Positions 1 through 64,000 of a DNA stretch of 64,000 bases are shown one piece after another. Each line of letters begins with the position of its first letter. Positions within the stretch are counted from its first letter, which is position 1. The position numbers and the translations under genes are program-made. The DNA lies in assembly GCF_000971395.1 (NCBI RefSeq), contig NZ_BBME01000016.1:1-64000 (forward strand), written 5' to 3'. The notes beneath the pieces were generated by a model. It saw only the letters and a list, made by a program, of their open reading frames with translations. It was not told the origin of the DNA and ran no database searches. The stretch comes from Demequina iriomotensis (GTDB taxonomy: Bacteria; Actinomycetota; Actinomycetes; Actinomycetales; Demequinaceae).

Positions 1-54
1 GCCGGTGAGGCCGCGGGGTCAGATGGGCCGGGCCGGGCTGGACCGGACGGGACC

Positions 55-99
55 GGGTGTCGAGGCGCCCGGGTGTCGAGGTGCCCGGGTACCCGGGCA
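55..99. repeat. 16-bp tandem repeat and 18-bp palindrome downstream of dusB
   Basis: Two adjacent 16-bp units beginning GGGTGTCGAGG (55-70 and 71-86) differ at one base. They run into a perfect 18-bp palindrome at 82-99 (TGCCCGGG, TA, CCCGGGCA). The palindrome lies just after the dusB stop on the minus strand and could form a terminator-like hairpin, but no T-run follows. Bases 1-112 hold no recognisable gene. Confidence 0.5.
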
Positions 100-112
100 G
101 CTGGAGCGCTCC

Positions 113-1285
113 TCAGCCGCCCGAGACGCTCAGCTCGGCCTCTCGCAGGCGCAGCTCGAGGTCCGGCGTGATGTCCTGCGTGTCGAGCCAGCCCTCGGGG
201 CACGCCGGCACGCGGGCCGAGCCCTGACGACCGCGCGGCCCCTCCGCCTCGTCACCGGGATACGGCGAGTCGAGGTCGAGCGTGTCGAGGATCTCGCGCA
301 GCTCGGCGAGGGTCGAGACCAGCCCGAGCGACCGGCGGACCTCCCCGCCCACCGGATAGCCCTTGAGGTACCAGGACATGTGCTTGCGGATCTCGCGCAT
401 GGCCTTGTCCTCGTCGTCGCCGAAGTGGCCGACCATGAGCTCGCCGTGACGGTAGATCGCCGCCGCCACCTCGCGCAGGCCTGGCTGCACGCGCTCGGGG
501 CGGCCCTCGAAGGCGGCCTGCAGGTCGGCGAACAGCCACGGCCGCCCCATGCAGCCGCGCCCGACCACCACGCCGTCGCAGCCGGTCTGCTCGACCATGC
601 GGACGGCATCCTCGGCCTGCCAGATGTCGCCGTTGCCGAGCACCGGCACCGTGGTCACGGTCTCCTTGAGGCGTGCGATCGCCTCCCAGTCGGCGGTGCC
701 CGAGTAGTACTCGGCCGCCGTGCGCGCATGCAGCGCGACCGCTGCGGCGCCCTCGCGCTCGGCGGTGCGGCCCGCGTCGAGGTAGGTGAGGTGGTCGTCG
801 TCGACGCCCTTGCGCATCTTCACGGTGACCGGGATGTCGAACCTCGAGGCCTCGCGCACGGCGGACCGCACGATGTCACGGAACAGGTCACGCTTCCACG
901 GCAGCACCGCTCCCCCGCCCTTGCGGGTGACCTTCGGCACCGGACAGCCGAAGTTCATGTCGATGTGGTCCGCGCGGTCCTCCTCGCAGATCATCCTCAC
1001 GGCCGCGCCGATGGTCGCCGGGTCGACGCCGTACACCTGGACCGAACGCGGTGTCTCGTCCGGGTCGTGCGCGATGATCCGCAGCGACTCGGGGGTCCGC
1101 TCGACGAGCGCGCGCGACGTCACCATCTCGGCGACGTAGAGGCCGCCGCCGTGCTCGCGGCACAGGCGGCGGAAGGCGGCGTTCGTGATGCCGGCCATCG
1201 GCGCGAGGATCACCGGGGTGTCCACCTCGAGCGGGCCGATGCGCAACGGCGGGAGCAGGCGCGTGGTCGGGGTCATGGCGTCCAT
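113..1285 (-). CDS. dusB: tRNA-dihydrouridine synthase (DusB family)
   Basis: FMN- and NADPH-dependent enzyme that reduces specific uridines in the tRNA D-loop to dihydrouridine in the cytoplasm. About 390 residues, slightly longer than typical DusB. The N-terminus carries the TIM-barrel signature PMAGITNAAFRRLC (residues 29-42), and the catalytic cysteine lies in NFGCPVPKV at about residue 114. ATG at 1285 or 1276 are the two plausible starts; neither has a clear ribosome site, and a longer reading frame to 1360 lacks family similarity at its front. It follows yibE/F on the same strand across a gap that contains a hairpin, so it is probably transcribed separately. The Dus family assignment is firm; the exact subfamily is inferred. 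Confidence 0.93.
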   Translation of the reverse strand: MDAMTPTTRLLPPLRIGPLEVDTPVILAPMAGITNAAFRRLCREHGGGLYVAEMVTSRALVERTPESLRIIAHDPDETPRSVQVYGVDPATIGAAVRMICEEDRADHIDMNFGCPVPKVTRKGGGAVLPWKRDLFRDIVRSAVREASRFDIPVTVKMRKGVDDDHLTYLDAGRTAEREGAAAVALHARTAAEYYSGTADWEAIARLKETVTTVPVLGNGDIWQAEDAVRMVEQTGCDGVVVGRGCMGRPWLFADLQAAFEGRPERVQPGLREVAAAIYRHGELMVGHFGDDEDKAMREIRKHMSWYLKGYPVGGEVRRSLGLVSTLAELREILDTLDLDSPYPGDEAEGPRGRQGSARVPACPEGWLDTQDITPDLELRLREAELSVSGG

Positions 1286-1360
1286 TGTCTCAGGCCACGC
1301 ACGGGACCCCGCCAAGGCACCGACGGACCCGGGAGCCGAGCCGCCTGACGGCGGGCGCAC

Positions 1361-1396
1361 TCGCGCCCGGGCCGCTGAGGGAAAGCCCGGGCGCGA
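1361..1396. terminator. Hairpin between yibE/F and dusB
   Basis: Perfect 12-bp inverted repeat, TCGCGCCCGGGC (1361-1372) and GCCCGGGCGCGA (1385-1396), with a 12-nt loop. It sits about 175 nt beyond the yibE/F stop and about 75 nt before dusB. No T-run follows, so a terminator role is an inference. Nothing else stands out in 1397-1571. Confidence 0.45.
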
Positions 1397-1571
1397 GGCG
1401 CCGCGGCGCAGCGACCAGGCGCGCAGCCGCGACGTGCAATGAGGGACGGTGGCATTCGCCTGTGTCCCCCAGAGGATGCGATCCCTTCACATCCCCGAAT
1501 GCCCGCCACGACAAGGTTGGGGCCATGGTGCGCGGCGCGTCAAGAGGAATAGGGCAATTCAGTGGAAAACA

Positions 1572-2786
1572 TCACGATTCGGTCACATGCGAGTCCGTCG
1601 CGGCCGGTTCCGCCGTGTTGCCAGAACCCCCGACAGAACCCTGATGGTCGGCATCGTCCTCGACCGCCTCGCCGCTGAGGCCGACGATGAGCGCGCCGAT
1701 GCCGGTGGTGAGCGGCACCGCCAGGACCAGGCCGATCGACCCAACCAGGGTCCGCACCACCTCGCCCGCAAGCTCGGAGGACGTGATCGCGCCGGTCACC
1801 GGGTCGTCGTACGCGGCGATCAGCATGATGAGCGGGAGCGAGGCGCCCACGTACGCGAAGGCGATCGTGTAGACGGTCGAGGCGATGTGGTCGCGGCCGA
1901 TGCGCATGCCGCGCGAGAACAGCTGCCACGCCCCCAGGTCCGGGCGCGCCTTGCCCAGCTCCCACACGGCGGAGGCCTGCGTGATGGTGACGTCGTTAAG
2001 GACGCCGAGGCCCGCGATCATGAGGCCGCACAGCGCGAGCCCGTGCAGCGGGATCTCGCCGTCGAGGAAGGCGAGGTTGATCTCCGCCTCGGACGGCACG
2101 CCCGGGATCTGCGCCGCATGCACGGCCCACGTGCCCAGGATCGCGGTGAACAGCAGCCCCGCGATGGTGCCGAGGTAGGCGGTGGTGGTGCGCGCGTTGA
2201 ACCCGTGCGCGATGTACAGCAGCACCGCGAGCGCCCCCGCCGAGGTCACCATGCCCACCAGCGGAGGATTCGCGCCGTCGAACAGCGCCGGCACGGTGTA
2301 GAACGCGATGATCCCGAACGCCGCCATGAGGCCCAGGAGCGCCCCGATGCCGCGCCACCAGGCGACCGCGAGCACCAGCACCACGTAGACGATCAGCAGC
2401 GCGAGGATGGGCGACGCGCGCTCGAAGTCCGAGAAGACGAGCGTGCCGTCGTCGAGCTCGACCACGCGGAGCCGGTCCCCGGGCTGCAGCTCGAGCGTGG
2501 GCACGCCCGTGGGCGCCATCTCGCGCTCGCCCTCCTCACCCTCGGTGGTGATGTCGACCGTGGTGGCCCCGGAGTCGGGATCCGTCGAGACGACGGTCGC
2601 GTCGAGCCGCTGCGCACCCTCGTACAGGAGGCTCTGGGAGCCGAGCGACTCCCATGAGCTGGGCCATGTGAGGGCCGCGCCCACCGCGACCGCGCCGAGC
2701 ACCCCCAGCACCAGCGCCCACAGCAGGCGAGTCGTCGCAGCGCTCGCCCGCGGCGGGCGCTCGGAGTGCGAGTGCCCGGCCCCCAT
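1572..2786 (-). CDS. YibE/F family membrane protein
   Basis: Integral membrane protein of 404 residues, normal for the YibE/F family. A single N-terminal membrane segment (about residues 21-40) is followed by a soluble region of about 90 residues, then about seven hydrophobic segments from residue 126 to the end, typical of YibE/F. The family signature region around GLGVLNDVTITQAS (about residue 262) is present. The molecular function of the family is not established. The ATG start is clear, and glyQS ends 2 bases upstream, so the two are probably co-transcribed. The C-terminal tail is hydrophilic and acidic. Confidence 0.88.
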   Translation of the reverse strand: MGAGHSHSERPPRASAATTRLLWALVLGVLGAVAVGAALTWPSSWESLGSQSLLYEGAQRLDATVVSTDPDSGATTVDITTEGEEGEREMAPTGVPTLELQPGDRLRVVELDDGTLVFSDFERASPILALLIVYVVLVLAVAWWRGIGALLGLMAAFGIIAFYTVPALFDGANPPLVGMVTSAGALAVLLYIAHGFNARTTTAYLGTIAGLLFTAILGTWAVHAAQIPGVPSEAEINLAFLDGEIPLHGLALCGLMIAGLGVLNDVTITQASAVWELGKARPDLGAWQLFSRGMRIGRDHIASTVYTIAFAYVGASLPLIMLIAAYDDPVTGAITSSELAGEVVRTLVGSIGLVLAVPLTTGIGALIVGLSGEAVEDDADHQGSVGGSGNTAEPAATDSHVTES

Positions 2787-2788
2787 CG

Positions 2789-4174
<1,386 letters not shown>

Positions 4175-4234
4175 GTGGTGCTCCTAGTGCAAGGGGGTCG
4201 GAATCGCTCGCGACAGTCTAGCGGCGCGCCGCAC

Positions 4235-4336
4235 CGGGGACGATGCGCGACGCCAGGGGCGGCGCACGTCGGACGATGCGCGGCGCCGGGTCGGCCGCCT
4301 GGCGCAGCGCCGAAGCCACGGCGCGCATCGTCCCCG
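4235..4336. repeat. 15-bp inverted repeat built on the 10-mer, glyQS-znuA intergenic region
   Basis: CGGGGACGATGCGCG (4235-4249) and its exact reverse complement CGCGCATCGTCCCCG (4322-4336) are separated by 72 nt, and a third GGACGATGCG sits between them at 4271-4280. The region is noncoding. All three contain the dispersed 10-mer. A long-loop structure is possible but not compact enough for an ordinary terminator. Confidence 0.7.
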
Positions 4337-4353
4337 CCGGGACCAAGGTCTTA

Positions 4354-4370
4354 TTGCTAATGATTCTCAA
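4354..4370. promoter_or_regulatory. Zur-box-like operator upstream of znuA
   Basis: The AT-rich imperfect palindrome TTGCTAATGATTCTCAA has matching outer TTG/CAA and inner AAT-G-ATT arms, as in Fur/Zur sites. It ends 13 bases before the znuA ATG and therefore overlaps the likely promoter, where zinc-loaded Zur would block transcription. The regulator gene itself is the fourth gene of this operon. No ribosome site lies between the box and the start, so the mRNA is leaderless or nearly so. Confidence 0.75.
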
Positions 4371-4383
4371 TTGCAGTACCGTG

Positions 4384-5322
4384 ATGCCCATGAAGACCGC
4401 ACCCCCGCTCATCGCCGCCGCCGCGGCCTCCACGCTCCTGCTCGCCGGCTGCTCCGCGTCCGGCGCGGACACCGAGGGCTCCGGCTCGGCCACGGACGCC
4501 GCCCTCACGGTCGCGACCGCCTTCTACCCGCTTCAGTTCGTGGCCAAGCAGGTGGGCGGCGACCTGGTCGAGGTCACCTCGATGACGCCCGCGGGCGTCG
4601 AGCCGCACGATGTCGAGCTCTCCCCCGCGACCGTCCGCCAGCTGGGCACCTCGGACCTCGCGCTCTACCTGGCGGACTTCCAGCCCGCGGTCGACGATGC
4701 GATCGCGTCCACAGGCGTCGAGTCGCTCGACGCCGCCACCACGGTCGAGCTCCACGCGGCCGAGGAGCACGCCGACGAGGAGGGCGAGGACGACGACCAC
4801 GGTCACGGCTCCGAGGACCCCCACTTCTGGCTCGACCCCGACCTTCTGGCCCACTTCGGCGACGCCGTGGGCGAGGCTTTCGCCGCCGCCGACCCCGACA
4901 ACGCGGCGACCTACACCGCGAACGCCGAGGCGCTGCACGCGTCGCTCGAGGACCTCGACGCCGAGTTCGCGGCGGGGCTCGCGCAGTGCGAGCGCGACAC
5001 CATCGTCACCGGCCACGAGGCCTTCAGCTACCTCGCGGAGGCCTACGGCCTCCACCAGGAGGGCATCGCCGGGCTCGACCCCGAGAGCGAGCCCTCGCCC
5101 GCCCGCATCCTCGAGATCAAGGACATCATCGCCGAGACCGGCGCCACCACCATCTTCACCGAGGACGCCGTGAGCGCCTCCGTCGCCGAGGCGCTCGCCA
5201 CGGACGTCGGGGTCGAGACCACGGTCCTCAGCCCCGTGGAGACCGTCGCGGACGGCGACGACTACATTGGCGTCATGACCAGGAACCTCTCCGTGCTGGA
5301 GGATGCGCTCGGCTGTGAGTGA
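4384..5322 (+). CDS. znuA: Zinc ABC transporter substrate-binding lipoprotein
   Basis: Extracellular zinc-capturing lipoprotein that hands Zn(II) to the ZnuB permease. A lipoprotein signal ends in LLLAGC, cysteine about residue 23. The cluster A-I fold is indicated by the metal-ligand histidine in GVEPHDVELSP, a mobile acidic/histidine-rich loop (EEHADEEGEDDDHGHG, near residue 130) typical of ZnuA, then DPHFWLDP, a ligand histidine in GHEAFSYLAE and the C-terminal FTEDAVS region. ATG at 4384 or 4390 can start it, and GTG 4381 is also possible. It is the first gene of znuA-znuC-znuB-zur. Manganese or other metals cannot be excluded, but the Zur context argues for zinc. Confidence 0.95.
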   Translation: MPMKTAPPLIAAAAASTLLLAGCSASGADTEGSGSATDAALTVATAFYPLQFVAKQVGGDLVEVTSMTPAGVEPHDVELSPATVRQLGTSDLALYLADFQPAVDDAIASTGVESLDAATTVELHAAEEHADEEGEDDDHGHGSEDPHFWLDPDLLAHFGDAVGEAFAAADPDNAATYTANAEALHASLEDLDAEFAAGLAQCERDTIVTGHEAFSYLAEAYGLHQEGIAGLDPESEPSPARILEIKDIIAETGATTIFTEDAVSASVAEALATDVGVETTVLSPVETVADGDDYIGVMTRNLSVLEDALGCE

Positions 5323-6142
5323 CCCGTCCTCCACCCCGGACGTCCCGAGCCCGCTGGTCGAGGCGAGGGACGTCCGCGTCGCGCTCCAGGGCACCGAGAT
5401 CCTCCACGGCGTCTCGATGACGGCGCGCCCCGGCGAGGTGGTCGCCCTCCTGGGCGGCAACGGCTCCGGCAAGTCCACCTTCGTGCGCTCCGTCGTCGGC
5501 GCGGTCCCCACCACGGGCGGCTCCATCGACCTGTTCGGCGCCCCCGCCTCCCCTCAGTCGCGCGCGCGCCTCGGCTACGTGCCTCAACGCATCACCGCGG
5601 CGGGCGGCGTCTCGGCGACCGCGATCGAGGTGGTGACCTCGGGGCTGCTCGGCAGCCGCGAGCGCGATGGCCGGGTCGGCTCGCGCCTGCGCGGCCTGGT
5701 CCCGCCGCGCGACGCCCGGGCCCGCGCCCGCGCCGCGCTCGACTCCATGGGCGTCGAGGACCTCGCCAAGCGCGACGTCTCGCGCCTCTCGGGCGGTCAG
5801 CAGCAGCGCGTGCTCATCGCGCGCGCGCTCGTGCGCCACCCGCGGCTGCTCATCCTCGACGAGCCGATGGCCGGCGTCGACCTGCAGTCGCAGGTCGCGT
5901 TCGCCCACACGCTCGGCCACCTCAAGGAGGAGGGCGTCGGCATCGTCGTCGTCCTCCATGAGCTCGGCGCCCTCGCGCGCCACATCGACCGCGCCGTGGT
6001 GCTCGAACAGGGCTGCGTGACGTACGACGGCGTCCCGCCCAAGGACCTCGGCGTCCACGCCCTCCCCGGCCACGACCACGAGCACCCCCACACGGACCCG
6101 GCGCCGCGCGACGGCTCCTCGCTGGGATTGGAGGGACCGTGA
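5303..6142 (+). CDS. znuC: Zinc ABC transporter ATP-binding protein
   Basis: Cytoplasmic ATPase powering zinc import with ZnuA and ZnuB; up to 279 residues. Walker A is GGNGSGKST (about residues 50-58), the ABC signature LSGGQQQR, Walker B LLILDEP, and the switch histidine is in VVVLHELG. The C-terminus has a short histidine-rich tail (GHDHEHPH), which could bind zinc. The first in-frame ATG at 5303 directly abuts a GGAGG; GTG at 5315, overlapping the znuA stop as GTGAGTGA, has better spacing and may be the true start. It is translationally coupled to znuA and znuB. Confidence 0.95.
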   Translation: MRSAVSDPSSTPDVPSPLVEARDVRVALQGTEILHGVSMTARPGEVVALLGGNGSGKSTFVRSVVGAVPTTGGSIDLFGAPASPQSRARLGYVPQRITAAGGVSATAIEVVTSGLLGSRERDGRVGSRLRGLVPPRDARARARAALDSMGVEDLAKRDVSRLSGGQQQRVLIARALVRHPRLLILDEPMAGVDLQSQVAFAHTLGHLKEEGVGIVVVLHELGALARHIDRAVVLEQGCVTYDGVPPKDLGVHALPGHDHEHPHTDPAPRDGSSLGLEGP

Positions 6143-6975
6143 GCCTGCTCGCAGAACCGCTCATCCAGCGGATGCTCATCGTCGGCGTGCTGGTCGGCAT
6201 GGCCGCGCCCGTGATGGGCACCTACCTGGTCCAGCGCAGGATGGCGCTGCTCGGCGACGGCATCGGCCACGTCGCGCTCGCCGGCGTCGCCGCAGGCTGG
6301 CTCGCCGGCGCCGCCTTCGACCTCGCCCAGCAGGACGCCCTGGCCATCCCCGGCGCCGTGGTCTTCGCGATCATCGGCGCCGTCGTGATCGAGCGCATGC
6401 GCTCGCGCGGCACCGCCGCGGACATCGTCATGGCCATCCTCTTCTACGGCGGCATCGCCTCCGGCGTGCTGCTCATCGGCCTCGCGGGCGGCTCGAACGC
6501 GAACCTGCTCGGGTACCTCTTCGGCTCGATCTCGACCGTGACCTGGGGCGACGTGTGGATGAGCGTCGGCCTGGCCGCCCTCATCCTCGTGGTGGGGCTC
6601 GGGCTGCGCGCCGCGCTGTTCTCCGTCACCCATGACCAGGAGTTCGCGCGCTCGACCGGGCTGCCGGTGGACGCCCTCAACATGGTGGTCGCGGTGCTCG
6701 CCGCCGTCACCATCACCGTCGCGATGCGGGTGGTGGGCGTGCTCCTGGTGAGCGCCCTCATGATCGTGCCCGTCGCGATCGCGCAGCAGCTCACCCGCTC
6801 CTTCTCCCGCACCATGCACCTCGCGATGGGCATCGGCGCCGTGCTCACCCTCACCGGCATCTGGATCACCGTGTTCCAGGACATCCAGCCGGGCTCGCTC
6901 ATCGTGGTCCTCGGCGTCGCGCTCTACGTGGTGGTCGCCGTGGTCACCTCGCTGCTCAAGAGGGTGCGCCGATGA
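6139..6975 (+). CDS. znuB: Zinc ABC transporter permease
   Basis: ABC-3 family inner membrane permease that forms the zinc channel; 278 residues with about eight to nine hydrophobic segments. Family-typical stretches include MGTYLVQRRMALLGDGIGH near the N-terminus and the cytoplasmic coupling region around DQEFARSTGLPV. The GTG start at 6139 overlaps the znuC stop by four bases (GTGA), and its own stop overlaps the zur ATG in the same way, so ZnuA, ZnuC, ZnuB and Zur are made from one mRNA. Confidence 0.95.
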   Translation: MSLLAEPLIQRMLIVGVLVGMAAPVMGTYLVQRRMALLGDGIGHVALAGVAAGWLAGAAFDLAQQDALAIPGAVVFAIIGAVVIERMRSRGTAADIVMAILFYGGIASGVLLIGLAGGSNANLLGYLFGSISTVTWGDVWMSVGLAALILVVGLGLRAALFSVTHDQEFARSTGLPVDALNMVVAVLAAVTITVAMRVVGVLLVSALMIVPVAIAQQLTRSFSRTMHLAMGIGAVLTLTGIWITVFQDIQPGSLIVVLGVALYVVVAVVTSLLKRVRR

Positions 6976-7385
6976 CCCCGAGCGCGCCCGTGCCCCGCAT
7001 GACCCGCCAGCGCCGCGAGATCCTCGACGCGCTCGACACGCGCGACTTCCGCTCCGCCCAGGCGTGGCACGAGCGCCTGCGCTCCGAGGGCTCGACGGTC
7101 GGGCTCGCGACCGTCTACCGCGGCCTGCAGTCCCTCGCCGAGCAGGGCGAGGTCGACGCCGTGGTCGCCGAGTCCGGCGAGACGCTCTACCGGCGTTGCG
7201 AGGCCGGCGACGAGCACCACCACCACCTCCGCTGCCGCATCTGCGGCCGGGCCGTCGAGATCGACGTCCCGGAGTTCGAGGCGTTCGCGCACCGCATCGC
7301 GTCCGAGCACGACTACGGCGACATCCGCCACACCATCGAGCTCACGGGCATCTGCCCGCAGTGCCGGGCTGCGAGCGAGCGCTGA
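6972..7385 (+). CDS. zur: Zinc uptake regulator, Fur family
   Basis: Zinc-responsive DNA-binding repressor of 137 residues, normal for Fur/Zur. The N-terminal winged helix contains TRQRREIL and STVGLATVYRGLQSLAEQG. The C-terminal dimerisation/metal domain carries HHHHLRCRICGR and CPQCRAAS, giving two CxxC pairs for structural zinc, plus the regulatory-site residues around HHHH. It closes the operon behind the Zur-box-like site at 4354-4370, so autorepression together with znuACB is expected. Metal specificity is inferred from the operon rather than from any single residue. Confidence 0.95.
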   Translation: MTPSAPVPRMTRQRREILDALDTRDFRSAQAWHERLRSEGSTVGLATVYRGLQSLAEQGEVDAVVAESGETLYRRCEAGDEHHHHLRCRICGRAVEIDVPEFEAFAHRIASEHDYGDIRHTIELTGICPQCRAASER

Positions 7386-7927
7386 TGCCCGGCATCCCCG
7401 ACGTCGTGTCCGACGGGCCGTGGTGGTGGCTCTTCGCGGCGCTCGTCGTGATCGTCTTCGTCCGTACCCAGGCGACCTACTGGCTCGCGCGGTGGGCGCG
7501 CGCCGGGGCCGATGCGGTCGCCGACCGCGCGGAGGCGCAGCACAGCAGGCGCGCCCGGATCGCGCGCCGCTTCTCCGGGCCCACGATGACCAAGGCGCAG
7601 GCCTTCACCGAGCGCTGGGGCTGGATCGCCATCCCGCTGTCGTTCCTCACGCTGGGCATCCAGTCCCTCGTCAACGGCGGCGCGGGCTACGCGCGGATGC
7701 ACTGGGGGCGGTACACCCTCGCGATGATCCCCGGCTGCCTGCTGTGGGCCGCCGCCTACGAGGTGGTCGGATACTCGGCCTTCAAGGCGTTCACCATGTC
7801 GCCGTGGGCGCTCGGCGGCAGCGTGGTGCTCGTCGCCCTGGCGGTCGCGTTGCTGCTGCGCCGCCGCCGGCGGGAACCCGCCGCGCAGGCGCCCGCCACC
7901 GCATCGTCCCCCGCCGAGCGCGCCTGA
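7385..7927 (+). CDS. DedA/VTT-like small membrane protein
   Basis: Membrane protein of about 180 residues. A hydrophobic segment at residues 11-26 is followed by a basic helix. The central stretch around TERWGWIAIPLSFLTLGIQS and GYARMHWGRYTLAMIPG resembles the SNARE-associated/VTT (DedA) domain, and the C-terminus has another membrane helix ending in RRRRREP. The ATG overlaps the zur stop (TGATG), so it belongs to the zinc transcription unit, although no metal-binding motif is visible. It ends 3 bases from the convergent uppS gene. DedA proteins act as lipid scramblases or transporters; the role here is unproven. Confidence 0.7.
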   Translation: MPGIPDVVSDGPWWWLFAALVVIVFVRTQATYWLARWARAGADAVADRAEAQHSRRARIARRFSGPTMTKAQAFTERWGWIAIPLSFLTLGIQSLVNGGAGYARMHWGRYTLAMIPGCLLWAAAYEVVGYSAFKAFTMSPWALGGSVVLVALAVALLLRRRRREPAAQAPATASSPAERA

Positions 7928-7930
7928 CCG

Positions 7931-8689
7931 CTACGCCGCCCCGAAGCGGCGGTTGCGCCGCGCGTACTCCTCGATCGCGGCCCACAGGTGCGTGCGGTCG
8001 ACGTCGGGCCACAGCACGTCGCTGAAGACGTACTCGGAGTAGGCCGCCTGCCACGGCAGGAAGTTGCTCGACCGCTGCTCGCCGCTGGACCGCCAGAACA
8101 GGTCCACGTCGGGCATGTCGGGCTCGTCGAGGTGGGCGGCGAGGGTCTTCTCCGACACCTTCGACGGGTCCAGCTCCCCCGCCGCGACCTTCATGGCGAT
8201 GGCCTTGGCCGCGTCCGCGATCTCGGCGCGCCCGCCGTAGTTCACGCACATCGTGAGCGTGAGGCCCGTGTTGTCCCGCGTGAGCTCCTCGGCCTTCTCG
8301 AGCTCCTTGATGACGGAGGTCCACAGCCGGGGCCGGCGTCCCGCCCAGCGGACGCGGACGCCCCATGCGTGCATCTCGTCGCGGCGGCGCCGGATGACGT
8401 CGCGGTTGAAGCCCATGAGGAAGCGCACCTCCTCAGGGCTGCGCTTCCAGTTCTCGGTGCTGAACGCGTACGCGCTGAGGTGGGTCACGCCGATCTCGAC
8501 CGCTCCCGCCACCACGTCGAGGAGCGAGGCCTCGCCGCGCTCGTGACCCGCGGTGCGCGGCAGGCCGCGCTCCTTCGCCCAGCGGCCGTTGCCGTCCATG
8601 ACGACGGCGACGTGCCGGGGCACCGCGTCCGCCGGGAGGTCGGGCGGCGTCGCGCCGGAGGCGTGCGGGAAGGGGCGGGCGTAGGTCAC
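7931..8689 (-). CDS. uppS: Isoprenyl transferase (cis-prenyltransferase)
   Basis: Condenses isopentenyl diphosphate units in cis to make the long polyprenyl diphosphate lipid carrier for cell-wall synthesis; 252 residues. The catalytic aspartate is in MDGNGRWAK (about residue 32). [13 protein letters not shown] and the C-terminal [16 protein letters not shown] with YSEYVF complete the family motifs. GTG start at 8689. It lies downstream of recO on the same strand, the same pairing as recO and the long-chain synthase in mycobacteria. Product chain length cannot be read from the sequence. Confidence 0.94.
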
Positions 8690-8735
8690 GCCCGTCAGCC
8701 TAACGGCGGACGATGCGCGGGCGGGGCCGTCGCCG

Positions 8736-9467
8736 TCAGGACCGGTCGACGTGCCCCAGGCTGCGCACCTTGCGCTCGAGGTGGAACTGCGCGTAGGCCG
8801 CGATCAGGCCCGCGGCGTCCCGCCGGTGCCGCGGATCCGAGCCGTCCGCGACGGGCCAGTTCCCCGAGAGCAGCGCCTCGAGCAGGGAGAACGTCTCCGG
8901 CGCCGGGGCGGCCGCGCCGGGCGGGCGGCATTCCTCGCACACCGCCCCTCCCCCGCCGACCACGAAGGCCCGGTGGGGTCCGGGGCGGCCGCAGCTCGCG
9001 CAGTCCGTGAAGCTCGGCTCGTAGCCGGCGAGCGCCATCGAGCGCAGCAGGAAGCTGTCGAGCATCAGCCCGGGCTCGTGCTCGCGGCGGCTGAGCGCGC
9101 CGAGCGCCCCGTGCAGCAGGCGGTACTGCTCCCACGCGGGCTCGCGCTCGTGGTCGACCAGCTTGTCGGCGGTCTCGACCATCGCGGTGGCGGCCGTGAA
9201 GAGCGCGTAGTCCTCGGCGATGCGGCGCGCGTACGGCTCCTTGGTCTCGACCTGGCTCACGATGTCGAGGTTGCGACCCTCGTACAGCTGCACGTCGACC
9301 AGCATGAACGGCTCCATGCGCGAGCCGATCCGGCTCGAGGTGCGCCGCACCCCCTTCGCGACCGCGCGCACCTTCCCGTGGCGCCGCGTCAGCAGGGTGA
9401 CGATGCGGTCCGCCTCACCCAGCTTGTGGGTGCGGAGGACGATCGCGTCGTCACGGTAGAGGGGCAC
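8736..9467 (-). CDS. recO: DNA repair protein RecO
   Basis: Recombination mediator of 243 residues that works with RecR and RecF to load RecA onto SSB-coated single-stranded DNA and to anneal strands. The N-terminal OB fold begins [22 protein letters not shown]-terminal zinc finger is shown by CASC (near residue 178) and CEEC (near residue 200). GTG start at 9467. A 46-base gap with one copy of the 10-mer (8708-8717) separates it from uppS, and a short gap separates it from the tetR-type gene upstream. Confidence 0.95.
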
Positions 9468-9486
9468 GCGGCCATTGTCCCGCGCG

Positions 9487-10161
9487 TCAGGCGCGCTCCC
9501 GCTCCACGGCGCGCGCGAGCCCGTCGAGCAGCAGGTCGAGGCCGTAGTCGAACGAGTCTCCGAAGTCGAAGTCGGGTCGCATCGCGTGCTCCATCGCGAA
9601 GCGCGTCAGCATCGGATAGGCGCCCGGATCGAAGGCCGCGGCGATCTCGCCCGCCAGCTCCGCGTCCGCGTCCCCGCGCTGCACCGTGAGGTTCGCCTCC
9701 TGCATCGCGAAGCCGTAGACGAAGCTGTCCAGCACCGCGTAGGCGTGCGCCACGAGAGGCAACGGCATCCCGGCACGGTCGAGGGTGGTCAGCACCGACT
9801 CGTGATGGGCGAGGAGCTCGGGGCCCGGGTGGCGACGGGACTCGAGCAGCGGCACGGCCCAGGGGTGGCGTGCCAGGACCTCGCGCGCGGAGCGGCAGCG
9901 CACCCGGAGGGCGTCGCGCCATTCGAGGTCCGCCGGCGGCTTCGCCATCTCGGAGAACACCACGTCCACCATGCCGTCGAGGAGCGCCTCCTTGCCCGCG
10001 ACGTGGTGGTAGGTGGTCATGGGCTTGGTGCCGAGCTCGTCCGCGAGCGCGCGGATGGTGAGCGCCTCGATCCCGTCGCGGTCGGCCAGTCCCATCGCAG
10101 CGTCCAGGATCCGTGCGCGCGAAAGCCGCGGCCTGCGAACGTCTTGCCTGGTATCTGACAC
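9487..10161 (-). CDS. TetR family transcriptional regulator
   Basis: DNA-binding repressor of about 224 residues. The N-terminal helix-turn-helix is [14 protein letters not shown] followed by [20 protein letters not shown]. The C-terminal ligand-binding region resembles the tetracycline-repressor type C-terminal domain. GTG at 10161 is preferred over TTG at 10173 because a GGAGG lies 5 nt before it. It is divergent from the oxidoreductase at 10261, and two identical palindromes lie between them, so it probably controls itself and that gene. The ligand is unknown; an electrophile or quinone-like substrate would fit the partner but is a guess. Confidence 0.9.
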
Positions 10162-10184
10162 TTCGGCCTCCAACCCTTGCGATT

Positions 10185-10232
10185 CGTACTAAGTACGTCT
10201 AGCGTCGATCGTATCAACTCGTACTAAGTACG
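10185..10232. promoter_or_regulatory. Two identical TetR-type operators
   Basis: CGTACTAAGTACG occurs at 10185-10197 and again at 10220-10232. Each is a palindrome with 6-bp arms around one central base. Centres are 35 bp apart. They occupy the divergent promoter region between the TetR-type gene and the oxidoreductase, which has an AAGGAG ribosome site at 10248-10253. Matching copies and position make them the likely operators of the adjacent regulator. Confidence 0.8.
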
Positions 10233-10260
10233 AACTACCTCGACACGAAGGAGCAGGACC

Positions 10261-11268
10261 ATGACCGCGACCGTCCCCACCCGCACCAGCACCATGCGGG
10301 CCGCCGTCCAGCGCCGCTACGCCGGACCCGAGGAGATCCACGTCGAGACGGTCGAGGCGCCCACGCCCGGCCCGGGCGAGGTCCTCATCGAGGTCCGCGC
10401 CGCCGGCGTCGACCGCGGCGTCTGGCACCTCATGACCGGCCGCCCGCTCGTCATGCGCGCGATGGGCTTCGGGCTGCGCCGCCCGCGCCAGCCCATCGCG
10501 GGCGAGGACGTCGCCGGAGTCGTCGTCGGCATCGGCGCGGGCGTCACGGGCTTCTCGCTCGGCGACGAGGTCCTCGGTGCCGCGAAGGGCTCCTACGCTC
10601 AGCACGCGGTCGCCAAGGAGGACAAGCTCGTGCGCAAGCCCTCGTCCCTGAGCTTCGAGGAGGCTGCCGTCCTGCCCGTCTCCGGCGTCACCGCCCTGCG
10701 GGCCGTCGAGCGCGCCGGGATCTCGACGGGCCAGCGCGTGCTCGTGCTCGGCGCCTCGGGCGGGGTCGGCTCGTACGCCGTCCAGCTCGCCGTCGCGACG
10801 GGCGCGCGCGTCACCGGCGTCGCGAGCGCCGCCAAGGCCGAGCTGGTGCGCTCGCTCGGCGCCGAGGACGTCATCGACTACCGCACCACGGACGTCACCT
10901 CGCTCGACCTCGAGTTCGACGCGATCCTCGACATCGGCGGCCTCACCCCCCTGCGCCGCCTGCGCAAGGTCCTCTCCCCGACCGGCACCCTCGTGATCGT
11001 CGGCGGTGAGGGTGGCGACGCGCTCACCGGAGGCGTCGGCCGTCAGCTGGTCGCGGGGCTCGTGTCGCTCTTCACGCGACAGACCCTCGCCAGCTTCGTC
11101 GCGCTCACCGCGGCGGAGCCGCTCGAGGTGCTGGTGGCGCGCATCGTCGCCGGCGACATCCGCCCCGCGCTCACCCGCACCTACCCGCTCGCGGAGGCCG
11201 GCACAGCCATCGTCGACCTCGCCGCCGGCCGGATCGCCGGCAAGGCGGCGGTCGTCGTCGGGGGCTGA
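10261..11268 (+). CDS. NAD(P)-dependent alcohol dehydrogenase/quinone oxidoreductase-like protein (MDR family)
   Basis: Zinc-independent medium-chain dehydrogenase/reductase of 335 residues. The N-terminal GroES-like domain has GPEEIHVETVEAPTPGPGEV and GEDVAGVVVGIG. The Rossmann domain carries VLVLGASGGVGSYAVQLA (about residues 160-177) for the dinucleotide. The catalytic and structural zinc cysteines of classical alcohol dehydrogenases are absent, which points to the quinone-oxidoreductase-like branch. ATG follows AAGGAG by 7 nt. It probably reduces an unsaturated carbonyl or quinone under control of the divergent TetR-type regulator; the substrate is unknown. Confidence 0.88.
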   Translation: MTATVPTRTSTMRAAVQRRYAGPEEIHVETVEAPTPGPGEVLIEVRAAGVDRGVWHLMTGRPLVMRAMGFGLRRPRQPIAGEDVAGVVVGIGAGVTGFSLGDEVLGAAKGSYAQHAVAKEDKLVRKPSSLSFEEAAVLPVSGVTALRAVERAGISTGQRVLVLGASGGVGSYAVQLAVATGARVTGVASAAKAELVRSLGAEDVIDYRTTDVTSLDLEFDAILDIGGLTPLRRLRKVLSPTGTLVIVGGEGGDALTGGVGRQLVAGLVSLFTRQTLASFVALTAAEPLEVLVARIVAGDIRPALTRTYPLAEAGTAIVDLAAGRIAGKAAVVVGG

Positions 11269-11293
11269 CCGGCCGCCGCGCCGCGCGCGAGGC

Positions 11294-14744
<3,451 letters not shown>

Positions 14745-14752
<8 letters not shown>

Positions 14753-16055
14753 CGTCGTCATCCTTCCGTCCGCGCCTGCGCGGCACGGTCTCGTTCTCGC
14801 CGGTGCCCGCCTCGGGCTCCGGCGCACGCGTCGCGATCACGGACACCAGCCTGCGCCTGCGCCCCTCGGCGCGCTCGGCGAGCAGCTCGATGCCGTGGGC
14901 CGTGGCCTGCGATCCGGCGATGGGCACCTTGCCCAGCGCCTTCGCGAGCAGTCCCGCGACCGTCTCCACGTCCTCGTCGTCGATCTCGACGTCGAACAGC
15001 TCCGCGAGCTCGTCGAGCCCGCAGCGCGCCGGGATGCGGAAGCGCCCGTCTCCCAGGTCCTCGATCTCGGGCGCCGTCGCATCGTGCTCGTCGACCATCT
15101 CGCCCACGATCTCCTCGAGCGCGTCCTCGATGGTGACCAGACCGGCGACGCCGCCGAACTCGTCGACCACCACGCCCATGTGGAACACCTCGTCCTGCAT
15201 GCGCCGCAGCAGATCGTCCACCGGGAGCGACTCGGGCACGAACTCGGGATCGCGCACCAGCGCGTCCACGGGCTCCTCGAGGCGAGCGGGGTGGTCCCAC
15301 GTCCAGCGGACCACGTCCTTGAGGTAGAGCACGCCCACGATGTCGTCGACGCCGTCGCGGATCACCGGCACGCGCGAGAAGCCCGAGCGCATGAACAGCA
15401 CCATCGCCTTGCGCGCCGGCGTGCCCGACTGGAGCGTGATCATGTCGGTGCGCGGCACCATCACCTCGCGGGTGAGCGTGTCGCCGAGGCTGACCACCGA
15501 GCGCAGCAGCTCGGCGTCCTCCTCCTCGAGCGCGTCGGTCGCCTGCTCGACCAGGTCCTCGGGCTCCGCCAGCTCGCGGATGCGCAGCGGCGGCACCACG
15601 GCGCGGATCGGCGTGGTGAGCCGCACCAGGCCCCACGCGAGCGGCGCGAGCGCGCGCACCGCGGCCTCCGGGGCGCGGCGCGCGGCGGCCCGAGGCCAGG
15701 CCCGCACCACGACGAGCGAGAAGAAGCCCGCCACCGCCCACGCGAGCAGCAGCGACAGCTCGGTCTCCCAGCCCGCCGCCTCCCCGATCACGAGCGCGAG
15801 CGCCGTCCACGCGACCAGGGCGACGGCCTCGAGCACCGCGTACGCCACCGAGGCGGCGTTGTCCGCGTGGTCGGGAAGCGCCGCGAGCCGGGCGGCGCGG
15901 GTGGGCCGGCCGTCCGGTCGCAGCTGCGCCGCGATCCGCCGCTCGTCGGCGTACGGGATCTGCTCGAACGCGGCGACCAGCGCGTGGAGGGCCGCGGACC
16001 CCGCGAGCCCCGCCGCGAGGACGACGACCAGCAGGGTGATCGCGGTCGACGTCAT
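14745..16055 (-). CDS. CNNM/CorC-type hemolysin family protein with CBS domains
   Basis: Membrane protein of 436 residues. The N-terminal DUF21/CNNM region has hydrophobic segments to about residue 150. Two CBS domains follow ([11 protein letters not shown] to [15 protein letters not shown], then [21 protein letters not shown]), and a C-terminal CorC/HlyC domain includes [14 protein letters not shown]. Family members are implicated in Mg2+/Co2+ efflux or ion homeostasis; that function is inferred. The tail is charged ([11 protein letters not shown]). ATG at 16055 overlaps the ybeY stop by four bases. The ybeY-CNNM-era order is standard in Actinobacteria. Confidence 0.92.
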
Positions 16056-16501
16056 CGGTTCGCGAGGAACGTCAGCAGGAGGTTGCGCTGCAGCGCGAAC
16101 ATCTCCTTCTCCTCCTCGGGCTCGACGTGGTCGTAGCCGAGCAGGTGGAGGATGCCGTGCGTGGTGAGCAGCAGCATCTCCTCCTCCGCGGAGTGCCCCG
16201 CCGTCGCGGCCTGACGCGCCGCCACCGACGGGCACACCACGATGTCGCCGAGCAGCCCCGCCGGGGTCGGCTCGTCGGGCGTGCCAGGGCGCAGCTCGTC
16301 CATCGGGAAGCTCAGCACGTCCGTGGGGCCCGGCTCGTCCATCCACTGGAGGTGGAGCTGCTCCATCGCGTCCTCGTCGACGAACATGATCGCCAGCTCG
16401 GCGCCGTCCGCGACGTGCATCTGCCCCAGCACGTAGCGCGCGAGCTCGGCGAACTCGACCTCGTCGACCGTCGCGTCCGTCTCGTTGTTGACCTCGATCA
16501 T
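16052..16501 (-). CDS. ybeY: rRNA maturation RNase YbeY
   Basis: Zinc-dependent endoribonuclease needed for 16S rRNA 3' maturation and ribosome quality control; 149 residues, standard length. The metal site is the three-histidine motif [11 protein letters not shown] near residue 115, and DVLSFPMDE and GDIVVCP complete the family pattern. ATG at 16501 overlaps the phoH stop (ATGA), and its own stop overlaps the CNNM ATG, giving tight translational coupling. Confidence 0.96.
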
Positions 16502-17565
16502 CGCTGCTCCCCCCGCTCGAAGCGGCGCTTCTGGCCGGTCGGGCGCGGCGCGCGCCCCGACTCGTTCTCGTCGTTGACGGCGTACGCCGTGATGATGTCG
16601 CTCACCAGGCGGTGGCGCACCACATCGTCCGCGTTCAGGTGGCAGAACGCGATGTCCTCGACCCCGGACAGGATCTCCGAGGCCGCGCGCAGGCCCGAGC
16701 GGGTGCCGCCGGGCAGGTCGACCTGGGTGACGTCGCCCGTCACCACCATGGTGGTGCCGAAGCCCAGACGCGTGAGGAACATCTTCATCTGCTCGCGCGT
16801 GGTGTTCTGCGCCTCGTCGAGGATGACGAACGCGTCGTTGAGCGTGCGCCCGCGCATGTACGCGAGCGGCGCCACCTCGATGGTCCCGGCCTCCATGAGG
16901 CGCGGGATCGACTCGGGGTCCACCATGTCGTGCAGCGCGTCGTACAGCGGCCGCAGGTAGGGGTCGATCTTCTCGCTGAGCGAGCCGGGCAGGAAGCCGA
17001 GCCGCTCGCCCGCCTCGACGGCCGGGCGCGTGAGGACGATGCGGTTGACGCGCTTCGACTGCAGCGCCGCCACCGCCTGGGCCATGGCGAGGTACGTCTT
17101 GCCCGTGCCGGCGGGCCCGATGCCGAAGGTGATGGTGTGCGACTCGATCGCGTGGACGTACGCGGCCTGCCCCTGCGTCTTGGGGCGGATGGTGCGCCCG
17201 CGCGTCGACAGGATCGAGCGGCTCAGGACGCCCGCGGGCCGCTCCGCGGTCGCGGTGGACGATGCGCCCGCGGCCCCGTCCGCACGCCCGCCGCCGCCCG
17301 TGGCACGCAGCATCCGCACCGACTCGCGCGCGACGTCGGGCGTGAGCGGCACGCCCGCGCCCAGCACGTCGCGCAGCTCCTCGACGGCGCCCGCGGCGGC
17401 CGCGACGTCGTCCTCGTCGCCGGTGAGGGTGATGCGGTTGCCGCGCACCATGATGTCGACCGCGGGGAAGGCGCGCTCGACCTCGCGGAGCACGCCGTCG
17501 CCCGAGCCCAGCAGGTCGGGCATGCGCGCCGCGTCGTCGACCACGACCACCCGGGTGACGCTCAC
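16498..17565 (-). CDS. phoH: PhoH family ATPase
   Basis: Cytoplasmic P-loop ATPase of 355 residues, linked in other bacteria to RNA processing alongside YbeY. The N-terminal third has a KH-like segment ([14 protein letters not shown]). Walker A is GPAGTGKT (near residue 165), followed by [15 protein letters not shown]; Walker B is FVILDEAQN, and a [10 protein letters not shown] motif follows. GTG at 17565 overlaps the HIT gene stop as GTGA. The 10-mer at 17257 lies in the variable region before the ATPase core, where it encodes Ala-Ser-Ser. Confidence 0.95.
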
Positions 17566-17903
17566 GCGTCCCACCCGAGGCTGCCGCCGTTCATCACGTG
17601 CCCGTGCACGTGGAAGACCGTCTGCCCCGCCGAGGGCCCCGTGTTGAAGATCCAGCGGAACTCGCCGTCGCACTCGGCGTCCGCGACCTGCTGGGCCACC
17701 GTCGCCATCTCCGCGAGGATCTCGGGGATCTCACGCGCGGCCGCGGCGACGTTCGGGACGTGCACCTTGGGGGCGACGAGGACGTGCACCGACGCCTTGG
17801 GCGCGATGTCGCGGAACGCGATCACGTTCTCGGTCTCGAGAACCTTCTGCGCGGGGATGTCGCCGGCGACGATCATGCAGAAGATGCAGTTCGTGGAGGT
17901 CAT
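17562..17903 (-). CDS. Histidine triad (HIT) nucleotide-binding protein
   Basis: Small HIT hydrolase of 113 residues acting on purine nucleoside phosphoramidates or related adenylated compounds. The N-terminal [13 protein letters not shown] is typical of HinT-like proteins, and the histidine triad is HVHGHV with an upstream [16 protein letters not shown] at 17903 is favoured because the encoded protein then starts as in the family; ATG 17930 would overlap the rsmE end. The physiological substrate is unknown. It is co-transcribed with rsmE upstream and phoH downstream. Confidence 0.92.
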
Positions 17904-17907
17904 CCCT

Positions 17908-18663
17908 CTAGCGTAGTGACCAGTGGCCACGCAGTGCGCCGAGCGCGGCGAGCGCCGCGGGGCCGGCGGACGAGGCGCGCAGGACGTGCGGCCCCAGCAC
18001 CACGGCGACGGCGCCGGCGGCGGCGAGCGCCTCGACCTCGGCGTCCGAGATCCCGCCCTCGGGCCCGACGACGATCCATACGGGCTGATCGGCGTCCTCC
18101 CATGCCAGGCCGGCGAGCGGCACCGCCGCGTCCTCGTGCAGGACCAGCACCCGCGCGCCGGCGGCGACCGCGTCGCGCACGCGCGCCGCGAGCTGCCTGG
18201 TGGTCACCGCATCGTCCACCGCGGGCACCCGCGCGCGCCTGCTCTGCTTCGCGGCCGCGAGCGCGAGCGACGCCCATTTCTCGACGCCCTTCGCGGCCTT
18301 GGGGCCGCGCCACTGGACGATCGCCCGGTCGGAGGACCACGGGACGATGCGCGTCGCGCCGAGCTCGACGGCCGCCTCCACCGCCTGCTCGTCCCGCCCG
18401 CCCTTGGCGAGCGCCTGGACCAGCGTGACCTCGGGATCCCGGTCGTGACCCACCGCCTCGACGCGGATCTCCATCCACCGGTCGCCGGTCGCGATCAGCA
18501 CGCCGCTCGCGCGGGCGCCTGCGCCGTCGACCACGTCGACGCGCTCGCCCACCTGGCGCCGCTGCACCGTGACGGCGTGGCGCGCCTCGTCCCCGTCGAC
18601 GCGGAGCGTGCCCCCCACGGCTGCCTCGGCCGCCGCGGGGTCGACGAAGACGGGCGCGGTCAC
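17908..18663 (-). CDS. rsmE: 16S rRNA (uracil-1498-N3)-methyltransferase
   Basis: SPOUT-class, SAM-dependent enzyme methylating U1498 in the decoding region of 16S rRNA; 251 residues. The N-terminal PUA-like part contains DEARHAVTVQRRQVGERV. The C-terminal knot region has VQALAKGGR, a deep-knot motif VVGPEGGISDAEVEA and LGPHVLRASSAGPAAL. GTG at 18663 overlaps the dnaJ stop by four bases. It contains two copies of the 10-mer in opposite orientations (18208 and 18342). Confidence 0.95.
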   Translation of the reverse strand: MTAPVFVDPAAAEAAVGGTLRVDGDEARHAVTVQRRQVGERVDVVDGAGARASGVLIATGDRWMEIRVEAVGHDRDPEVTLVQALAKGGRDEQAVEAAVELGATRIVPWSSDRAIVQWRGPKAAKGVEKWASLALAAAKQSRRARVPAVDDAVTTRQLAARVRDAVAAGARVLVLHEDAAVPLAGLAWEDADQPVWIVVGPEGGISDAEVEALAAAGAVAVVLGPHVLRASSAGPAALAALGALRGHWSLR

Positions 18664-19799
18664 CGCTCGCGGCCCAGGAACGCGTCCTTGAGCCGCGAGA
18701 ACACGCCGCCGCCGATCGGCGCGAGGCGCGCCTCGGGGGCCTCCTCGCCGCGCAGCTTCGCGAGCTGGTGGAGGAGCTCGGCCTGCTCGTCGGTGAGGTC
18801 GGTGGGCGTCACCACGTCGAGGTGCACGAAGAGGTCGCCGCGGCCCTGTCGCTGCAGGCGGCCCACGCCGAGGCCCTTGAGCCTGACGGTCGAGCCCGCG
18901 TGGGTGCCGGGGCGCACGTCGACCTCCTGGGGTCCGTCGAACGTCTCGACCGACAGCACCGTGCCGAGCGCGGCCGCCGTCATCGGCACCTCGAGCGTGC
19001 AGTGAAGGTCCGCACCGCGGCGCTCGAACACCGCATGGGCGCGCTCGCGGATCTCGATGTAGAGGTCACCCTTCTGCCCGCCCGCCACGCCGGCGTCGCC
19101 GACGCCGGTCATGCGGATGCGGGTGCCGGTCTCGACGCCCGCGGGGATGTCGACGCTCACGGTGTGACGCGAGTGGGTGCGCCCCTGCCCCGAGCAGTCG
19201 GTGCAGGGCGTGTCGATGGTCGAGCCGTAGCCGCCGCACGTGGGGCACGGCGCGGTGGTCATCACGTTGCCCAGGAGCGAACGCGCGACGCGCTGCACCG
19301 AGCCCGTGCCGTTGCACTGGCGACAGCCGTTCGGGTGCGTGCCGGGCGCGCAGCACGAGCCGTGGCACGTGCTGCACACGTCGGCGAGGTCCACCTGGAT
19401 CTCGCGCGTCACGCCGAACACCGCCTCCTCGAGCGTGACCTCGGTGTGGACGAGCGTGTCGCCGCCACGCTGCGTGCGCGAGGCCGGGCCGCGCTGCTGC
19501 TGGCCGAACGGGCCGGCGCCGCCGCCGAAGAACGTCTCGAAGATGTCCTCGAAGCCGAAGCCCTGCGCGCCTCCCGCGCCGCCCGACGCCGAGCGCGGGT
19601 CCACGCCGCGGTCGTACTGCGCGCGCTTGTCGGCGTTGCCCAGCACGTCGTAGGCCGCGGCGACCTCCTTGAAGCGCTCCTCGCCCTCGGCGCCCGCGAC
19701 ATCCGGGTGCAGCTCGCGCGCGAGCTTGCGGTACGCCTTCTTGATCTCGGCCTCGGTCGCGTCCCGGGAGACGCCGAGCGTGCCGTAATAGTCCTTCAC
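18660..19799 (-). CDS. dnaJ: Chaperone protein DnaJ
   Basis: Hsp40 co-chaperone stimulating DnaK ATPase activity; 379 residues. The J domain has the HPD motif (residues 31-33), followed by a Gly/Phe-rich linker. The zinc-finger domain has four cysteine repeats: CSTCHGSC (non-canonical final residue), CRQCNGTG, CPTCGGYG and CTDCSGQG. The substrate-binding C-terminal part follows. GTG at 19799 lies directly after the hrcA stop. Without grpE or dnaK adjacent, this is the dnaJ2 type that pairs with hrcA in Actinobacteria. The CIRCE element before hrcA should regulate both. Confidence 0.96.
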   Translation of the reverse strand: MKDYYGTLGVSRDATEAEIKKAYRKLARELHPDVAGAEGEERFKEVAAAYDVLGNADKRAQYDRGVDPRSASGGAGGAQGFGFEDIFETFFGGGAGPFGQQQRGPASRTQRGGDTLVHTEVTLEEAVFGVTREIQVDLADVCSTCHGSCCAPGTHPNGCRQCNGTGSVQRVARSLLGNVMTTAPCPTCGGYGSTIDTPCTDCSGQGRTHSRHTVSVDIPAGVETGTRIRMTGVGDAGVAGGQKGDLYIEIRERAHAVFERRGADLHCTLEVPMTAAALGTVLSVETFDGPQEVDVRPGTHAGSTVRLKGLGVGRLQRQGRGDLFVHLDVVTPTDLTDEQAELLHQLAKLRGEEAPEARLAPIGGGVFSRLKDAFLGRER

Positions 19800-20807
19800 C
19801 TAGAGCTCCACCACTTTCGACAGATAGCGGGCGACGGCGCGCACGGCGGCCATCGTCCCTGGATAATCCATGCGTGTCGGCCCGAGCGCGCCCACCAGGG
19901 ATGCCGCGTCGCGACCATAGGCCGCGGCGACGATCGACGTGCGCGACAGCGCCTCGTGATGCGTCTCGGCGCCGATGCGGACCGAGACATCGTCCCCCTC
20001 GTCCGCCATCTCGTGCAACAGCCGCAGCAGCACCACCTGCTCCTCGAGCGCGTCGAGCACCGGCGCGATCGTCGCCGCCTCGAGGCCCGAGCCGGCGCGC
20101 GCGAGGTTGGACGCGCCCGCGAAGACCACGCGCTCGACCGTGCCGCCGCGCGTCGCCGCGACCACCACATCGGCCACCGTCCCCGCCCACGGAACCTGGT
20201 CCGGCGCCTCCGCCCACAGCGTCAGCGCCGCCTCGAGCCGGGCGCCGCCGAGCCCGAGCGCGGTCGCGTTGATCTCGCGCACCGCGCGCTCGAAGGACTC
20301 GTCCGAGGTCGCCTCGCCCAGCGCGATGCTCTGCTGCTCGACCCGCGCATCGGCCGACACGACCACGACGAGCGCATGCTCGGTGCCCATGCGCACGAGC
20401 TCGACGCGGCGCACCGCGGACTCGCGCAGCGACGGGTACTGGACCACCGCGACCTGCCGCGTGAGCTGGCTGAGGAGGCGCACCGAGCGCTCCACCACGT
20501 CGTTGAGGTCGACCGCGTCTGACAGGAACGTCCCGATCGCGCGACGATGCGCGTCGGACAGCGCGCTCGCCGCGAGCTGGTCGACGAAGGACCGGTAGCC
20601 CTTGTCGGTGGGGATGCGGCCCGCCGAGGTGTACGGCTGGGCGATGAGCCCCTCCTCCTCGAGGATCGCCATGTCGTTGCGGATGGTCGCGGAGGAGACG
20701 CCGAGCGCCTGGGTCTCCGCGAGCGCCTTCGAGCCCACGGGCTCGTGGGTGGCGACGTACCCCTCCACGATCGCGTGGAGCACCGCCCGCCGACGTTCCT
20801 CGGTCAC
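19800..20807 (-). CDS. hrcA: Heat-inducible transcription repressor HrcA
   Basis: Repressor of the HrcA/CIRCE heat-shock regulon; 335 residues from GTG 20807. The N-terminal winged helix holds ERRRAVLHAIVEGYVA and VSSATIRNDMAILEEEGLI, followed by TSAGRIPTDKGYR, all family hallmarks. GTG at 20807 is chosen because a GGAGGGATC ribosome site lies just upstream; a longer frame to 20867 would run through the CIRCE operator. GroEL titration of HrcA is the known control mechanism in other bacteria. Confidence 0.96.
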   Translation of the reverse strand: MTEERRRAVLHAIVEGYVATHEPVGSKALAETQALGVSSATIRNDMAILEEEGLIAQPYTSAGRIPTDKGYRSFVDQLAASALSDAHRRAIGTFLSDAVDLNDVVERSVRLLSQLTRQVAVVQYPSLRESAVRRVELVRMGTEHALVVVVSADARVEQQSIALGEATSDESFERAVREINATALGLGGARLEAALTLWAEAPDQVPWAGTVADVVVAATRGGTVERVVFAGASNLARAGSGLEAATIAPVLDALEEQVVLLRLLHEMADEGDDVSVRIGAETHHEALSRTSIVAAAYGRDAASLVGALGPTRMDYPGTMAAVRAVARYLSKVVEL

Positions 20808-20815
20808 GATCCCTC

Positions 20816-20842
20816 CTGGCACTCGGACTCGTTGAGTGCTAA
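20816..20842. promoter_or_regulatory. CIRCE operator
   Basis: On the minus strand a perfect TTAGCACTC arm (20842-20834) is followed by a 9-base spacer and the imperfect second arm GAGTGCCAG (20824-20816). This is the consensus CIRCE architecture with three mismatches in one arm. It lies 8 bases before the hrcA GTG, over its ribosome-site region, and should give HrcA autoregulation. Confidence 0.9.
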
Positions 20843-20995
20843 TCCTATCCCGGGGGTCGGGCGCCACCCTCGGCGCGCCCTCGTCCCGTCACGGAATGCG
20901 GCCCGGAATGCGCGCGTTACGAGGGGCGTCTCGCTAGCATCGAGACGTGGGACGCGATCTGCGCGGCCCGCACCGCACCGACGAAAGGCTCCGCC

Positions 20996-21361
20996 ATGAC
21001 CGAGAACCCGACGCCCCCGGCCCCCCAGAGCGGCGAGCCCGGCGACACCGGGCTCGCGACCGTCGCCCACGCGACGGTGTTCACCGGCTTCCTCATCCCG
21101 CTCATCATCTGGCTCGTCGGCCGCGAGCGCAGCACGTTCACCGACACCGAGGGCAAGGAGGCGCTCAACTTCGGGATCCTCGTGACCCTCGGCTACGTCG
21201 CCGCCGCGGTGGTCGGCGTCCTCCCCTTCCTCGGGTTCATCGGCTACCTGCTCGACTTCGCGGTGTTCGTGGTCGCGCTCATCTTCGGCATCCAGGGCGC
21301 GATGGCGGCGAGCAAGGGCCAGTCCTACCGCTACCCGTTCTCGCTGCGCCTCGTCGCGTAG
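20996..21361 (+). CDS. DUF4870 domain-containing membrane protein
   Basis: Small membrane protein of 121 residues with a proline-rich N-terminus and three hydrophobic segments (about 29-41, 62-78, 81-100). The charged loop GRERSTFTDTEGKEALNF is the DUF4870/Tic20-like hallmark. The function of the family is unknown. ATG at 20996 has a GAAAGG ribosome site about 9 nt upstream. A TAGCAT hexamer at 20935-20940 is a possible -10. A second, related gene follows after a hairpin. Confidence 0.85.
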   Translation: MTENPTPPAPQSGEPGDTGLATVAHATVFTGFLIPLIIWLVGRERSTFTDTEGKEALNFGILVTLGYVAAAVVGVLPFLGFIGYLLDFAVFVVALIFGIQGAMAASKGQSYRYPFSLRLVA

Positions 21362-21383
21362 GGGGTCCACCCCGACGAAGATC

Positions 21384-21420
21384 AGGGCCGCGCTCCCCCT
21401 CCGGGTGGATGCGCGGCCCT
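21384..21420 (+). terminator. Terminator-like hairpin between the two DUF4870 genes
   Basis: AGGGCCGCGC (21384-21393) pairs perfectly with GCGCGGCCCT (21411-21420) around a 17-nt loop. It follows the first DUF4870 stop by 22 bases. The following bases hold only a short T cluster, so it is a weak intrinsic terminator at best. Confidence 0.6.
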
Positions 21421-21443
21421 GCGTCGTTTGCGAGCCTGGGGCC

Positions 21444-21941
21444 ATGAACGAGCAGACCGCACCCCAGACCCCCGACGACGGCGCCACGGTGCCGCCGCAG
21501 CCCGACCCTCAGGCGGGACCCGCGCCGCACGCAGGACCCGCGCCGCAGGCGCCGCCGTACGCGCCGCCCGCCCCGATGCTCGAGTCCGAGGCGCGCACCA
21601 TGGCGATGCTGGTCCACATCGTCGCCGCGATCGCGATGGTCCTGTCCGCGGGCACGCTCGCCTGGGCGGTGCCGCTGGTGATGTGGCTCCTCTACCGCGA
21701 GCGCAGCGCGCTGGTCGACCACCACGGCAAGGCGAACCTCAACCTGCAGCTCACGTCGATCGTGGTGTTCGTCGCGGGCATCGTCCTCGGCATCGCGACG
21801 CTCGGGATCGGTCTCATCGTCACCGTGCCCGCGATGATCGCCTACTGGGTCTACGCGCTGGTCATCTCGATCATGGCGGGCGTGCACGCCAACCGCGGCG
21901 AGTACTACCGGATCCCGTTCATCATCCCGTTCGTGCGCTGA
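21444..21941 (+). CDS. DUF4870 domain-containing membrane protein
   Basis: 165-residue relative of the preceding gene, suggesting an old duplication. The N-terminal 50 residues are Pro/Ala/Gln-rich with imperfect repeats of QAGPAPHAGPAPQ type. The membrane part has three hydrophobic segments, and the family loop YRERSALVDHHGKANLNLQL lies between the first two. Function is unknown. The last 20 bases overlap the 3' end of the convergent acyltransferase gene, so the two transcripts are antisense at their ends. Confidence 0.85.
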   Translation: MNEQTAPQTPDDGATVPPQPDPQAGPAPHAGPAPQAPPYAPPAPMLESEARTMAMLVHIVAAIAMVLSAGTLAWAVPLVMWLLYRERSALVDHHGKANLNLQLTSIVVFVAGIVLGIATLGIGLIVTVPAMIAYWVYALVISIMAGVHANRGEYYRIPFIIPFVR

Positions 21942-23793
21942 CGGCCCTCAGCAGGCCGCGCTCGACGACGCGCGCGAACACCTTCATGCCCGTCGCGTCG
22001 GGGTGGATCCCGTCCGGGCCCAGCACGGACGGGTCCTCCTCGACCGCGGCCTGCCAGTCCGCCACCACCACGTTGGCGTGACCGCGGGCCGCCTGGCGCA
22101 CGGCGCGCTGCGAGCCCGCCATCCACGAGCGGTCGCCGTACGGCGTCACCAGCACCAGCGTGCGGTCCCCGACCGCGGCGACCAACCGGTCCATCTGATC
22201 CGCGGGAACCTCGCCGTTGGTCCCGAGCGCGACCACCACGTAGGGCCGCAGCCGGCCCTTGCCCTCGAGGGCCTCCACGCGATCGACGCCCTGCGAGAAC
22301 TGCCGACCGACCTCGGCGTCCACCGCGACGCCCGGGAGGGCGCTCGCGAGCGCGGGCGCCGAGCCGAGCGTGACGGAGTCCCCGACCACGGTGACGTCCG
22401 AGCCGTCCGGCACGGCGGGGCGCTTCGGGGCGGCGCTCGGGACCGCGCTCGGGGAGGCGCTCGGCGACGGCGCGGACGATGCGGGGGCGGGCGGCGGAGC
22501 CGAGGGTCGCGGCGCGGAGGGGGTCACGTCGATGAGGCTCGCCGCGCGCACCGCGGCGGCGCCCGCGTCGAGCTGGACCTGCAGCGAGGTGCGCGTCGGA
22601 GCGGCGGTCAGGCCCCAGCCCGCGAGCCCCACGGCGGTCGCGCCGATGACGACGATCGCGGCGACGCGCGCCCACCGCTCTCCCCGCAGCGCGGCGCGCA
22701 CCCGGCCTCCCGCGAGACGCAGCGCCCGGCGCGGGCCCATGCGTCGCATGGGAGCCTCGAGCCAGCGGTAGGAGGCGGCGGAGGCGGCGAGCGTCACCAG
22801 CACCGTGAGCACGACCGTGAGGACCGATGCGTCGCGGACCCGGCCTCCGTCGACCGCCGTCGCGACCACGATGAGCACGGGCCAGTGCCACAGGTAGATG
22901 CCGTACGAACGGTCGCCGACCCACCGCAGCGGCGCGACGTCGAGCCGTGCCCCGACCTCGGGCACCACCAGCACCATCCGGATCGCCGCGGCCGTCGCGA
23001 GCGAGGCCAGCAGCAGACCGCCGCGGTAGGCCCACGGCGAGTCCCACGGCATCGCCATCGCGATCGCGGCGAGGGCCGCGAACGCCACGGCACCGAGCGC
23101 GAGCGCGCCGGGCGCGCGCTCCCGCTTCGTGCGGCGTCCGCGCTCCCACGTCCACCAGAAGGCCAGCGCGGCGCCGATCATGAGGCCGAAGGCGTGGGTG
23201 TCGGTGCCCATGTACACGCGCGTCGGGTCGCCGTCGGCCGGCCAGAGCACGGCCATGCCGGCCGCCGAGAGCGCCGCCAGCGCCCCGGCGAGCACGGCGG
23301 CCCGGCGCGCACGGATCCCCAGCGCGAGCGCGCCGATCACCGCGAGGGGCCAGAGCACGTAGAACTGCTCCTCGACGCTGAGGGACCACAGGTTCTCGAA
23401 CAGCCCGGGCATGCTCGCCTCGGCGTAGCTGCGCCCGCTCGCGACCAGCTCCCAGTTGCTGGTGAAGGTCGCCGCCGCGCCCACGTGCGCGCGCACCCCG
23501 ACCAGGACGTCGCCCCACGGCGAGCCCTCCACCGGGATGCCACGTGCGGCGCCGATCGCCGCGGGCAGCGCGACCGCGGCAAGCGTCGCCGTCACCACCG
23601 CCACCAGGGCCGGCACCAGCCGACGCACGCGATGACGCCAGAACCGTGTCAGCGAGACCCGCCCGGTGCGCGCGTGCTCGCGCAGCAGGATGGTCGTGAT
23701 GAGGAAGCCGGACAGCACGAAGAAGACGTCGACGCCCACGTAGCCGCCGGGAACCAGCGACGGCGCCAGGTGGTACGCCACCACGAGCAGCAC
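21922..23793 (-). CDS. Acyltransferase family protein with C-terminal SGNH-like domain
   Basis: OafA/YrhL-like membrane acyltransferase that probably O-acylates a cell-surface polymer. The N-terminal acyltransferase-3 domain has about ten membrane segments, with GVDVFFVLSGFLITTILL and LWSLSVEEQFYVLWP. After about residue 380 a Pro/Ala/Ser linker leads to an SGNH hydrolase-like domain (VVGDSVTLGS, then DGIHPDATG). The listed 5' end is the first canonical start (GTG 23793), giving 623 residues. The universal family front continues upstream in the same frame as RIAGLDGLRAVAV to at least 23829, yet no ATG, GTG or TTG exists before the stop at 23944-23946. An AAAGGAG lies at 23930-23924. A non-standard start or a base error is likely. 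Confidence 0.85.
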   Translation of the reverse strand: MLLVVAYHLAPSLVPGGYVGVDVFFVLSGFLITTILLREHARTGRVSLTRFWRHRVRRLVPALVAVVTATLAAVALPAAIGAARGIPVEGSPWGDVLVGVRAHVGAAATFTSNWELVASGRSYAEASMPGLFENLWSLSVEEQFYVLWPLAVIGALALGIRARRAAVLAGALAALSAAGMAVLWPADGDPTRVYMGTDTHAFGLMIGAALAFWWTWERGRRTKRERAPGALALGAVAFAALAAIAMAMPWDSPWAYRGGLLLASLATAAAIRMVLVVPEVGARLDVAPLRWVGDRSYGIYLWHWPVLIVVATAVDGGRVRDASVLTVVLTVLVTLAASAASYRWLEAPMRRMGPRRALRLAGGRVRAALRGERWARVAAIVVIGATAVGLAGWGLTAAPTRTSLQVQLDAGAAAVRAASLIDVTPSAPRPSAPPPAPASSAPSPSASPSAVPSAAPKRPAVPDGSDVTVVGDSVTLGSAPALASALPGVAVDAEVGRQFSQGVDRVEALEGKGRLRPYVVVALGTNGEVPADQMDRLVAAVGDRTLVLVTPYGDRSWMAGSQRAVRQAARGHANVVVADWQAAVEEDPSVLGPDGIHPDATGMKVFARVVERGLLRAVSARTG

Positions 23794-23996
23794 CGCGACG
23801 GCGCGCAGGCCGTCGAGGCCCGCGATGCGGGTCGGGCGGGGTGCGGAGGGCCCGGAGCGGCGCGCGGCGGGGCGCGTGAGGCTGTCGGTGGTGATGGCAG
23901 TGCCGGCAGCCCGGCGGCCGCCGCTCCTTTCGAGACGTGAGCGTCAAGCGTACGCGCGCGAGGGCCCTCGTCGTGACCGGTCACGGCGTGTCGCGG

Positions 23997-25226
23997 CTAC
24001 GTCAGGGAGCGGACCACCAGGTCGGCCAGCAGCCTGCCGCGGCGCGTGAGCCGCAGCGTGCCGCGCAGCGCCGCGGCGCCGTCGATCAGCTCGTCGGCGA
24101 TGAGCCGCGACACCGCCTCGGCGCGTCCGGTCACGCTCTCCGCGGGGACGCCCTCGCGCAGCCGTAGCCGCAGCATGACCTCCTCGAGGCGCAGGTCCTC
24201 CGTCGACAGCTCCTCGCCGTCGGCCTCGGGGCTCTCCCCGGCGGCGAGGCGCGCGGCGTAGGCGCGAGGATGCTTGACGTTCCACCACCGCCGCGCGGGG
24301 ACCTCGGCGCCGTCGGCGAGGTGCGGGCCCAGGTAGGAGTGCGCGCCGGGCCCCACGCCCCACCAGTCCTGGCTGCGCCAGTACGCCATGTTGTGACGGC
24401 AGCGGTCGGAGCTCTCGCGCGCCCAGTTGGAGACCTCGTACCAGGAGTAGCCGGCCTCCGCCAGCATCGCGTCGGCGAGCTCGTACATGTCCGCCTGCAC
24501 GTCCGGGTCCGTGGGCGCCACCTCGCCGCGGCGCAGCTGCCCGCCCATGCGGGTGTTGGGCTCGATCACGAGCGCATAGGCGCTCACATGGTCGGGCTCG
24601 AGCGCGAGCACCGCCTCGAGGCTCGTGCGCCAGTCGGCGAGGGACTCCCCCGGCGTGCCGTAGATGAGGTCGAGGCTGACCTTGAGGCCCGCGTCCCGCG
24701 CCCACGTGACGGCGCGCTCGACGTTCGCGGGGTTGTGCGTGCGGTCGAGCGTCGCCAGCACGTGCGGGACCGCGGACTGCATCCCGAGGCTCACGCGGGT
24801 GAAGCCCGCGCGTGCGAGCGCGTGGAGCGACTCGCGCGTCACCGAGTCGGGGTTCGCCTCGGTGGTGACCTCCGCATCGGCGCTGAGTCCCCACGTCCCC
24901 CGCACCCCGTCGAGCAGCGCGATCAGCGCCGACGAGTCGAGCATCGTGGGCGTGCCCCCGCCGAAGAACACCGTGCGCACCGCGCGCGCGTCGCCGCGCA
25001 TCGTCCCCCGCGCGAACGCCATCTCCTGGAGGGCCGCGTCGACGTAGCCCTCGCGGGTCGCGCCCTCGACCTCGCCGGGGGCGTACGTGTTGAAGTCGCA
25101 GTAGCCACACCGCACGGAGCAGAACGGGACGTGGACGTAGACTCCCAGATCCCTCGCGACAGCACTCATGGCCATAACGCCATCATGCCTGGTGTCGGGG
25201 GAATCCGTCGCGTCGGACGGAGGCAC
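23997..25226 (-). CDS. hemW: Radical SAM heme chaperone HemW (formerly HemN-like)
   Basis: Radical SAM protein of 409 residues. The [4Fe-4S] motif is CSVRCGYCDF (CxxxCxxC, near residue 36), followed by FFGGGTPTMLD and the HemW signature region LGMQSAVPHVLATLDRTHNP. The family was long annotated as oxygen-independent coproporphyrinogen oxidase, but HemW lacks the additional residues of true HemN and is a heme chaperone in other bacteria. GTG at 25226 lies one base after the lepA stop, so translation is probably coupled. ATG 25175 is an alternative start. It carries one 10-mer copy (24997). Confidence 0.92.
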   Translation of the reverse strand: MPPSDATDSPDTRHDGVMAMSAVARDLGVYVHVPFCSVRCGYCDFNTYAPGEVEGATREGYVDAALQEMAFARGTMRGDARAVRTVFFGGGTPTMLDSSALIALLDGVRGTWGLSADAEVTTEANPDSVTRESLHALARAGFTRVSLGMQSAVPHVLATLDRTHNPANVERAVTWARDAGLKVSLDLIYGTPGESLADWRTSLEAVLALEPDHVSAYALVIEPNTRMGGQLRRGEVAPTDPDVQADMYELADAMLAEAGYSWYEVSNWARESSDRCRHNMAYWRSQDWWGVGPGAHSYLGPHLADGAEVPARRWWNVKHPRAYAARLAAGESPEADGEELSTEDLRLEEVMLRLRLREGVPAESVTGRAEAVSRLIADELIDGAAALRGTLRLTRRGRLLADLVVRSLT

Positions 25227-25227
25227 G

Positions 25228-27081
<1,854 letters not shown>

Positions 27082-27249
27082 GGTGATGACGGTTCCTCGG
27101 TTCGGACGGAAGGGTGCGGGCCATTGTCCCACGAAGCGGACGGCGGTCGCGGCGCGGGACCGATGCTTCAGTAAACGCGCGGATTGCCGATACTGAGGGC
27201 AGACCGGGCCATCGCGGCACCGGTCCCGAGGCGTGCGAGGGGGGTGGCG

Positions 27250-28908
27250 ATGTCCGAGTCCGAGCTGTTCCGGCCCGCCTTCGACGGCTCGCCCATCGGC
27301 ATGATCGTCCTCGGCGCCGACGGAGCCCTCCTCGACGTCAACGGCGCGTTCGCGCGCATCGTCGGGCGCACGGTGGCGGCGCTGCGGACCTATCGCCTGC
27401 GGGACCTCACCCACCCGGATGACATCCCCCGCGACGAGGAGCTGCGCTGGCAGCTCGACAACGGGGAGCTGCCGTACTTCCAGGCGCAGACCAGGCTGCT
27501 GCACCGCAACGGCGACGCCGTGTGGACCCGCATGACCGTGTCGCCCGTCGTGAGCGAGGACGGCGAGCAGCGCTACCTCGCGCACGTCGAGGACATCACC
27601 GAGATCCGCCGGGCCAAGGACCTCCTCGAGCGTCGCGCGCTCTACGACCACCTCACCGGCCTCGCGAACCGCACGCTCCTGCTCGACCGCCTCGAGGCGG
27701 CGCTCGAGGCCCGCCGCACGGACGCCCACACGGTCGCGTGCGTGTTCCTCGACGTCGACCACTTCAAGGTGGTCAACGACTCCCTGGGCCACGAGTCCGG
27801 CGACGCGCTGCTCCAGGAGATCGCCCGTCGCATCAAGGGCGCCGTCCGTCCCGGTGACACCGTCGCGCGGCTCGGCGGCGACGAGTTCGTGGTGATCCTC
27901 GAGTCGATCCCCACGCAGGCGGCGGCCGAGGCCTTCCTCACCGTGCTGGCGGCCGACATCCAGGTGCCCTTCACGCTCGGCGGCCACGAGGTGGTGCCGA
28001 CCGTCAGCGTCGGGCTCGCCCTCGCGGAGCCCGAGATCACCGCCGAGAGCCTGGTCCGCAACGCCGACACGGCGATGTACGCCGCGAAGCAGCGGGGCCG
28101 CGCGCGCGTCGAGGTCTTCACCAGCGAGCTGCGCTCCCACGCCCTGAACAAGCTCTCGATCGAGGCGGAGCTGCGCACCGCGATCCGCGAGGGCGAGCTG
28201 GTGGTGCACTACCAGCCGATCGTGCGCCTCGACACCGCCGAGGTGGTCGCGTACGAGGCGCTGGTGCGCTGGAACCATCCCAACCGCGGGCTCCTGCTCC
28301 CCGACGAGTTCATCGAGATCTGCGAGGAGGCGAACCTCGTCGTCCCCCTCGGCGCCTTCGTCATCACCGAGGCCTGCGAGTTCATCGCGGCCCACCCCGA
28401 GTTCACCGGGCGTGTGTTCGTCAACGTCTCGACGCGCCAGATCGGCTCCGCGGACCTCACACGCGTGGTCACGGCGGCGCTCGACTCGACCGGCATCGAC
28501 CCCGCGCGGCTCGGCCTCGAGATCACCGAGTCGGGCATGCTCATCGCGACGCAGGCGGCGCGCTCCGACCTCGACGGGCTCACCGCGCTGGGCATCGACC
28601 TCATCATCGACGACTTCGGCACGGGCTACTCCGCCCTCAGCTCGGTGCTCCTCAACCCCGTCTCGGGGATCAAGCTCGCGCGCGAGTTCACGCTGCGCCT
28701 GGGCGACCGCGGCACCGGCGACCGCATCTCGACCACCGTCGCGACGCTCACCCGCAGCCTCAAGATGTCGGGCGTCATCGAGGGCGTCGAGTCGGAGGCG
28801 CAGCGCGCGATCGCGCGCGACCACGGCTGGCAGCTGGGCCAGGGCTTCCTGTTCGGCCACGCCCGTCCGGCGGACGAGCTCGACCTCGGCGCCGTCGCGC
28901 AGGCCTGA
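27250..28908 (+). CDS. PAS-GGDEF-EAL protein (cyclic di-GMP synthesis and breakdown)
   Basis: 552-residue cytoplasmic signalling protein. A PAS domain (residues 8-120) is followed by a GGDEF domain with intact LGGDEF (209-213 for GGDEF) and an RxxD product-inhibition site (RPGD, 200-203). The EAL domain has YEALVRW (E336) and the metal/catalytic motifs [18 protein letters not shown] and LGQGFLF. The usual KID motif is IKLA, keeping the lysine but not the aspartate. Both diguanylate cyclase and phosphodiesterase activity are possible. There are no membrane segments, so the PAS domain probably senses a cytoplasmic signal. ATG at 27250 has a GAGGGG just upstream. Confidence 0.93.
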
Positions 28909-28931
28909 CCGCGCCCGGTACCGTCGACAGG

Positions 28932-29432
28932 GTGAGCTCCCTGATCAACCTGATCCGGCGCATCGTCCGCGCCGTCCGCTCCACGCCGCACCCGTCGACC
29001 GCTCGTCCGGCCCCGCCCGCCGGATCCCGCTACCCGGGCGACTTCGAGGGGCGCCCGCGCGTGAGCTACTCCCCGACCCGCGGCGGCGACCCCGAGCCGG
29101 GCGAGATCGTGTGGACCTGGGTGCCCTTCGAGGAGGATCACACGCAGGGCAAGGACCGGCCCGTGCTGCTCATCGGGCGCGACGGCCGCTGGCTGCTCGC
29201 GCTCATGCTCACGAGCAAGGACCACGACCTCGACGCGGCCCAGGAAGCGCGCTGGGGCCGCTACTGGATGGACATCGGCTCCGGGCCGTGGGATGCTCGG
29301 GGGCGGCCGAGCGAGGTCCGTCTCGACCGCATCGTGCGCGTCGACCCCGCCGGGGTGCGCCGCGAGGGCGCCATCCTCGACCGGGGAACCTTCGACAAGG
29401 TCGCCGGTTCGCTCAAGGACCGCCATTCCTGA
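28932..29432 (+). CDS. PemK/MazF-like family protein, no partner antitoxin
   Basis: 166 residues from GTG 28932. A basic, proline-rich N-terminal extension (about 45 residues) precedes a PemK/MazF-like core: [29 protein letters not shown] and a C-terminal [18 protein letters not shown]. Members of the superfamily are endoribonuclease toxins, but no small antitoxin frame fits in the 23 bases before it or next to it. Its place between the GGDEF-EAL gene and rpsT suggests a chromosomal, vertically inherited gene. The RNA-cleaving activity is unproven. The 10-mer at 28959 encodes Arg-Ile-Val here. Confidence 0.8.
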
Positions 29433-29438
29433 TATGCT
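29433..29438 (+). promoter_or_regulatory. Candidate -10 element of rpsT
   Basis: TATGCT preceded by TGA resembles an extended sigma-A -10. It lies just after the PemK-like stop and about 70 bases before rpsT. No good -35 is seen. The 5' region then runs to a GAAGGAT ribosome site at 29499-29505. Confidence 0.4.
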
Positions 29439-29509
29439 GTCCGTTCGTGTGTGAGCGCGCCTGCTCGCGCCCCACCCATAAGTTTTCACCTGAATGTAGA
29501 AGGATCGCT

Positions 29510-29770
29510 GTGGCTAACATCAAGTCGAAGATCAAGCGCATCGGCACCAACGAGAAGTCGCGCCTGCGCAACGTTGCCGTGAAGTCGGAGCTCAAGACCA
29601 ACGTGCGCAAGGTGCGCGAGGCCATCGCCGCCGGCGACAAGGCCACCGCCGAGACCGCCCTCAAGACCGCCTCCGTCAAGCTCGACAAGGCCGTGTCGAA
29701 GGGTGTCATCCACAAGAACCAGGCCGCGAACCGCAAGTCGGCGCTGGCCAAGCAGGTCGCCGCTCTCTAA
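29510..29770 (+). CDS. rpsT: 30S ribosomal protein S20
   Basis: Primary 16S rRNA-binding protein of 86 residues, rich in lysine and alanine. The front [15 protein letters not shown] and the C-terminal [16 protein letters not shown] are diagnostic. The GTG start at 29510 follows GAAGGAT by about 5 nt. It is monocistronic, with its own likely promoter and a strong terminator behind it, and it lies divergent/convergent to holA across the EAL gene as in related genomes. Confidence 0.97.
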
Positions 29771-29786
29771 GCGACCTCGCACACCT

Positions 29787-29828
29787 ACGCCCCGTATCGC
29801 TTCGGCGATCCGGGGCGTTCGTGCTTTT
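29787..29828 (+). terminator. Rho-independent terminator after rpsT
   Basis: ACGCCCCG pairs with CGGGGCGT and, inside, ATCGC with GCGAT around a TTCG tetraloop, followed by a T-run (TTTTT at 29825-29829). This is the clearest intrinsic terminator in the window. Confidence 0.9.
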
Positions 29829-29855
29829 TCGGCAGTTGTCGATAGTCTCTGCTTC

Positions 29856-30539
29856 GTGAACCATCAGGTGCGTCCCCGGCTGTGGCACCCGCCGCACCTC
29901 GTGGCGGACGCGACGCGCGTGCTGGTCGCCCGTCAGGGCATCTTCACGCGCGACGGCGAGGCGCACGGGCACGAGCTGCTGTACCGCGCCGAGGGTCACG
30001 GCGGCCTCGCGATCGACCGATGGAGCGCCGCCGACCAGGACCGCGCGACCGAGCACGTGCTCGCCGCGACGTTCTGGCGCGACCCCGACATCACGTCTCC
30101 CCTGCCGGCCTTCGTCAACTTCACCGGCAGCTACCTGCTCACCCGCGAGGTGGAGCGCGACTGCGATGCGCGACGCGTGGTGGTCGAGATCGTCGAGTCG
30201 ACGGACGCGACCGAGGCCGTGGTCGACCGCGTCGCGGCGCTCAAGCGGCGCGGCTTCCGCATCGCGCTCGACGACTTCATCGGGACGGCCTCGCAGCAGC
30301 GGCTCCTTCCCCTCGCGGACTACGTCAAGATCGACTGGCGGGACCTCGTGATGCTCGGTCCCGGCCTCGTGGGCGCCGCGCGCGCCCACGGCGCTCTGCT
30401 CGTGGCCGAGCGGGTCGAGGATCAGGAGATCCTTGACGACTGCGCGCGCCTGGGCTTCGACCTGTACCAGGGATGGCGCTTCGAGCCGGCCGTCACGCTC
30501 GACCGCGGCGCGTGCGACGAGCAGGCCGCCGTCGCCTGA
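29856..30539 (+). CDS. Stand-alone EAL-domain protein (EAL-HDOD-like)
   Basis: 227 residues from GTG 29856. The front VARQGIFTRDGEAHGHELLYR matches the EAL half of EAL-HDOD proteins, with ELL in place of EAL. Other EAL positions are present: NFTGSYLL, EIVEST, DDFIGTA, VKIDW, ERVED and YQGWRF, so c-di-GMP binding is possible, but activity cannot be decided. No HDOD domain follows. TAGTCT at 29843-29848 is placed so that transcription would begin at or next to the GTG, giving a leaderless mRNA. It converges with holA. Confidence 0.83.
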   Translation: MNHQVRPRLWHPPHLVADATRVLVARQGIFTRDGEAHGHELLYRAEGHGGLAIDRWSAADQDRATEHVLAATFWRDPDITSPLPAFVNFTGSYLLTREVERDCDARRVVVEIVESTDATEAVVDRVAALKRRGFRIALDDFIGTASQQRLLPLADYVKIDWRDLVMLGPGLVGAARAHGALLVAERVEDQEILDDCARLGFDLYQGWRFEPAVTLDRGACDEQAAVA

Positions 30540-30548
30540 CGGTCGCGG

Positions 30549-31550
30549 CTAGCGTCCCGGCTGCGCGAGCTCGGCGACCGTACGCACCGCCCGTTCGAGG
30601 GCGAAGCCGGGAGCGCGCGAGGCGCCCTTGATCTCCGCATCGGCCCGAGCGACCGCCTGGACGGCCTCGGCGAGCGAGTCCGCATCCCAGCGGCGCAGGT
30701 CGCGACGCGCCCGCTCCTCCTGCCAGGGCTGGATCCCGAGCTCTCTCAGGGTCACCCCGCGGCCGCGCGCCGCACCCACCTTGATGAGCGTGCGCAGCTT
30801 CGACGCGAGCGCCGCGACCAGCGGGACCGGGTCCGTGCCCGTCGACACGGCATGCCTGACGAGCGCGATCGCATCGGCCGTGCGGCCCGCGATCGCCGCG
30901 TCCGCGACGGCGAAGCCCGTGGCGTTCACGCGCGTGCCGTAGTAACGCGCCACCGCCGCCTCGTCGAGCGGGCCGTCGACGTCGCTCGCGAGCTGGGCGC
31001 AGGCGGCGGCGATCTCGGCGACGTCCTCGCCGATCGCGTCGACCAGCGCGCGCACCGCGCGTGCCTGGGCGGGCCGGCCCGCCCGCTCGAACTCACCGGT
31101 GGCGAAGTCCACCAGCTCGGCGTCCTTCTTGATCGCGGGGCACGTGTACTCGGGCACGCCGCCCTTGCGCAGGGTGTCGAGCAGCTTCTTGCCGCGCACC
31201 CCTCCCCCGTGCTGGAGGACCACCACGCACTCCGGATCCGGGCGCTCGACGTACGCGAGCGCGTCCTGGAGGAAGTCGTCGTTCATCGACTCGAGCGCCT
31301 CGACCACGACCAGCCCGGGCTCCCCGAACAGCGACGGGCTGGTCGCTCCGGCGAGCCCGCCCTTCGCGTAGGCGGCGGCGTCGAGCCTCGTCACCTCGAT
31401 GTCGCCCTTGGCGCGCATCGCCGCCGAGATCCGCTCGACGGCACGGGCCGCGAGCAGCTTCTCGGGCCCCGCGACCAGGACCACGGGCGCCGGGGAGGCG
31501 CGGTACCACGTCGCCTGAGGTGCCTGTCGCGATGTCTGCCGAGCTGCCAT
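30549..31550 (-). CDS. holA: DNA polymerase III subunit delta
   Basis: Clamp-loader delta subunit that opens the beta sliding clamp; 333 residues. The family is recognisable from PVVLVAGPEKLLAARAVE at the front, then SPSLFGEPGLVVVEALE, VVVLQHGGGVRGKKLLDTL and the C-terminal region GIQPWQEERARRDLRRW. ATG at 31550 is 5 bases after the comEC stop, so comEA-comEC-holA form one operon, as in many Gram-positives. Confidence 0.93.
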   Translation of the reverse strand: MAARQTSRQAPQATWYRASPAPVVLVAGPEKLLAARAVERISAAMRAKGDIEVTRLDAAAYAKGGLAGATSPSLFGEPGLVVVEALESMNDDFLQDALAYVERPDPECVVVLQHGGGVRGKKLLDTLRKGGVPEYTCPAIKKDAELVDFATGEFERAGRPAQARAVRALVDAIGEDVAEIAAACAQLASDVDGPLDEAAVARYYGTRVNATGFAVADAAIAGRTADAIALVRHAVSTGTDPVPLVAALASKLRTLIKVGAARGRGVTLRELGIQPWQEERARRDLRRWDADSLAEAVQAVARADAEIKGASRAPGFALERAVRTVAELAQPGR

Positions 31551-31555
31551 GCGCA

Positions 31556-33832
31556 CTAGCGTCCCACGGCGCTCCGACAGGGCCTGACCAGCACGGGCGC
31601 ACCGTCCCTCGTACCCAGCACCACGTCCCCGCACAGGTCGGTACGCAGGACCACGGCGCCCGCACCGCCGTAGAGCGCGAGCGCCTCCGGCGCCGGGTGC
31701 CCGTAGTCGTTCCCCGCGCCGACGGACACGAGCGCGACGGCGGCGCCGATCTCGCGGATGAGCGCCGCGTCCTGAGCCGCCGATCCGTGGTGCGCGACCT
31801 TCGCCACCGTGGTCCCTGCGAGATCCGCCGCGCGCGCGAGGCGTGCCTGGCCCCCGACCTCGAGGTCCCCGAGGGCGATCAGCGTGAGCCCGTCCACCGT
31901 CACGCGGAGCGCGGTGGACGAGTCGTTGACGTCGGTGCCATCGCGGGTGCGCGGCGCTGGACCGGTCTGCAGCACCTCCACCGTCAGGCCGCCCAGCGCC
32001 TCGGATGCCCCGGCGACGGGCGCCTCGGCGTGGAGGCCGGCCACGGCCGCGACTGTCGCGTCGGACGGCGCGGGCGGCAGCCACACCCGGCCGATGTCGA
32101 CCTCCGCCCGCACCGCCGCGAGCCCGCCGGTGTGGTCCGCGTGCTCGTGGGACAGCACGAGCAGGTCGACGCGCGTCACCCCGAGCCGCGCGAGGCACGC
32201 GGCGGCGGCGTCGCCGCCCGGCCCGACGTCGACCATGAGCATGGCGCCGCGCGACCGCACCACGAGCGCATCGCCCTGGCCCACGTCGCACGCCACGATC
32301 GACCAGCCGTCGACGGCGCCTCCCCACGGCTCGGGCAGCCATCGCGGCGGCGCGTGCAGCAGCAGCCCGGCGACCATCGCGAGGCCCAGCGACAGGCCCC
32401 ACCACATGCCTCGCGACCGCGCGAGGCCGACCGTCGCGAGCAGGAGCGCACACCCGAGGAGCAGGCCCCGCGTCCCGACGGCGGACGATGCGTCCCCTCC
32501 CGGCGCGCGAGCGAACGCGCGCGCGGCGAGGACGACCGGCCAGGCGCACCACGCCGCCGCCCCCGCCAACGCGGCGGCGAGCCCGGGCAGCGGCGCGGCG
32601 ACCACGAGCGCCGAGACGCCGAGCAGCGTGACCGGCACCGCGAACGGGGTCGCCACGGCGTTGGCGGCCACCGCCCACGGCCCGACCGAGCCGTCGATCA
32701 GCGCGAGCACCGGCAGGCACGCGGCTTGGGCCGCGAGCGTGACCGCGGCGGCGTCCGCCACGGGCGCGGCGAACCGTCGGCGCAGGCGTGACGAGAGGGC
32801 CGGCGCGAGCTGCGTGATCGCGACCACCGCCGCGACGGACAACGCCAGCCCGGCATCGCGCGCGAGCTCCGGGCGCAGGACGATGAGCACTACGACGACC
32901 GCGCACAGCGCGGGCATGGACTGCCCGCGCCGCCCCGCCACCAGCGCACCCGCGGCGATCGCCGCCATGGCGAGAGCGCGCAGCACGGAGCCGCCCCCGC
33001 TCACGGTGACCGCGAGCGCCCCGCATGCGGTCACCGTGGCCGCGGCGACCACCCACGGCGACGCGCGCGCGCGACGCAGCGCCCCTCCCAGAGCGGCCGC
33101 GAGGATCGCGAAATGCGCGCCCGAGACCGCGGTGAGGTGCGCGAGCCCGCTGGTCCGGAGCTGCTCGACCAGGGTGGCCGGCATGGCCGACGTGTCGCCG
33201 AGCACCATGCCCGCGACCACCCCCGTCGTCGCGCCGTCCACGCCCGCGAGCACCCGCAGGAACGCGGCACGCGCACCCTCCGTCCCGGCCCGCCACCCTG
33301 CGGGAGGCGACACCTCGACCAGGCCTCCGTCGAGCAGCGCGTCCGCGGTGCCCCGGGACGCGGCGGTGAGCACGCCGCGTGCGACCGCGTCGCCCCCGCG
33401 GGGCGGCGCGTCGGAGGCGGGCACGATCACCACCACCACGCCTCGCCCGCCGGCCCAGGCCCGCCCGGGCGGCCGCCACGCGGAGGCATCGACGCGCACC
33501 GCGGTCCTGGCCTCCGCGGCGTCGCCCTCGAGGGTGCGCACCTCGGCGACCCGACCCGCGACCTCCACGGCGTGGCCCGCGCTCGCATCGATCCAGGCGC
33601 GCGACCCGACCGCGGCATGGGCCGTGAGCGCGGCCGCCGTCCCCGCGACGGCGCCGAGCGCCGCGAGCGGGAGCGCCGCGCGGGTGCCCGGTGCCAGCGC
33701 GAGCACGCCCGCGATCAGCCACGCCACCGACGCGCAGGCCCATGCGGCTCCACCGCCCCACACGATCAGGCTGCTCGCCCACGCGGCGACGGCGGCGGGC
33801 GCGAGGCGGAGGTCGCCCCAGCCCCGGATCAC
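31556..33832 (-). CDS. comEC: ComEC/Rec2 family competence protein
   Basis: Polytopic membrane protein of 758 residues predicted to form the channel for single-stranded DNA in natural transformation. The N-terminal OB-like region is followed by the Competence domain (GMVLGDTSAMPATLVEQLRT, HLTAVSGAHFAIL) with many membrane segments, then a C-terminal metallo-beta-lactamase domain with SHEHADHTGG and a later HHGS. All domains are intact. Whether the organism is transformable is unknown, and no type IV pilus genes are in the window. It overlaps comEA by four bases. The 10-mer at 32483 lies in a loop (Ala-Ser-Ser). Confidence 0.94.
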   Translation of the reverse strand: MIRGWGDLRLAPAAVAAWASSLIVWGGGAAWACASVAWLIAGVLALAPGTRAALPLAALGAVAGTAAALTAHAAVGSRAWIDASAGHAVEVAGRVAEVRTLEGDAAEARTAVRVDASAWRPPGRAWAGGRGVVVVIVPASDAPPRGGDAVARGVLTAASRGTADALLDGGLVEVSPPAGWRAGTEGARAAFLRVLAGVDGATTGVVAGMVLGDTSAMPATLVEQLRTSGLAHLTAVSGAHFAILAAALGGALRRARASPWVVAAATVTACGALAVTVSGGGSVLRALAMAAIAAGALVAGRRGQSMPALCAVVVVLIVLRPELARDAGLALSVAAVVAITQLAPALSSRLRRRFAAPVADAAAVTLAAQAACLPVLALIDGSVGPWAVAANAVATPFAVPVTLLGVSALVVAAPLPGLAAALAGAAAWCAWPVVLAARAFARAPGGDASSAVGTRGLLLGCALLLATVGLARSRGMWWGLSLGLAMVAGLLLHAPPRWLPEPWGGAVDGWSIVACDVGQGDALVVRSRGAMLMVDVGPGGDAAAACLARLGVTRVDLLVLSHEHADHTGGLAAVRAEVDIGRVWLPPAPSDATVAAVAGLHAEAPVAGASEALGGLTVEVLQTGPAPRTRDGTDVNDSSTALRVTVDGLTLIALGDLEVGGQARLARAADLAGTTVAKVAHHGSAAQDAALIREIGAAVALVSVGAGNDYGHPAPEALALYGGAGAVVLRTDLCGDVVLGTRDGAPVLVRPCRSAVGR

Positions 33833-34539
33833 GCCGTGGCCAGGCCCGCGAGGCCCTCGATGAGCGCGGGGCCGACGCCCGACACACGTGACAGGTCGTC
33901 GACGGCGAGGAAGGGGCCGTGCGCCTCGCGATCAGCGATGATGCGCGCCGCGAGCACGGGCCCGATCCCCGGCAGGGTCTCGAGCGCGACGGCGTCCGCG
34001 GAGTTGAGGTTGACGGGCGCCCCGGTCGCCGCACCCGCGGGGGCCGCTCCCGCGGACGCGCCGCCCCCGGCTTCCAGCACGATGAGGTGCTCGCCGTCGA
34101 CGATGCCGCGCGCGAGGTTCACCGAGGCCTCGTCGGCGCCCTCCGTCAGCCCGCCGGCCGCCTCGATCGCATCGACCACCCGGCCGTCGGCCGGCACCGT
34201 CACCAGGCCCGGCTCGACCACCGCGCCGCTCACGTGGACCACCGCGAGCGCGGGCGCGGCCGGCGTCGCGGGCGGCGCGGACATCGAAGCCGCCGCGGTG
34301 GGCGACGCGCCCGCCTCTCCCACGAGCGGCGTGACGGGCGCCTCTCGAAGCCCCCACCACGCGACGGCACCGAGCACCGCGACGGTCGCCGCCGCGGTGG
34401 CCGCGGTCCTGGCATCGAGCCGCCAGCGGGTCCGCCTCGGCTCGGGCGGCTCCGCGCCGTGGCCCGCGGCGTACGCGGTGACGGCGGCGCGGCGCACCCC
34501 GTCGGTCCAGCGTGCGCGCACGTCCTCGGAGGGGTCCAT
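33829..34539 (-). CDS. comEA: ComEA family DNA-binding competence protein
   Basis: 236-residue membrane-anchored DNA receptor. One membrane helix near residues 47-63 (VAVLGAVAWWGL) is followed by an Ala/Pro linker, an SLBB domain (VVHVSGAVVEPGLVTVPADG), and a C-terminal helix-hairpin-helix pair (VNLNSADAVALETLPGIGP and LSRVSGVGPALIEGL) that binds duplex DNA outside the membrane. ATG at 34539; its stop overlaps the comEC start. Confidence 0.95.
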   Translation of the reverse strand: MDPSEDVRARWTDGVRRAAVTAYAAGHGAEPPEPRRTRWRLDARTAATAAATVAVLGAVAWWGLREAPVTPLVGEAGASPTAAASMSAPPATPAAPALAVVHVSGAVVEPGLVTVPADGRVVDAIEAAGGLTEGADEASVNLARGIVDGEHLIVLEAGGGASAGAAPAGAATGAPVNLNSADAVALETLPGIGPVLAARIIADREAHGPFLAVDDLSRVSGVGPALIEGLAGLATA

Positions 34540-34643
34540 GCCGGCACGCTACGGCCGGATCCGTGGCCGCCCGCCGATGGTCGCCAGCGCCTGGGGACAG
34601 CCGGGCGACCTCACCGGTCCGGGCACCACGCCCGCGGCTGGGA

Positions 34644-35492
34644 TCAGCCCTGGAGGTCCGCCACCACCGCCGAGAGCGTCCCCGGGCCGGCATGCACGCC
34701 CAGCACAGCGCTCACGTCACCGAGGACCACCGGCCCGACGCCGGGGTGACGCGCCTCGATCTCCCGCGCCACGCTCTCCCCCGCATCGTCCGCCCCGACG
34801 CCCATGACCGCGACCACGGGATGCGCGCACCGTTCCACCGCCTCGTCCACCGTCGCGTGGAGCTGCGCGCGCGCCCGTCCGAGGCTGCGCGCGCGGGACG
34901 CGACGATCACCTCGCCGTCGACCACCTCGAGGACCGGTCGGATGCCCAGCACGCGCCCCACGGCGGCGACGGCCGGGCCGATGCGCCCTCCGCGCCGCAG
35001 GTGGTCGAGCGACTCCACATAGAAGACGCAGCGCGCCGTCGCAGCGACCGTGCGCGCGGCGTCGGCCACGCGGTCGATCGGCGCACCCGCGTGCGCCGCC
35101 TGGGCGGCCGCGATCGCGGCGAAGCCCTGCGCCATCGCGACCGTCCGGGTGTCGACCACCTCGACGCGCACGGTCGAGCGTGCCGCCGCGGCCCGGGCGG
35201 CCTCGCACGTGCCCGACAGCATGCTCGAGAGGGAGAGGATCACGATGCCCTCCGCGCCCGCGTCGACCGCGGCGGCGATCGCGGCGTCGAAGGCCGCGGG
35301 CGTGGGCTGGGACGTGGACACCTCGTCCCCGGCGCGCAGCAGCGCGACCACCTGGTCGGGGCCGATGCCGCGCCCCTCGGCCCACGATTCGCCGCCGGCC
35401 GTGACCTGGAGCGGGACCACGCCGATCCCCCAGCGTCCCGCGAGCGCGGGAGGGAGGGATGCGGCGGAGTCGACGATGACTGCGACGGTCAT
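34644..35492 (-). CDS. DegV family fatty-acid-binding protein
   Basis: 282-residue cytoplasmic protein. VAVIVDSAASLPP at the front, STSQPTPAAF near residue 58, and ILSLSSMLSGTCEAA are DegV hallmarks. Family members bind fatty acids and in some Gram-positives (FakB) present them to a fatty-acid kinase; no FakA gene is nearby, so that role is an inference. ATG at 35492. It is the likely first gene of degV-comEA-comEC-holA, although a 104-base gap separates it from comEA. Confidence 0.9.
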   Translation of the reverse strand: MTVAVIVDSAASLPPALAGRWGIGVVPLQVTAGGESWAEGRGIGPDQVVALLRAGDEVSTSQPTPAAFDAAIAAAVDAGAEGIVILSLSSMLSGTCEAARAAAARSTVRVEVVDTRTVAMAQGFAAIAAAQAAHAGAPIDRVADAARTVAATARCVFYVESLDHLRRGGRIGPAVAAVGRVLGIRPVLEVVDGEVIVASRARSLGRARAQLHATVDEAVERCAHPVVAVMGVGADDAGESVAREIEARHPGVGPVVLGDVSAVLGVHAGPGTLSAVVADLQG

Positions 35493-35598
35493 GGCGTCAC
35501 CTTAGCGACCCGGAAGCGGAACACGGTGCTGGGAGGCGAGGCGCGCGGACACGGCGTCCGGATTGTCCCCGGATGCGCCGGCGCAGTTCCGCACACGA

Positions 35599-35633
35599 CG
35601 GCGCCCGGCCCCCGACGACGGGACCGGGCGCCG
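35599..35633. terminator. Hairpin downstream of leuS
   Basis: CGGCGCCCGG (35599-35608) pairs perfectly with CCGGGCGCCG (35624-35633) around a 15-nt loop, 13 bases after the leuS stop. It has no T-run. It probably ends leuS transcription ahead of degV. Confidence 0.6.
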
Positions 35634-35646
35634 CGGCGGGTACGGA

Positions 35647-38148
35647 TCAGGCGGTGACGATGTTCACCAGTCGCGGCGCCTTCACGATGACGGTGCGGAT
35701 GCCCGCCTCGCCGATCGCGCGCTTGGCTCCGTCGGTCGCGAGCGCAAGCTCGCGCAGCTCGTCCTGGCCGATGCCGGGCGCCACCTCGAGGCGGTCGCGC
35801 ACCTTGCCCATGACCTGGACGATGCAGGTCACGGTGTCCTCGACCAGCAGCGACTCGTCGACGGCCGGGTAGGTCGCCAGCGCCACGTCCGAGTGGCCGA
35901 GCATCGACCACATGTCCTCGGCCGCGTAGGGCGCGAAGAGGCTCAGCAGGATCGAGACGACCTCGGCCGCCTCGCGCACGGCGGGGTCGGCAGGACCCGC
36001 GCCCGAGTCGATGACCTTGCGGGTCGCGTTCACCAGCTCCATGGCGCGCGCGACCACCACGTTGAACTTGAAGCCCTCGACCAGGTCCTGCGCGTCGTGC
36101 AGCGTGCGGTGCGTGAGCGCGCGCAGCGCCGCGTCGCCGGAGGCCGGATCGACGCCCGGGGTGGAGGAGACGTCGCGCGCGAGGCGCCACGCCCGGGCGA
36201 GGAACTTCGCGGAACCGGCGGGCGACACGTCGGCCCAGTCGATGTCGTCCTCCGGCGGGCCCGCGAAGGCCATGGTGAGGCGGACGGCGTCGACGCCGAA
36301 CTCGTCGAGCTGCTCCGACAGGCGCACCAGGTTCCCGCGGGACTTCGACATCGCGGAGCCGTCCATGAGCACCATGCCCTGGTTGAGCAGTGCCGTGAAG
36401 GGCTCGCCGAAGTCGAGCATGCCCATATCCCTCAGCGCCTTGGTGAAGAAGCGCGCGTAGAGGAGGTGCAGGATCGCGTGCGTGACGCCGCCGACGTACT
36501 GGTCGATGGGCGCCCAGCGCTTCGCATCCTCGACGTTGAACGGGCCGTCGGTCTTGGCCGGGTCGAGGTAGCGCAGGAAGTACCAGGACGAATCCACGAA
36601 GGTGTCCATCGTGTCGGTGTCGCGCAAGGCCGCGCCGCCGCACGACGGGCACGTCGTGTTGACCCAGTCCGTCGCCGCCGCGAGCGGCGACTGGCCCTTC
36701 GGCTTGAGATCGAGCCCCTCCGCGTCGGGCAGCTTCACCGGCAGCTGGTCGTCGGGCACCGGGACCTCGCCGCAGGCCTCGCAGTGGATGATCGGGATGG
36801 GCGTGCCCCAGTAGCGCTGGCGGGAGATCAGCCAGTCGCGCAGACGGTAGTTGGTCGCGGCGTCGCCGGTGCCGGCAGCGGACAGCTCCGCGACGATGGC
36901 GGCGATCGCCTCGGTCTTCGCGAGGCCGTCGAGCGAGCCCGAGTTGACGAGCACGCCATCGCCCGTGGCGGCCACACCCGTCTCGACCGGGTCGCCGAAG
37001 GGCTCGCCGTTCTCGTCCTTGCAGTCCAGCACGACGCGGACGGGCAGGTCCATCGCGCGGGCGAAGTCGAGGTCGCGCTGGTCGTGCGCGGGCACGGCCA
37101 TGATCGCGCCGTGACCGTAGTCCGCGAGGACGTAGTCGGAGGCCCAGATGGGCAGGCGCTCGCCGTTGACGGGGTTCACGCCGTAGCGCTGCAGGAACAC
37201 ACCCGTCTTGGGACGGTCGGTGGCGAGGCGGTCGATCTCGTTCTCGCCCTTGACCTTCTCGACATAGGCGTCGAACGATGCGCGGGTCGCCTCGTCCGCG
37301 CCGGTCGCCAGCTCGGCGGCGAGGTCGGAGTCCGCCGCGACCACCATGAAGGTCGCGCCGTGCAGCGTGTCGGGGCGGGTCGTGTAGATCGTGATGGGCT
37401 CGTCGCGGCCCTCGATGTCGAAGGTCACGTCGGCGCCCCTCGAGCGGCCGATCCAGTTGCGCTGCATCGCGATGACCTTGTCGGGCCAGCTGCCGCGCAG
37501 GGTCTCCAGTCCGTCGAGCAGCTCGTCGGCATACTCCGTGACCTTGAAGTACCACTGGTTGAGCTTCTTCTTGGTGACAGGGGTGTCGCAGCGCTCGCAC
37601 AGGCCGTTCACCACCTGCTCGTTCGCGAGCACGGTCTGGTCCGTGGGGCACCAGTTGACGTTCGAGTGCTTGCGGTACGCGAGGCCGCGCTCGAACATGC
37701 GCGTGAAGATCCACTGGTTCCAGCGGTAGTAGTCGGGACGGTGCGTCATGAGCACGCGGTCCCAGTCGAACGAGCACGCGTAGCGCTTCATCGAGGTGAG
37801 CTGCTGCGCGATGTTGTCCTCGGTCCAGCCGGCCGGGTCCACGCCACGCTTGATCGCCGCGTTCTCCGCAGGCAGGCCGAACGAGTCCCAGCCGATCGGG
37901 TGGAGGACGTTGAAGCCCTTCTGCACCCAGTGGCGCGAGATGACGTCGCCCAGCGCGTACGCCTCGGCGTGACCCATGTGAAGGTCGCCGGAGGGGTACG
38001 GGAACATGTCGAGCACGTACTTGGTGGGGCGCGCATCGTCCTCGCGGCCCGAGCGGAAGGGCTGGCGCTCCTCCCACACGGGGAGCCAGCGGTCCTCGAT
38101 GGCGCGGAAGTCGTAGCGGGCTGCCTCGGTCTCAAACGTCTCGGTCAC
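35647..38148 (-). CDS. leuS: Leucine--tRNA ligase
   Basis: Class I synthetase of 833 residues charging tRNA-Leu. The HIGH signature is [17 protein letters not shown] (near residue 60) and the KMSKS-type signature [10 protein letters not shown] (near residue 590). The CP1 editing domain lies between them (residues about 230-430), with [12 protein letters not shown] CxxC pair in CERCDTP and zinc-type cysteines in CEACGEV and CPSCGG are visible. GTG start at 38148. No T-box-like leader was found in the 70 bases before it. One 10-mer copy at 38032 encodes Asp-Asp-Ala. Confidence 0.97.
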
Positions 38149-38218
38149 CCGAGGATTCTAGCCGCGCGCGTGCGGCTACCACGCAGGACGGTGCGCGAGA
38201 GCGCTCTCCCCGCCGCCG

Positions 38219-38234
38219 TGTGACTTGTGTCACG
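38219..38234. promoter_or_regulatory. CRP/GlxR-like binding site
   Basis: TGTGACTTGTGTCACG fits the TGTGA-N6-TCACA consensus with one mismatch. It lies in the divergent region between leuS (starts 38148) and the CAP-domain gene (starts 38330), so a cAMP-receptor-type regulator could act on either. A hairpin-forming stretch (CCCCCATAAGTGGGGG) follows at 38279-38294. Confidence 0.45.
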
Positions 38235-38329
38235 TTCCGCAGACGCGCCGCTTGATCCATGGGAGAAATGTGCCGATATCCCCCATAAGTGGGGGCACCG
38301 TGTCCCCGATGCCGCAGGAGGTTCCACCG

Positions 38330-39358
38330 ATGCGACAGCTCTGGTCGATCAGCGCGCGCCGAGTCGCGCCCCTCGCCGTCCTCTCGATGATCCTGGGTGC
38401 CGTCACCCTCGCCGCCGGCAGCGCGCCGGCTGCGGACGCCGCCGGCGATCCGGTCTCGGCGCTGCTCAAGCGCACCAACGCGCACCGCGCCGACGAGGGC
38501 CTGCGCCCGCTCGACCTGCAGACGGGCATCACCGACGTCTCCCAGGACTGGAGCGAGGAGATGCGCGCCGCGAAGGACCTCGAGCACAACCCCAAGTTCG
38601 CGACCGAGATCCCCTCCACCGCCGACCGCGCCGCGGAGAACGTGGGCATGGCGTGCGGCTACGGGTCCGCGGCGGACAACGCCGCCGCCGTCATGGCCGC
38701 ATGGCTGAAGTCCTCGGGGCACGAGGCGAACATCACCGGCGGGTACTCGGACATCGGCATCGGCGTCGCCTACGACAAGTCCAACGACTGCGTGTGGGCC
38801 ACCCAGAACTTCGCGCACTACAGCGACTTCACGGCGACCCCCAAGCCCACGCTCTCCGGCAAGAAGAAGGTCGGCTCGGTGCTCACGGCCAAGTCGGGCT
38901 CGTGGAGCCCGACGCCCAGCACCGTCACGTACCGCTGGCTCCGCGACGGCAAGCGCATCGACGGCGCCGGCGGCCGGACCTACCGCGTGACCAAGGCGGA
39001 CCGCGGCCACACCATCACGGTCAAGGTGATCGCGAAGCGGTCGGGCTACCTCACGAAGGCGCGCACGAGCGCGGGGATCGCGATCCCCAAGGCCTTCACC
39101 TCCGCGCCGACCCCGACGCTCTCGGGCACCGCGAAGGTCGGGTCGAAGCTCACCGCCACGGCGGGCACCTGGAGCCCGACGCCCGCCACGCTCAAGTACC
39201 GGTGGTTCCGCGACGGGAACAAGATCTCCGATGCGACCTCGCGCGGCTACACGCTGCGCAAGGCGGACAAGGGCCACGTCATCAAGGTCAAGGTCATCGT
39301 CGAGCGCAAGGGCTACTACACGACCACGCGCACGAGCTCCGGCAAGTCGGTCTCCTAG
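38330..39358 (+). CDS. Secreted CAP-domain protein with two Ig-like repeats
   Basis: 342-residue exported protein. The signal peptide runs to about residue 37 (ends APAADA). A CAP/SCP domain follows (residues 45-165) with LLKRTNAHRADEGLRPL, ISDVGIG-like SDIGIGVAYD and a VWATQNFAH end, the bacterial CAP pattern. Two repeats of about 90 residues share PTLSG.KVGS.LTA and WSPTP with YRW.RDG, the Ig-like repeat common in actinobacterial surface proteins. ATG at 38330 has a perfect AGGAGG 8 nt upstream; upstream ATGs are not used. It probably binds the cell wall or matrix, but the ligand is unknown. Confidence 0.88.
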   Translation: MRQLWSISARRVAPLAVLSMILGAVTLAAGSAPAADAAGDPVSALLKRTNAHRADEGLRPLDLQTGITDVSQDWSEEMRAAKDLEHNPKFATEIPSTADRAAENVGMACGYGSAADNAAAVMAAWLKSSGHEANITGGYSDIGIGVAYDKSNDCVWATQNFAHYSDFTATPKPTLSGKKKVGSVLTAKSGSWSPTPSTVTYRWLRDGKRIDGAGGRTYRVTKADRGHTITVKVIAKRSGYLTKARTSAGIAIPKAFTSAPTPTLSGTAKVGSKLTATAGTWSPTPATLKYRWFRDGNKISDATSRGYTLRKADKGHVIKVKVIVERKGYYTTTRTSSGKSVS

Positions 39359-39449
39359 CGCGAAGCGGGCGCCGCCCGCCCCTCCCTCCGCGCGCGTCCC
39401 GTGGCACCATGGACGGGACGCCGTAGTCCACGGAGGGAGGCCGCCGGAG

Positions 39450-41162
39450 GTGGACGCTCGTGCCCGCGGACTCGCCCGCCGGATCGCCGGCGGCGCAGCG
39501 ACGCTGTCGCTCGGCGCCGGCCTCGCGGTGATGGGCGCCGCTCCCGCGACGGCCGCCGCGTCGCCTGAGCCCGAGCCCACAACCGCCTCCGCGAGCGCCG
39601 AACCGACGCCGGCCGCCACGCCCGCCGAGCCCGAGCCCGAGCCGGCCACCACCACCGCCCCGACGACGGCAGCGACGCCTCGCGCGTCCGCGCAGCCGCA
39701 GGAACCCGCCGCGCCCGAGGCGGGCGCCTCGACGTCCGCACCCGCGGCTCCCGAGCCGGCCCCCGCATCGTCCCCCGCCGGGCCGTCGGCACCCTCGGCC
39801 CCGGTCGCACCCGTCCTCACCCCGTACGACCCGGACTCCCCCGCGCTCACCGCGACCGGGCCCGGCCCGCTGCCGGCGGTGACGTTCGCCGACGTCTCGG
39901 ACACCCTCACGGACCCGACGTACTCACCGTTCGCGGCGGACATCGCGTGGCTCGGCCGCCAGGGTGTCGCCATGGGCGCCGCGGCCGACGACGGCGAGCT
40001 CGGCTTCATGCCCGACGCGGAGCTCACGCGCGGCGAGTTCGCCGCGTACCTCTACCGCCTCGCCGGATCCCCCGCCGACGCGGTCCCGGCCGTGTCGACC
40101 TTCGCCGACGCGCAGCCCTCCGACACCCCGTACTCCGCCGAGATCGCCTGGGCAGGCTTCGTGGGCATCGATACCGGCGTCCGCGAAGGCGCCGCTCGCC
40201 TCTTCCGACCGGAGGACCCGCTCACGCGCGGCGCGATGGCCGTGATGCTCCATCGCTTCGCGGGCGCGCCCACGGCGACCCGTGGGGCGCCCTACGACGA
40301 CGTGTCCCCCGGATCCCGGGTGGACGATGCGGCGGCCTGGCTGGCGCGCACGGTCGCCGAGTTCGGTTGGGACGGCGAGGACGGCCGCGAGTTCCGCCCC
40401 GACGCGACCATCACCCGCGGCGCGGTCGCCGCGGTGCTCCGCCTCGCGGACCGCGCGGGGGTCGCGTTCGCCGAGCGCACCGACGGCCAGCGGGTGGTGG
40501 CGCCGGTGACGGTCACGGTCGACGGCGCCGACGCGCTCAACCTCCGGTCCGCTCCGTCCCTCGACGCGGAGGTCGCCTCGTGGGCTTCGGACGGCGACGA
40601 GCTCGAGACCACGGGCGCCGTCACGCGCTCGGGCTGGGTCGAGGTCGCGGCGGGCGACGGGCTCGCATGGGCGTCGATCGACTACCTCGCGGTGGACGCG
40701 ACCGAGGCCGCGATCCCGGCGGCGGTGTCCGGCACCGCGGCGACCCTCGCCGGCGCATACGCGAACGGCGCGATCCCCGCGACAGCGCTGTGCGACCTCG
40801 CGTGGGACGCCGCCGCGCTGCTCGAGTGCGGCGCGGCGGGCGACCTCGGGCGCCTCGACGCCGCCTTCCACGACCGCTTCGGCGTCCACGTCCCCGTGAC
40901 GAGCGCGTACCGCGACCTCGCGGGCCAGGTCGAGGCGCGGCGGACGCACGGCTGGCTGGCCGCCGAGCCGGGGACCTCGAACCACGGCTGGGGCGAGGCG
41001 ATCGACCTCGACGAGTCGGCGCTGCCCGGCGGGTTCGCGGGCGACGCCTACGCGTGGCTCGTGTCGCAGGGCCCGGCGTACGGATGGCAGCTGCCCGCGT
41101 GGGCGCGCCCCGACGGCTCGAAGCCCGAGCCGTGGCACCTCGAGCACATCGGCGTGGCGTGA
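39450..41162 (+). CDS. Secreted SLH - SH3b - D-Ala-D-Ala carboxypeptidase (VanY-type M15) protein
   Basis: 570 residues from GTG 39450, behind GGGAGG. The signal peptide (to about residue 36, ATAAAS) is followed by an 80-residue Pro/Ala/Glu/Thr-rich linker, three S-layer-homology-like repeats (about 143-335; FADVSDTLTDPTYSPFAADI, then RGEFAAYLYRLAG, RGAMAVMLHRFAG, RGAVAAVLRLADR), an SH3b-like domain (about 350-415, LNLRSAPSLDAEV) and a VanY peptidase domain (about 435-570). Zinc and catalytic residues appear in TSNHGWGEAIDL (H512, D519) and PWHLEH (H563). It probably trims peptidoglycan stem peptides at the wall. Confidence 0.88.
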   Translation: MDARARGLARRIAGGAATLSLGAGLAVMGAAPATAAASPEPEPTTASASAEPTPAATPAEPEPEPATTTAPTTAATPRASAQPQEPAAPEAGASTSAPAAPEPAPASSPAGPSAPSAPVAPVLTPYDPDSPALTATGPGPLPAVTFADVSDTLTDPTYSPFAADIAWLGRQGVAMGAAADDGELGFMPDAELTRGEFAAYLYRLAGSPADAVPAVSTFADAQPSDTPYSAEIAWAGFVGIDTGVREGAARLFRPEDPLTRGAMAVMLHRFAGAPTATRGAPYDDVSPGSRVDDAAAWLARTVAEFGWDGEDGREFRPDATITRGAVAAVLRLADRAGVAFAERTDGQRVVAPVTVTVDGADALNLRSAPSLDAEVASWASDGDELETTGAVTRSGWVEVAAGDGLAWASIDYLAVDATEAAIPAAVSGTAATLAGAYANGAIPATALCDLAWDAAALLECGAAGDLGRLDAAFHDRFGVHVPVTSAYRDLAGQVEARRTHGWLAAEPGTSNHGWGEAIDLDESALPGGFAGDAYAWLVSQGPAYGWQLPAWARPDGSKPEPWHLEHIGVA

Positions 41163-41168
41163 CGCGGG

Positions 41169-42005
41169 CTAGTCGACCCGGGTGACGTTGACGGTGACGT
41201 CGAGGTCGGTGGTGGAACCCGCGACCACGCCCGTCAGCGGCGGCACGTCCGTGTACTCGCGGGCGCGCGCCACGATGACGTGATGGTCGCCCACCTCGCG
41301 GTCGTTCGTCGGGTCGAAGCCGAACCAGTCGCCCGTCCACCACTCGACCCACGCGTGGGACTCGCCGGACACGGTCTCGCCGATCGCGGCGTCGCGCTTG
41401 GGGTGGAGGTATCCCGAGACGTAGCGCGCCGGGATGCCCACGGTGCGCAGCGCCCCGATCGCGAGGTGGGCGAAGTCCTGGCATACACCGGAGCGCTCCT
41501 GCCACGCGTCGCGCGCCGGCGTGTGCACCGTGGTCGCCCCGGGGACATAGCTCATCTCGCCGAAGAGGTGGTCGCAGATGGCGCGCGCAGCGCGGTCGGG
41601 GCCGAGGCGCCCCGCCGCGTCCTTCGCGAAGGCGGCGAGCTCCTCGGTGGGCTCGGTGACCTCGCTCAGCCCGAGGTACTCGCTGAGCAGGTCCTGGAAG
41701 CGCGGGCCCGTGAGCGTGTCCCAGGATGCGCGCTCCTCGCGCGCCGGGACGCTCGACACCTCGACGAGGCTCGAGCCGACCACCGTGAGCGCCTCGTGCG
41801 GCTGCAGCACCTCGAAGACGTTGACGGTCGCCTCCCAGTAGTCCCGGTACGTCGACCGCCACGTCACGGGCGAGGCGTCGATCTTGGACTCGAGCACCCG
41901 CTGGCGCGGCAGCCAGGCCGGGGTCAGACGCGCCTCGTTGTACGAGGACACGATGGGTCCGCCGTACGTGAACGACGTCCGGTGCTCGATGCGAAGGGTG
42001 CTCAC
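41169..42005 (-). CDS. Transglutaminase-like protease/peptidase family protein
   Basis: 278-residue cytoplasmic-looking protein. The N-terminal transglutaminase-associated domain begins LRIEHRTSFTYGGPI. The catalytic triad is intact: Cys175 in SGVCQDFAHL, His217 in ESHAWVEWW and Asp231 in GFDPTND. GTG at 42005 overlaps the alpha-E stop (GTGA). It is the last gene of the three-gene cluster with the alpha-E and circularly permuted ATP-grasp proteins. Comparative work predicts this set makes or cuts a peptide-like bond on an unknown substrate; no substrate is known to me. Confidence 0.92.
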   Translation of the reverse strand: MSTLRIEHRTSFTYGGPIVSSYNEARLTPAWLPRQRVLESKIDASPVTWRSTYRDYWEATVNVFEVLQPHEALTVVGSSLVEVSSVPAREERASWDTLTGPRFQDLLSEYLGLSEVTEPTEELAAFAKDAAGRLGPDRAARAICDHLFGEMSYVPGATTVHTPARDAWQERSGVCQDFAHLAIGALRTVGIPARYVSGYLHPKRDAAIGETVSGESHAWVEWWTGDWFGFDPTNDREVGDHHVIVARAREYTDVPPLTGVVAGSTTDLDVTVNVTRVD

Positions 42006-42925
42006 AGCGCCTCCTGGCTCCACAGCACGGTCGACGCCGGCAGGAAGTAGCGGTCACGGATGAGGTCCGACGCGGCGGCGCAGGCGCCCTGCACCTCCCG
42101 CATCTGACCGGGGAGGTCGGCGAGCACGTCGCGCACGTCCCGGTACTCGAGGTTGGTGCGCGCACGTCCCAGCGCGAGGCGTGCCCGGTCCGACAGCGCG
42201 CGCGAGTTCGACGCCCCCTCGATGAGCCCGAGCGTGTCCTCGGCCTTCTGCAGGTTGTATGCGATCGAGCGGGGGAACAGCCGGTCGACCAGGAGGAACT
42301 CGGCCGCGCGCTCCTCGGTGACGAGCGCGCGGACGGTGCGCAGGTACGCCTCGTGCGCGCTGCACGAGCGCAGCAGCGTCGTCCAGTTCGGGCCGGTGGT
42401 GCCCTCGAAGTGCCGCGTCATGAGCAGCCGCGCGATCATGTCCGCGCGCTCGAGCGAGCGCCCGAGCTCCATGAAGTGCCACGCATCGTCCCGCGACGTG
42501 GTCGCCGAGTGCAGGCCCCAGACCACCGCGGCGCGCTCGCGCACCCACACGAAGTACTCGTGCGGCCGTGCCGCCGCGGTCCACCGCGGCAGCTGGTTGC
42601 GGGTCATGTTGAGCGACTCCCACACCTCGGTGGAGATCACCTCGCGGGCCCGCCGCGCGTTCTCGCGCGCGGCCCCGAGCGTCCAGGCGATCGACGAGGA
42701 CTGCTCGGGGTCGAAGGCGAGCTTCTGCAGCACGTCGCGGCGGCTCACAGGGGACTCGAACTCGCAGTTCATCACCGACAGCAGGGAGCCGTTGGCGCTG
42801 GGCTCGTCGACCCACGGGTCCTCGAGGAGCACGTTGAGGTGCACGTCGAGCAGGCGGGCGGTGTTGTCGGCGCGCTCGACGTAGCGGCCGATCCAGAACA
42901 GCGACTCCGCGATACGGCTCAGCAT
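42002..42925 (-). CDS. Alpha-E domain-containing protein
   Basis: 307 residues, almost entirely helical. The front MLSRIAESLFWIGRYVERAD and the repeat-like GRSLERADMIARLLM are diagnostic of the alpha-E superfamily (DUF403). No catalytic residues have been defined for the family, and it may be a scaffold for its neighbours. ATG at 42925 overlaps the end of the ATP-grasp gene by 7 bases, and its stop overlaps the transglutaminase GTG. One 10-mer copy (42482) encodes Asp-Asp-Ala. Confidence 0.93.
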   Translation of the reverse strand: MLSRIAESLFWIGRYVERADNTARLLDVHLNVLLEDPWVDEPSANGSLLSVMNCEFESPVSRRDVLQKLAFDPEQSSSIAWTLGAARENARRAREVISTEVWESLNMTRNQLPRWTAAARPHEYFVWVRERAAVVWGLHSATTSRDDAWHFMELGRSLERADMIARLLMTRHFEGTTGPNWTTLLRSCSAHEAYLRTVRALVTEERAAEFLLVDRLFPRSIAYNLQKAEDTLGLIEGASNSRALSDRARLALGRARTNLEYRDVRDVLADLPGQMREVQGACAAASDLIRDRYFLPASTVLWSQEAL

Positions 42926-44523
42926 GAGGTCCCCCTGCGCTTCGGCTCGCCCTGCTGCTGCTGCTGTTGCTGCTGCTGGCCGTGCTCGATGTCGTCCGGG
43001 TGCGCGGCCTGCGGCACCGCGCTGATGCCGCCCAGCTCCACGCGCGACTCGGGCGGGGGCGTCGCGGAACCGCGCTGGCGCTCGCCGCCGAGCACCCAGG
43101 TGTCCTTCGAGCCGCCGCCCTGCGACGAGTTGACGATGAGCTGGCCGCGCGCGAGCGCGACCCGCGTGAGCCCGCCGGGCAGGACCCAGACGTCGTCGCC
43201 GTCGTTGATCGCGAAAGGGCGCAGGTCCACGTGACGGGGCTCGAGGCCGTCGTCCGTGAGCGTGGGCACGGTGCTGAGCTGGATCACCGGCTGCGCGATC
43301 CACCCGCGCGGGTCCGCGAGGATCTGGGCGCGGGCCTGGTCGAGCTCGGACCGCGAGGCCTTCGGACCGATGATGACGCCCTTGCCGCCGGCGCCGTCGA
43401 CGGGCTTCACCACCAGCTCGTCGAGGCGGTCCATGACCTCCTCGCGCGCCTCCGTCTCCTCGAGGCGCCACGTGTCGACGTTCGGCAGGATCGGGTCCTC
43501 GCCCAGGTAGTAGCGCGTGAGGTCCGGCATGTAGGTGTAGATGAGCTTGTCATCCGCGACGCCGTTGCCGATCGCGTTGGCGATGGTGACGTTGCCCAGG
43601 CGCGCGGCATGGACCAGCCCGGGAGCGCCCAAGGTGGAGTCGGGGCGGAACACCACGGGGTCCAGGTAGTCGTCGTCCACACGCCGGTAGATGACGTCGA
43701 CTCGGCGCCGGCCCGCCGTGGTCCGCATGTAGACGCGCCCGTTGTGGGTCTCGAGGTCGCGACCCTCGACCAGCTCGACGCCCATCGTGCGCGCGAGCAG
43801 GGAGTGCTCGTAGTACGCGCTGTTGAACACGCCCGGCGTGAGGACCACGATGGTCGGGTCGTCGATGTCGCCCGGCGCGCATCGTGCCAGCGCGGCGCGC
43901 AGGCGCTGCGAGTACTCGAGCACCGGACGCACGCCCATCGCGCCGAACATGTCGGGGAACATCTGCGACATCGCGCGGCGGTTCGACAGCACGTAGCTCA
44001 CGCCCGAGGGCACGCGCACGTTGTCCTCGAGGACGCGCCAGATGCCGTGCTGATCGCGCACCAGGTCGATGCCCGAGACGTGGGCCCGCACGCCGTTCGC
44101 CGGGTCGATGCCCGCCGCCGAGCGGTAGAAGTACTGCGACGTCGCGATGAGGCGGCGCGGCACCAGTCCGTCGTTGACGCAGTGCTGCGAGCCGTACACG
44201 TCGGCGAGGAAGGCTTCGAGCGTGCGCACGCGCTGCGCCACGCCGGGCGAGATGATCTCCCACTCCTCGGCGCCCACCACGCGCGGCACGATGTCGAGCG
44301 GGAACGGCCGCTCCTCGCCCGCGTGGTCGAAGGTCACGCCCTGCGCGAGGTAGGTCGAGGCGAGCGCCTCGGCCCGCGAGTACAGGTCGTCGCCCGACAT
44401 GCGGTCGATCTCCGTGTACACGCGCCGATAGGGGTCGCGCACCTTGCCCTCGAGGTTCACGGCCTCGTCCCACGCCTGAACCGGCTGGTATCCGGTCCAC
44501 GGCGTGTGCTGATCGGCGGTCAT
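42919..44523 (-). CDS. Circularly permuted type 2 ATP-grasp protein
   Basis: 534-residue predicted ligase forming an amide bond from ATP, a carboxylate and an amine. Family motifs include DIVPRVVGAEEWEIISPGV, VLEDNVRVPSGVSYVLSNR, VVVLTPGVFNSAYYEHSLLA, the lysine-containing VVKPVDGAGGKGVIIGP and RPFAIN. After the conserved core the last 60 residues are variable and end in a run of nine glutamines, then basic residues. ATG at 44523. It heads the operon with the alpha-E and transglutaminase genes and is divergent from the PH-domain gene. Confidence 0.92.
   Translation of the reverse strand: MTADQHTPWTGYQPVQAWDEAVNLEGKVRDPYRRVYTEIDRMSGDDLYSRAEALASTYLAQGVTFDHAGEERPFPLDIVPRVVGAEEWEIISPGVAQRVRTLEAFLADVYGSQHCVNDGLVPRRLIATSQYFYRSAAGIDPANGVRAHVSGIDLVRDQHGIWRVLEDNVRVPSGVSYVLSNRRAMSQMFPDMFGAMGVRPVLEYSQRLRAALARCAPGDIDDPTIVVLTPGVFNSAYYEHSLLARTMGVELVEGRDLETHNGRVYMRTTAGRRRVDVIYRRVDDDYLDPVVFRPDSTLGAPGLVHAARLGNVTIANAIGNGVADDKLIYTYMPDLTRYYLGEDPILPNVDTWRLEETEAREEVMDRLDELVVKPVDGAGGKGVIIGPKASRSELDQARAQILADPRGWIAQPVIQLSTVPTLTDDGLEPRHVDLRPFAINDGDDVWVLPGGLTRVALARGQLIVNSSQGGGSKDTWVLGGERQRGSATPPPESRVELGGISAVPQAAHPDDIEHGQQQQQQQQQGEPKRRGTSC
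42952..42978. repeat. CTG/CAG trinucleotide tract encoding polyglutamine
   Basis: Nine triplets: eight CTG and one TTG on the plus strand, read on the minus strand as eight CAG and one CAA. They encode Gln9 near the end of the ATP-grasp protein. Such tracts can change length by slippage. Confidence 0.85.
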
Positions 44524-44592
44524 GCAGCCACCCTATCCACGGCATGTTTCCCGGCGGTCACGGACACGTGTCGGGATGCGAACCGACCCCTG

Positions 44593-44620
44593 TTGTGGGC
44601 ACGCCCGTCACTGCTACGTT
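44593..44620 (+). promoter_or_regulatory. Candidate promoter of the PH-domain gene (leaderless)
   Basis: TTGTGG (44593-44598), a 16-bp spacer and TACGTT (44615-44620) resemble a sigma-A promoter. Transcription would begin about 7 bases later, exactly at the ATG 44627, which has no ribosome site. Confidence 0.5.
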
Positions 44621-44626
44621 CGCGCC

Positions 44627-45160
44627 ATGGCCTACCCGCGCTCGCTGCTCGCTCCCGACGAGGAGATCGTCGTCGACAGCCACCCCCACTGGAAGGCGCT
44701 CGTGGGCGCCGTGCTTTTCTCGATCCTCGGGATCGCCGTCGTCGCCCTCGCATGGTGGTGGGTGGCGTCCGTCGAGTACGCCGACGTCGTCGAGACCGGG
44801 ATCGGCGTCGTGGCCGGCGTCGCCGCCGCCGTGCTCATCGGCTGGCTCGCGATCGTGCCGTTCGTGCGGTGGTCGACCACGCACTTCGTCATCACCGACC
44901 GGCGCGTGATCTTCCGCACCGGGGTGCTCACCAAGACCGGCATCGACATCCCGCTCGCGCGCATCAACACGGTGCAGTTCCGCCACGGGCTCATCGACCG
45001 CATGTTCCGCACGGGCACGCTCATCATCGAGTCGGCGTCCGACGACCCGCTGTCCTTCGACGACATCCCGAACGTCGAGAAGGTCCACGCGCTGCTCTAC
45101 GACGAGGTCTTCGACGCGCTCGACGGCGACGACGACGAGCCGCGTCGGCCCGCCGCCTGA
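44627..45160 (+). CDS. Bacterial PH-domain membrane protein
   Basis: 177 residues with two membrane helices (about 27-47 and 58-79) followed by a bacterial pleckstrin-homology domain (bPH2): VRWSTTHFVITDRRVIFRTGVLTK, then DIPLARINTVQFRHGLIDRMF and GTLIIESASDDP. The tail is very acidic (DGDDDEP). The family is common in Actinobacteria, and its function is not established. A leaderless start at ATG 44627 is likely from the promoter just upstream. Confidence 0.9.
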   Translation: MAYPRSLLAPDEEIVVDSHPHWKALVGAVLFSILGIAVVALAWWWVASVEYADVVETGIGVVAGVAAAVLIGWLAIVPFVRWSTTHFVITDRRVIFRTGVLTKTGIDIPLARINTVQFRHGLIDRMFRTGTLIIESASDDPLSFDDIPNVEKVHALLYDEVFDALDGDDDEPRRPAA

Positions 45161-45174
45161 CGGCCGCGCTCGCC

Positions 45175-45224
45175 TTGTAACGCCGCATCTGCGGCGATAG
45201 CCTCACGTTCATGCCGCATCTGCG
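45175..45224 (+). promoter_or_regulatory. Promoter and repeated operator-like motif of the HTH-TOBE/mod operon
   Basis: TTGTAA (45175-45180), a 17-bp spacer and TAGCCT (45198-45203) form a good promoter whose start would fall at the ATG 45211. The spacer is almost filled by CGCCGCATCTGCGGCG (45181-45196), a palindrome with 7-bp arms. GCCGCATCTGCG is repeated exactly at 45182-45193 and 45213-45224, 31 bp apart. This is a plausible binding site for the regulator encoded immediately downstream. Confidence 0.6.
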
Positions 45225-45612
45225 TATCTCCGAGGCCGCCGCGCTCGTCGGCGTGAGCGACGACACCATCCGCCGCTGGATCGAGGCCGAGTCGATCCCG
45301 ACGGGGAGGGACGATGCCGGACGCACCGTGGTCGAGGGCGTCCACGTCGCCGCGTACGCGTCGCGTGCGACGGCCCCCGAGGACCCGACCGACGTGGCGC
45401 GGTCGGCGCGCAACCGCTTCACCGGCATCGTCACGCGCGTGCTCGTGGACGGGGTGATGGCCCAGGTGGACCTCCAGTGCGGTCGCCACCGCGTGGTGTC
45501 GCTCATGAGCGCCGAGGCGGCGCGCGAGCTCGCGCTCGAGCCGGGCGTGGTCGCGACCGCGGTGGTCAAGGCGACCACCGTCATCGTCGAGACGCCGGCG
45601 GGCTCCCGGTGA
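45211..45612 (+). CDS. Helix-turn-helix/TOBE molybdate-responsive regulator or binding protein
   Basis: 133 residues. A MerR-like helix-turn-helix at the front (LRISEAAALVGVSDDTIRRWIE) is joined to a C-terminal TOBE/Mop domain (RNRFTGIVTRVLVDGVMAQVDL and VVATAVVKATTVIVE), which binds molybdate in ModE and molbindins. It is the first gene of the molybdate transport operon and overlaps modA (GTGA). Autoregulation through the repeated motif in its own promoter is an inference. It is smaller than ModE and lacks the ModE DNA-binding fold. Confidence 0.88.
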   Translation: MPHLRISEAAALVGVSDDTIRRWIEAESIPTGRDDAGRTVVEGVHVAAYASRATAPEDPTDVARSARNRFTGIVTRVLVDGVMAQVDLQCGRHRVVSLMSAEAARELALEPGVVATAVVKATTVIVETPAGSR

Positions 45613-46394
45613 GACGCGGCGCCGCGCTCGCCGGCGCGGCCGGCCTCACCGTGGGCCTGGCCGCCTGCGCCGGAGCGACAGGGGCGGCCGGGCCCAGCGC
45701 GACGGCGATCGGCGCGACCGCGAGCGGCGACCGCACCCTCACCGTTTTCGCCGCCGCGTCGCTCACCGACGTGCTCGAGGAGATCGCGACCGCGTTCGAG
45801 ACCGACCACCCGGGCCTGCACGTCCTCCGCAGCTACGCCGGCTCGTCCGACCTCGCCGCTCAGATCAACGAGGGCGCGCCCGCCGACGTCTTCCTGTCCG
45901 CGGACCAGTCGACCATGGACAAGATCGCCGGAGCCGTGGCCGGCGAGCCCACGGTCTTCGCGACCAACACGCTCACCTTCGTGGTGCCCGCGGGCAACCC
46001 CGCCGGCATCGCGGACCTGGCCTCGTTCGCCAAGCCCGGGGTCACCACGGTGATCTGTGCGCCGCAGGTGCCGTGCGGGGCCGCGACCGCGACCCTCGCC
46101 GCGCTCGGAGGCGTGACCCTCTCCCCCGCCTCCGAGGAGGCGAGCGTCACCGACGTGCTGGGCAAGGTCGCGTCCGGGCAGGCCGATGCGGGCATCGTCT
46201 ACGTGACGGACGTCGCGCGCGCCGAGGGCGTCGAGGCCGTCCCGATCGCGCGCGCGGACGCGGTGGTGAACCGCTATCCCGCCGCCGCCCTGGCCGCGGC
46301 CGCCGATGCCGCGACCGCGCAGGCCTTCGTCGACTACCTCGCCGGCGACGAGGCGCGCGCGGTGCTCACGGGCGCGGGTTTCGGGGCGCCGTGA
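45609..46394 (+). CDS. modA: Molybdate ABC transporter substrate-binding lipoprotein
   Basis: 261-residue periplasmic-type binding protein. The lipoprotein signal ends LAAC with cysteine about residue 20. The ModA core starts LTVFAAASLTDVLEEIA, continues SYAGSSDLAAQINEGAPADVFLSAD (oxyanion-binding serines) and ends TAQAFVDYLAGDEARAVL. GTG at 45609 overlaps the stop of the HTH-TOBE gene. Molybdate rather than tungstate is inferred from the cofactor genes next door. Confidence 0.95.
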   Translation: MRRGAALAGAAGLTVGLAACAGATGAAGPSATAIGATASGDRTLTVFAAASLTDVLEEIATAFETDHPGLHVLRSYAGSSDLAAQINEGAPADVFLSADQSTMDKIAGAVAGEPTVFATNTLTFVVPAGNPAGIADLASFAKPGVTTVICAPQVPCGAATATLAALGGVTLSPASEEASVTDVLGKVASGQADAGIVYVTDVARAEGVEAVPIARADAVVNRYPAAALAAAADAATAQAFVDYLAGDEARAVLTGAGFGAP

Positions 46395-46407
46395 CGGGCG
46401 CGCGCAC

Positions 46408-47190
46408 ATGACCGGACCGCGCTGGCTCGCGCCCCTCGCCGCGCTCGGCGGCCTGCTGGTGCTCCTGCCGCTCGCGGGGCTCGTGAGCCGCGTCGAGTGG
46501 TCCGAGTTCTGGTCGCTCGTGACCGCGCCCGACTCCCTCACGGCGCTGCAGCTGTCGATCCGGACGGCCACGGCGGCCACCGTCCTCACCCTGCTCCTGG
46601 GGGTGCCGCTCGGCTTCGCCCTGCACGGGATGCGCCGCGGGCCCCTGGCACCCGCGCGCGCGGCGGTCCGCGCCGTGGTGCTCGCGCCGCTGGTGCTCCC
46701 CCCGGTGGTCGGCGGCCTCGCGCTGCTCTCCGCGTTCGGGCGCCGCGGGCTGCTGGGCGAGGTTCTCGGCGGTTCGCTGGCGTTCACCACGCTCGCCGTC
46801 ATCATCGCGCAGGCATTCGTCGCGATGCCCTTCATGGTCGTCTCGGTGGAGTCGGCGCTCGTCGCGCGCTCGGGCCGGCGCGAGGCGATCGCCGCGACGC
46901 TCGGCGCCTCGCGCACGCGCACGTTCGTCCGCGTGACCCTGCCCGGCATCGTCCCCGCCCTCGCCACCGGCGCGGTGCTCGCATTCGCGCGCGCGCTCGG
47001 CGAGTTCGGAGCGACCCTCACGTTCGCCGGCTCGCTCGCGGGCGTGACGCGGACCGCGCCGCTGGACATCTACCTGCTGCGCGAGACCGATCCGGAGGCC
47101 GCCGCCGCCCTGTCGCTCGTGCTCGTCGCGGTGGCGATCGGCGTGGTCGCGCTCGCCTACCGCCCGGTCACGACGAGGACGCCGCGATGA
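46408..47190 (+). CDS. modB: Molybdate ABC transporter permease
   Basis: 260-residue permease with about six membrane segments. The cytoplasmic EAA loop is EAIAATLGASRTRTFVRVTLPG (coupling to ModC), followed by ALGEFGATLTFAGSLAG, typical of ModB. ATG at 46408 is 13 bases after the modA stop; no earlier in-frame start is better. Its stop overlaps the modC ATG (ATGA). Confidence 0.95.
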   Translation: MTGPRWLAPLAALGGLLVLLPLAGLVSRVEWSEFWSLVTAPDSLTALQLSIRTATAATVLTLLLGVPLGFALHGMRRGPLAPARAAVRAVVLAPLVLPPVVGGLALLSAFGRRGLLGEVLGGSLAFTTLAVIIAQAFVAMPFMVVSVESALVARSGRREAIAATLGASRTRTFVRVTLPGIVPALATGAVLAFARALGEFGATLTFAGSLAGVTRTAPLDIYLLRETDPEAAAALSLVLVAVAIGVVALAYRPVTTRTPR

Positions 47191-48209
47191 GGCTCGAGGC
47201 ACGGGTGGCCGTGACGTCGCGCGGCGTCGACGCGACGCTCTCCGTCGGGGCGCACCGGACGCTCGCGCTGCTGGGCGCGAACGGCGCCGGCAAGTCGACC
47301 GTGCTGGAGTCCCTCGCGGACGTCACCCGGCCCGATCACGCACGCATCGTCCTCGACGGGCAGGTGCTGGCCGAGCCCGGACGCCGCCGCCCGGTGCCGG
47401 CGCGCAGGCGCGGCATCGTCCTCCTGTCCCAGGACGATGCGCTGTTCCCCATGAGCGTCCTCGACAACGTCGCCTTCGGCCCCCGGTCCGCGGGCCGGAA
47501 GGATGCGGAGGACGTGGCGCGCACCTGGCTCGATCACGTCGGCTGCCTCGACCTCGCGGGGAGGCGCCCCGGAGAGCTCTCGGGCGGGCAGGCCCGTCGC
47601 GTCGCGATCGCGCGGGCGCTGGCCGCGGAGCCCCGCGTGCTGCTGCTCGACGAGCCCTTCGCGGGCCTCGACGTCGAGGCCGCGTCCGCGATCCGGGCGC
47701 TGCTCCGCGAGCTGCTCGCCGGGACCACGGCGGTGCTCACCACGCACGACGCGCTCGACGCCCACACCCTGGCGGACGACGTCGCCGTGATGGAGTCCGG
47801 ACGCGTGGTCGAGGCGGGGCCGGCGCGCGAGGTGCTGTCCCGCCCGCGTACGCGGTTCGCCGCCCGGATGGCCGGGCGGGTCCTGATCGAGGGGACGATG
47901 CGCGGCGGGCGCCTCGTCATCGACGAGGTCTCGAGCATCCCCGTCAGCGGCGGTCCCGGTGCGGGCTCTCGCGCGGCGGTCGCGGTGCCGCCGGCGTCCG
48001 TCGCGGTCGCGCTCGAGTCCCCGAGCATCGCGGGCGATCGCGCGTGGATCCTCGACTCCGTGACCACGCTCGAGCCGCGCGGCGATCACGTGCGCGTGCA
48101 CGGCGCGCTCGTGTCCGCGGACGTCGACCCGGAGCTCGCCTCGGAGCTCGAGGCGGGTGCGCGCCTGTGGTGCGGGGTCCCGCGGGGGCTCGACGCGTAC
48201 GCGTTGTAG
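47187..48209 (+). CDS. modC: Molybdate ABC transporter ATP-binding protein
   Basis: 340-residue ATPase. Walker A GANGAGKST (near residue 30), signature LSGGQARR, Walker B VLLLDEP, and switch His in LTTHDALDA. The C-terminal 110 residues form a TOBE/Mop-like domain (VAVPPASVAVALE, VRVHGALVSADVDPEL), as in ModC, where molybdate binding can feed back on transport. It contains three 10-mer copies (47343, 47432, 47893), the densest cluster in any gene. Confidence 0.95.
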   Translation: MRLEARVAVTSRGVDATLSVGAHRTLALLGANGAGKSTVLESLADVTRPDHARIVLDGQVLAEPGRRRPVPARRRGIVLLSQDDALFPMSVLDNVAFGPRSAGRKDAEDVARTWLDHVGCLDLAGRRPGELSGGQARRVAIARALAAEPRVLLLDEPFAGLDVEAASAIRALLRELLAGTTAVLTTHDALDAHTLADDVAVMESGRVVEAGPAREVLSRPRTRFAARMAGRVLIEGTMRGGRLVIDEVSSIPVSGGPGAGSRAAVAVPPASVAVALESPSIAGDRAWILDSVTTLEPRGDHVRVHGALVSADVDPELASELEAGARLWCGVPRGLDAYAL

Positions 48210-48276
48210 GCCACCACTCACGGCGCCGCGCCCGGGGCAGTCAAGGCTCGGCAACCGCCCCGAAACAGCACGTTCG

Positions 48277-48282
48277 TAGACT
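48277..48282 (+). promoter_or_regulatory. Candidate -10 of the mog-moaE-moaA operon (leaderless)
   Basis: TAGACT ends 6 bases before the ATG 48289, placing the transcript start at the start codon. No ribosome site is present before the ATG, consistent with a leaderless mRNA. Confidence 0.5.
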
Positions 48283-48288
48283 GACCTC

Positions 48289-48783
48289 ATGTCCCCCCTG
48301 ACCGATCTGAGGGTCGCGGTCATCACCGTGTCCGACCGCTCGTCCGCGGGCGCTCGCGACGATGCCACCGGACCGGTGCTGGCTGATCGCCTCGCCGAGG
48401 CGGGCGCGTCCGTGACCCGATCGCTCGTCCCGGACGCCGTGGTGGACATCCGTCATGCGATCTCGGGCGCGATCGCCGCCGGCGCGCGGGTGGTCGTCAC
48501 CACCGGCGGCACCGGCATCGGGCCGCGCGACGTCACCCCCGAGGCGACCGAACCGCTGCTGCTGCGCCCGTTGCCCGGCATCCCCGAGCTGCTGCGCCAG
48601 CGCGACGCCCATCTCTCGCCCTCGGTCGCGCTCTCGCGCGGCATCGCGGGCGTCACGGCTGGCACGCCGGGGGCGCTCATCATCAACCTGCCCGGCTCGG
48701 TGCGGGCGGTCGAATCGGCGCTGCTGGTGCTGCCCGACCTCCTCGCGCACGCCGTGGCCCAGCTCGACGGCGAGGACCACTGA
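48289..48783 (+). CDS. mog: Molybdopterin adenylyltransferase (MogA/MoaB family)
   Basis: 164-residue enzyme that adenylates molybdopterin before metal insertion by MoeA. Core motifs: VAVITVSDRSSAGARDDATGP, VVVTTGGTGIGPRDVTPEAT and GALIINLPGS. The family includes MogA and MoaB; MogA function is inferred because moeA is present but no other copy is. The following moaE starts within its stop (TGATG). Confidence 0.9.
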   Translation: MSPLTDLRVAVITVSDRSSAGARDDATGPVLADRLAEAGASVTRSLVPDAVVDIRHAISGAIAAGARVVVTTGGTGIGPRDVTPEATEPLLLRPLPGIPELLRQRDAHLSPSVALSRGIAGVTAGTPGALIINLPGSVRAVESALLVLPDLLAHAVAQLDGEDH

Positions 48784-49199
48784 TGCTCGCGATCGCCGCC
48801 CTCACCGAGGCACCGCTGTCGCTCGACGCGCACGTCGCGGCCGTCGCGGGGCCCCGCGCGGGTGCGATCGCGACCTTCCTCGGCACGGTGCGCGACCACG
48901 ATCCGAGCGTGGAGGGAGAGGTGGTCGGGCTCGACTACTCGGCGCATCCCACGGCAGGCGAGACGCTCGCGGCCATCGCCGCGCGCTTCGACACGGCGGA
49001 CCTCGCCATCGCGGTGACGCACCGCGTCGGGTCGCTCGCAGTAGGCGAGGCCGCCATCGTCGCCGCGGTGTCCGCGCCGCATCGTCGCGAGGCACTGGAC
49101 ACCGTGTCCGCCCTGGTGGAGGCCGTGAAGGCCGAGCTGCCCGTATGGAAGCGCGAGATGCTCGCGGACGGCTCGCACACGTGGGTGGGGATCGCATGA
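48783..49199 (+). CDS. moaE: Molybdopterin synthase catalytic subunit
   Basis: 138-residue large subunit of molybdopterin synthase; with thiocarboxylated MoaD it adds two sulfurs to precursor Z. Signature features: ATFLGTVRDHDP, HRVGSLAVGEAAIVAAVSAPHR and the catalytic lysine region VKAELPVWKRE. It is coupled on both sides (TGATG with mog, ATGA with moaA). Its partner moaD is about 4 kb away on the other strand. Confidence 0.94.
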   Translation: MLAIAALTEAPLSLDAHVAAVAGPRAGAIATFLGTVRDHDPSVEGEVVGLDYSAHPTAGETLAAIAARFDTADLAIAVTHRVGSLAVGEAAIVAAVSAPHRREALDTVSALVEAVKAELPVWKREMLADGSHTWVGIA

Positions 49200-50206
49200 G
49201 CGTGCACGAGGAGCCGGGGCTGGTCGACCGCTACGGCCGGGCGCACCGCGACCTGCGGATCTCGCTCACGGACCGCTGCTCGCTGCGCTGCACGTACTGC
49301 ATGCCGGCGGACGGGGTCCCCTGGCTCGCGTCGTCGACGCTGCTCACCACCGACGAGATGGTGCGGCTCGCGCGCGTCGCGGTGTCGCTCGGCGTGCGCG
49401 AGGTGCGCCTCACGGGCGGCGAGCCGCTGCTCCGCCCCGACGTGGTGGACGTGGTCGGGGCGCTCGCGGCGCTGCCGACGCCCGACGGCCCGCTCGACCT
49501 GTCCCTCACCACCAACGCGCTGCGGCTGCCGGCGCTCGCCGCGCCCCTGCGCGATGCGGGCCTCGACCGCGTCAACATCTCGCTCGACACGCTCCAGCGC
49601 TCGCGGTTCCTCGAGCTGACGCGCCGCGACCGCCTCGCTGACACGCTCGCGGGCATCGAGGCGGCGCGTGCCGTGGGCTTCGCGCCGATCAAGCTCAACG
49701 CGCTCGTGATGCGTGGCGTGAACGACGACGAGATCGTCGACCTGGTGGCCTTCGCGATCGACCGCGGGCTCGAGATGAGGTTCATCGAGCACATGCCGCT
49801 CGATGGCGGGCACACGTGGCGGCGCGAGGAGATGGTGACGGGCGAGGAGATCCTCGAGGCGATCTCCGCACGGTTCCCGCTCGAGCCCGTGGGACACGAC
49901 GGTGCCGCGCCGGCCGAGACGTTTCGCATCGCGGGGACCACCTCGACGGTCGGGGTCATCGCGTCGGTGACGCGCGCCTTCTGCGACCGCTGCGACCGCG
50001 TGCGCCTCACCGCGGACGGCCAGTTCCGCAACTGCCTCTTCGCGCATGACGAGTCGGACCTCAGGTCGCTGCTGCGCGACGGCGCGGACGATGCGCGGCT
50101 GGCGCAGGCGATGCAGGCGTGCGTCGCGCAGAAGCGGCCGGGCCACGGGATCGACTCGCCCGACTTCCTCCAGCCCGCGCGCCCGATGAGCGCGATCGGG
50201 GGCTGA
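49196..50206 (+). CDS. moaA: GTP 3',8-cyclase
   Basis: Radical SAM enzyme for the first step of molybdenum cofactor synthesis, converting GTP with MoaC to cyclic pyranopterin phosphate; 336 residues. The N-terminal cluster is CSLRCTYC (C28, C32, C35), the C-terminal second cluster FCDRCDRVRLTADGQFRNC, and the protein ends in the functional Gly-Gly (AIGG). LTGGEPLLR is the SAM-binding region. ATG at 49196 overlaps the moaE stop. Confidence 0.96.
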   Translation: MSVHEEPGLVDRYGRAHRDLRISLTDRCSLRCTYCMPADGVPWLASSTLLTTDEMVRLARVAVSLGVREVRLTGGEPLLRPDVVDVVGALAALPTPDGPLDLSLTTNALRLPALAAPLRDAGLDRVNISLDTLQRSRFLELTRRDRLADTLAGIEAARAVGFAPIKLNALVMRGVNDDEIVDLVAFAIDRGLEMRFIEHMPLDGGHTWRREEMVTGEEILEAISARFPLEPVGHDGAAPAETFRIAGTTSTVGVIASVTRAFCDRCDRVRLTADGQFRNCLFAHDESDLRSLLRDGADDARLAQAMQACVAQKRPGHGIDSPDFLQPARPMSAIGG

Positions 50207-50219
50207 GGTCCCCGCGGGT

Positions 50220-50840
50220 CTACGCGGGGCCGACCGGCTGCCGCAGGAGGGTCCGCAGCCTCTCCGGTGCCACCTTCCGGAAGTCGCTCAGGTAGATCTC
50301 ATGGTGGCGGCCGGTCATGCGCAGCCCGGCCTCCTCGATCTGGGCGTGCACGCGAGCGAGCGCCGGGCCCTCCGCGTCGAACGAGCCGACGTGAAGCGTC
50401 TGGAGGCAGCGACCCTCGGCAAGCTCCTCGACCCTGACGTCGCCCAGGCGTGCAGGGGCGCCCTTCACCCCGGCCGCGCCGATCGCCCGCTCGAGCAGCG
50501 CATCGTCCACCCAGTCCGGTTGCAGGATCATGAGCGTCCAGTCCCACGCCGACTTGTCGCGCCGCGTGGTGAAGCTCGTGGGGTCCGCAGCGCTCCACAG
50601 ACCTTCGAGCGGCATGACCACATAGTCGCGGCCGAGCTCCCGCTTCGACGCGAACTTCGCCTTGTACGCGACTGGGAAGAGCGCCTCGATGGCCTCCTGG
50701 AAGCTCGGCTCGACGTTGGGATCGCCGTGACCGTCGATCATGAGGTAGCGCGCGGCCGCGACCTCGAGGTCGCGGATCTCATGGCGTCGCGCCTGGTAGG
50801 CGTCGAGCGTCCGCTTGAGGTCTGCCTTGGGCTCGGTCAT
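50220..50840 (-). CDS. GyrI-like domain-containing protein
   Basis: 206-residue protein of the GyrI-like small-molecule-binding superfamily, seen from the length, YVVMPLEGLWSA, WTLMILQPDWV, LQTLHVGSFDAEGPALARVH and MTGRHHEIYLSDFRKV. The superfamily includes effector-binding domains and some drug-sequestering or hydrolytic proteins; there is no DNA-binding domain here. ATG at 50840 has a GGGGAGG ribosome site. The ligand is unknown. A 39-codon frame lies just upstream on the same strand. Confidence 0.82.
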   Translation of the reverse strand: MTEPKADLKRTLDAYQARRHEIRDLEVAAARYLMIDGHGDPNVEPSFQEAIEALFPVAYKAKFASKRELGRDYVVMPLEGLWSAADPTSFTTRRDKSAWDWTLMILQPDWVDDALLERAIGAAGVKGAPARLGDVRVEELAEGRCLQTLHVGSFDAEGPALARVHAQIEEAGLRMTGRHHEIYLSDFRKVAPERLRTLLRQPVGPA

Positions 50841-50886
50841 GGTCCTCCCCCGATCACGCGGCGTCCCGACCAGTGAAGCACGACGC

Positions 50887-51006
50887 TCACGAGGGCTGCG
50901 GCGCCATAAACCGTTCATGCACCCCCAGCTCGCGCACGTGGGGCCGGCCGAGAAGGAGCCGTCTCCTCCGCTCGAGATCCACCGGGAGGCTGTCCAAGAA
51001 GCTCAT
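50887..51006 (-). CDS. Putative 39-residue small protein
   Basis: ATG at 51006 follows a very good ribosome site, AGAGGAGGGG (51023-51014), by 7 bases. The product is basic, with an Arg-rich centre (LERRRRLLLGR) and a short hydrophobic start (MSFLDSLP). It ends 46 bases before the GyrI-like gene and could be co-transcribed with it. No known family was recognised. The strong ribosome site is the only positive evidence. Confidence 0.4.
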   Translation of the reverse strand: MSFLDSLPVDLERRRRLLLGRPHVRELGVHERFMAPQPS

Positions 51007-51073
51007 CGCCGTTCCCCTCCTCTGAGCGCTCGCCGGGGCTAGCCTGGCAGGGTCCCCGGCAGAGGAGCTCCGC

Positions 51074-51676
51074 ATGGGCACGGTGGTGCTGTACGGCACG
51101 GTCTCGGTGGACGGGTTCATCGCCGACGATCAGGACCAGCCCGGACCTTTGTTCGCATGGCTCGTGTCGGGCGAGGTCCCGCTCGGTGACGGCGGCCGGC
51201 TGATGGTGGCGCGGGCGTCCTACGACTACACGCGGCCGTACTGGGATGCGATCGCCGTCACCGTGGTCGGCCGCCACGTCTTCGACCTCACGGACGGCTG
51301 GGCCGGGATACCTCCGAGCGGAGTCGACCATGTGGTGGTGGTGACGCACCGTGGCGCACCGCCCGGCTGGAACGCCGATGCGCCCTTCGACTTCATCGAC
51401 GGCGTCGAGGCTGCGGTAGCGCGGGCACAGGAGCTCGCCGGGGCGCGCCTCGTCGAGGTCGCCGCCGGCGACGTGGGCGGCCAGGTGCTCGCCGCGGGAC
51501 TCGTCGACGAGGTACGCATGGACGTCGCACCCGTGGTGCTCGGGCGCGGCAAGCGGTACTTCGGGTCGGTCGACGGCACGCATCTCCTCGAGGACGCGGT
51601 CGAGGTGATCCGGGGCGAACGGGTGCTACACCTGCGCTATCGGGTGGAGCGCAGGGATTCTGGCGCGGCGACGTAG
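51074..51676 (+). CDS. Dihydrofolate reductase/RibD C-terminal domain family protein
   Basis: 200-residue protein with the RibD-C/DHFR-like fold: VVLYGTVSVDGFIADD at the front, TVVGRHVFDLTDGW, HVVVVTHRGAPPGW, ARLVEVAAGDVGGQVLAAGLVDEVRMDVAPVV (broken here as the substrate-binding C-terminal half) and VVLGRGKRYFG. NADPH-dependent reduction of an unknown substrate is likely; it is not a true folate DHFR. ATG at 51074 follows GAGGAG, and TAGCCT at 51040-51045 is a possible -10. It is divergent from the 39-codon frame. Confidence 0.85.
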   Translation: MGTVVLYGTVSVDGFIADDQDQPGPLFAWLVSGEVPLGDGGRLMVARASYDYTRPYWDAIAVTVVGRHVFDLTDGWAGIPPSGVDHVVVVTHRGAPPGWNADAPFDFIDGVEAAVARAQELAGARLVEVAAGDVGGQVLAAGLVDEVRMDVAPVVLGRGKRYFGSVDGTHLLEDAVEVIRGERVLHLRYRVERRDSGAAT

Positions 51677-51757
51677 CCGGGCTCGCCGCCGCCGCGTCAC
51701 AGCGACGGGCCACCGATGGCCCGCGCGGACCTCGCGCGACCGCGATCACCCGTGGAA

Positions 51758-51816
51758 TGGGGCGTTGGCGGTCGCTTTCGAGGACGTGGCGCGCGTCGTG
51801 GGGCGTTGGCGGTCGC
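51758..51816 (+). repeat. 18-bp direct repeats upstream of the DUF222-HNH gene
   Basis: TGGGGCGTTGGCGGTCGC occurs at 51758-51775 and exactly again at 51799-51816. The gene-free stretch 51677-51959 also holds two ACCCGTGG copies (51748, 51851) and a TTTTCCACA 9-mer (51894-51902) resembling a DnaA box. No promoter is obvious. The repeats may mark an insertion or rearrangement next to the HNH gene. Confidence 0.75.
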
Positions 51817-51959
51817 GGGAGCGGTCGGGCTCGTCTTCGCCGCCGCAGCCACCCGTGGCTGGGGCGTGGTCCACAGGCCCGGGCTGGGTCGAGTTTTCCA
51901 CATCTACCTGGGGAGATGATCGAGGCTGACTGTCAGAGGGTGGTGGTTGACTCGAGGTC

Positions 51960-53309
51960 ATGGAGATCTCCGAGGCCGTCGCGGTGGTGACACGAGCGCT
52001 GGATGCGCTCGTGCCCGCGACGCCCGACGCGCTCGCGACGCTGTCCGAGGGTGAGGTCACGGCCCGCACCACCGTGCTGGCGCAGATCCGCCGTCAGGTC
52101 GACCTCCGTGGTGCGGTGCTGGCCGGTGAGGTCGCCCGACGCTCCGACACCTCCGGTGGTGGCATGGCACGCCGACACGGGCATCGCAACGCCGTCGCGA
52201 TGGTCGCCGACGCCCACGGCGGCACCACCCGCGAGGCCCGCGACCTCATCACCGCCGGTGCGGTCCTCACCGACACTGGTGTCGCGGACGGCTCCGCGCC
52301 CGCGCCGCGCTGGCCGATGCTGGCCGCGGCGCTGCGCGCCGGGGAGGTCTCCACAGCCAAGGCGGCACTGGTCAAAGACACCCTCGACGTCATGTGCGGC
52401 GCCGGCACGGACGTCGAGGCCCGTCTGGTAGGCAAGGCCCGCGCGCTGTCGCTGGCAGACCTGACGAAGGTCTGCACCGACGTGAAAGCACGCTGGGACA
52501 TCGGCCAGCTCGAAGCGCGCGAGAAGCGTCAACGCGGCGAACGCTACCTGTCGATGACCGAGGGCGTGGACGGGATGATCACCCTGCACGCCACGATGGA
52601 CCCCGCCTCCGCCGCACCGATCAAGACCTTCCTCGACGCCCAGGTGCGCCGCACCTTCGCCACCCGTCGCAACGACGGCGCCGGACCCATGCCCGCCGGT
52701 GAAGCCGGACGGATCCGCCTGGACAGCCTCGTCGACCTCGCCCGCCACGGACTGCGCTGCAACCACGCCGGTACGAGCGTGTCGACGACGCTCGTGGTCC
52801 ACCTCGACGAGGAGGCCCTGCGCACCGGGATCGGGCTGGGACGCTGCGACGCGATCACCACCCCCCTCACCGCCGCCACCGCACGCCGCCTCGCCGTCGA
52901 CGCACAGATCATCCCCCTGGTCCTGGGAAGCCGCTCCCAACCCCTCGACCTGGGCTACGCCACCCGCTTCTTCACCCCCGCCCAACGCATCGCACTGGCC
53001 ATCCGCGACGGCGGCTGCGCGTTCTGCCACGCCCCCACCTCATTCTGCGACGCCCACCACATCATCCCCGCCTCCCAAGGCGGACCCTCCGACCTCGCGA
53101 ACGGCGTGCTCCTATGCACCCGCTGCCACCACCGCATCCACGACGACGGCTGGACCATCCACGCCACCCCCACCGAGGTCGGGTTCACCCCACCGGCCAC
53201 CATCGACCCCCAGCAGCGACCACGCCAAGGCGGCAAAGCCACCCTCCACATCGACCTACCCCCACGCGCACCAATCGCCGACGCCGCGGCGACCGTGCCA
53301 CCCTTCTGA
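51960..53309 (+). CDS. DUF222 and HNH endonuclease domain protein (13E12 repeat family)
   Basis: 449 residues. The DUF222 region fills the first 300 residues (EGEVTARTTVLAQIRRQVDL, RKRGERYLSMT-like REKRQRGERYLSMTEGVD). The C-terminal HNH nuclease has CAFCHAPTSFCDAHHIIPA and LCTRCHHRIHDDGWTI, with both zinc-binding CxxC pairs and the catalytic histidine pair. This family is multicopy in many actinobacterial genomes and behaves like a mobile or repeated element, but its biological role is unsettled. It sits between the two halves of the cofactor genes and has none of the dispersed 10-mers. Confidence 0.92.
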   Translation: MEISEAVAVVTRALDALVPATPDALATLSEGEVTARTTVLAQIRRQVDLRGAVLAGEVARRSDTSGGGMARRHGHRNAVAMVADAHGGTTREARDLITAGAVLTDTGVADGSAPAPRWPMLAAALRAGEVSTAKAALVKDTLDVMCGAGTDVEARLVGKARALSLADLTKVCTDVKARWDIGQLEAREKRQRGERYLSMTEGVDGMITLHATMDPASAAPIKTFLDAQVRRTFATRRNDGAGPMPAGEAGRIRLDSLVDLARHGLRCNHAGTSVSTTLVVHLDEEALRTGIGLGRCDAITTPLTAATARRLAVDAQIIPLVLGSRSQPLDLGYATRFFTPAQRIALAIRDGGCAFCHAPTSFCDAHHIIPASQGGPSDLANGVLLCTRCHHRIHDDGWTIHATPTEVGFTPPATIDPQQRPRQGGKATLHIDLPPRAPIADAAATVPPF

Positions 53310-53448
53310 CCGCCTTGCTCCAACGGCGCCGCCCACCACGCGAGCGCCACGGCGGCACGCCCAGCACCCGGCGGGCGCCGTCGCCCGGCACTGGAGCGGG
53401 CCGATGCGCGCGCGAGCCCGTCTCAGCAGCCGCATCGCGAGCGGGTGG

Positions 53449-53691
53449 TCAGCCGCCGGCGAAGGGCGGCAGCACGTCGACGAGGTCACCGCGTTCCAGC
53501 GCGGCACCGTCGTCGAGGCGCGATCCCTCGCGCAGGATGGCGCACTGGCCGATGACGCGCGGAGCATCGGCCCCCCGCTCCCCCAGGCCGACGCGCAGCA
53601 AGCCGACGGTGGCGACCTCCGCGCCATCGAGGGAGAGCTCCTTCGCACCGACGGCCTCGGCCGCGGCGGCGAACAGGCGCACCTGGATCAT
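53449..53691 (-). CDS. moaD: Molybdopterin synthase sulfur carrier subunit
   Basis: 80-residue ubiquitin-like protein ending in the required Gly-Gly (LPPFAGG), which MoeB adenylates and which then becomes a thiocarboxylate to supply sulfur to MoaE. The front MIQVRLFAAAAEAVGA is typical. ATG at 53691 overlaps the stop of the DUF6457 gene. It is the last gene of the long minus-strand operon from nirB. Confidence 0.9.
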   Translation of the reverse strand: MIQVRLFAAAAEAVGAKELSLDGAEVATVGLLRVGLGERGADAPRVIGQCAILREGSRLDDGAALERGDLVDVLPPFAGG

Positions 53692-53939
53692 GCGCCCGCC
53701 CACGTCTTCGCGAGCGCCGACGCCTTCGCGCACTCCGGCCCGATGTCGGCACCGGTCGCGCCGCGCCGACCTGCCGCGTAGCCGACCAGGAAGGTCGTCA
53801 ATGGCGCCGCCGGCCGAATCACCGAGTGCGCAGCATCCGCGGCGACGTCGAGGAGGGCGGACACGTCGACCTCGGCCAGGTCGAGCCCCAACTCGTCGGC
53901 GAGGGCGACCACCCATTGCTCCAGGCTGTTCTCGGTCAT
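53688..53939 (-). CDS. DUF6457 domain-containing small protein
   Basis: 83 residues, acidic, with LEQWVVALADELGLDLAEVD and AHSVIRPAAPLTTFLVGYAAG. This small domain recurs next to molybdopterin-guanine dinucleotide genes in Actinobacteria, sometimes fused to MobA. It overlaps mobA upstream (ATGA) and moaD downstream (ATGA). A helper role in cofactor synthesis is likely from context only. Confidence 0.8.
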   Translation of the reverse strand: MTENSLEQWVVALADELGLDLAEVDVSALLDVAADAAHSVIRPAAPLTTFLVGYAAGRRGATGADIGPECAKASALAKTWAGA

Positions 53940-54574
53940 GGCATGCGTTCCTTCCAGTACTGCGCGTCGTCCCAGGTATCCAGATCGCGGGAGGCGCCGT
54001 CGACATCGGCGACGGTGACCATCTCCACACCGCTCACCAGCCTACGCAGGGATGTCCCCTCGAGGTCCCCGACGCATCGTGCGGCGAGGGGCGCGGTCGG
54101 GTACGCGGCGAGCAGCGGCTGCGGGAAGCCCGCCGCGTCGACGATCCACGCGCCGCGAGGCGGCGCGACGACACCCGGCTCGACGACGCCCCGCTCGTCG
54201 ACACCCGGCGCGGCACCCACCGGTTCGGGCGTGATGGAGGCCGCGGCAAGGAGAGCGGGCACGACCTCGGCAGCCCGCGGCGTGTCGACACCCAGCACCA
54301 CCGTCACCGCGGATGGCACCCGCCCGCGGGACAGCTCCGCGAGCCCGGCCGCGACCGCCGCCGCCGGACCCGACCCCGCCGGCGACTCGACCGTCCACCT
54401 CACACCGTCGCGGCGAGGACCACCCACGATCACCACGGCGGCGGCACCCGACACCGCGTCGAGGGCACGGTCGAGGAGCGCGCGACCGCCCACCTCGAGG
54501 TCGGGCTTCGACACCCCACCCAGGCGAGAGCCGCGACCGCCCGCCACGATGACCGAGTCCCAACCCGGGCCCAT
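53936..54574 (-). CDS. mobA: Molybdenum cofactor guanylyltransferase-like protein
   Basis: 212-residue nucleotidyltransferase. The front SVIVAGGRGSRLGGVSKPDL is the GTP-binding signature of MobA, followed by the DxD-type region VLGVDTPRAAE. It probably attaches GMP to molybdenum cofactor, making the bis-MGD form used by nitrate reductases. CMP transfer (MocA type) is less likely but cannot be excluded. ATG at 54574. Confidence 0.87.
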   Translation of the reverse strand: MGPGWDSVIVAGGRGSRLGGVSKPDLEVGGRALLDRALDAVSGAAAVVIVGGPRRDGVRWTVESPAGSGPAAAVAAGLAELSRGRVPSAVTVVLGVDTPRAAEVVPALLAAASITPEPVGAAPGVDERGVVEPGVVAPPRGAWIVDAAGFPQPLLAAYPTAPLAARCVGDLEGTSLRRLVSGVEMVTVADVDGASRDLDTWDDAQYWKERMP

Positions 54575-54585
54575 GTCTCCCCTGC

Positions 54586-55068
54586 TCAGGCCGGGTCGCG
54601 CCGCCACGGACCCGACTTGCCGCCGTCCTTCGCGATGAGCCGGATGTCGCGGATGGTGGTGCCCTTGTCGAGCGCCTTGACCATGTCGACCACGTTGAGC
54701 GCCGCGACCGACACCGCCGTGAACGCCTCCATCTCGACGCCGGTGCGGTCCGCGGTGGACACGGTCGCGATGATCCGCACACCCTCGTCCTCGACGGACA
54801 CCTCGACCACCGCGCCGTGGACCCCGATCACGTGCGCGAGCGGGAGCAGCTCCGGCGTACGCTTGGCCGCCGCGATGCCCGCGATCCGCGCGAGCGCGAG
54901 CGCGTCGCCCTTGGGCACCGTGCCGTCCCGGAGCGCCTCCACCACGTGGGGCGCGCACGCGACGAAGCCCGACACGGTCGCGCTGCGCACCGTCGGCTGC
55001 TTGTGGGTGACGTCGACCATGCGCACCTGCCCGCGCGCGTCGAGGTGGGTGAAGCCGGAATCTGTCAT
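54586..55068 (-). CDS. moaC: Cyclic pyranopterin monophosphate synthase
   Basis: 160-residue partner of MoaA that rearranges 3',8-cyclo-GTP to cyclic pyranopterin monophosphate. Diagnostic motifs: HLDARGQVRMVDVTHK at the front, KGDALALARIAGIAAAKRT, LLPLAHVIGVHG and GVEMEAFTAVSVAAL. ATG at 55068 overlaps the moeA stop. Standard length. Confidence 0.96.
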   Translation of the reverse strand: MTDSGFTHLDARGQVRMVDVTHKQPTVRSATVSGFVACAPHVVEALRDGTVPKGDALALARIAGIAAAKRTPELLPLAHVIGVHGAVVEVSVEDEGVRIIATVSTADRTGVEMEAFTAVSVAALNVVDMVKALDKGTTIRDIRLIAKDGGKSGPWRRDPA

Positions 55069-56252
55069 GCGGTGAACCTCCTGACGGCGACGATATCGCC
55101 CGCGCGCACCTCGTCCGCGTCCGCGCGCACCCGCGCGAGCCCGTCGGCGGCCGCGAGCCGCGCCACCAGATGCGATCCGGACCCGCCCGACGTCGCCGGA
55201 CGCACCCCCTCCGACGCGATCACCACCGGCATCACCTGCTCGCGACCCGGCGGGCATCGCCAGCCCTCGAGCGCGCCTCGAGGCTCCCAGGCGGGCTCGG
55301 GCACCCCGAGCATCGTCCTCACCGCGGGCGCGACGAACAGCTCGACGCACACCGCGACGGCGACCGGGTTGCCGGGCAGGCACACCACCGGGATCCCGTC
55401 GACCCTCCCCAGGCCCTGCGGCTTCCCCGGCTGGATCGCCACGTTCCGGAAGTCCACGCCGGCGGGAGCGAGTCCCTCCTTGACCGGGTCGTGGTCGCCG
55501 ACGCTCGCCCCGCCCGTGGTCACCACCAGGTCGGCTGACGCGCCGCGCACCGCGGCGAGCACGTCCGCGCCGCGATCGCCGACCGTCCCGAGCGGGACCA
55601 CCTCCGCACCGAGCGCCTCGAGCGCCGCCGCGAGATACGTGGCGTTCGACTCGAAGATCTGCCCGGGGCCCAGGGCGCCTCCCGGCGCGACGAGCTCGTC
55701 GCCCGTCACCAGGAACGCCACACGCGGCCGCCGCGTCACCAACACCTGGGAGACACCGGACGATGCGGCGGCGGCCAGGTGCCGCGGCCGCAGCACGGCG
55801 CCGGCCGGCACCACCAGGTCCCCGGGCGCGGCATCCTCACCGGCGCGGCGGATGTGCGCACCGAGCGGCGCCGGGGCGTCGACGAGGACCGAGGTCGCGG
55901 TGGCGGCCACCCGTTCCTGCGGGATCACGGCATCCGCGCCGGCCGGCACGGGCGCCCCGGTCATAATCCGCACCGCCGCTCCCGGCGCCACGGAACCGGC
56001 GAAGGGGTGCCCCGCGGCCGACTCGCCGATCACCGCGAGCCCGACCGGCGCCGCCTCCGACGCCGTCGCCACGTCCGCGCCGCGCACCGCGTAGCCGTCC
56101 ATCGCGGAGTTGTCGAAGGGCGGGATCGCGCCGGCGGCCCGCACATCGTCCGCCAGCACCCTCCCGAGCGCCTCCCCCAGAGGGACGGCCTCGAACTCGG
56201 GCTCGCGCACCAGCGCGAGGACCTGGGCGAGGTGCTCGGCCGCGCTACGCAC
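55065..56252 (-). CDS. moeA: Molybdopterin molybdenumtransferase
   Basis: 395 residues. MoeA inserts molybdate into adenylated molybdopterin. Key motifs: PPFDNSAMDGYAVRGADV near residue 45, RIMTGAPVPAGADAVIPQE, VTGDELVAPG, TTGGASVGDHD and CLPGNPVAVAV. GTG at 56252 overlaps the moeB stop (GTGCGTAG). One 10-mer copy (55758) encodes Ala-Ser-Ser. Confidence 0.95.
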   Translation of the reverse strand: MRSAAEHLAQVLALVREPEFEAVPLGEALGRVLADDVRAAGAIPPFDNSAMDGYAVRGADVATASEAAPVGLAVIGESAAGHPFAGSVAPGAAVRIMTGAPVPAGADAVIPQERVAATATSVLVDAPAPLGAHIRRAGEDAAPGDLVVPAGAVLRPRHLAAAASSGVSQVLVTRRPRVAFLVTGDELVAPGGALGPGQIFESNATYLAAALEALGAEVVPLGTVGDRGADVLAAVRGASADLVVTTGGASVGDHDPVKEGLAPAGVDFRNVAIQPGKPQGLGRVDGIPVVCLPGNPVAVAVCVELFVAPAVRTMLGVPEPAWEPRGALEGWRCPPGREQVMPVVIASEGVRPATSGGSGSHLVARLAAADGLARVRADADEVRAGDIVAVRRFTA

Positions 56253-56964
56253 GGACGCCGCCCGACACCGGCAGCGAGCGCCACTCGCCGTCGCGCGCAT
56301 CGATCACCTGGAGCGTCCCGGCGAGCCCCGGCCCCGCCCCCGTGAGCAGCACCACGGCCTGCGAGGCCATGGCCGCCCCCACCTGCCCACACAGCGGGCC
56401 GAGCACTCCGCCCGCGTCGCACACCCCGAAGTCCGGCGCCGGCTCCTCCGGGAACACGTCGCGCACGCTGCGTCCCCCCGAGAACACCGTGACCTGCCCG
56501 AACCACCCCTGCACCGCGCCCCACACGAGGGGGATGCCCAGCCCGGCGGCCGCATCGTCCACCGCGAGGCGCGAGCCCCACGTGTCGGTGCAGTCGAGGA
56601 CCAGGCTGTGCCCCGCGAGCGCCTCGCGGGCGGACGATGCGCCGAGCCGGGCGGGCACGGCCGTCACCTCGACGCCGGGCGCGAGGGCACTCAGGCGGGC
56701 CGCCGCCGCCGAGACCTTCGCCTCGCCGACGTCGGACGGGCCGAACAGCACCTGCCGATGAAGGTTGGACACGGCCACCCGGTCGCCGTCGATGAGCGTG
56801 AGGCGTCCCACCCCGGCGGCGGCGAGGTACAGCGCCGCGGGGCATCCCAGGCCCCCCACGCCCACGATCGCGACGCTCGCCGCGCTCAGCGCCTCCTGGC
56901 CCGCGGCCCCGAACCCCGGCAGGGCGCGTTGCCGCACGTATGCGTCAGCTTCCACCCGCGTCAC
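56245..56964 (-). CDS. moeB: HesA/MoeB/ThiF family adenylyltransferase
   Basis: 239-residue E1-like enzyme expected to adenylate the MoaD C-terminus. The ATP site is VAIVGVGGLGCPAALYLAAAG with DGDRVAVSNLHRQ; later CTDTWGSR and GVCDAGGVLGPLCGQ follow. The zinc CxxC pairs of E. coli MoeB are not evident, and there is no rhodanese domain. A role in thiamine instead cannot be excluded, but the operon favours MoaD. GTG 56964 overlaps the sirB end by 20 bases; GTG 56955 is an alternative start. It holds two 10-mers. Confidence 0.88.
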   Translation of the reverse strand: MTRVEADAYVRQRALPGFGAAGQEALSAASVAIVGVGGLGCPAALYLAAAGVGRLTLIDGDRVAVSNLHRQVLFGPSDVGEAKVSAAAARLSALAPGVEVTAVPARLGASSAREALAGHSLVLDCTDTWGSRLAVDDAAAGLGIPLVWGAVQGWFGQVTVFSGGRSVRDVFPEEPAPDFGVCDAGGVLGPLCGQVGAAMASQAVVLLTGAGPGLAGTLQVIDARDGEWRSLPVSGGVRA

Positions 56965-57631
56965 GGTACCGGTCGAGCACGATCTCCACGAGGCGAGGGT
57001 GCGGGGCCAGCGGCGCCGTCACGTAGTCGGCACCCGACTCCATAAGCCGCTTCTGGAAGAACCCGGGCGCCAGCAGGAACGACGCGACCGCGACCACACC
57101 GTCCTCGCCGTTCGCTCGCGCCTCCGTCACCGCGTCGGCCACCGTCGGATGGATGCCCGCGGCGTAGCCGATGCGCACCGGACCGCCCCACCGCGCGCGC
57201 AGCAGCTCCGCCGCCATCGCAGTGTCGGCGGTGCTGCGGGGATCCGAGGACCCCGCGGCGGCGAGCACCAGGGTCGCCGTCTCCGGCACCCCGGCCTCGT
57301 GGATCCGGTCGAGCACGATGTCGATGAGGCGCGCGTCGGGACCGAGCGCGGTCGCGGTCGCGACGTCGTCGCGGTCACGGACCGCCTCGGCGATGTCGTG
57401 GTAGACGTGGTACCCGCCGGCGAGCAGCAACGGCACCACCACGGCGGCCGTGCCCTCCCCCGGCGCGACCTCCGCCACCACGTCCTTGCAGTACGGGCCG
57501 TGGACGTCGACGTAAGCGTCGCGGATGTCGTGCCCGGGCAGTGCGGCGCGCACGTCCTCGACCACCCGCAGGATGGTCGCCTGACCGTCCGCGTCGCGCG
57601 TACCGTGCGCGCAGGCGATGAGCGTGCTCAT
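56945..57631 (-). CDS. sirB: Sirohydrochlorin chelatase (CbiX/SirB type)
   Basis: 228 residues. Inserts Fe2+ into sirohydrochlorin to make siroheme, the NirB prosthetic group. The active-site histidine is in CAHGTRD (His9), with a second in LAGGYHVYHD; the second half repeats the fold (LVLAAAGSSDPRS, VASFLLAPGFF). The same family also inserts Co2+ for B12; the nirBD context favours iron. ATG at 57631 overlaps the NnaR-type stop. Confidence 0.9.
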   Translation of the reverse strand: MSTLIACAHGTRDADGQATILRVVEDVRAALPGHDIRDAYVDVHGPYCKDVVAEVAPGEGTAAVVVPLLLAGGYHVYHDIAEAVRDRDDVATATALGPDARLIDIVLDRIHEAGVPETATLVLAAAGSSDPRSTADTAMAAELLRARWGGPVRIGYAAGIHPTVADAVTEARANGEDGVVAVASFLLAPGFFQKRLMESGADYVTAPLAPHPRLVEIVLDRYRDAGGS

Positions 57632-58743
57632 GCCGCGCTCACCGCCAACGCATAGCCGCGCTTGACCACCGTTCTCACCAGCATGGGCGCCCCCGAGTTC
57701 TCCCGCAGCCTGTTGATCGCCGCCTCGACCGCGTGCGGACCCGCCTGGGCGCCCGGCAGCACCGCCGCGAGCTGCTCGCGCGAGAGCACGTTGCCCTTCG
57801 CCTCGGCGAGCGCACGCAGGATCTCGAGGCCCGTGGGCGTGAGCGGCAGCACCCTCCCGTCGAGCACCGCCGCGGTGGCGCGCATGACGAGCGGCCCGTC
57901 CGGTGTGGTGATCCCCACCGCGGACTCCGTGAACTCCTGCACCAGCATGCGCACGAGCGCGCCCAGCCGCCAGCGGTCCGGGTGCTGCACCACCAGCCCA
58001 GCCGCCTCGAGCGGGGCCGCCGTCACCGGCCCCACCGCCGCGACCACCAGCTTGCCGGACGCGGCCCGCGCGGCGATCCCCGCGAGCGCGCCACGCGACC
58101 TCGCGGTCGCGAGCCACGACTCGGCGGCGGGCGCGGACGTGAACAGCACCGCATCGGCGCCGCCCGCGGCCGCCTGGTCGATCCATTCGTCGTGCAGCGC
58201 GGGGTTGAGCGGGGCGCCCCAGCCGTACACCAGGAGGCTCTGCACCTCGGCACCCGCGTCCGCGAACGCCTCGTCGAGGCCGTCCGAGCCGTTGCCGTGG
58301 TGCTGGACCGCCACGCGCAGGCCCGCGACGCCCTCGGCCAGCAGGTAGTCCCGCAGCTCCGCCGCGGTCTCCGACTCCGCGACCCAGTCCGCCTCGAGGC
58401 CCGCCTGCTGGATCGCGCCGCGCGCCTTGGGACCGCGCGCGATGAAGCGCGCGTCGCGGATCGCGTCGAGCAGGTCCTCGGCGAGGCCCGCCGCGTCGGC
58501 CGCCTCGATCCAGCCGCGGAAGCCGATGCCCGTGGTCGCGACCACGATGTCGGGCGGCGACGCGATGAGCGCCCGCGTGTCCTCGATCAGCCGCGCATCG
58601 TCCAGGTGCGGGATGGTGCTGAGCGCGGGAGCGTGCCGCACGCTCGCGCCGCGCCTCTCGAGCGCCGAGGCCAGCTCTCGCTTGCGCCGGTCCGCCGTGA
58701 TGACCATCACGCACCCCGACAGCGGCTCTCCCACCATCGACAC
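57628..58743 (-). CDS. nnaR: Uroporphyrinogen-III synthase-like regulator with winged helix (NnaR type)
   Basis: 371 residues. Residues about 1-260 have the HemD fold (CVMVITADRRKRELASALERRG, ATTGIGFRGWIEAA, AVLFTSAPAAESWL, VVAAVGPVTAAPLEAAG). Residues about 275-371 are an OmpR/PhoB-type winged helix (LTPTGLEILRALAEAKGNVLSREQL, VEAAINRLRENSG, RTVVKRGYAL). This architecture is NnaR, which with GlnR activates nitrate/nitrite assimilation genes in Streptomyces and mycobacteria. Location between nirBD/cysG and sirB supports this. Enzymatic activity as a true HemD is possible but not the main expectation. Confidence 0.88.
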   Translation of the reverse strand: MSMVGEPLSGCVMVITADRRKRELASALERRGASVRHAPALSTIPHLDDARLIEDTRALIASPPDIVVATTGIGFRGWIEAADAAGLAEDLLDAIRDARFIARGPKARGAIQQAGLEADWVAESETAAELRDYLLAEGVAGLRVAVQHHGNGSDGLDEAFADAGAEVQSLLVYGWGAPLNPALHDEWIDQAAAGGADAVLFTSAPAAESWLATARSRGALAGIAARAASGKLVVAAVGPVTAAPLEAAGLVVQHPDRWRLGALVRMLVQEFTESAVGITTPDGPLVMRATAAVLDGRVLPLTPTGLEILRALAEAKGNVLSREQLAAVLPGAQAGPHAVEAAINRLRENSGAPMLVRTVVKRGYALAVSAA

Positions 58744-58756
58744 GCGGACCTCCCCG

Positions 58757-59983
58757 TCACTCGCGCCGCGGCGGTGTCGCGGCGATCTGCGAGGCCAGAA
58801 GTCCCGGCCCCGCCACGTTTCCGACGACGATAACGGCGGGAGGTTTCACCCCTGTTTCCCCCGCGATAAGAACGATGTCAGCCAGGGTTCCGTGCGTGAC
58901 GCGCTCGTCGGCCGTGGTGCCCGACTCGACGATCGCGACGGGCGTGGCGGGGTCCGCACCTCCAGCCAGGCCAGCGGCGACGATGTCCGGCAGCGCCGCG
59001 ACCCCCATGAGCACCACGACGGTGGTCCCGTGCGTCATCGCCGCGACCGAGGTCGCGTCGGCGCCCGCATGCCCCGACGTGACGAGCACCGCGGTCGACA
59101 GGCCCCGCTGCGTCACGGGGATGCCCGCGCGGCCCGGCACGGACAGCGCCGACGTCACGCCCGGCACCACCTCGACCGGCACCCCCGCCTCGAGGCACGC
59201 GTGGACCTCCTCGCCCCCGCGCCCGAGCACGAAGGGGTCGCCGCCCTTGAGTCGCACCACCGTGCGGCCCGCCTGCGCGTGCTCCACGAGGATCCGGTTG
59301 ATCTCGTCCTGCGGCACCGGGTGGCGGTCGGGAGACTTGCCGACGTTGATCATCTCGACGTCATAGGGCACGGACACCAGCAGCTCGGTGGTGCCGAGCC
59401 TGTCGGTCACCACCACATCGGCCTCCGCGAGCGCCTGGCGCCCGCGCACCGTGATGAGCCCCGGGTCGCCCGGGCCCGCGCCGACGAGGATCACCCGGCC
59501 CGCGCCGTCACGGCGCCGCCGGAGGTCGACCTCGCCCGCGTCGATGAGCGCGGCGATCGCGTCGCGCACCGCGCGGATGCGTCGCGGGTCCGGCCTGTCG
59601 GTGGAGATGACCCCCACCGCGAGCTCGCCGTGGCGCGACACCGCCGCCTGACGCGCCGTGCCCCGCGACGCGTCGGAGGCGTCGATGCAGAACACCCGCC
59701 GCGCCGCGGCCCACGCCGCGACCGCGTCGTTGACGGCCGCATCGTCCGTCGCCGCAAGCACGAACCAGGCGCCGTCGAGGTCGCCCTCGACGACGGCGCG
59801 CGCGTCCCACGAGAGGTCGCCGTGCTGCGCGAGCCGCTGCACGTCGTCGCTCGCGTGGGGCGCGACGACGTGCACCTGGGCGCCCTCCGCGAGGAAGCGC
59901 TTGATGCGCCGCGAGGCGACGTGGCCGCCCCCGGCGACGAGGACGCGCCGATTCTTGAGATCGAGTCCGAAGAGAGCCGTCAC
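58757..59983 (-). CDS. cysG: Fused precorrin-2 dehydrogenase and uroporphyrinogen-III C-methyltransferase
   Basis: 408-residue bifunctional siroheme enzyme. The N-terminal NAD-dependent precorrin-2 dehydrogenase has VLVAGGGHVASRRIKRFLAEG (residues about 14-34) and continues to about residue 155. The C-terminal SAM-dependent methyltransferase begins VILVGAGPGDPGLIT and has LKGGDPFVLGRGGEE, VVPGVTSALSVPG and GIPVTQRG. CysG order is as in E. coli; metal insertion is covered by the separate sirB. GTG 59983 overlaps the nirD stop (GTGA). Confidence 0.94.
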   Translation of the reverse strand: MTALFGLDLKNRRVLVAGGGHVASRRIKRFLAEGAQVHVVAPHASDDVQRLAQHGDLSWDARAVVEGDLDGAWFVLAATDDAAVNDAVAAWAAARRVFCIDASDASRGTARQAAVSRHGELAVGVISTDRPDPRRIRAVRDAIAALIDAGEVDLRRRRDGAGRVILVGAGPGDPGLITVRGRQALAEADVVVTDRLGTTELLVSVPYDVEMINVGKSPDRHPVPQDEINRILVEHAQAGRTVVRLKGGDPFVLGRGGEEVHACLEAGVPVEVVPGVTSALSVPGRAGIPVTQRGLSTAVLVTSGHAGADATSVAAMTHGTTVVVLMGVAALPDIVAAGLAGGADPATPVAIVESGTTADERVTHGTLADIVLIAGETGVKPPAVIVVGNVAGPGLLASQIAATPPRRE

Positions 59984-60366
59984 TCGCCACCTGCCAGGTC
60001 GATGATCACCTGGCCATTGTCGATGCTGACGGGGTAGACGACCAAGTCCGCGGCCGCTCCGGCGACAGGTTCCTTGTCCATGGTGACCAGGCAGGACCCG
60101 TCGAGGAGCGAGAAGACCTGCTTGTAGATCGGCGATGCCACCGTCGGCACGCCGCCGCGGTCGCCGGTGATCCCGCGCGACATCACCTGCGCGCCCGAGA
60201 ACGGGCACCGGTTCTGCACGGCGTGGACGCTGCCGTCCCACAGGCGGAACAGGGCGATCTGAACCCCCTCGACGAGCGCGGCGACGCCGAGCTCGGGCGA
60301 CAGGCGGTCGTAGTCGCAGACCACGACGCGGCTCGAGGCGACGGACGATGCGGCGGTGACGGTCAT
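59980..60366 (-). CDS. nirD: Nitrite reductase small subunit NirD (copy 1)
   Basis: 128-residue Rieske-like small subunit of NADH-dependent assimilatory nitrite reductase. Typical NirD motifs: AVQNRCPFSGAQVMSRGI, ASPIYKQVFSLLDGSCLVTMD. The Rieske Cys/His ligand pairs are not present, as usual for NirD, so no iron-sulfur cluster is expected. ATG 60366 overlaps the nirB stop. The 10-mer at 60343 lies in the variable N-terminus. It is clearly similar to copy 2 at 63062. Confidence 0.95.
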   Translation of the reverse strand: MTVTAASSVASSRVVVCDYDRLSPELGVAALVEGVQIALFRLWDGSVHAVQNRCPFSGAQVMSRGITGDRGGVPTVASPIYKQVFSLLDGSCLVTMDKEPVAGAAADLVVYPVSIDNGQVIIDLAGGE

Positions 60367-62942
60367 GCGTGGACCTCCAGTCGGGCGGGGGCGATGAGGA
60401 CCGCGCCCGAGGCGCGCTCCTCCGCGGTGGCGGGGCGGATCTGGCCGCGCTGCTCGACGTAGGCGAGCGACGGGTCGGCCGTGTCGGGCGCGTTGACGAA
60501 GCTGGTGAACTGCTGGAGGCGCTCCGGGTCGCTCAGGACCGCCTTCCACTCGTCCTCGTACGTGTCGAGGTGGTGGGCCATGTGGGCGTCGAGCTCGGCG
60601 CAGATGCCGAGCGAGTCCTCGACCACGACCCGCCGGATCTCGTCGAGCCCGCCCTCGTACTCGGCCTGCCACGGCGCCGTGCGCTGCAGGCGGTCCGCGG
60701 TGCGGATGTAGAGCATGAGGTAGCGGTCGATGTAGGTGAACGCCTCCTCGTCGGTGACGTCCGCGACCAGCAGCTCCGCGTGGGCCGGCGTGAAGCCGCC
60801 GTTGCCGCCCACGTAGACGTTCCAGCCCTTCTCGGTGGCGATGAGGCCCACGTCCTTGCCGCGCGCCTCGGCGCACTCGCGCGCGCAGCCCGACGCGGCG
60901 AGCTTGATCTTGTGCGGGCTGCGCAGCCCGCGGTAGCGCAGCTCGAGCGCGATCGCCATCGAGGCCGAGTCCTGGACCCCATAACGGCACCACGTCGACC
61001 CGACGCACGACTTCACGGTGCGCAACGACTTGCCGTACGCGTGGCCCGACTCCATGCCCGCATCCACGAGCCGCTTCCAGATCTGCGGCAGCTGCTCGAG
61101 ACGGGCCCCGAACAGGTCGATCCGCTGCCCGCCGGTGATCTTGGTGTAGAGCCCGAAGTCCTCGGCGACCTCGGCGATGACCTTGAGCCGCGCCGGCGTG
61201 ATCTCGCCGCCGGGGATGCGCGGGACCACCGAGTAGGTGCCGTCCTTCTGCATGTTCGCCATGACGCGGTCGTTGGTGTCCTGCAGCGCCGCGCGGTCGC
61301 CGCCCAGCACGTGCTCGTTGTGGATCGAGGCGAGGATGGAGCCGACGGTCGGCTTGCAGATGTCGCAGCCGTGCCCCGCGCCGAACCGCTCGATCACCTC
61401 GGTGAAGGTGCGCAGCTCGGCGACGTGGATCGCGCTGAACAGCTGGGCGCGCGACAGCGTGAAGTGCTCGCACAGGGCGTTCGAGACCTCGAGCCCGGCC
61501 TTCTCGAGCTCGCCGGCCATGACCTTCTTCACCAGCGGTAGGCACGAGCCGCACGCGGTGCCGGCCTTGGTGCAGGACTTCACCGAGCCGAGGTCGTGGC
61601 AGCCCTCGTGGTTGACCGCGTCACGGATGGTGCCCGCGGTGACGTTGTTGCACGAGCACACGGTCGCGGCGTCGGGGAGCTCGAGCTCGGGGCGCTCGAC
61701 GGCACCCTCGGGCAGGATCCACGCGGACGGGTCGCCGGGGAGCTTCGCGCCGATCATCGGGCGCAGCGTCGCGTAGGCGGACGCGTCGCCGACGAACATG
61801 CCGCCCAGGAGGGTCGACGCATCGTCCGTCATGACGAGCTTCTTGTAGTCGCCGCTGAACGGGTCGGAGTAGACCACCTCGAGCGCGCCCGGCGTCTGCG
61901 CGAAGGCGTCGCCGAAGGACGCGACGTCGACCCCGAGCAGCTTGAGCTTGGTCGCCGTGTCGGCGCCCAGGTAGTGCGCGTCGCCGCCGAGCAGGCGGTC
62001 AACGGCGACGTCCGCCATCGTGTTGCCGGGCGCGATGAGGCCCACGGAGAGGTGGCCGTCGGCCGCCGCAGCGGCGCATTCGCCGATCGCGCTGATGGCC
62101 GGATCCGACGTGAGCGACGTGTCGTCGACGAGCACTCCCCCGCGCTCGCCGATGCCGAGCCCGGCACCGCGGCCCAGGTCGTCGCGCGGACGGATCCCGG
62201 TGGCGAACACCACGACGTCGACCAGCTGCTCCCCGCCGTCGGAGAACACGAGGGTCCCGGCGTTGCCGTCGCGGTCGGCGCGGACCTCGGAGGTCGCGGC
62301 GCCCGTGCGGACGGTGACGCCCAGCTTCTCGATGAGGCGCTTGAGCGCCTCGCCGCCCGAGTCGTCCACCTGCAGCGCCATGAGGCGGTCGGCGAACTCG
62401 ACGACGGTGCTGGTGGCGCCCATGGACTGCAGCGCACCCGCCGCCTCGAGGCCCAGCAGGCCGCCGCCGATGACGGCGCCGCGGACCGGTCGGTTGAAGA
62501 ACCGCTGGCGGGTCTCGACCCACTCGCGCAGCCGGGCGACGTCGTCGACCGTGCGGTACATGAACACACCCGGCAGGTCGACGCCCGGCACGGGCGGTGC
62601 CCACGCGTAGGAGCCGGTCGCGAGCACCAGGTGGTCGTACGCAGCGTCGCGGCCGTCGGCGAGGCGCACCGCCCGGGCCTCGCGGTCGATCGCGACCACC
62701 GGCGCGTCGCGGTGGAGCGTCACGCTGTCGTGGTCCCAGAGCGAGGGCTCGCCGAGCAGCAGGTCCTCGGGGCTCTTGCCCTGGAAGTAGCTGGTGAGCG
62801 CCACGCGGTCGTAAGGGGCGTACGGCTCCTCGCCGTAGACCTCGACCTCGAAGCGGCCGTCCGTGTCGCGCTCCAGCAGGGTGGAGACGAAGCGATGGGC
62901 GACCATGCCCGCTCCGACGACGACGATGCGCTCGTTGCTCAT
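60363..62942 (-). CDS. nirB: Nitrite reductase large subunit NirB (copy 1)
   Basis: 859-residue siroheme enzyme reducing nitrite to ammonium with NADH. FAD site IVVVGAGMVAH (6-16), NADH site AVIGGGLLGLEAAG (156-169), BFD-like [2Fe-2S] cysteines C429, C431, C464 and C467, and the siroheme/[4Fe-4S] cysteines C646, C652, C686 and C690 are all present. ATG 62942 follows GGAAGG by about 7 nt. The 119-base gap to nirD copy 2 holds no clear GlnR box by eye. It heads nirB-nirD-cysG-nnaR-sirB-moeB-moeA and on to moaD. One 10-mer copy (61818) encodes Asp-Asp-Ala. Confidence 0.96.
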   Translation of the reverse strand: MSNERIVVVGAGMVAHRFVSTLLERDTDGRFEVEVYGEEPYAPYDRVALTSYFQGKSPEDLLLGEPSLWDHDSVTLHRDAPVVAIDREARAVRLADGRDAAYDHLVLATGSYAWAPPVPGVDLPGVFMYRTVDDVARLREWVETRQRFFNRPVRGAVIGGGLLGLEAAGALQSMGATSTVVEFADRLMALQVDDSGGEALKRLIEKLGVTVRTGAATSEVRADRDGNAGTLVFSDGGEQLVDVVVFATGIRPRDDLGRGAGLGIGERGGVLVDDTSLTSDPAISAIGECAAAAADGHLSVGLIAPGNTMADVAVDRLLGGDAHYLGADTATKLKLLGVDVASFGDAFAQTPGALEVVYSDPFSGDYKKLVMTDDASTLLGGMFVGDASAYATLRPMIGAKLPGDPSAWILPEGAVERPELELPDAATVCSCNNVTAGTIRDAVNHEGCHDLGSVKSCTKAGTACGSCLPLVKKVMAGELEKAGLEVSNALCEHFTLSRAQLFSAIHVAELRTFTEVIERFGAGHGCDICKPTVGSILASIHNEHVLGGDRAALQDTNDRVMANMQKDGTYSVVPRIPGGEITPARLKVIAEVAEDFGLYTKITGGQRIDLFGARLEQLPQIWKRLVDAGMESGHAYGKSLRTVKSCVGSTWCRYGVQDSASMAIALELRYRGLRSPHKIKLAASGCARECAEARGKDVGLIATEKGWNVYVGGNGGFTPAHAELLVADVTDEEAFTYIDRYLMLYIRTADRLQRTAPWQAEYEGGLDEIRRVVVEDSLGICAELDAHMAHHLDTYEDEWKAVLSDPERLQQFTSFVNAPDTADPSLAYVEQRGQIRPATAEERASGAVLIAPARLEVHA

Positions 62943-63061
62943 CCGGGTGCCTTCCCGTCCCGCACCGGAGAGCATCACGCCGACCCGCCGGGTGCGAGGG
63001 GCGATGGTGGGGACCACTGCTCCTCGAGGGTAGAAGGCGCTTCGCATGGCGCCCCGTGACG

Positions 63062-63442
63062 TCAGTCCCGGGCCAGCGTCACCACGACCGCGTCGCCCTC
63101 GGCGGCGACGGCGTGGACGCGCAAACCGGGCGCGAGCCCCTCCTTCGGCTCCTTGTCCATCGTCACCAGGCACGCCCCGTCGAGCAGCGAGAACACCTGC
63201 TTGTAGATCGGCGACGCGATCGTGGGCACGTCCCCCCGCGAGCCCGTGATCCCGCGCGACATCACCGACGCGCCCGAGAACGGGTCGAGGTTCTGCACGC
63301 AGTGGAGCGAGCCGTCCGCGAGCAGGAAGATCGCGACCTGAACCCCCTCGACGAGCGCGGCCACGCCCAGCTCGGGGGTGAGGTCGCCCAGCGCGCACAC
63401 GCGGGTCGCGGTGGACGATGCGGTGTCGGGAACGGCGGTCAT
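63062..63442 (-). CDS. nirD: Nitrite reductase small subunit NirD (copy 2)
   Basis: 126 residues with the same motifs as copy 1 (CVQNLDPFSGASVMSRGI, ASPIYKQVFSLLDGACLVTMDKEP) but diverged in the N-terminal and C-terminal parts. Here Asp replaces the Cys before PFSG. ATG 63442 overlaps the stop of the upstream nirB. It is paired with a second nirB, so nirBD is duplicated in tandem. A 10-mer lies in its N-terminus at 63413, the position corresponding to that in copy 1. Confidence 0.94.
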   Translation of the reverse strand: MTAVPDTASSTATRVCALGDLTPELGVAALVEGVQVAIFLLADGSLHCVQNLDPFSGASVMSRGITGSRGDVPTIASPIYKQVFSLLDGACLVTMDKEPKEGLAPGLRVHAVAAEGDAVVVTLARD

Positions 63443-64000
63443 GACCGGACCTCCAGGGTGGTGGGGGCGATGAGGACCGCGCCCGAGGCACGCTCCTCGG
63501 AGGTGGCGGGGCGACGCTGGCCGCGCTGTGGGACGTAGGCGAGCGTCGGGTCGGGCTCCTCGGGGGCGTTGACGAACGACGTGAACTGGCGCAGCCGCAC
63601 CGGGTCGTTGAGCACGGCCTTCCACTCGTCCTCGTAGGAGTCGATGTGGCGCGCCATGTGGGCGTCGAGCTCCTCGCCCAGGCCCAGCGAGTCGTCGACC
63701 ACGATGCGGCGGATCTCGTCGAGACCGCCCTCGTGCTCCTGCTGCCACGGGGCCGTGCGCTGCAGGCGGTCCGCGGTGCGGATGTAGTACATGAGGTAGC
63801 GGTCGATGACCCGGAACACGTCCTCGTCGGGGACGTCCTCGACCAGCAGCTGCGCGTGCACCGGCGTGAAGCCGCCGTTGCCGCCCACGTAGACGTTCCA
63901 GCCCTTGTCGGTCGCGATGACGCCCACGTCCTTGCCGCGCGCCTCCGCGCACTCGCGCGCGCAGCCGGAGACGCCCAGCTTGAGCTTGTGCGGGCTGCGC
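63439..64000 (-). CDS. nirB: Nitrite reductase large subunit NirB (copy 2, partial)
   Basis: C-terminal part only; the 5' end lies beyond base 64000. The visible ~187 codons include GVSGCARECAEARGKDVG, the CxxxC siroheme/[4Fe-4S] half-site, then GWNVYVGGNGGFTPVHAQLL and IDRYLMYYIRTADRLQRTAP, closely matching copy 1. The C-terminal tail RPATSEERASGAVLIAP is shared with copy 1, which shows that the two arose by tandem duplication. Overlaps nirD copy 2 by four bases. Confidence 0.95.
   Translation of the reverse strand, partial: RSPHKLKLGVSGCARECAEARGKDVGVIATDKGWNVYVGGNGGFTPVHAQLLVEDVPDEDVFRVIDRYLMYYIRTADRLQRTAPWQQEHEGGLDEIRRIVVDDSLGLGEELDAHMARHIDSYEDEWKAVLNDPVRLRQFTSFVNAPEEPDPTLAYVPQRGQRRPATSEERASGAVLIAPTTLEVRS

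Follow-up and report, generated by a model that had tools for sequence, protein, structure and literature searches.

Why should a single 10-nucleotide word recur on both strands of a stretch of Demequina DNA that also encodes two predicted competence proteins? The window, that is, the whole 64-kb stretch analyzed here, contains 32 exact copies of GGACGATGCG, 16 on each strand, spanning positions 4238-63422. Numbered by position, these exact matches lie at 4238..4247 (+), 4271..4280 (+), 4324..4333 (-; inverted relative to copy 2 and 53 bp apart from it), 7900..7909 (-), 8708..8717 (+), 13708..13717 (-), 17034..17043 (+), 17257..17266 (+), 18208..18217 (-), 18342..18351 (+), 22474..22483 (+), 24997..25006 (-), 28959..28968 (-), 32483..32492 (+; copy 14, within comEC), 34782..34791 (-), 38032..38041 (-), 39764..39773 (-), 40322..40331 (+), 42482..42491 (-), 47343..47352 (-), 47432..47441 (+), 47893..47902 (+), 50086..50095 (+), 50499..50508 (-), 55758..55767 (+), 56551..56560 (-), 56632..56641 (+), 58594..58603 (-), 59738..59747 (-), 60343..60352 (+), 61818..61827 (-), and 63413..63422 (+). 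An earlier note on this DNA had counted at least 31 copies, 15 forward and 16 reverse; the excess and the balance that it described were confirmed, and only its tally needed correction. Dinucleotide shuffles of the window (n = 100) yielded a mean of 1.03 copies and a largest value of 4.

The genome to which the window belongs (G000, 3.16 Mb) was found to carry 1324 copies (680 + 644 by strand), or ~1 per 2.4 kb, so the over-representation is real and stronger than first stated. As a control, the same word read backward occurred three times (2 + 1). In a 395 kb sample of G000, 182 copies were observed where an order-5 Markov model, with the word's own hexamers built in, predicts 26 (z 30). This was the top z among 10-mers with at least 10 occurrences, the runners-up were mostly shifted forms of GGACGATGCG, and no other of the 4702 same-composition words observed in the sample was as frequent. 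As to whether other 10-mers show a comparable excess, GGACGATGCG ranks first, while some unrelated enriched words do exist, such as AGCCCGAGCC (33 vs 5.6 expected, z 11.6). A codon-aware null model had been named as a possible refutation. Synonymous-codon shuffling within each of 299 called genes of the 395 kb sample (crude, composition-based gene calls), rather than of the whole genome, produced 10.1 copies (sd 3.1, max 17, 60 shuffles) compared with 116 real coding copies. The non-palindromic word therefore stands far above both the composition and the codon expectation.

Copies were present in coding and intergenic DNA, at 0.39 per kb and 0.64 per kb (called-intergenic), respectively, in the 395 kb sample. 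By reading frame, the coding copies of the G000 sample fell into sense 2 (48), antisense 2 (44), antisense 0 (16), and the remaining three frames (8 together). Examination of the 182 copies in the 395 kb sample revealed no strong flank conservation and no longer repeat unit; the earlier observation that flanks are not conserved thus holds except for slight preferences, mainly for G. Spacing in the sample was near exponential (mean 2095 bp, sd 2139). The absence of copies from 50.5 to 55.7 kb, around the DUF222-HNH gene, had been singled out as a point of interest. The gap itself is genuine, at 5259 bp. With copies 2095 bp apart on average, however, any one gap has a chance of exp(-5259/2095), ~8%, of being this long, and a set of 33 gaps should include 2-3 of that size. 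The idea of a motif desert tied to this gene was therefore dropped. Other copy-free gaps in the 395 kb sample extend over 8.2-11.8 kb, and the genes in the largest gaps, inspected for signs that the word is scarcer in recently acquired DNA, appeared, on our own reading of the translations, to be accessory-looking and core alike.

The word lies on mixed strands in the fetched long-contig sequence, and its strand balance is slightly more even than binomial. Among close pairs of copies, 10 of 21 separated by <60 bp were inverted (13 genomes), as were 12 of 15 separated by <150 bp (G000 sample only). Inverted pairs are a hallmark of the neisserial DNA-uptake sequence (DUS), whereas Demequina shows no general excess of them at <60 bp. 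Inverted DUS pairs can act as transcription terminators; in Demequina, stem-loops exist among the inverted pairs of the word. One scan of viral contigs returned two matches carrying an inverted pair, with two copies each, and no word-rich virus.

Comparison with related genomes, as proposed in the earlier note, showed that 15 of the 44 genomes of the genus carry 711-1564 copies of GGACGATGCG (dialect A), and that most others are rich in a related word: GGCCGATGCG, GGCCGATGC[C/T], GGACGATGCC, or GCCCGACGCT. Under thresholds that we set ourselves, one abundant word of this family was found in 36 of 44 genomes, at a density of about 0.1-0.5 per kb, and eight genomes, among them G001, G002, G017, and G027, had no clear word. 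G021 holds two words together (927 and 483 copies). The dialects, whose distribution was followed over a gene tree of the genus, share the pattern G-[GC]-[AC]-C-G-A-[TC]-G-C-N. Outside the genus, the maximum among 185 sampled genomes of the same order was 102 copies; as far as sampled, the word is restricted to the genus.

The window encodes intact-length competence proteins, and the earlier assignment of both was upheld by Pfam matches. comEA (33829..34539, - strand) encodes a predicted competence DNA-binding protein of 236 aa with SLBB and helix-hairpin-helix domains (SLBB 1.5e-13; HHH_3 9.4e-17), and comEC (31556..33832, - strand) a predicted DNA translocation channel of 758 aa (Competence 8.7e-37; Lactamase_B 1.3e-10). 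ComEA and ComEC presumably serve a later step of an uptake route. ComEA homologues and the ComEC family were each detected in 43 of 44 genus genomes, the single genome lacking both being 85% complete, and DprA and a PilB-like ATPase were detected in all 44. In G008 and G026, the ComEC sequence is divided between two frames; it lies in two overlapping pieces in G041 and is represented by a piece only in G028. A type IVa pilus locus is likewise present, with pilB, pilT, pilC, and pilA in 20 of 20 fetched loci. Since the word-free genomes (G001, G002, G017, G027, and others) likewise possess ComEA, ComEC, DprA, and pili, the machinery alone does not predict the word.

Because single-base dialects are distributed across sister species in which competence genes are nearly universal, we favor the view that GGACGATGCG is probably a DNA-uptake sequence, a self-tag of naturally competent Demequina species. 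At the level of sequence, the dialects of one base-changed word and the competence genes support this reading, which the earlier note had put forward. Pasteurellaceae, which are competent, use an A+T-rich 9-mer uptake signal sequence (USS) with extended flanks that exists in two subclade forms. The Demequina word resembles it as a short tag enriched genome-wide, with an uptake function that is here only predicted, and differs from it in having no strong flanking motif. According to PMC3630211, the DUS of Neisseriaceae is a 10-mer with about 940-5900 copies per genome, its dialects differ by species or clade through single-base changes around an invariant core, Simonsiella muelleri carries two dialects, and some related genomes have none. 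Demequina matches on each count: an abundant 10-mer, single-base dialects, a double-dialect genome, and word-free relatives. It differs in that its word is unrelated and G+C-rich, occurs at lower density in a Gram-positive genus, and has the shared core CGA[TC]GC rather than CTG.

Conservation of the sites between species was then compared with that of random 10-mers. In the sister pair G003/G038, 9 of the 13 sites that could be aligned in one direction were exact, as were 11 of the 19 in the other, overlapping direction, whereas random 10-mers reached 32% (binomial p 0.006 and 0.02, respectively); identity was 84.4% within 150 bp of sites versus 86.5% more than 500 bp away. PMC2397512 describes neisserial DUS sites as better conserved than their surroundings, with nearby DNA less conserved, which is the same pattern as in this pair. 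Across six dialect-A relatives, G000 sites were exact in 12 of 30 cases (controls 20-27%), and six other within-clade dialect-A comparisons gave 11 of 28 (controls 19-29%). Between G000 and G003, 1 of 11 sites was exact (control 18%), with no excess conservation. None of the five alignable G000 sites was exact in its relative G026, in which two of them read -GACGATGCC and GGACGATGCC, the word of G026. Excess site conservation thus holds in one sister pair and is weaker in the other dialect-A comparisons.

Several other functions could place a short word at high density. Codon or peptide preference (e.g. Asp-Asp-Ala) might generate such a word as a by-product, as might a dispersed repeat element, and most coding copies do fall in three reading frames; we regard this explanation as scarcely credible, as synonymous shuffles that keep peptides and codon usage return only 10 of the 116 copies, strand use is equal, the intergenic load is the higher one, common flanks of the kind seen in a repeat family (REP, MITE) are missing, and sister species have a different word. 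Methyltransferase and restriction-modification sites are usually short or bipartite, and restriction normally depletes them. Recognition by such an enzyme, with the word used as an epigenetic mark, could let dialects track exchanged specificity subunits, but a continuous, asymmetric 10 bp word is unlike the usual sites and shows excess rather than avoidance, making this explanation very improbable.

Chi, KOPS, and AIMS are, like the Demequina word, abundant short chromosomal words, but they are strand-skewed; E. coli Chi is strongly oriented with replication, and KOPS/AIMS are defined by replichore skew. The strand-skew check proposed in the earlier note, made by stretch (21 stretches of G000 and 4-6 from each of five other genomes) with origin and terminus not located, revealed no skew (heterogeneity chi2 8.7 on 21 df in G000); in G000, copies on the G-rich and C-rich strands, judged by local G/C skew, numbered 86 and 96. 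Sites of these types are therefore disfavored. At a Chi-like hotspot, a nuclease of the AddAB/AdnAB/RecBCD type would pause at the word and load RecA, and repair selection would keep the copies. The density of the word in coding and non-coding DNA, and an asymmetry able to carry direction, suit such a role, but the lack of stretch-level bias does not, and the dialects and the eight genomes with no clear word would mean that a core repair function had repeatedly been re-tooled or lost; we consider it unlikely. Similarly improbable is a chromosome-organizing or segregation site (KOPS/AIMS, or one bound by SMC or a nucleoid protein) spaced by selection. The mean spacing of ~2.1 kb and the slightly over-even strand balance are compatible with it, but the near-exponential spacing, the absence of replichore-type skew at the level of stretches, the rapid turnover of sites between species, and the dialects and word losses inside the genus argue against it.

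For the DNA-uptake sequence, we infer cell competence, an uptake bias, a type of receptor, and a sequence of events as follows. A surface receptor, probably a type IV pilus pilin, would bind extracellular double-stranded DNA best when it contains the 10-mer. Pilus retraction would bring the DNA to ComEA, ComEC would pass one strand inward, and DprA and RecA would recombine this strand into the chromosome. Word-bearing fragments would enter the cell and recombine more often than others, and copies born by mutation would for that reason spread through biased gene conversion (molecular drive) and build up on both strands, mostly at sites of little harm. As receptor specificity drifts, the genome would follow, giving species dialects around a common pattern.

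No gene tracking the dialect was found among pilB, pilT, pilC, pilA, pilD, and ComEA (partial correlations -0.37 to 0.08, n = 11-15; pilV, pilW, and pilM-O were left out, as too few loci had a blastp match), leaving these pilus genes and ComEA unsupported as dialect determinants. The pilD and pilM of G000 are closer to those of word-free G017 than to those of same-dialect G005. No ComP orthologue was identified in Demequina, and PilA gave a sub-cutoff match to Pfam ComP_DUS (18.6 vs 27.3 bits). An orphan ComP-like prepilin, with 50-62% identity in many dialect A and B species (tblastn), was an attractive candidate receptor: a position near its C-terminus, directly after ...GYVE, is occupied by N in 8 of the 9 dialect-A genomes that have this form and by D in G000 itself, while each of 4 dialect-B genomes has Q there. 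It was rejected, since it is absent or divergent in 6 of 15 dialect-A genomes (missing in G010, G019, and G037; divergent in G003, G005, and G022) and since N also stands at that position in G027, a genome with no clear word, and in G007, which has a word of the GGCCGATGC[CT] kind. In dialect B, it was only partial in G013, and none of full length was found outside the pilus locus in G031.

According to PMC6370729, Micrococcus luteus, of the same phylum (Actinomycetota), transforms via ComEA/ComEC and needs Flp/Tad pili; the passages considered here mention no uptake sequence for it. Demequina likewise encodes ComEA and ComEC, and additionally a type IVa pilus locus. According to PMC12616744 (2025), only two families are known to use uptake sequences. 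Among the best-ranked open-licence PMC matches, we found no report of an uptake sequence in Actinomycetota, in agreement with the earlier note, nor any on competence, transformation, or DNA uptake in Demequina. We think it reasonably likely, with somewhat less assurance than for the uptake function itself, that the recognition of self-DNA in transformation arose independently a third time in Demequina, and there for the first time in a monoderm lineage, that the word variants of the genus, at least five in number, would form a sexual-isolation system, and that the receptor is not the neisserial ComP.

Uptake sequences may be peculiar to two families of Proteobacteria, or they may be a more general solution to selective transformation. 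Demequina is monoderm, and the selective step therefore cannot be passage through an outer membrane; if true, a Gram-positive case would take the outer membrane out of the explanation. It would also predict that Demequina is naturally competent, a property on which the literature matches held no report for this genus, and the right word on DNA may provide a genetic tool to transform Demequina. The series of close relatives in which the word is present, absent, or altered would allow direct tests of receptor, drift, and species barriers.

The 10-mer GGACGATGCG occurs in 32 exact copies in the window, 16 on each strand, compared with 1.03 in dinucleotide-preserving shuffles. It is the commonest 10-mer of the window and, among those with at least five occurrences, exceeds its expectation under an order-5 Markov model most strongly (32 vs 4.2). 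These counts bear out the excess and the orientation balance described in the earlier note. The whole genome (G000; 27 contigs, 3.16 Mb, 99.99% complete) holds 680 and 644 copies on the two strands and 3 copies of the word read backwards. The reversed word may be an undemanding control (genomes of other genera hold 1–60 forward and mostly fewer backward copies), so stricter ones were added. A 395,324-base sample of the genome contained 182 copies; it was made up of the window, the stretch with the pilus locus and parts of contigs 5, 7, 8, 10, 12, and 15, and excluded two contigs shorter than 1.4 kb (one of them wholly masked). Among 10-mers seen at least 10 times in this sample, GGACGATGCG had the top z (30), and the next ranks were mostly its shifted forms. 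A synonymous-codon shuffle within each of 299 called genes, which preserves each protein and its codon usage, gave 10.1 copies (sd 3.1, maximum 17, 60 repeats) against 116 real coding copies, and GGACGATGCG was the commonest of 4702 observed words of equal base composition. In this sample the excess thus withstood both a codon-aware check and comparison with words of the same composition. By composition-based, crude gene calls, its density was 0.39 per kb inside called genes vs 0.64 per kb outside.

Single-base variants in the sample were rarest at positions 4, 5, 6, and 8; those exceeding expectation carried chiefly A or C at position 2 or C at position 3. Flanks showed faint preferences, chiefly for G, in keeping with the previously noted lack of conserved flanks. 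Spacing was near exponential. The earlier note had also drawn attention to the absence of copies around the DUF222-HNH endonuclease gene (window 51960-53309), but this gap of 5.26 kb is statistically ordinary. A second repeat family, unrelated to GGACGATGCG, is represented by one half of its word pair inside the same gap of 50.5–55.7 kb, at window position 51755. The family consists of words beginning GAATGGGGC and CCATGGGGCATC, close together and often inverted, and by our reading is REP/BIME-like; further loci are L017 12-330, L012 13931-14067, L013 16725-16766, L018 5087-5128, L019 1022-1109, and L021 10659-10735.

Across the genus, 15 of 44 genomes, G000 included, carry 711–1564 copies of GGACGATGCG and the remainder 10–235. 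The maximum was 60 in 55 non-genus genomes from the same search and 102, in a 9.4 Mb genome, among 185 non-genus genomes of the order that partly overlap the 55. Apart from whole-genome word counts, sister species were represented by samples of at most 160 kb each and, for many genomes, by short match loci only. A screen for over-represented words in low-copy sister species, with no word supplied, recovered words close to GGACGATGCG, namely GGCCGATGCG, GGCCGATGC with T or C as the next base, GGGACGATGC, and GCCCGACGCT, and no clear over-represented word in G001, G011, or G017. Genome-wide, GGCCGATGCG (dialect B) reached 1203 copies in G034, 1056 in G029, 1005 in G013, 864 in G033, 862 in G015, and 667 in G031. 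It was also frequent in G041 (671) and G014 (669), both richer still in GGCCGATGC[CT] (B-pyrimidine). The latter, a two-word pattern, occurred 327–1269 times in 13 genomes (above 1000 in G014, G039, G023, G009, and G041) and 45–291 times in the other 31. GCCCGACGCT (C) had 908 copies in G008, where the control had 11; G011 had 254 and none of the other 42 genomes more than 52. GGACGATGCC (A2) was found 20 times vs 1.5 expected in a 120 kb sample of G026. All the dialect words share G1, C4-G5-A6, and G8-C9.

With thresholds of our own, the 44 genomes comprise 15 of dialect A (GGACGATGCG), one A2, six B, 13 B-pyrimidine, one C, and eight without a clear word (G001, G002, G004, G011, G012, G017, G027, and G032); G006, G035, and G042 are weak cases, and the dialect of weak genomes may be an unrecognised word. 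Two words occur together in G021 (A 927, B 483). Weak excesses of related words were seen in G011 (the GCCCGACGCT count), in G017 (GGCCGATGC[CT], 263), and in G002 (CGGCCGACGC, 25 vs 4.5 in a 100 kb sample), which may be decayed or nascent dialects.

On a tree of four genes (alaS, ruvX, mltG, and aroE) from the 20 genomes with a fetched pilus locus, the A genomes G000, G005, G024, G040, and G021 and the A2 genome G026 formed one clade with support 1.00, within which the position of G026 had support 0.46. The pair G003 and G038 formed a second A group, whose neighbours G001, G027, and G011 are without A. B-type words were spread more widely, and the placement of G008 was weak (support 0.56).

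Conservation of individual sites was compared between relatives, on small numbers throughout. In the sister pair G003/G038 (86% identity), the partner had an exact copy at 9 of 13 alignable sites in one direction and at 11 of 19 in the other, vs 32% for random aligned 10-mers, although DNA within 150 bp of sites was slightly less conserved than DNA more than 500 bp away (84.4 vs 86.5%). Neisserial DNA uptake sequences (DUSs) are described in one source as conserved far above average sequence, with slightly more divergent neighbourhoods (PMC2397512). In the word-free G001, 1 of 7 and 1 of 10 sites of the pair were exact, not significantly under the control. The signal was weaker with G000 as reference (12 of 30 sites exact in six comparisons; controls 20–27%), and six other within-clade comparisons gave 11 of 28 (controls 19–29%). 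G000 sites were exact in 1 of 11 cases against G003, 0 of 4 against G011, 1 of 9 against G001, and 0 of 5 against G026, where two read -GACGATGCC and GGACGATGCC, the word of G026 itself.

ComEA and ComEC are both encoded in the window, as had been proposed. Among the matches listed for this ComEA, the closest with a name is from Demequina gelatinilytica, at 67% over residues 91-235; a Demequinaceae MAG follows at 44% and D. aurantiaca at 40%, with an unclassified Micrococcales MAG ranking lower (57% over a shorter stretch). These matches point to Demequina as the genus. In the genus, ComEA and ComEC were each found in 43 of 44 genomes, and DprA and a PilB-like ATPase in all 44; the sole genome without ComEA and ComEC, G004, is 85% complete. 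In two single-contig genomes, comEC is broken up between two reading frames (G008:C1:2039413-2040200 and G026:C1:423579-424363), through either sequencing error or decay.

The type IVa pilus locus of G000 reads pilB-pilT-pilC-pilA-two minor prepilins-pilD-pilM-pilN-pilO, several names being by our reading. Distances correlated with those of alaS at 0.04–0.26 for pilT, pilC, pilA, and pilD, 0.41 for pilB, and 0.71 for ComEA; none of these six tracked dialect. The low values for the first four of these genes suggest that species have exchanged the locus. The G000 pilD and pilM share 68 and 59% identity with those of the distant G017 (alaS 66%), but just 40 and 44% with those of the near G005 (alaS 88%), so that part of the locus seems to have been exchanged. 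Outside it, G000 encodes an orphan type IV prepilin of 138 residues (L274 1486-1902), which has two cysteines at its C-terminal end and is adjoined by genes read as metE and glyoxalase-like; it is a candidate DNA receptor. Many, though not all, members of the genus have a relative of it. Solved sequences matching it are type IV pilins, mostly at the N-terminus, and ComP is not a name among the 22 listed.

A word this frequent might instead be a Chi site, a segregation site, or a methylation mark. Against these readings, GGACGATGCG showed no strand skew in G000 (95 and 87 copies on the two strands in 21 stretches; chi2 for heterogeneity 8.7, 21 df) and no preference for the G-rich strand; the sites of G013, G034, G008, G003, and G038 were likewise without skew, on smaller numbers. 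Its sites turn over fast, its dialects form a single-base family within one genus, and it is missing in some lineages, while competence genes are nearly universal. Because of these points combined, we prefer uptake to all three. No report of an uptake sequence in Actinomycetota was found among the best-ranked literature matches (open-licence PMC papers). The features of uptake sequences readable from DNA are present, except that terminators formed by inverted pairs, scarcity in foreign DNA, and a receptor gave no clear signal either way; sites are clearly conserved in just one pair (G003/G038). GGACGATGCG and its dialects are thus most likely DUSs, which would act as self-tags for transformation in this genus.
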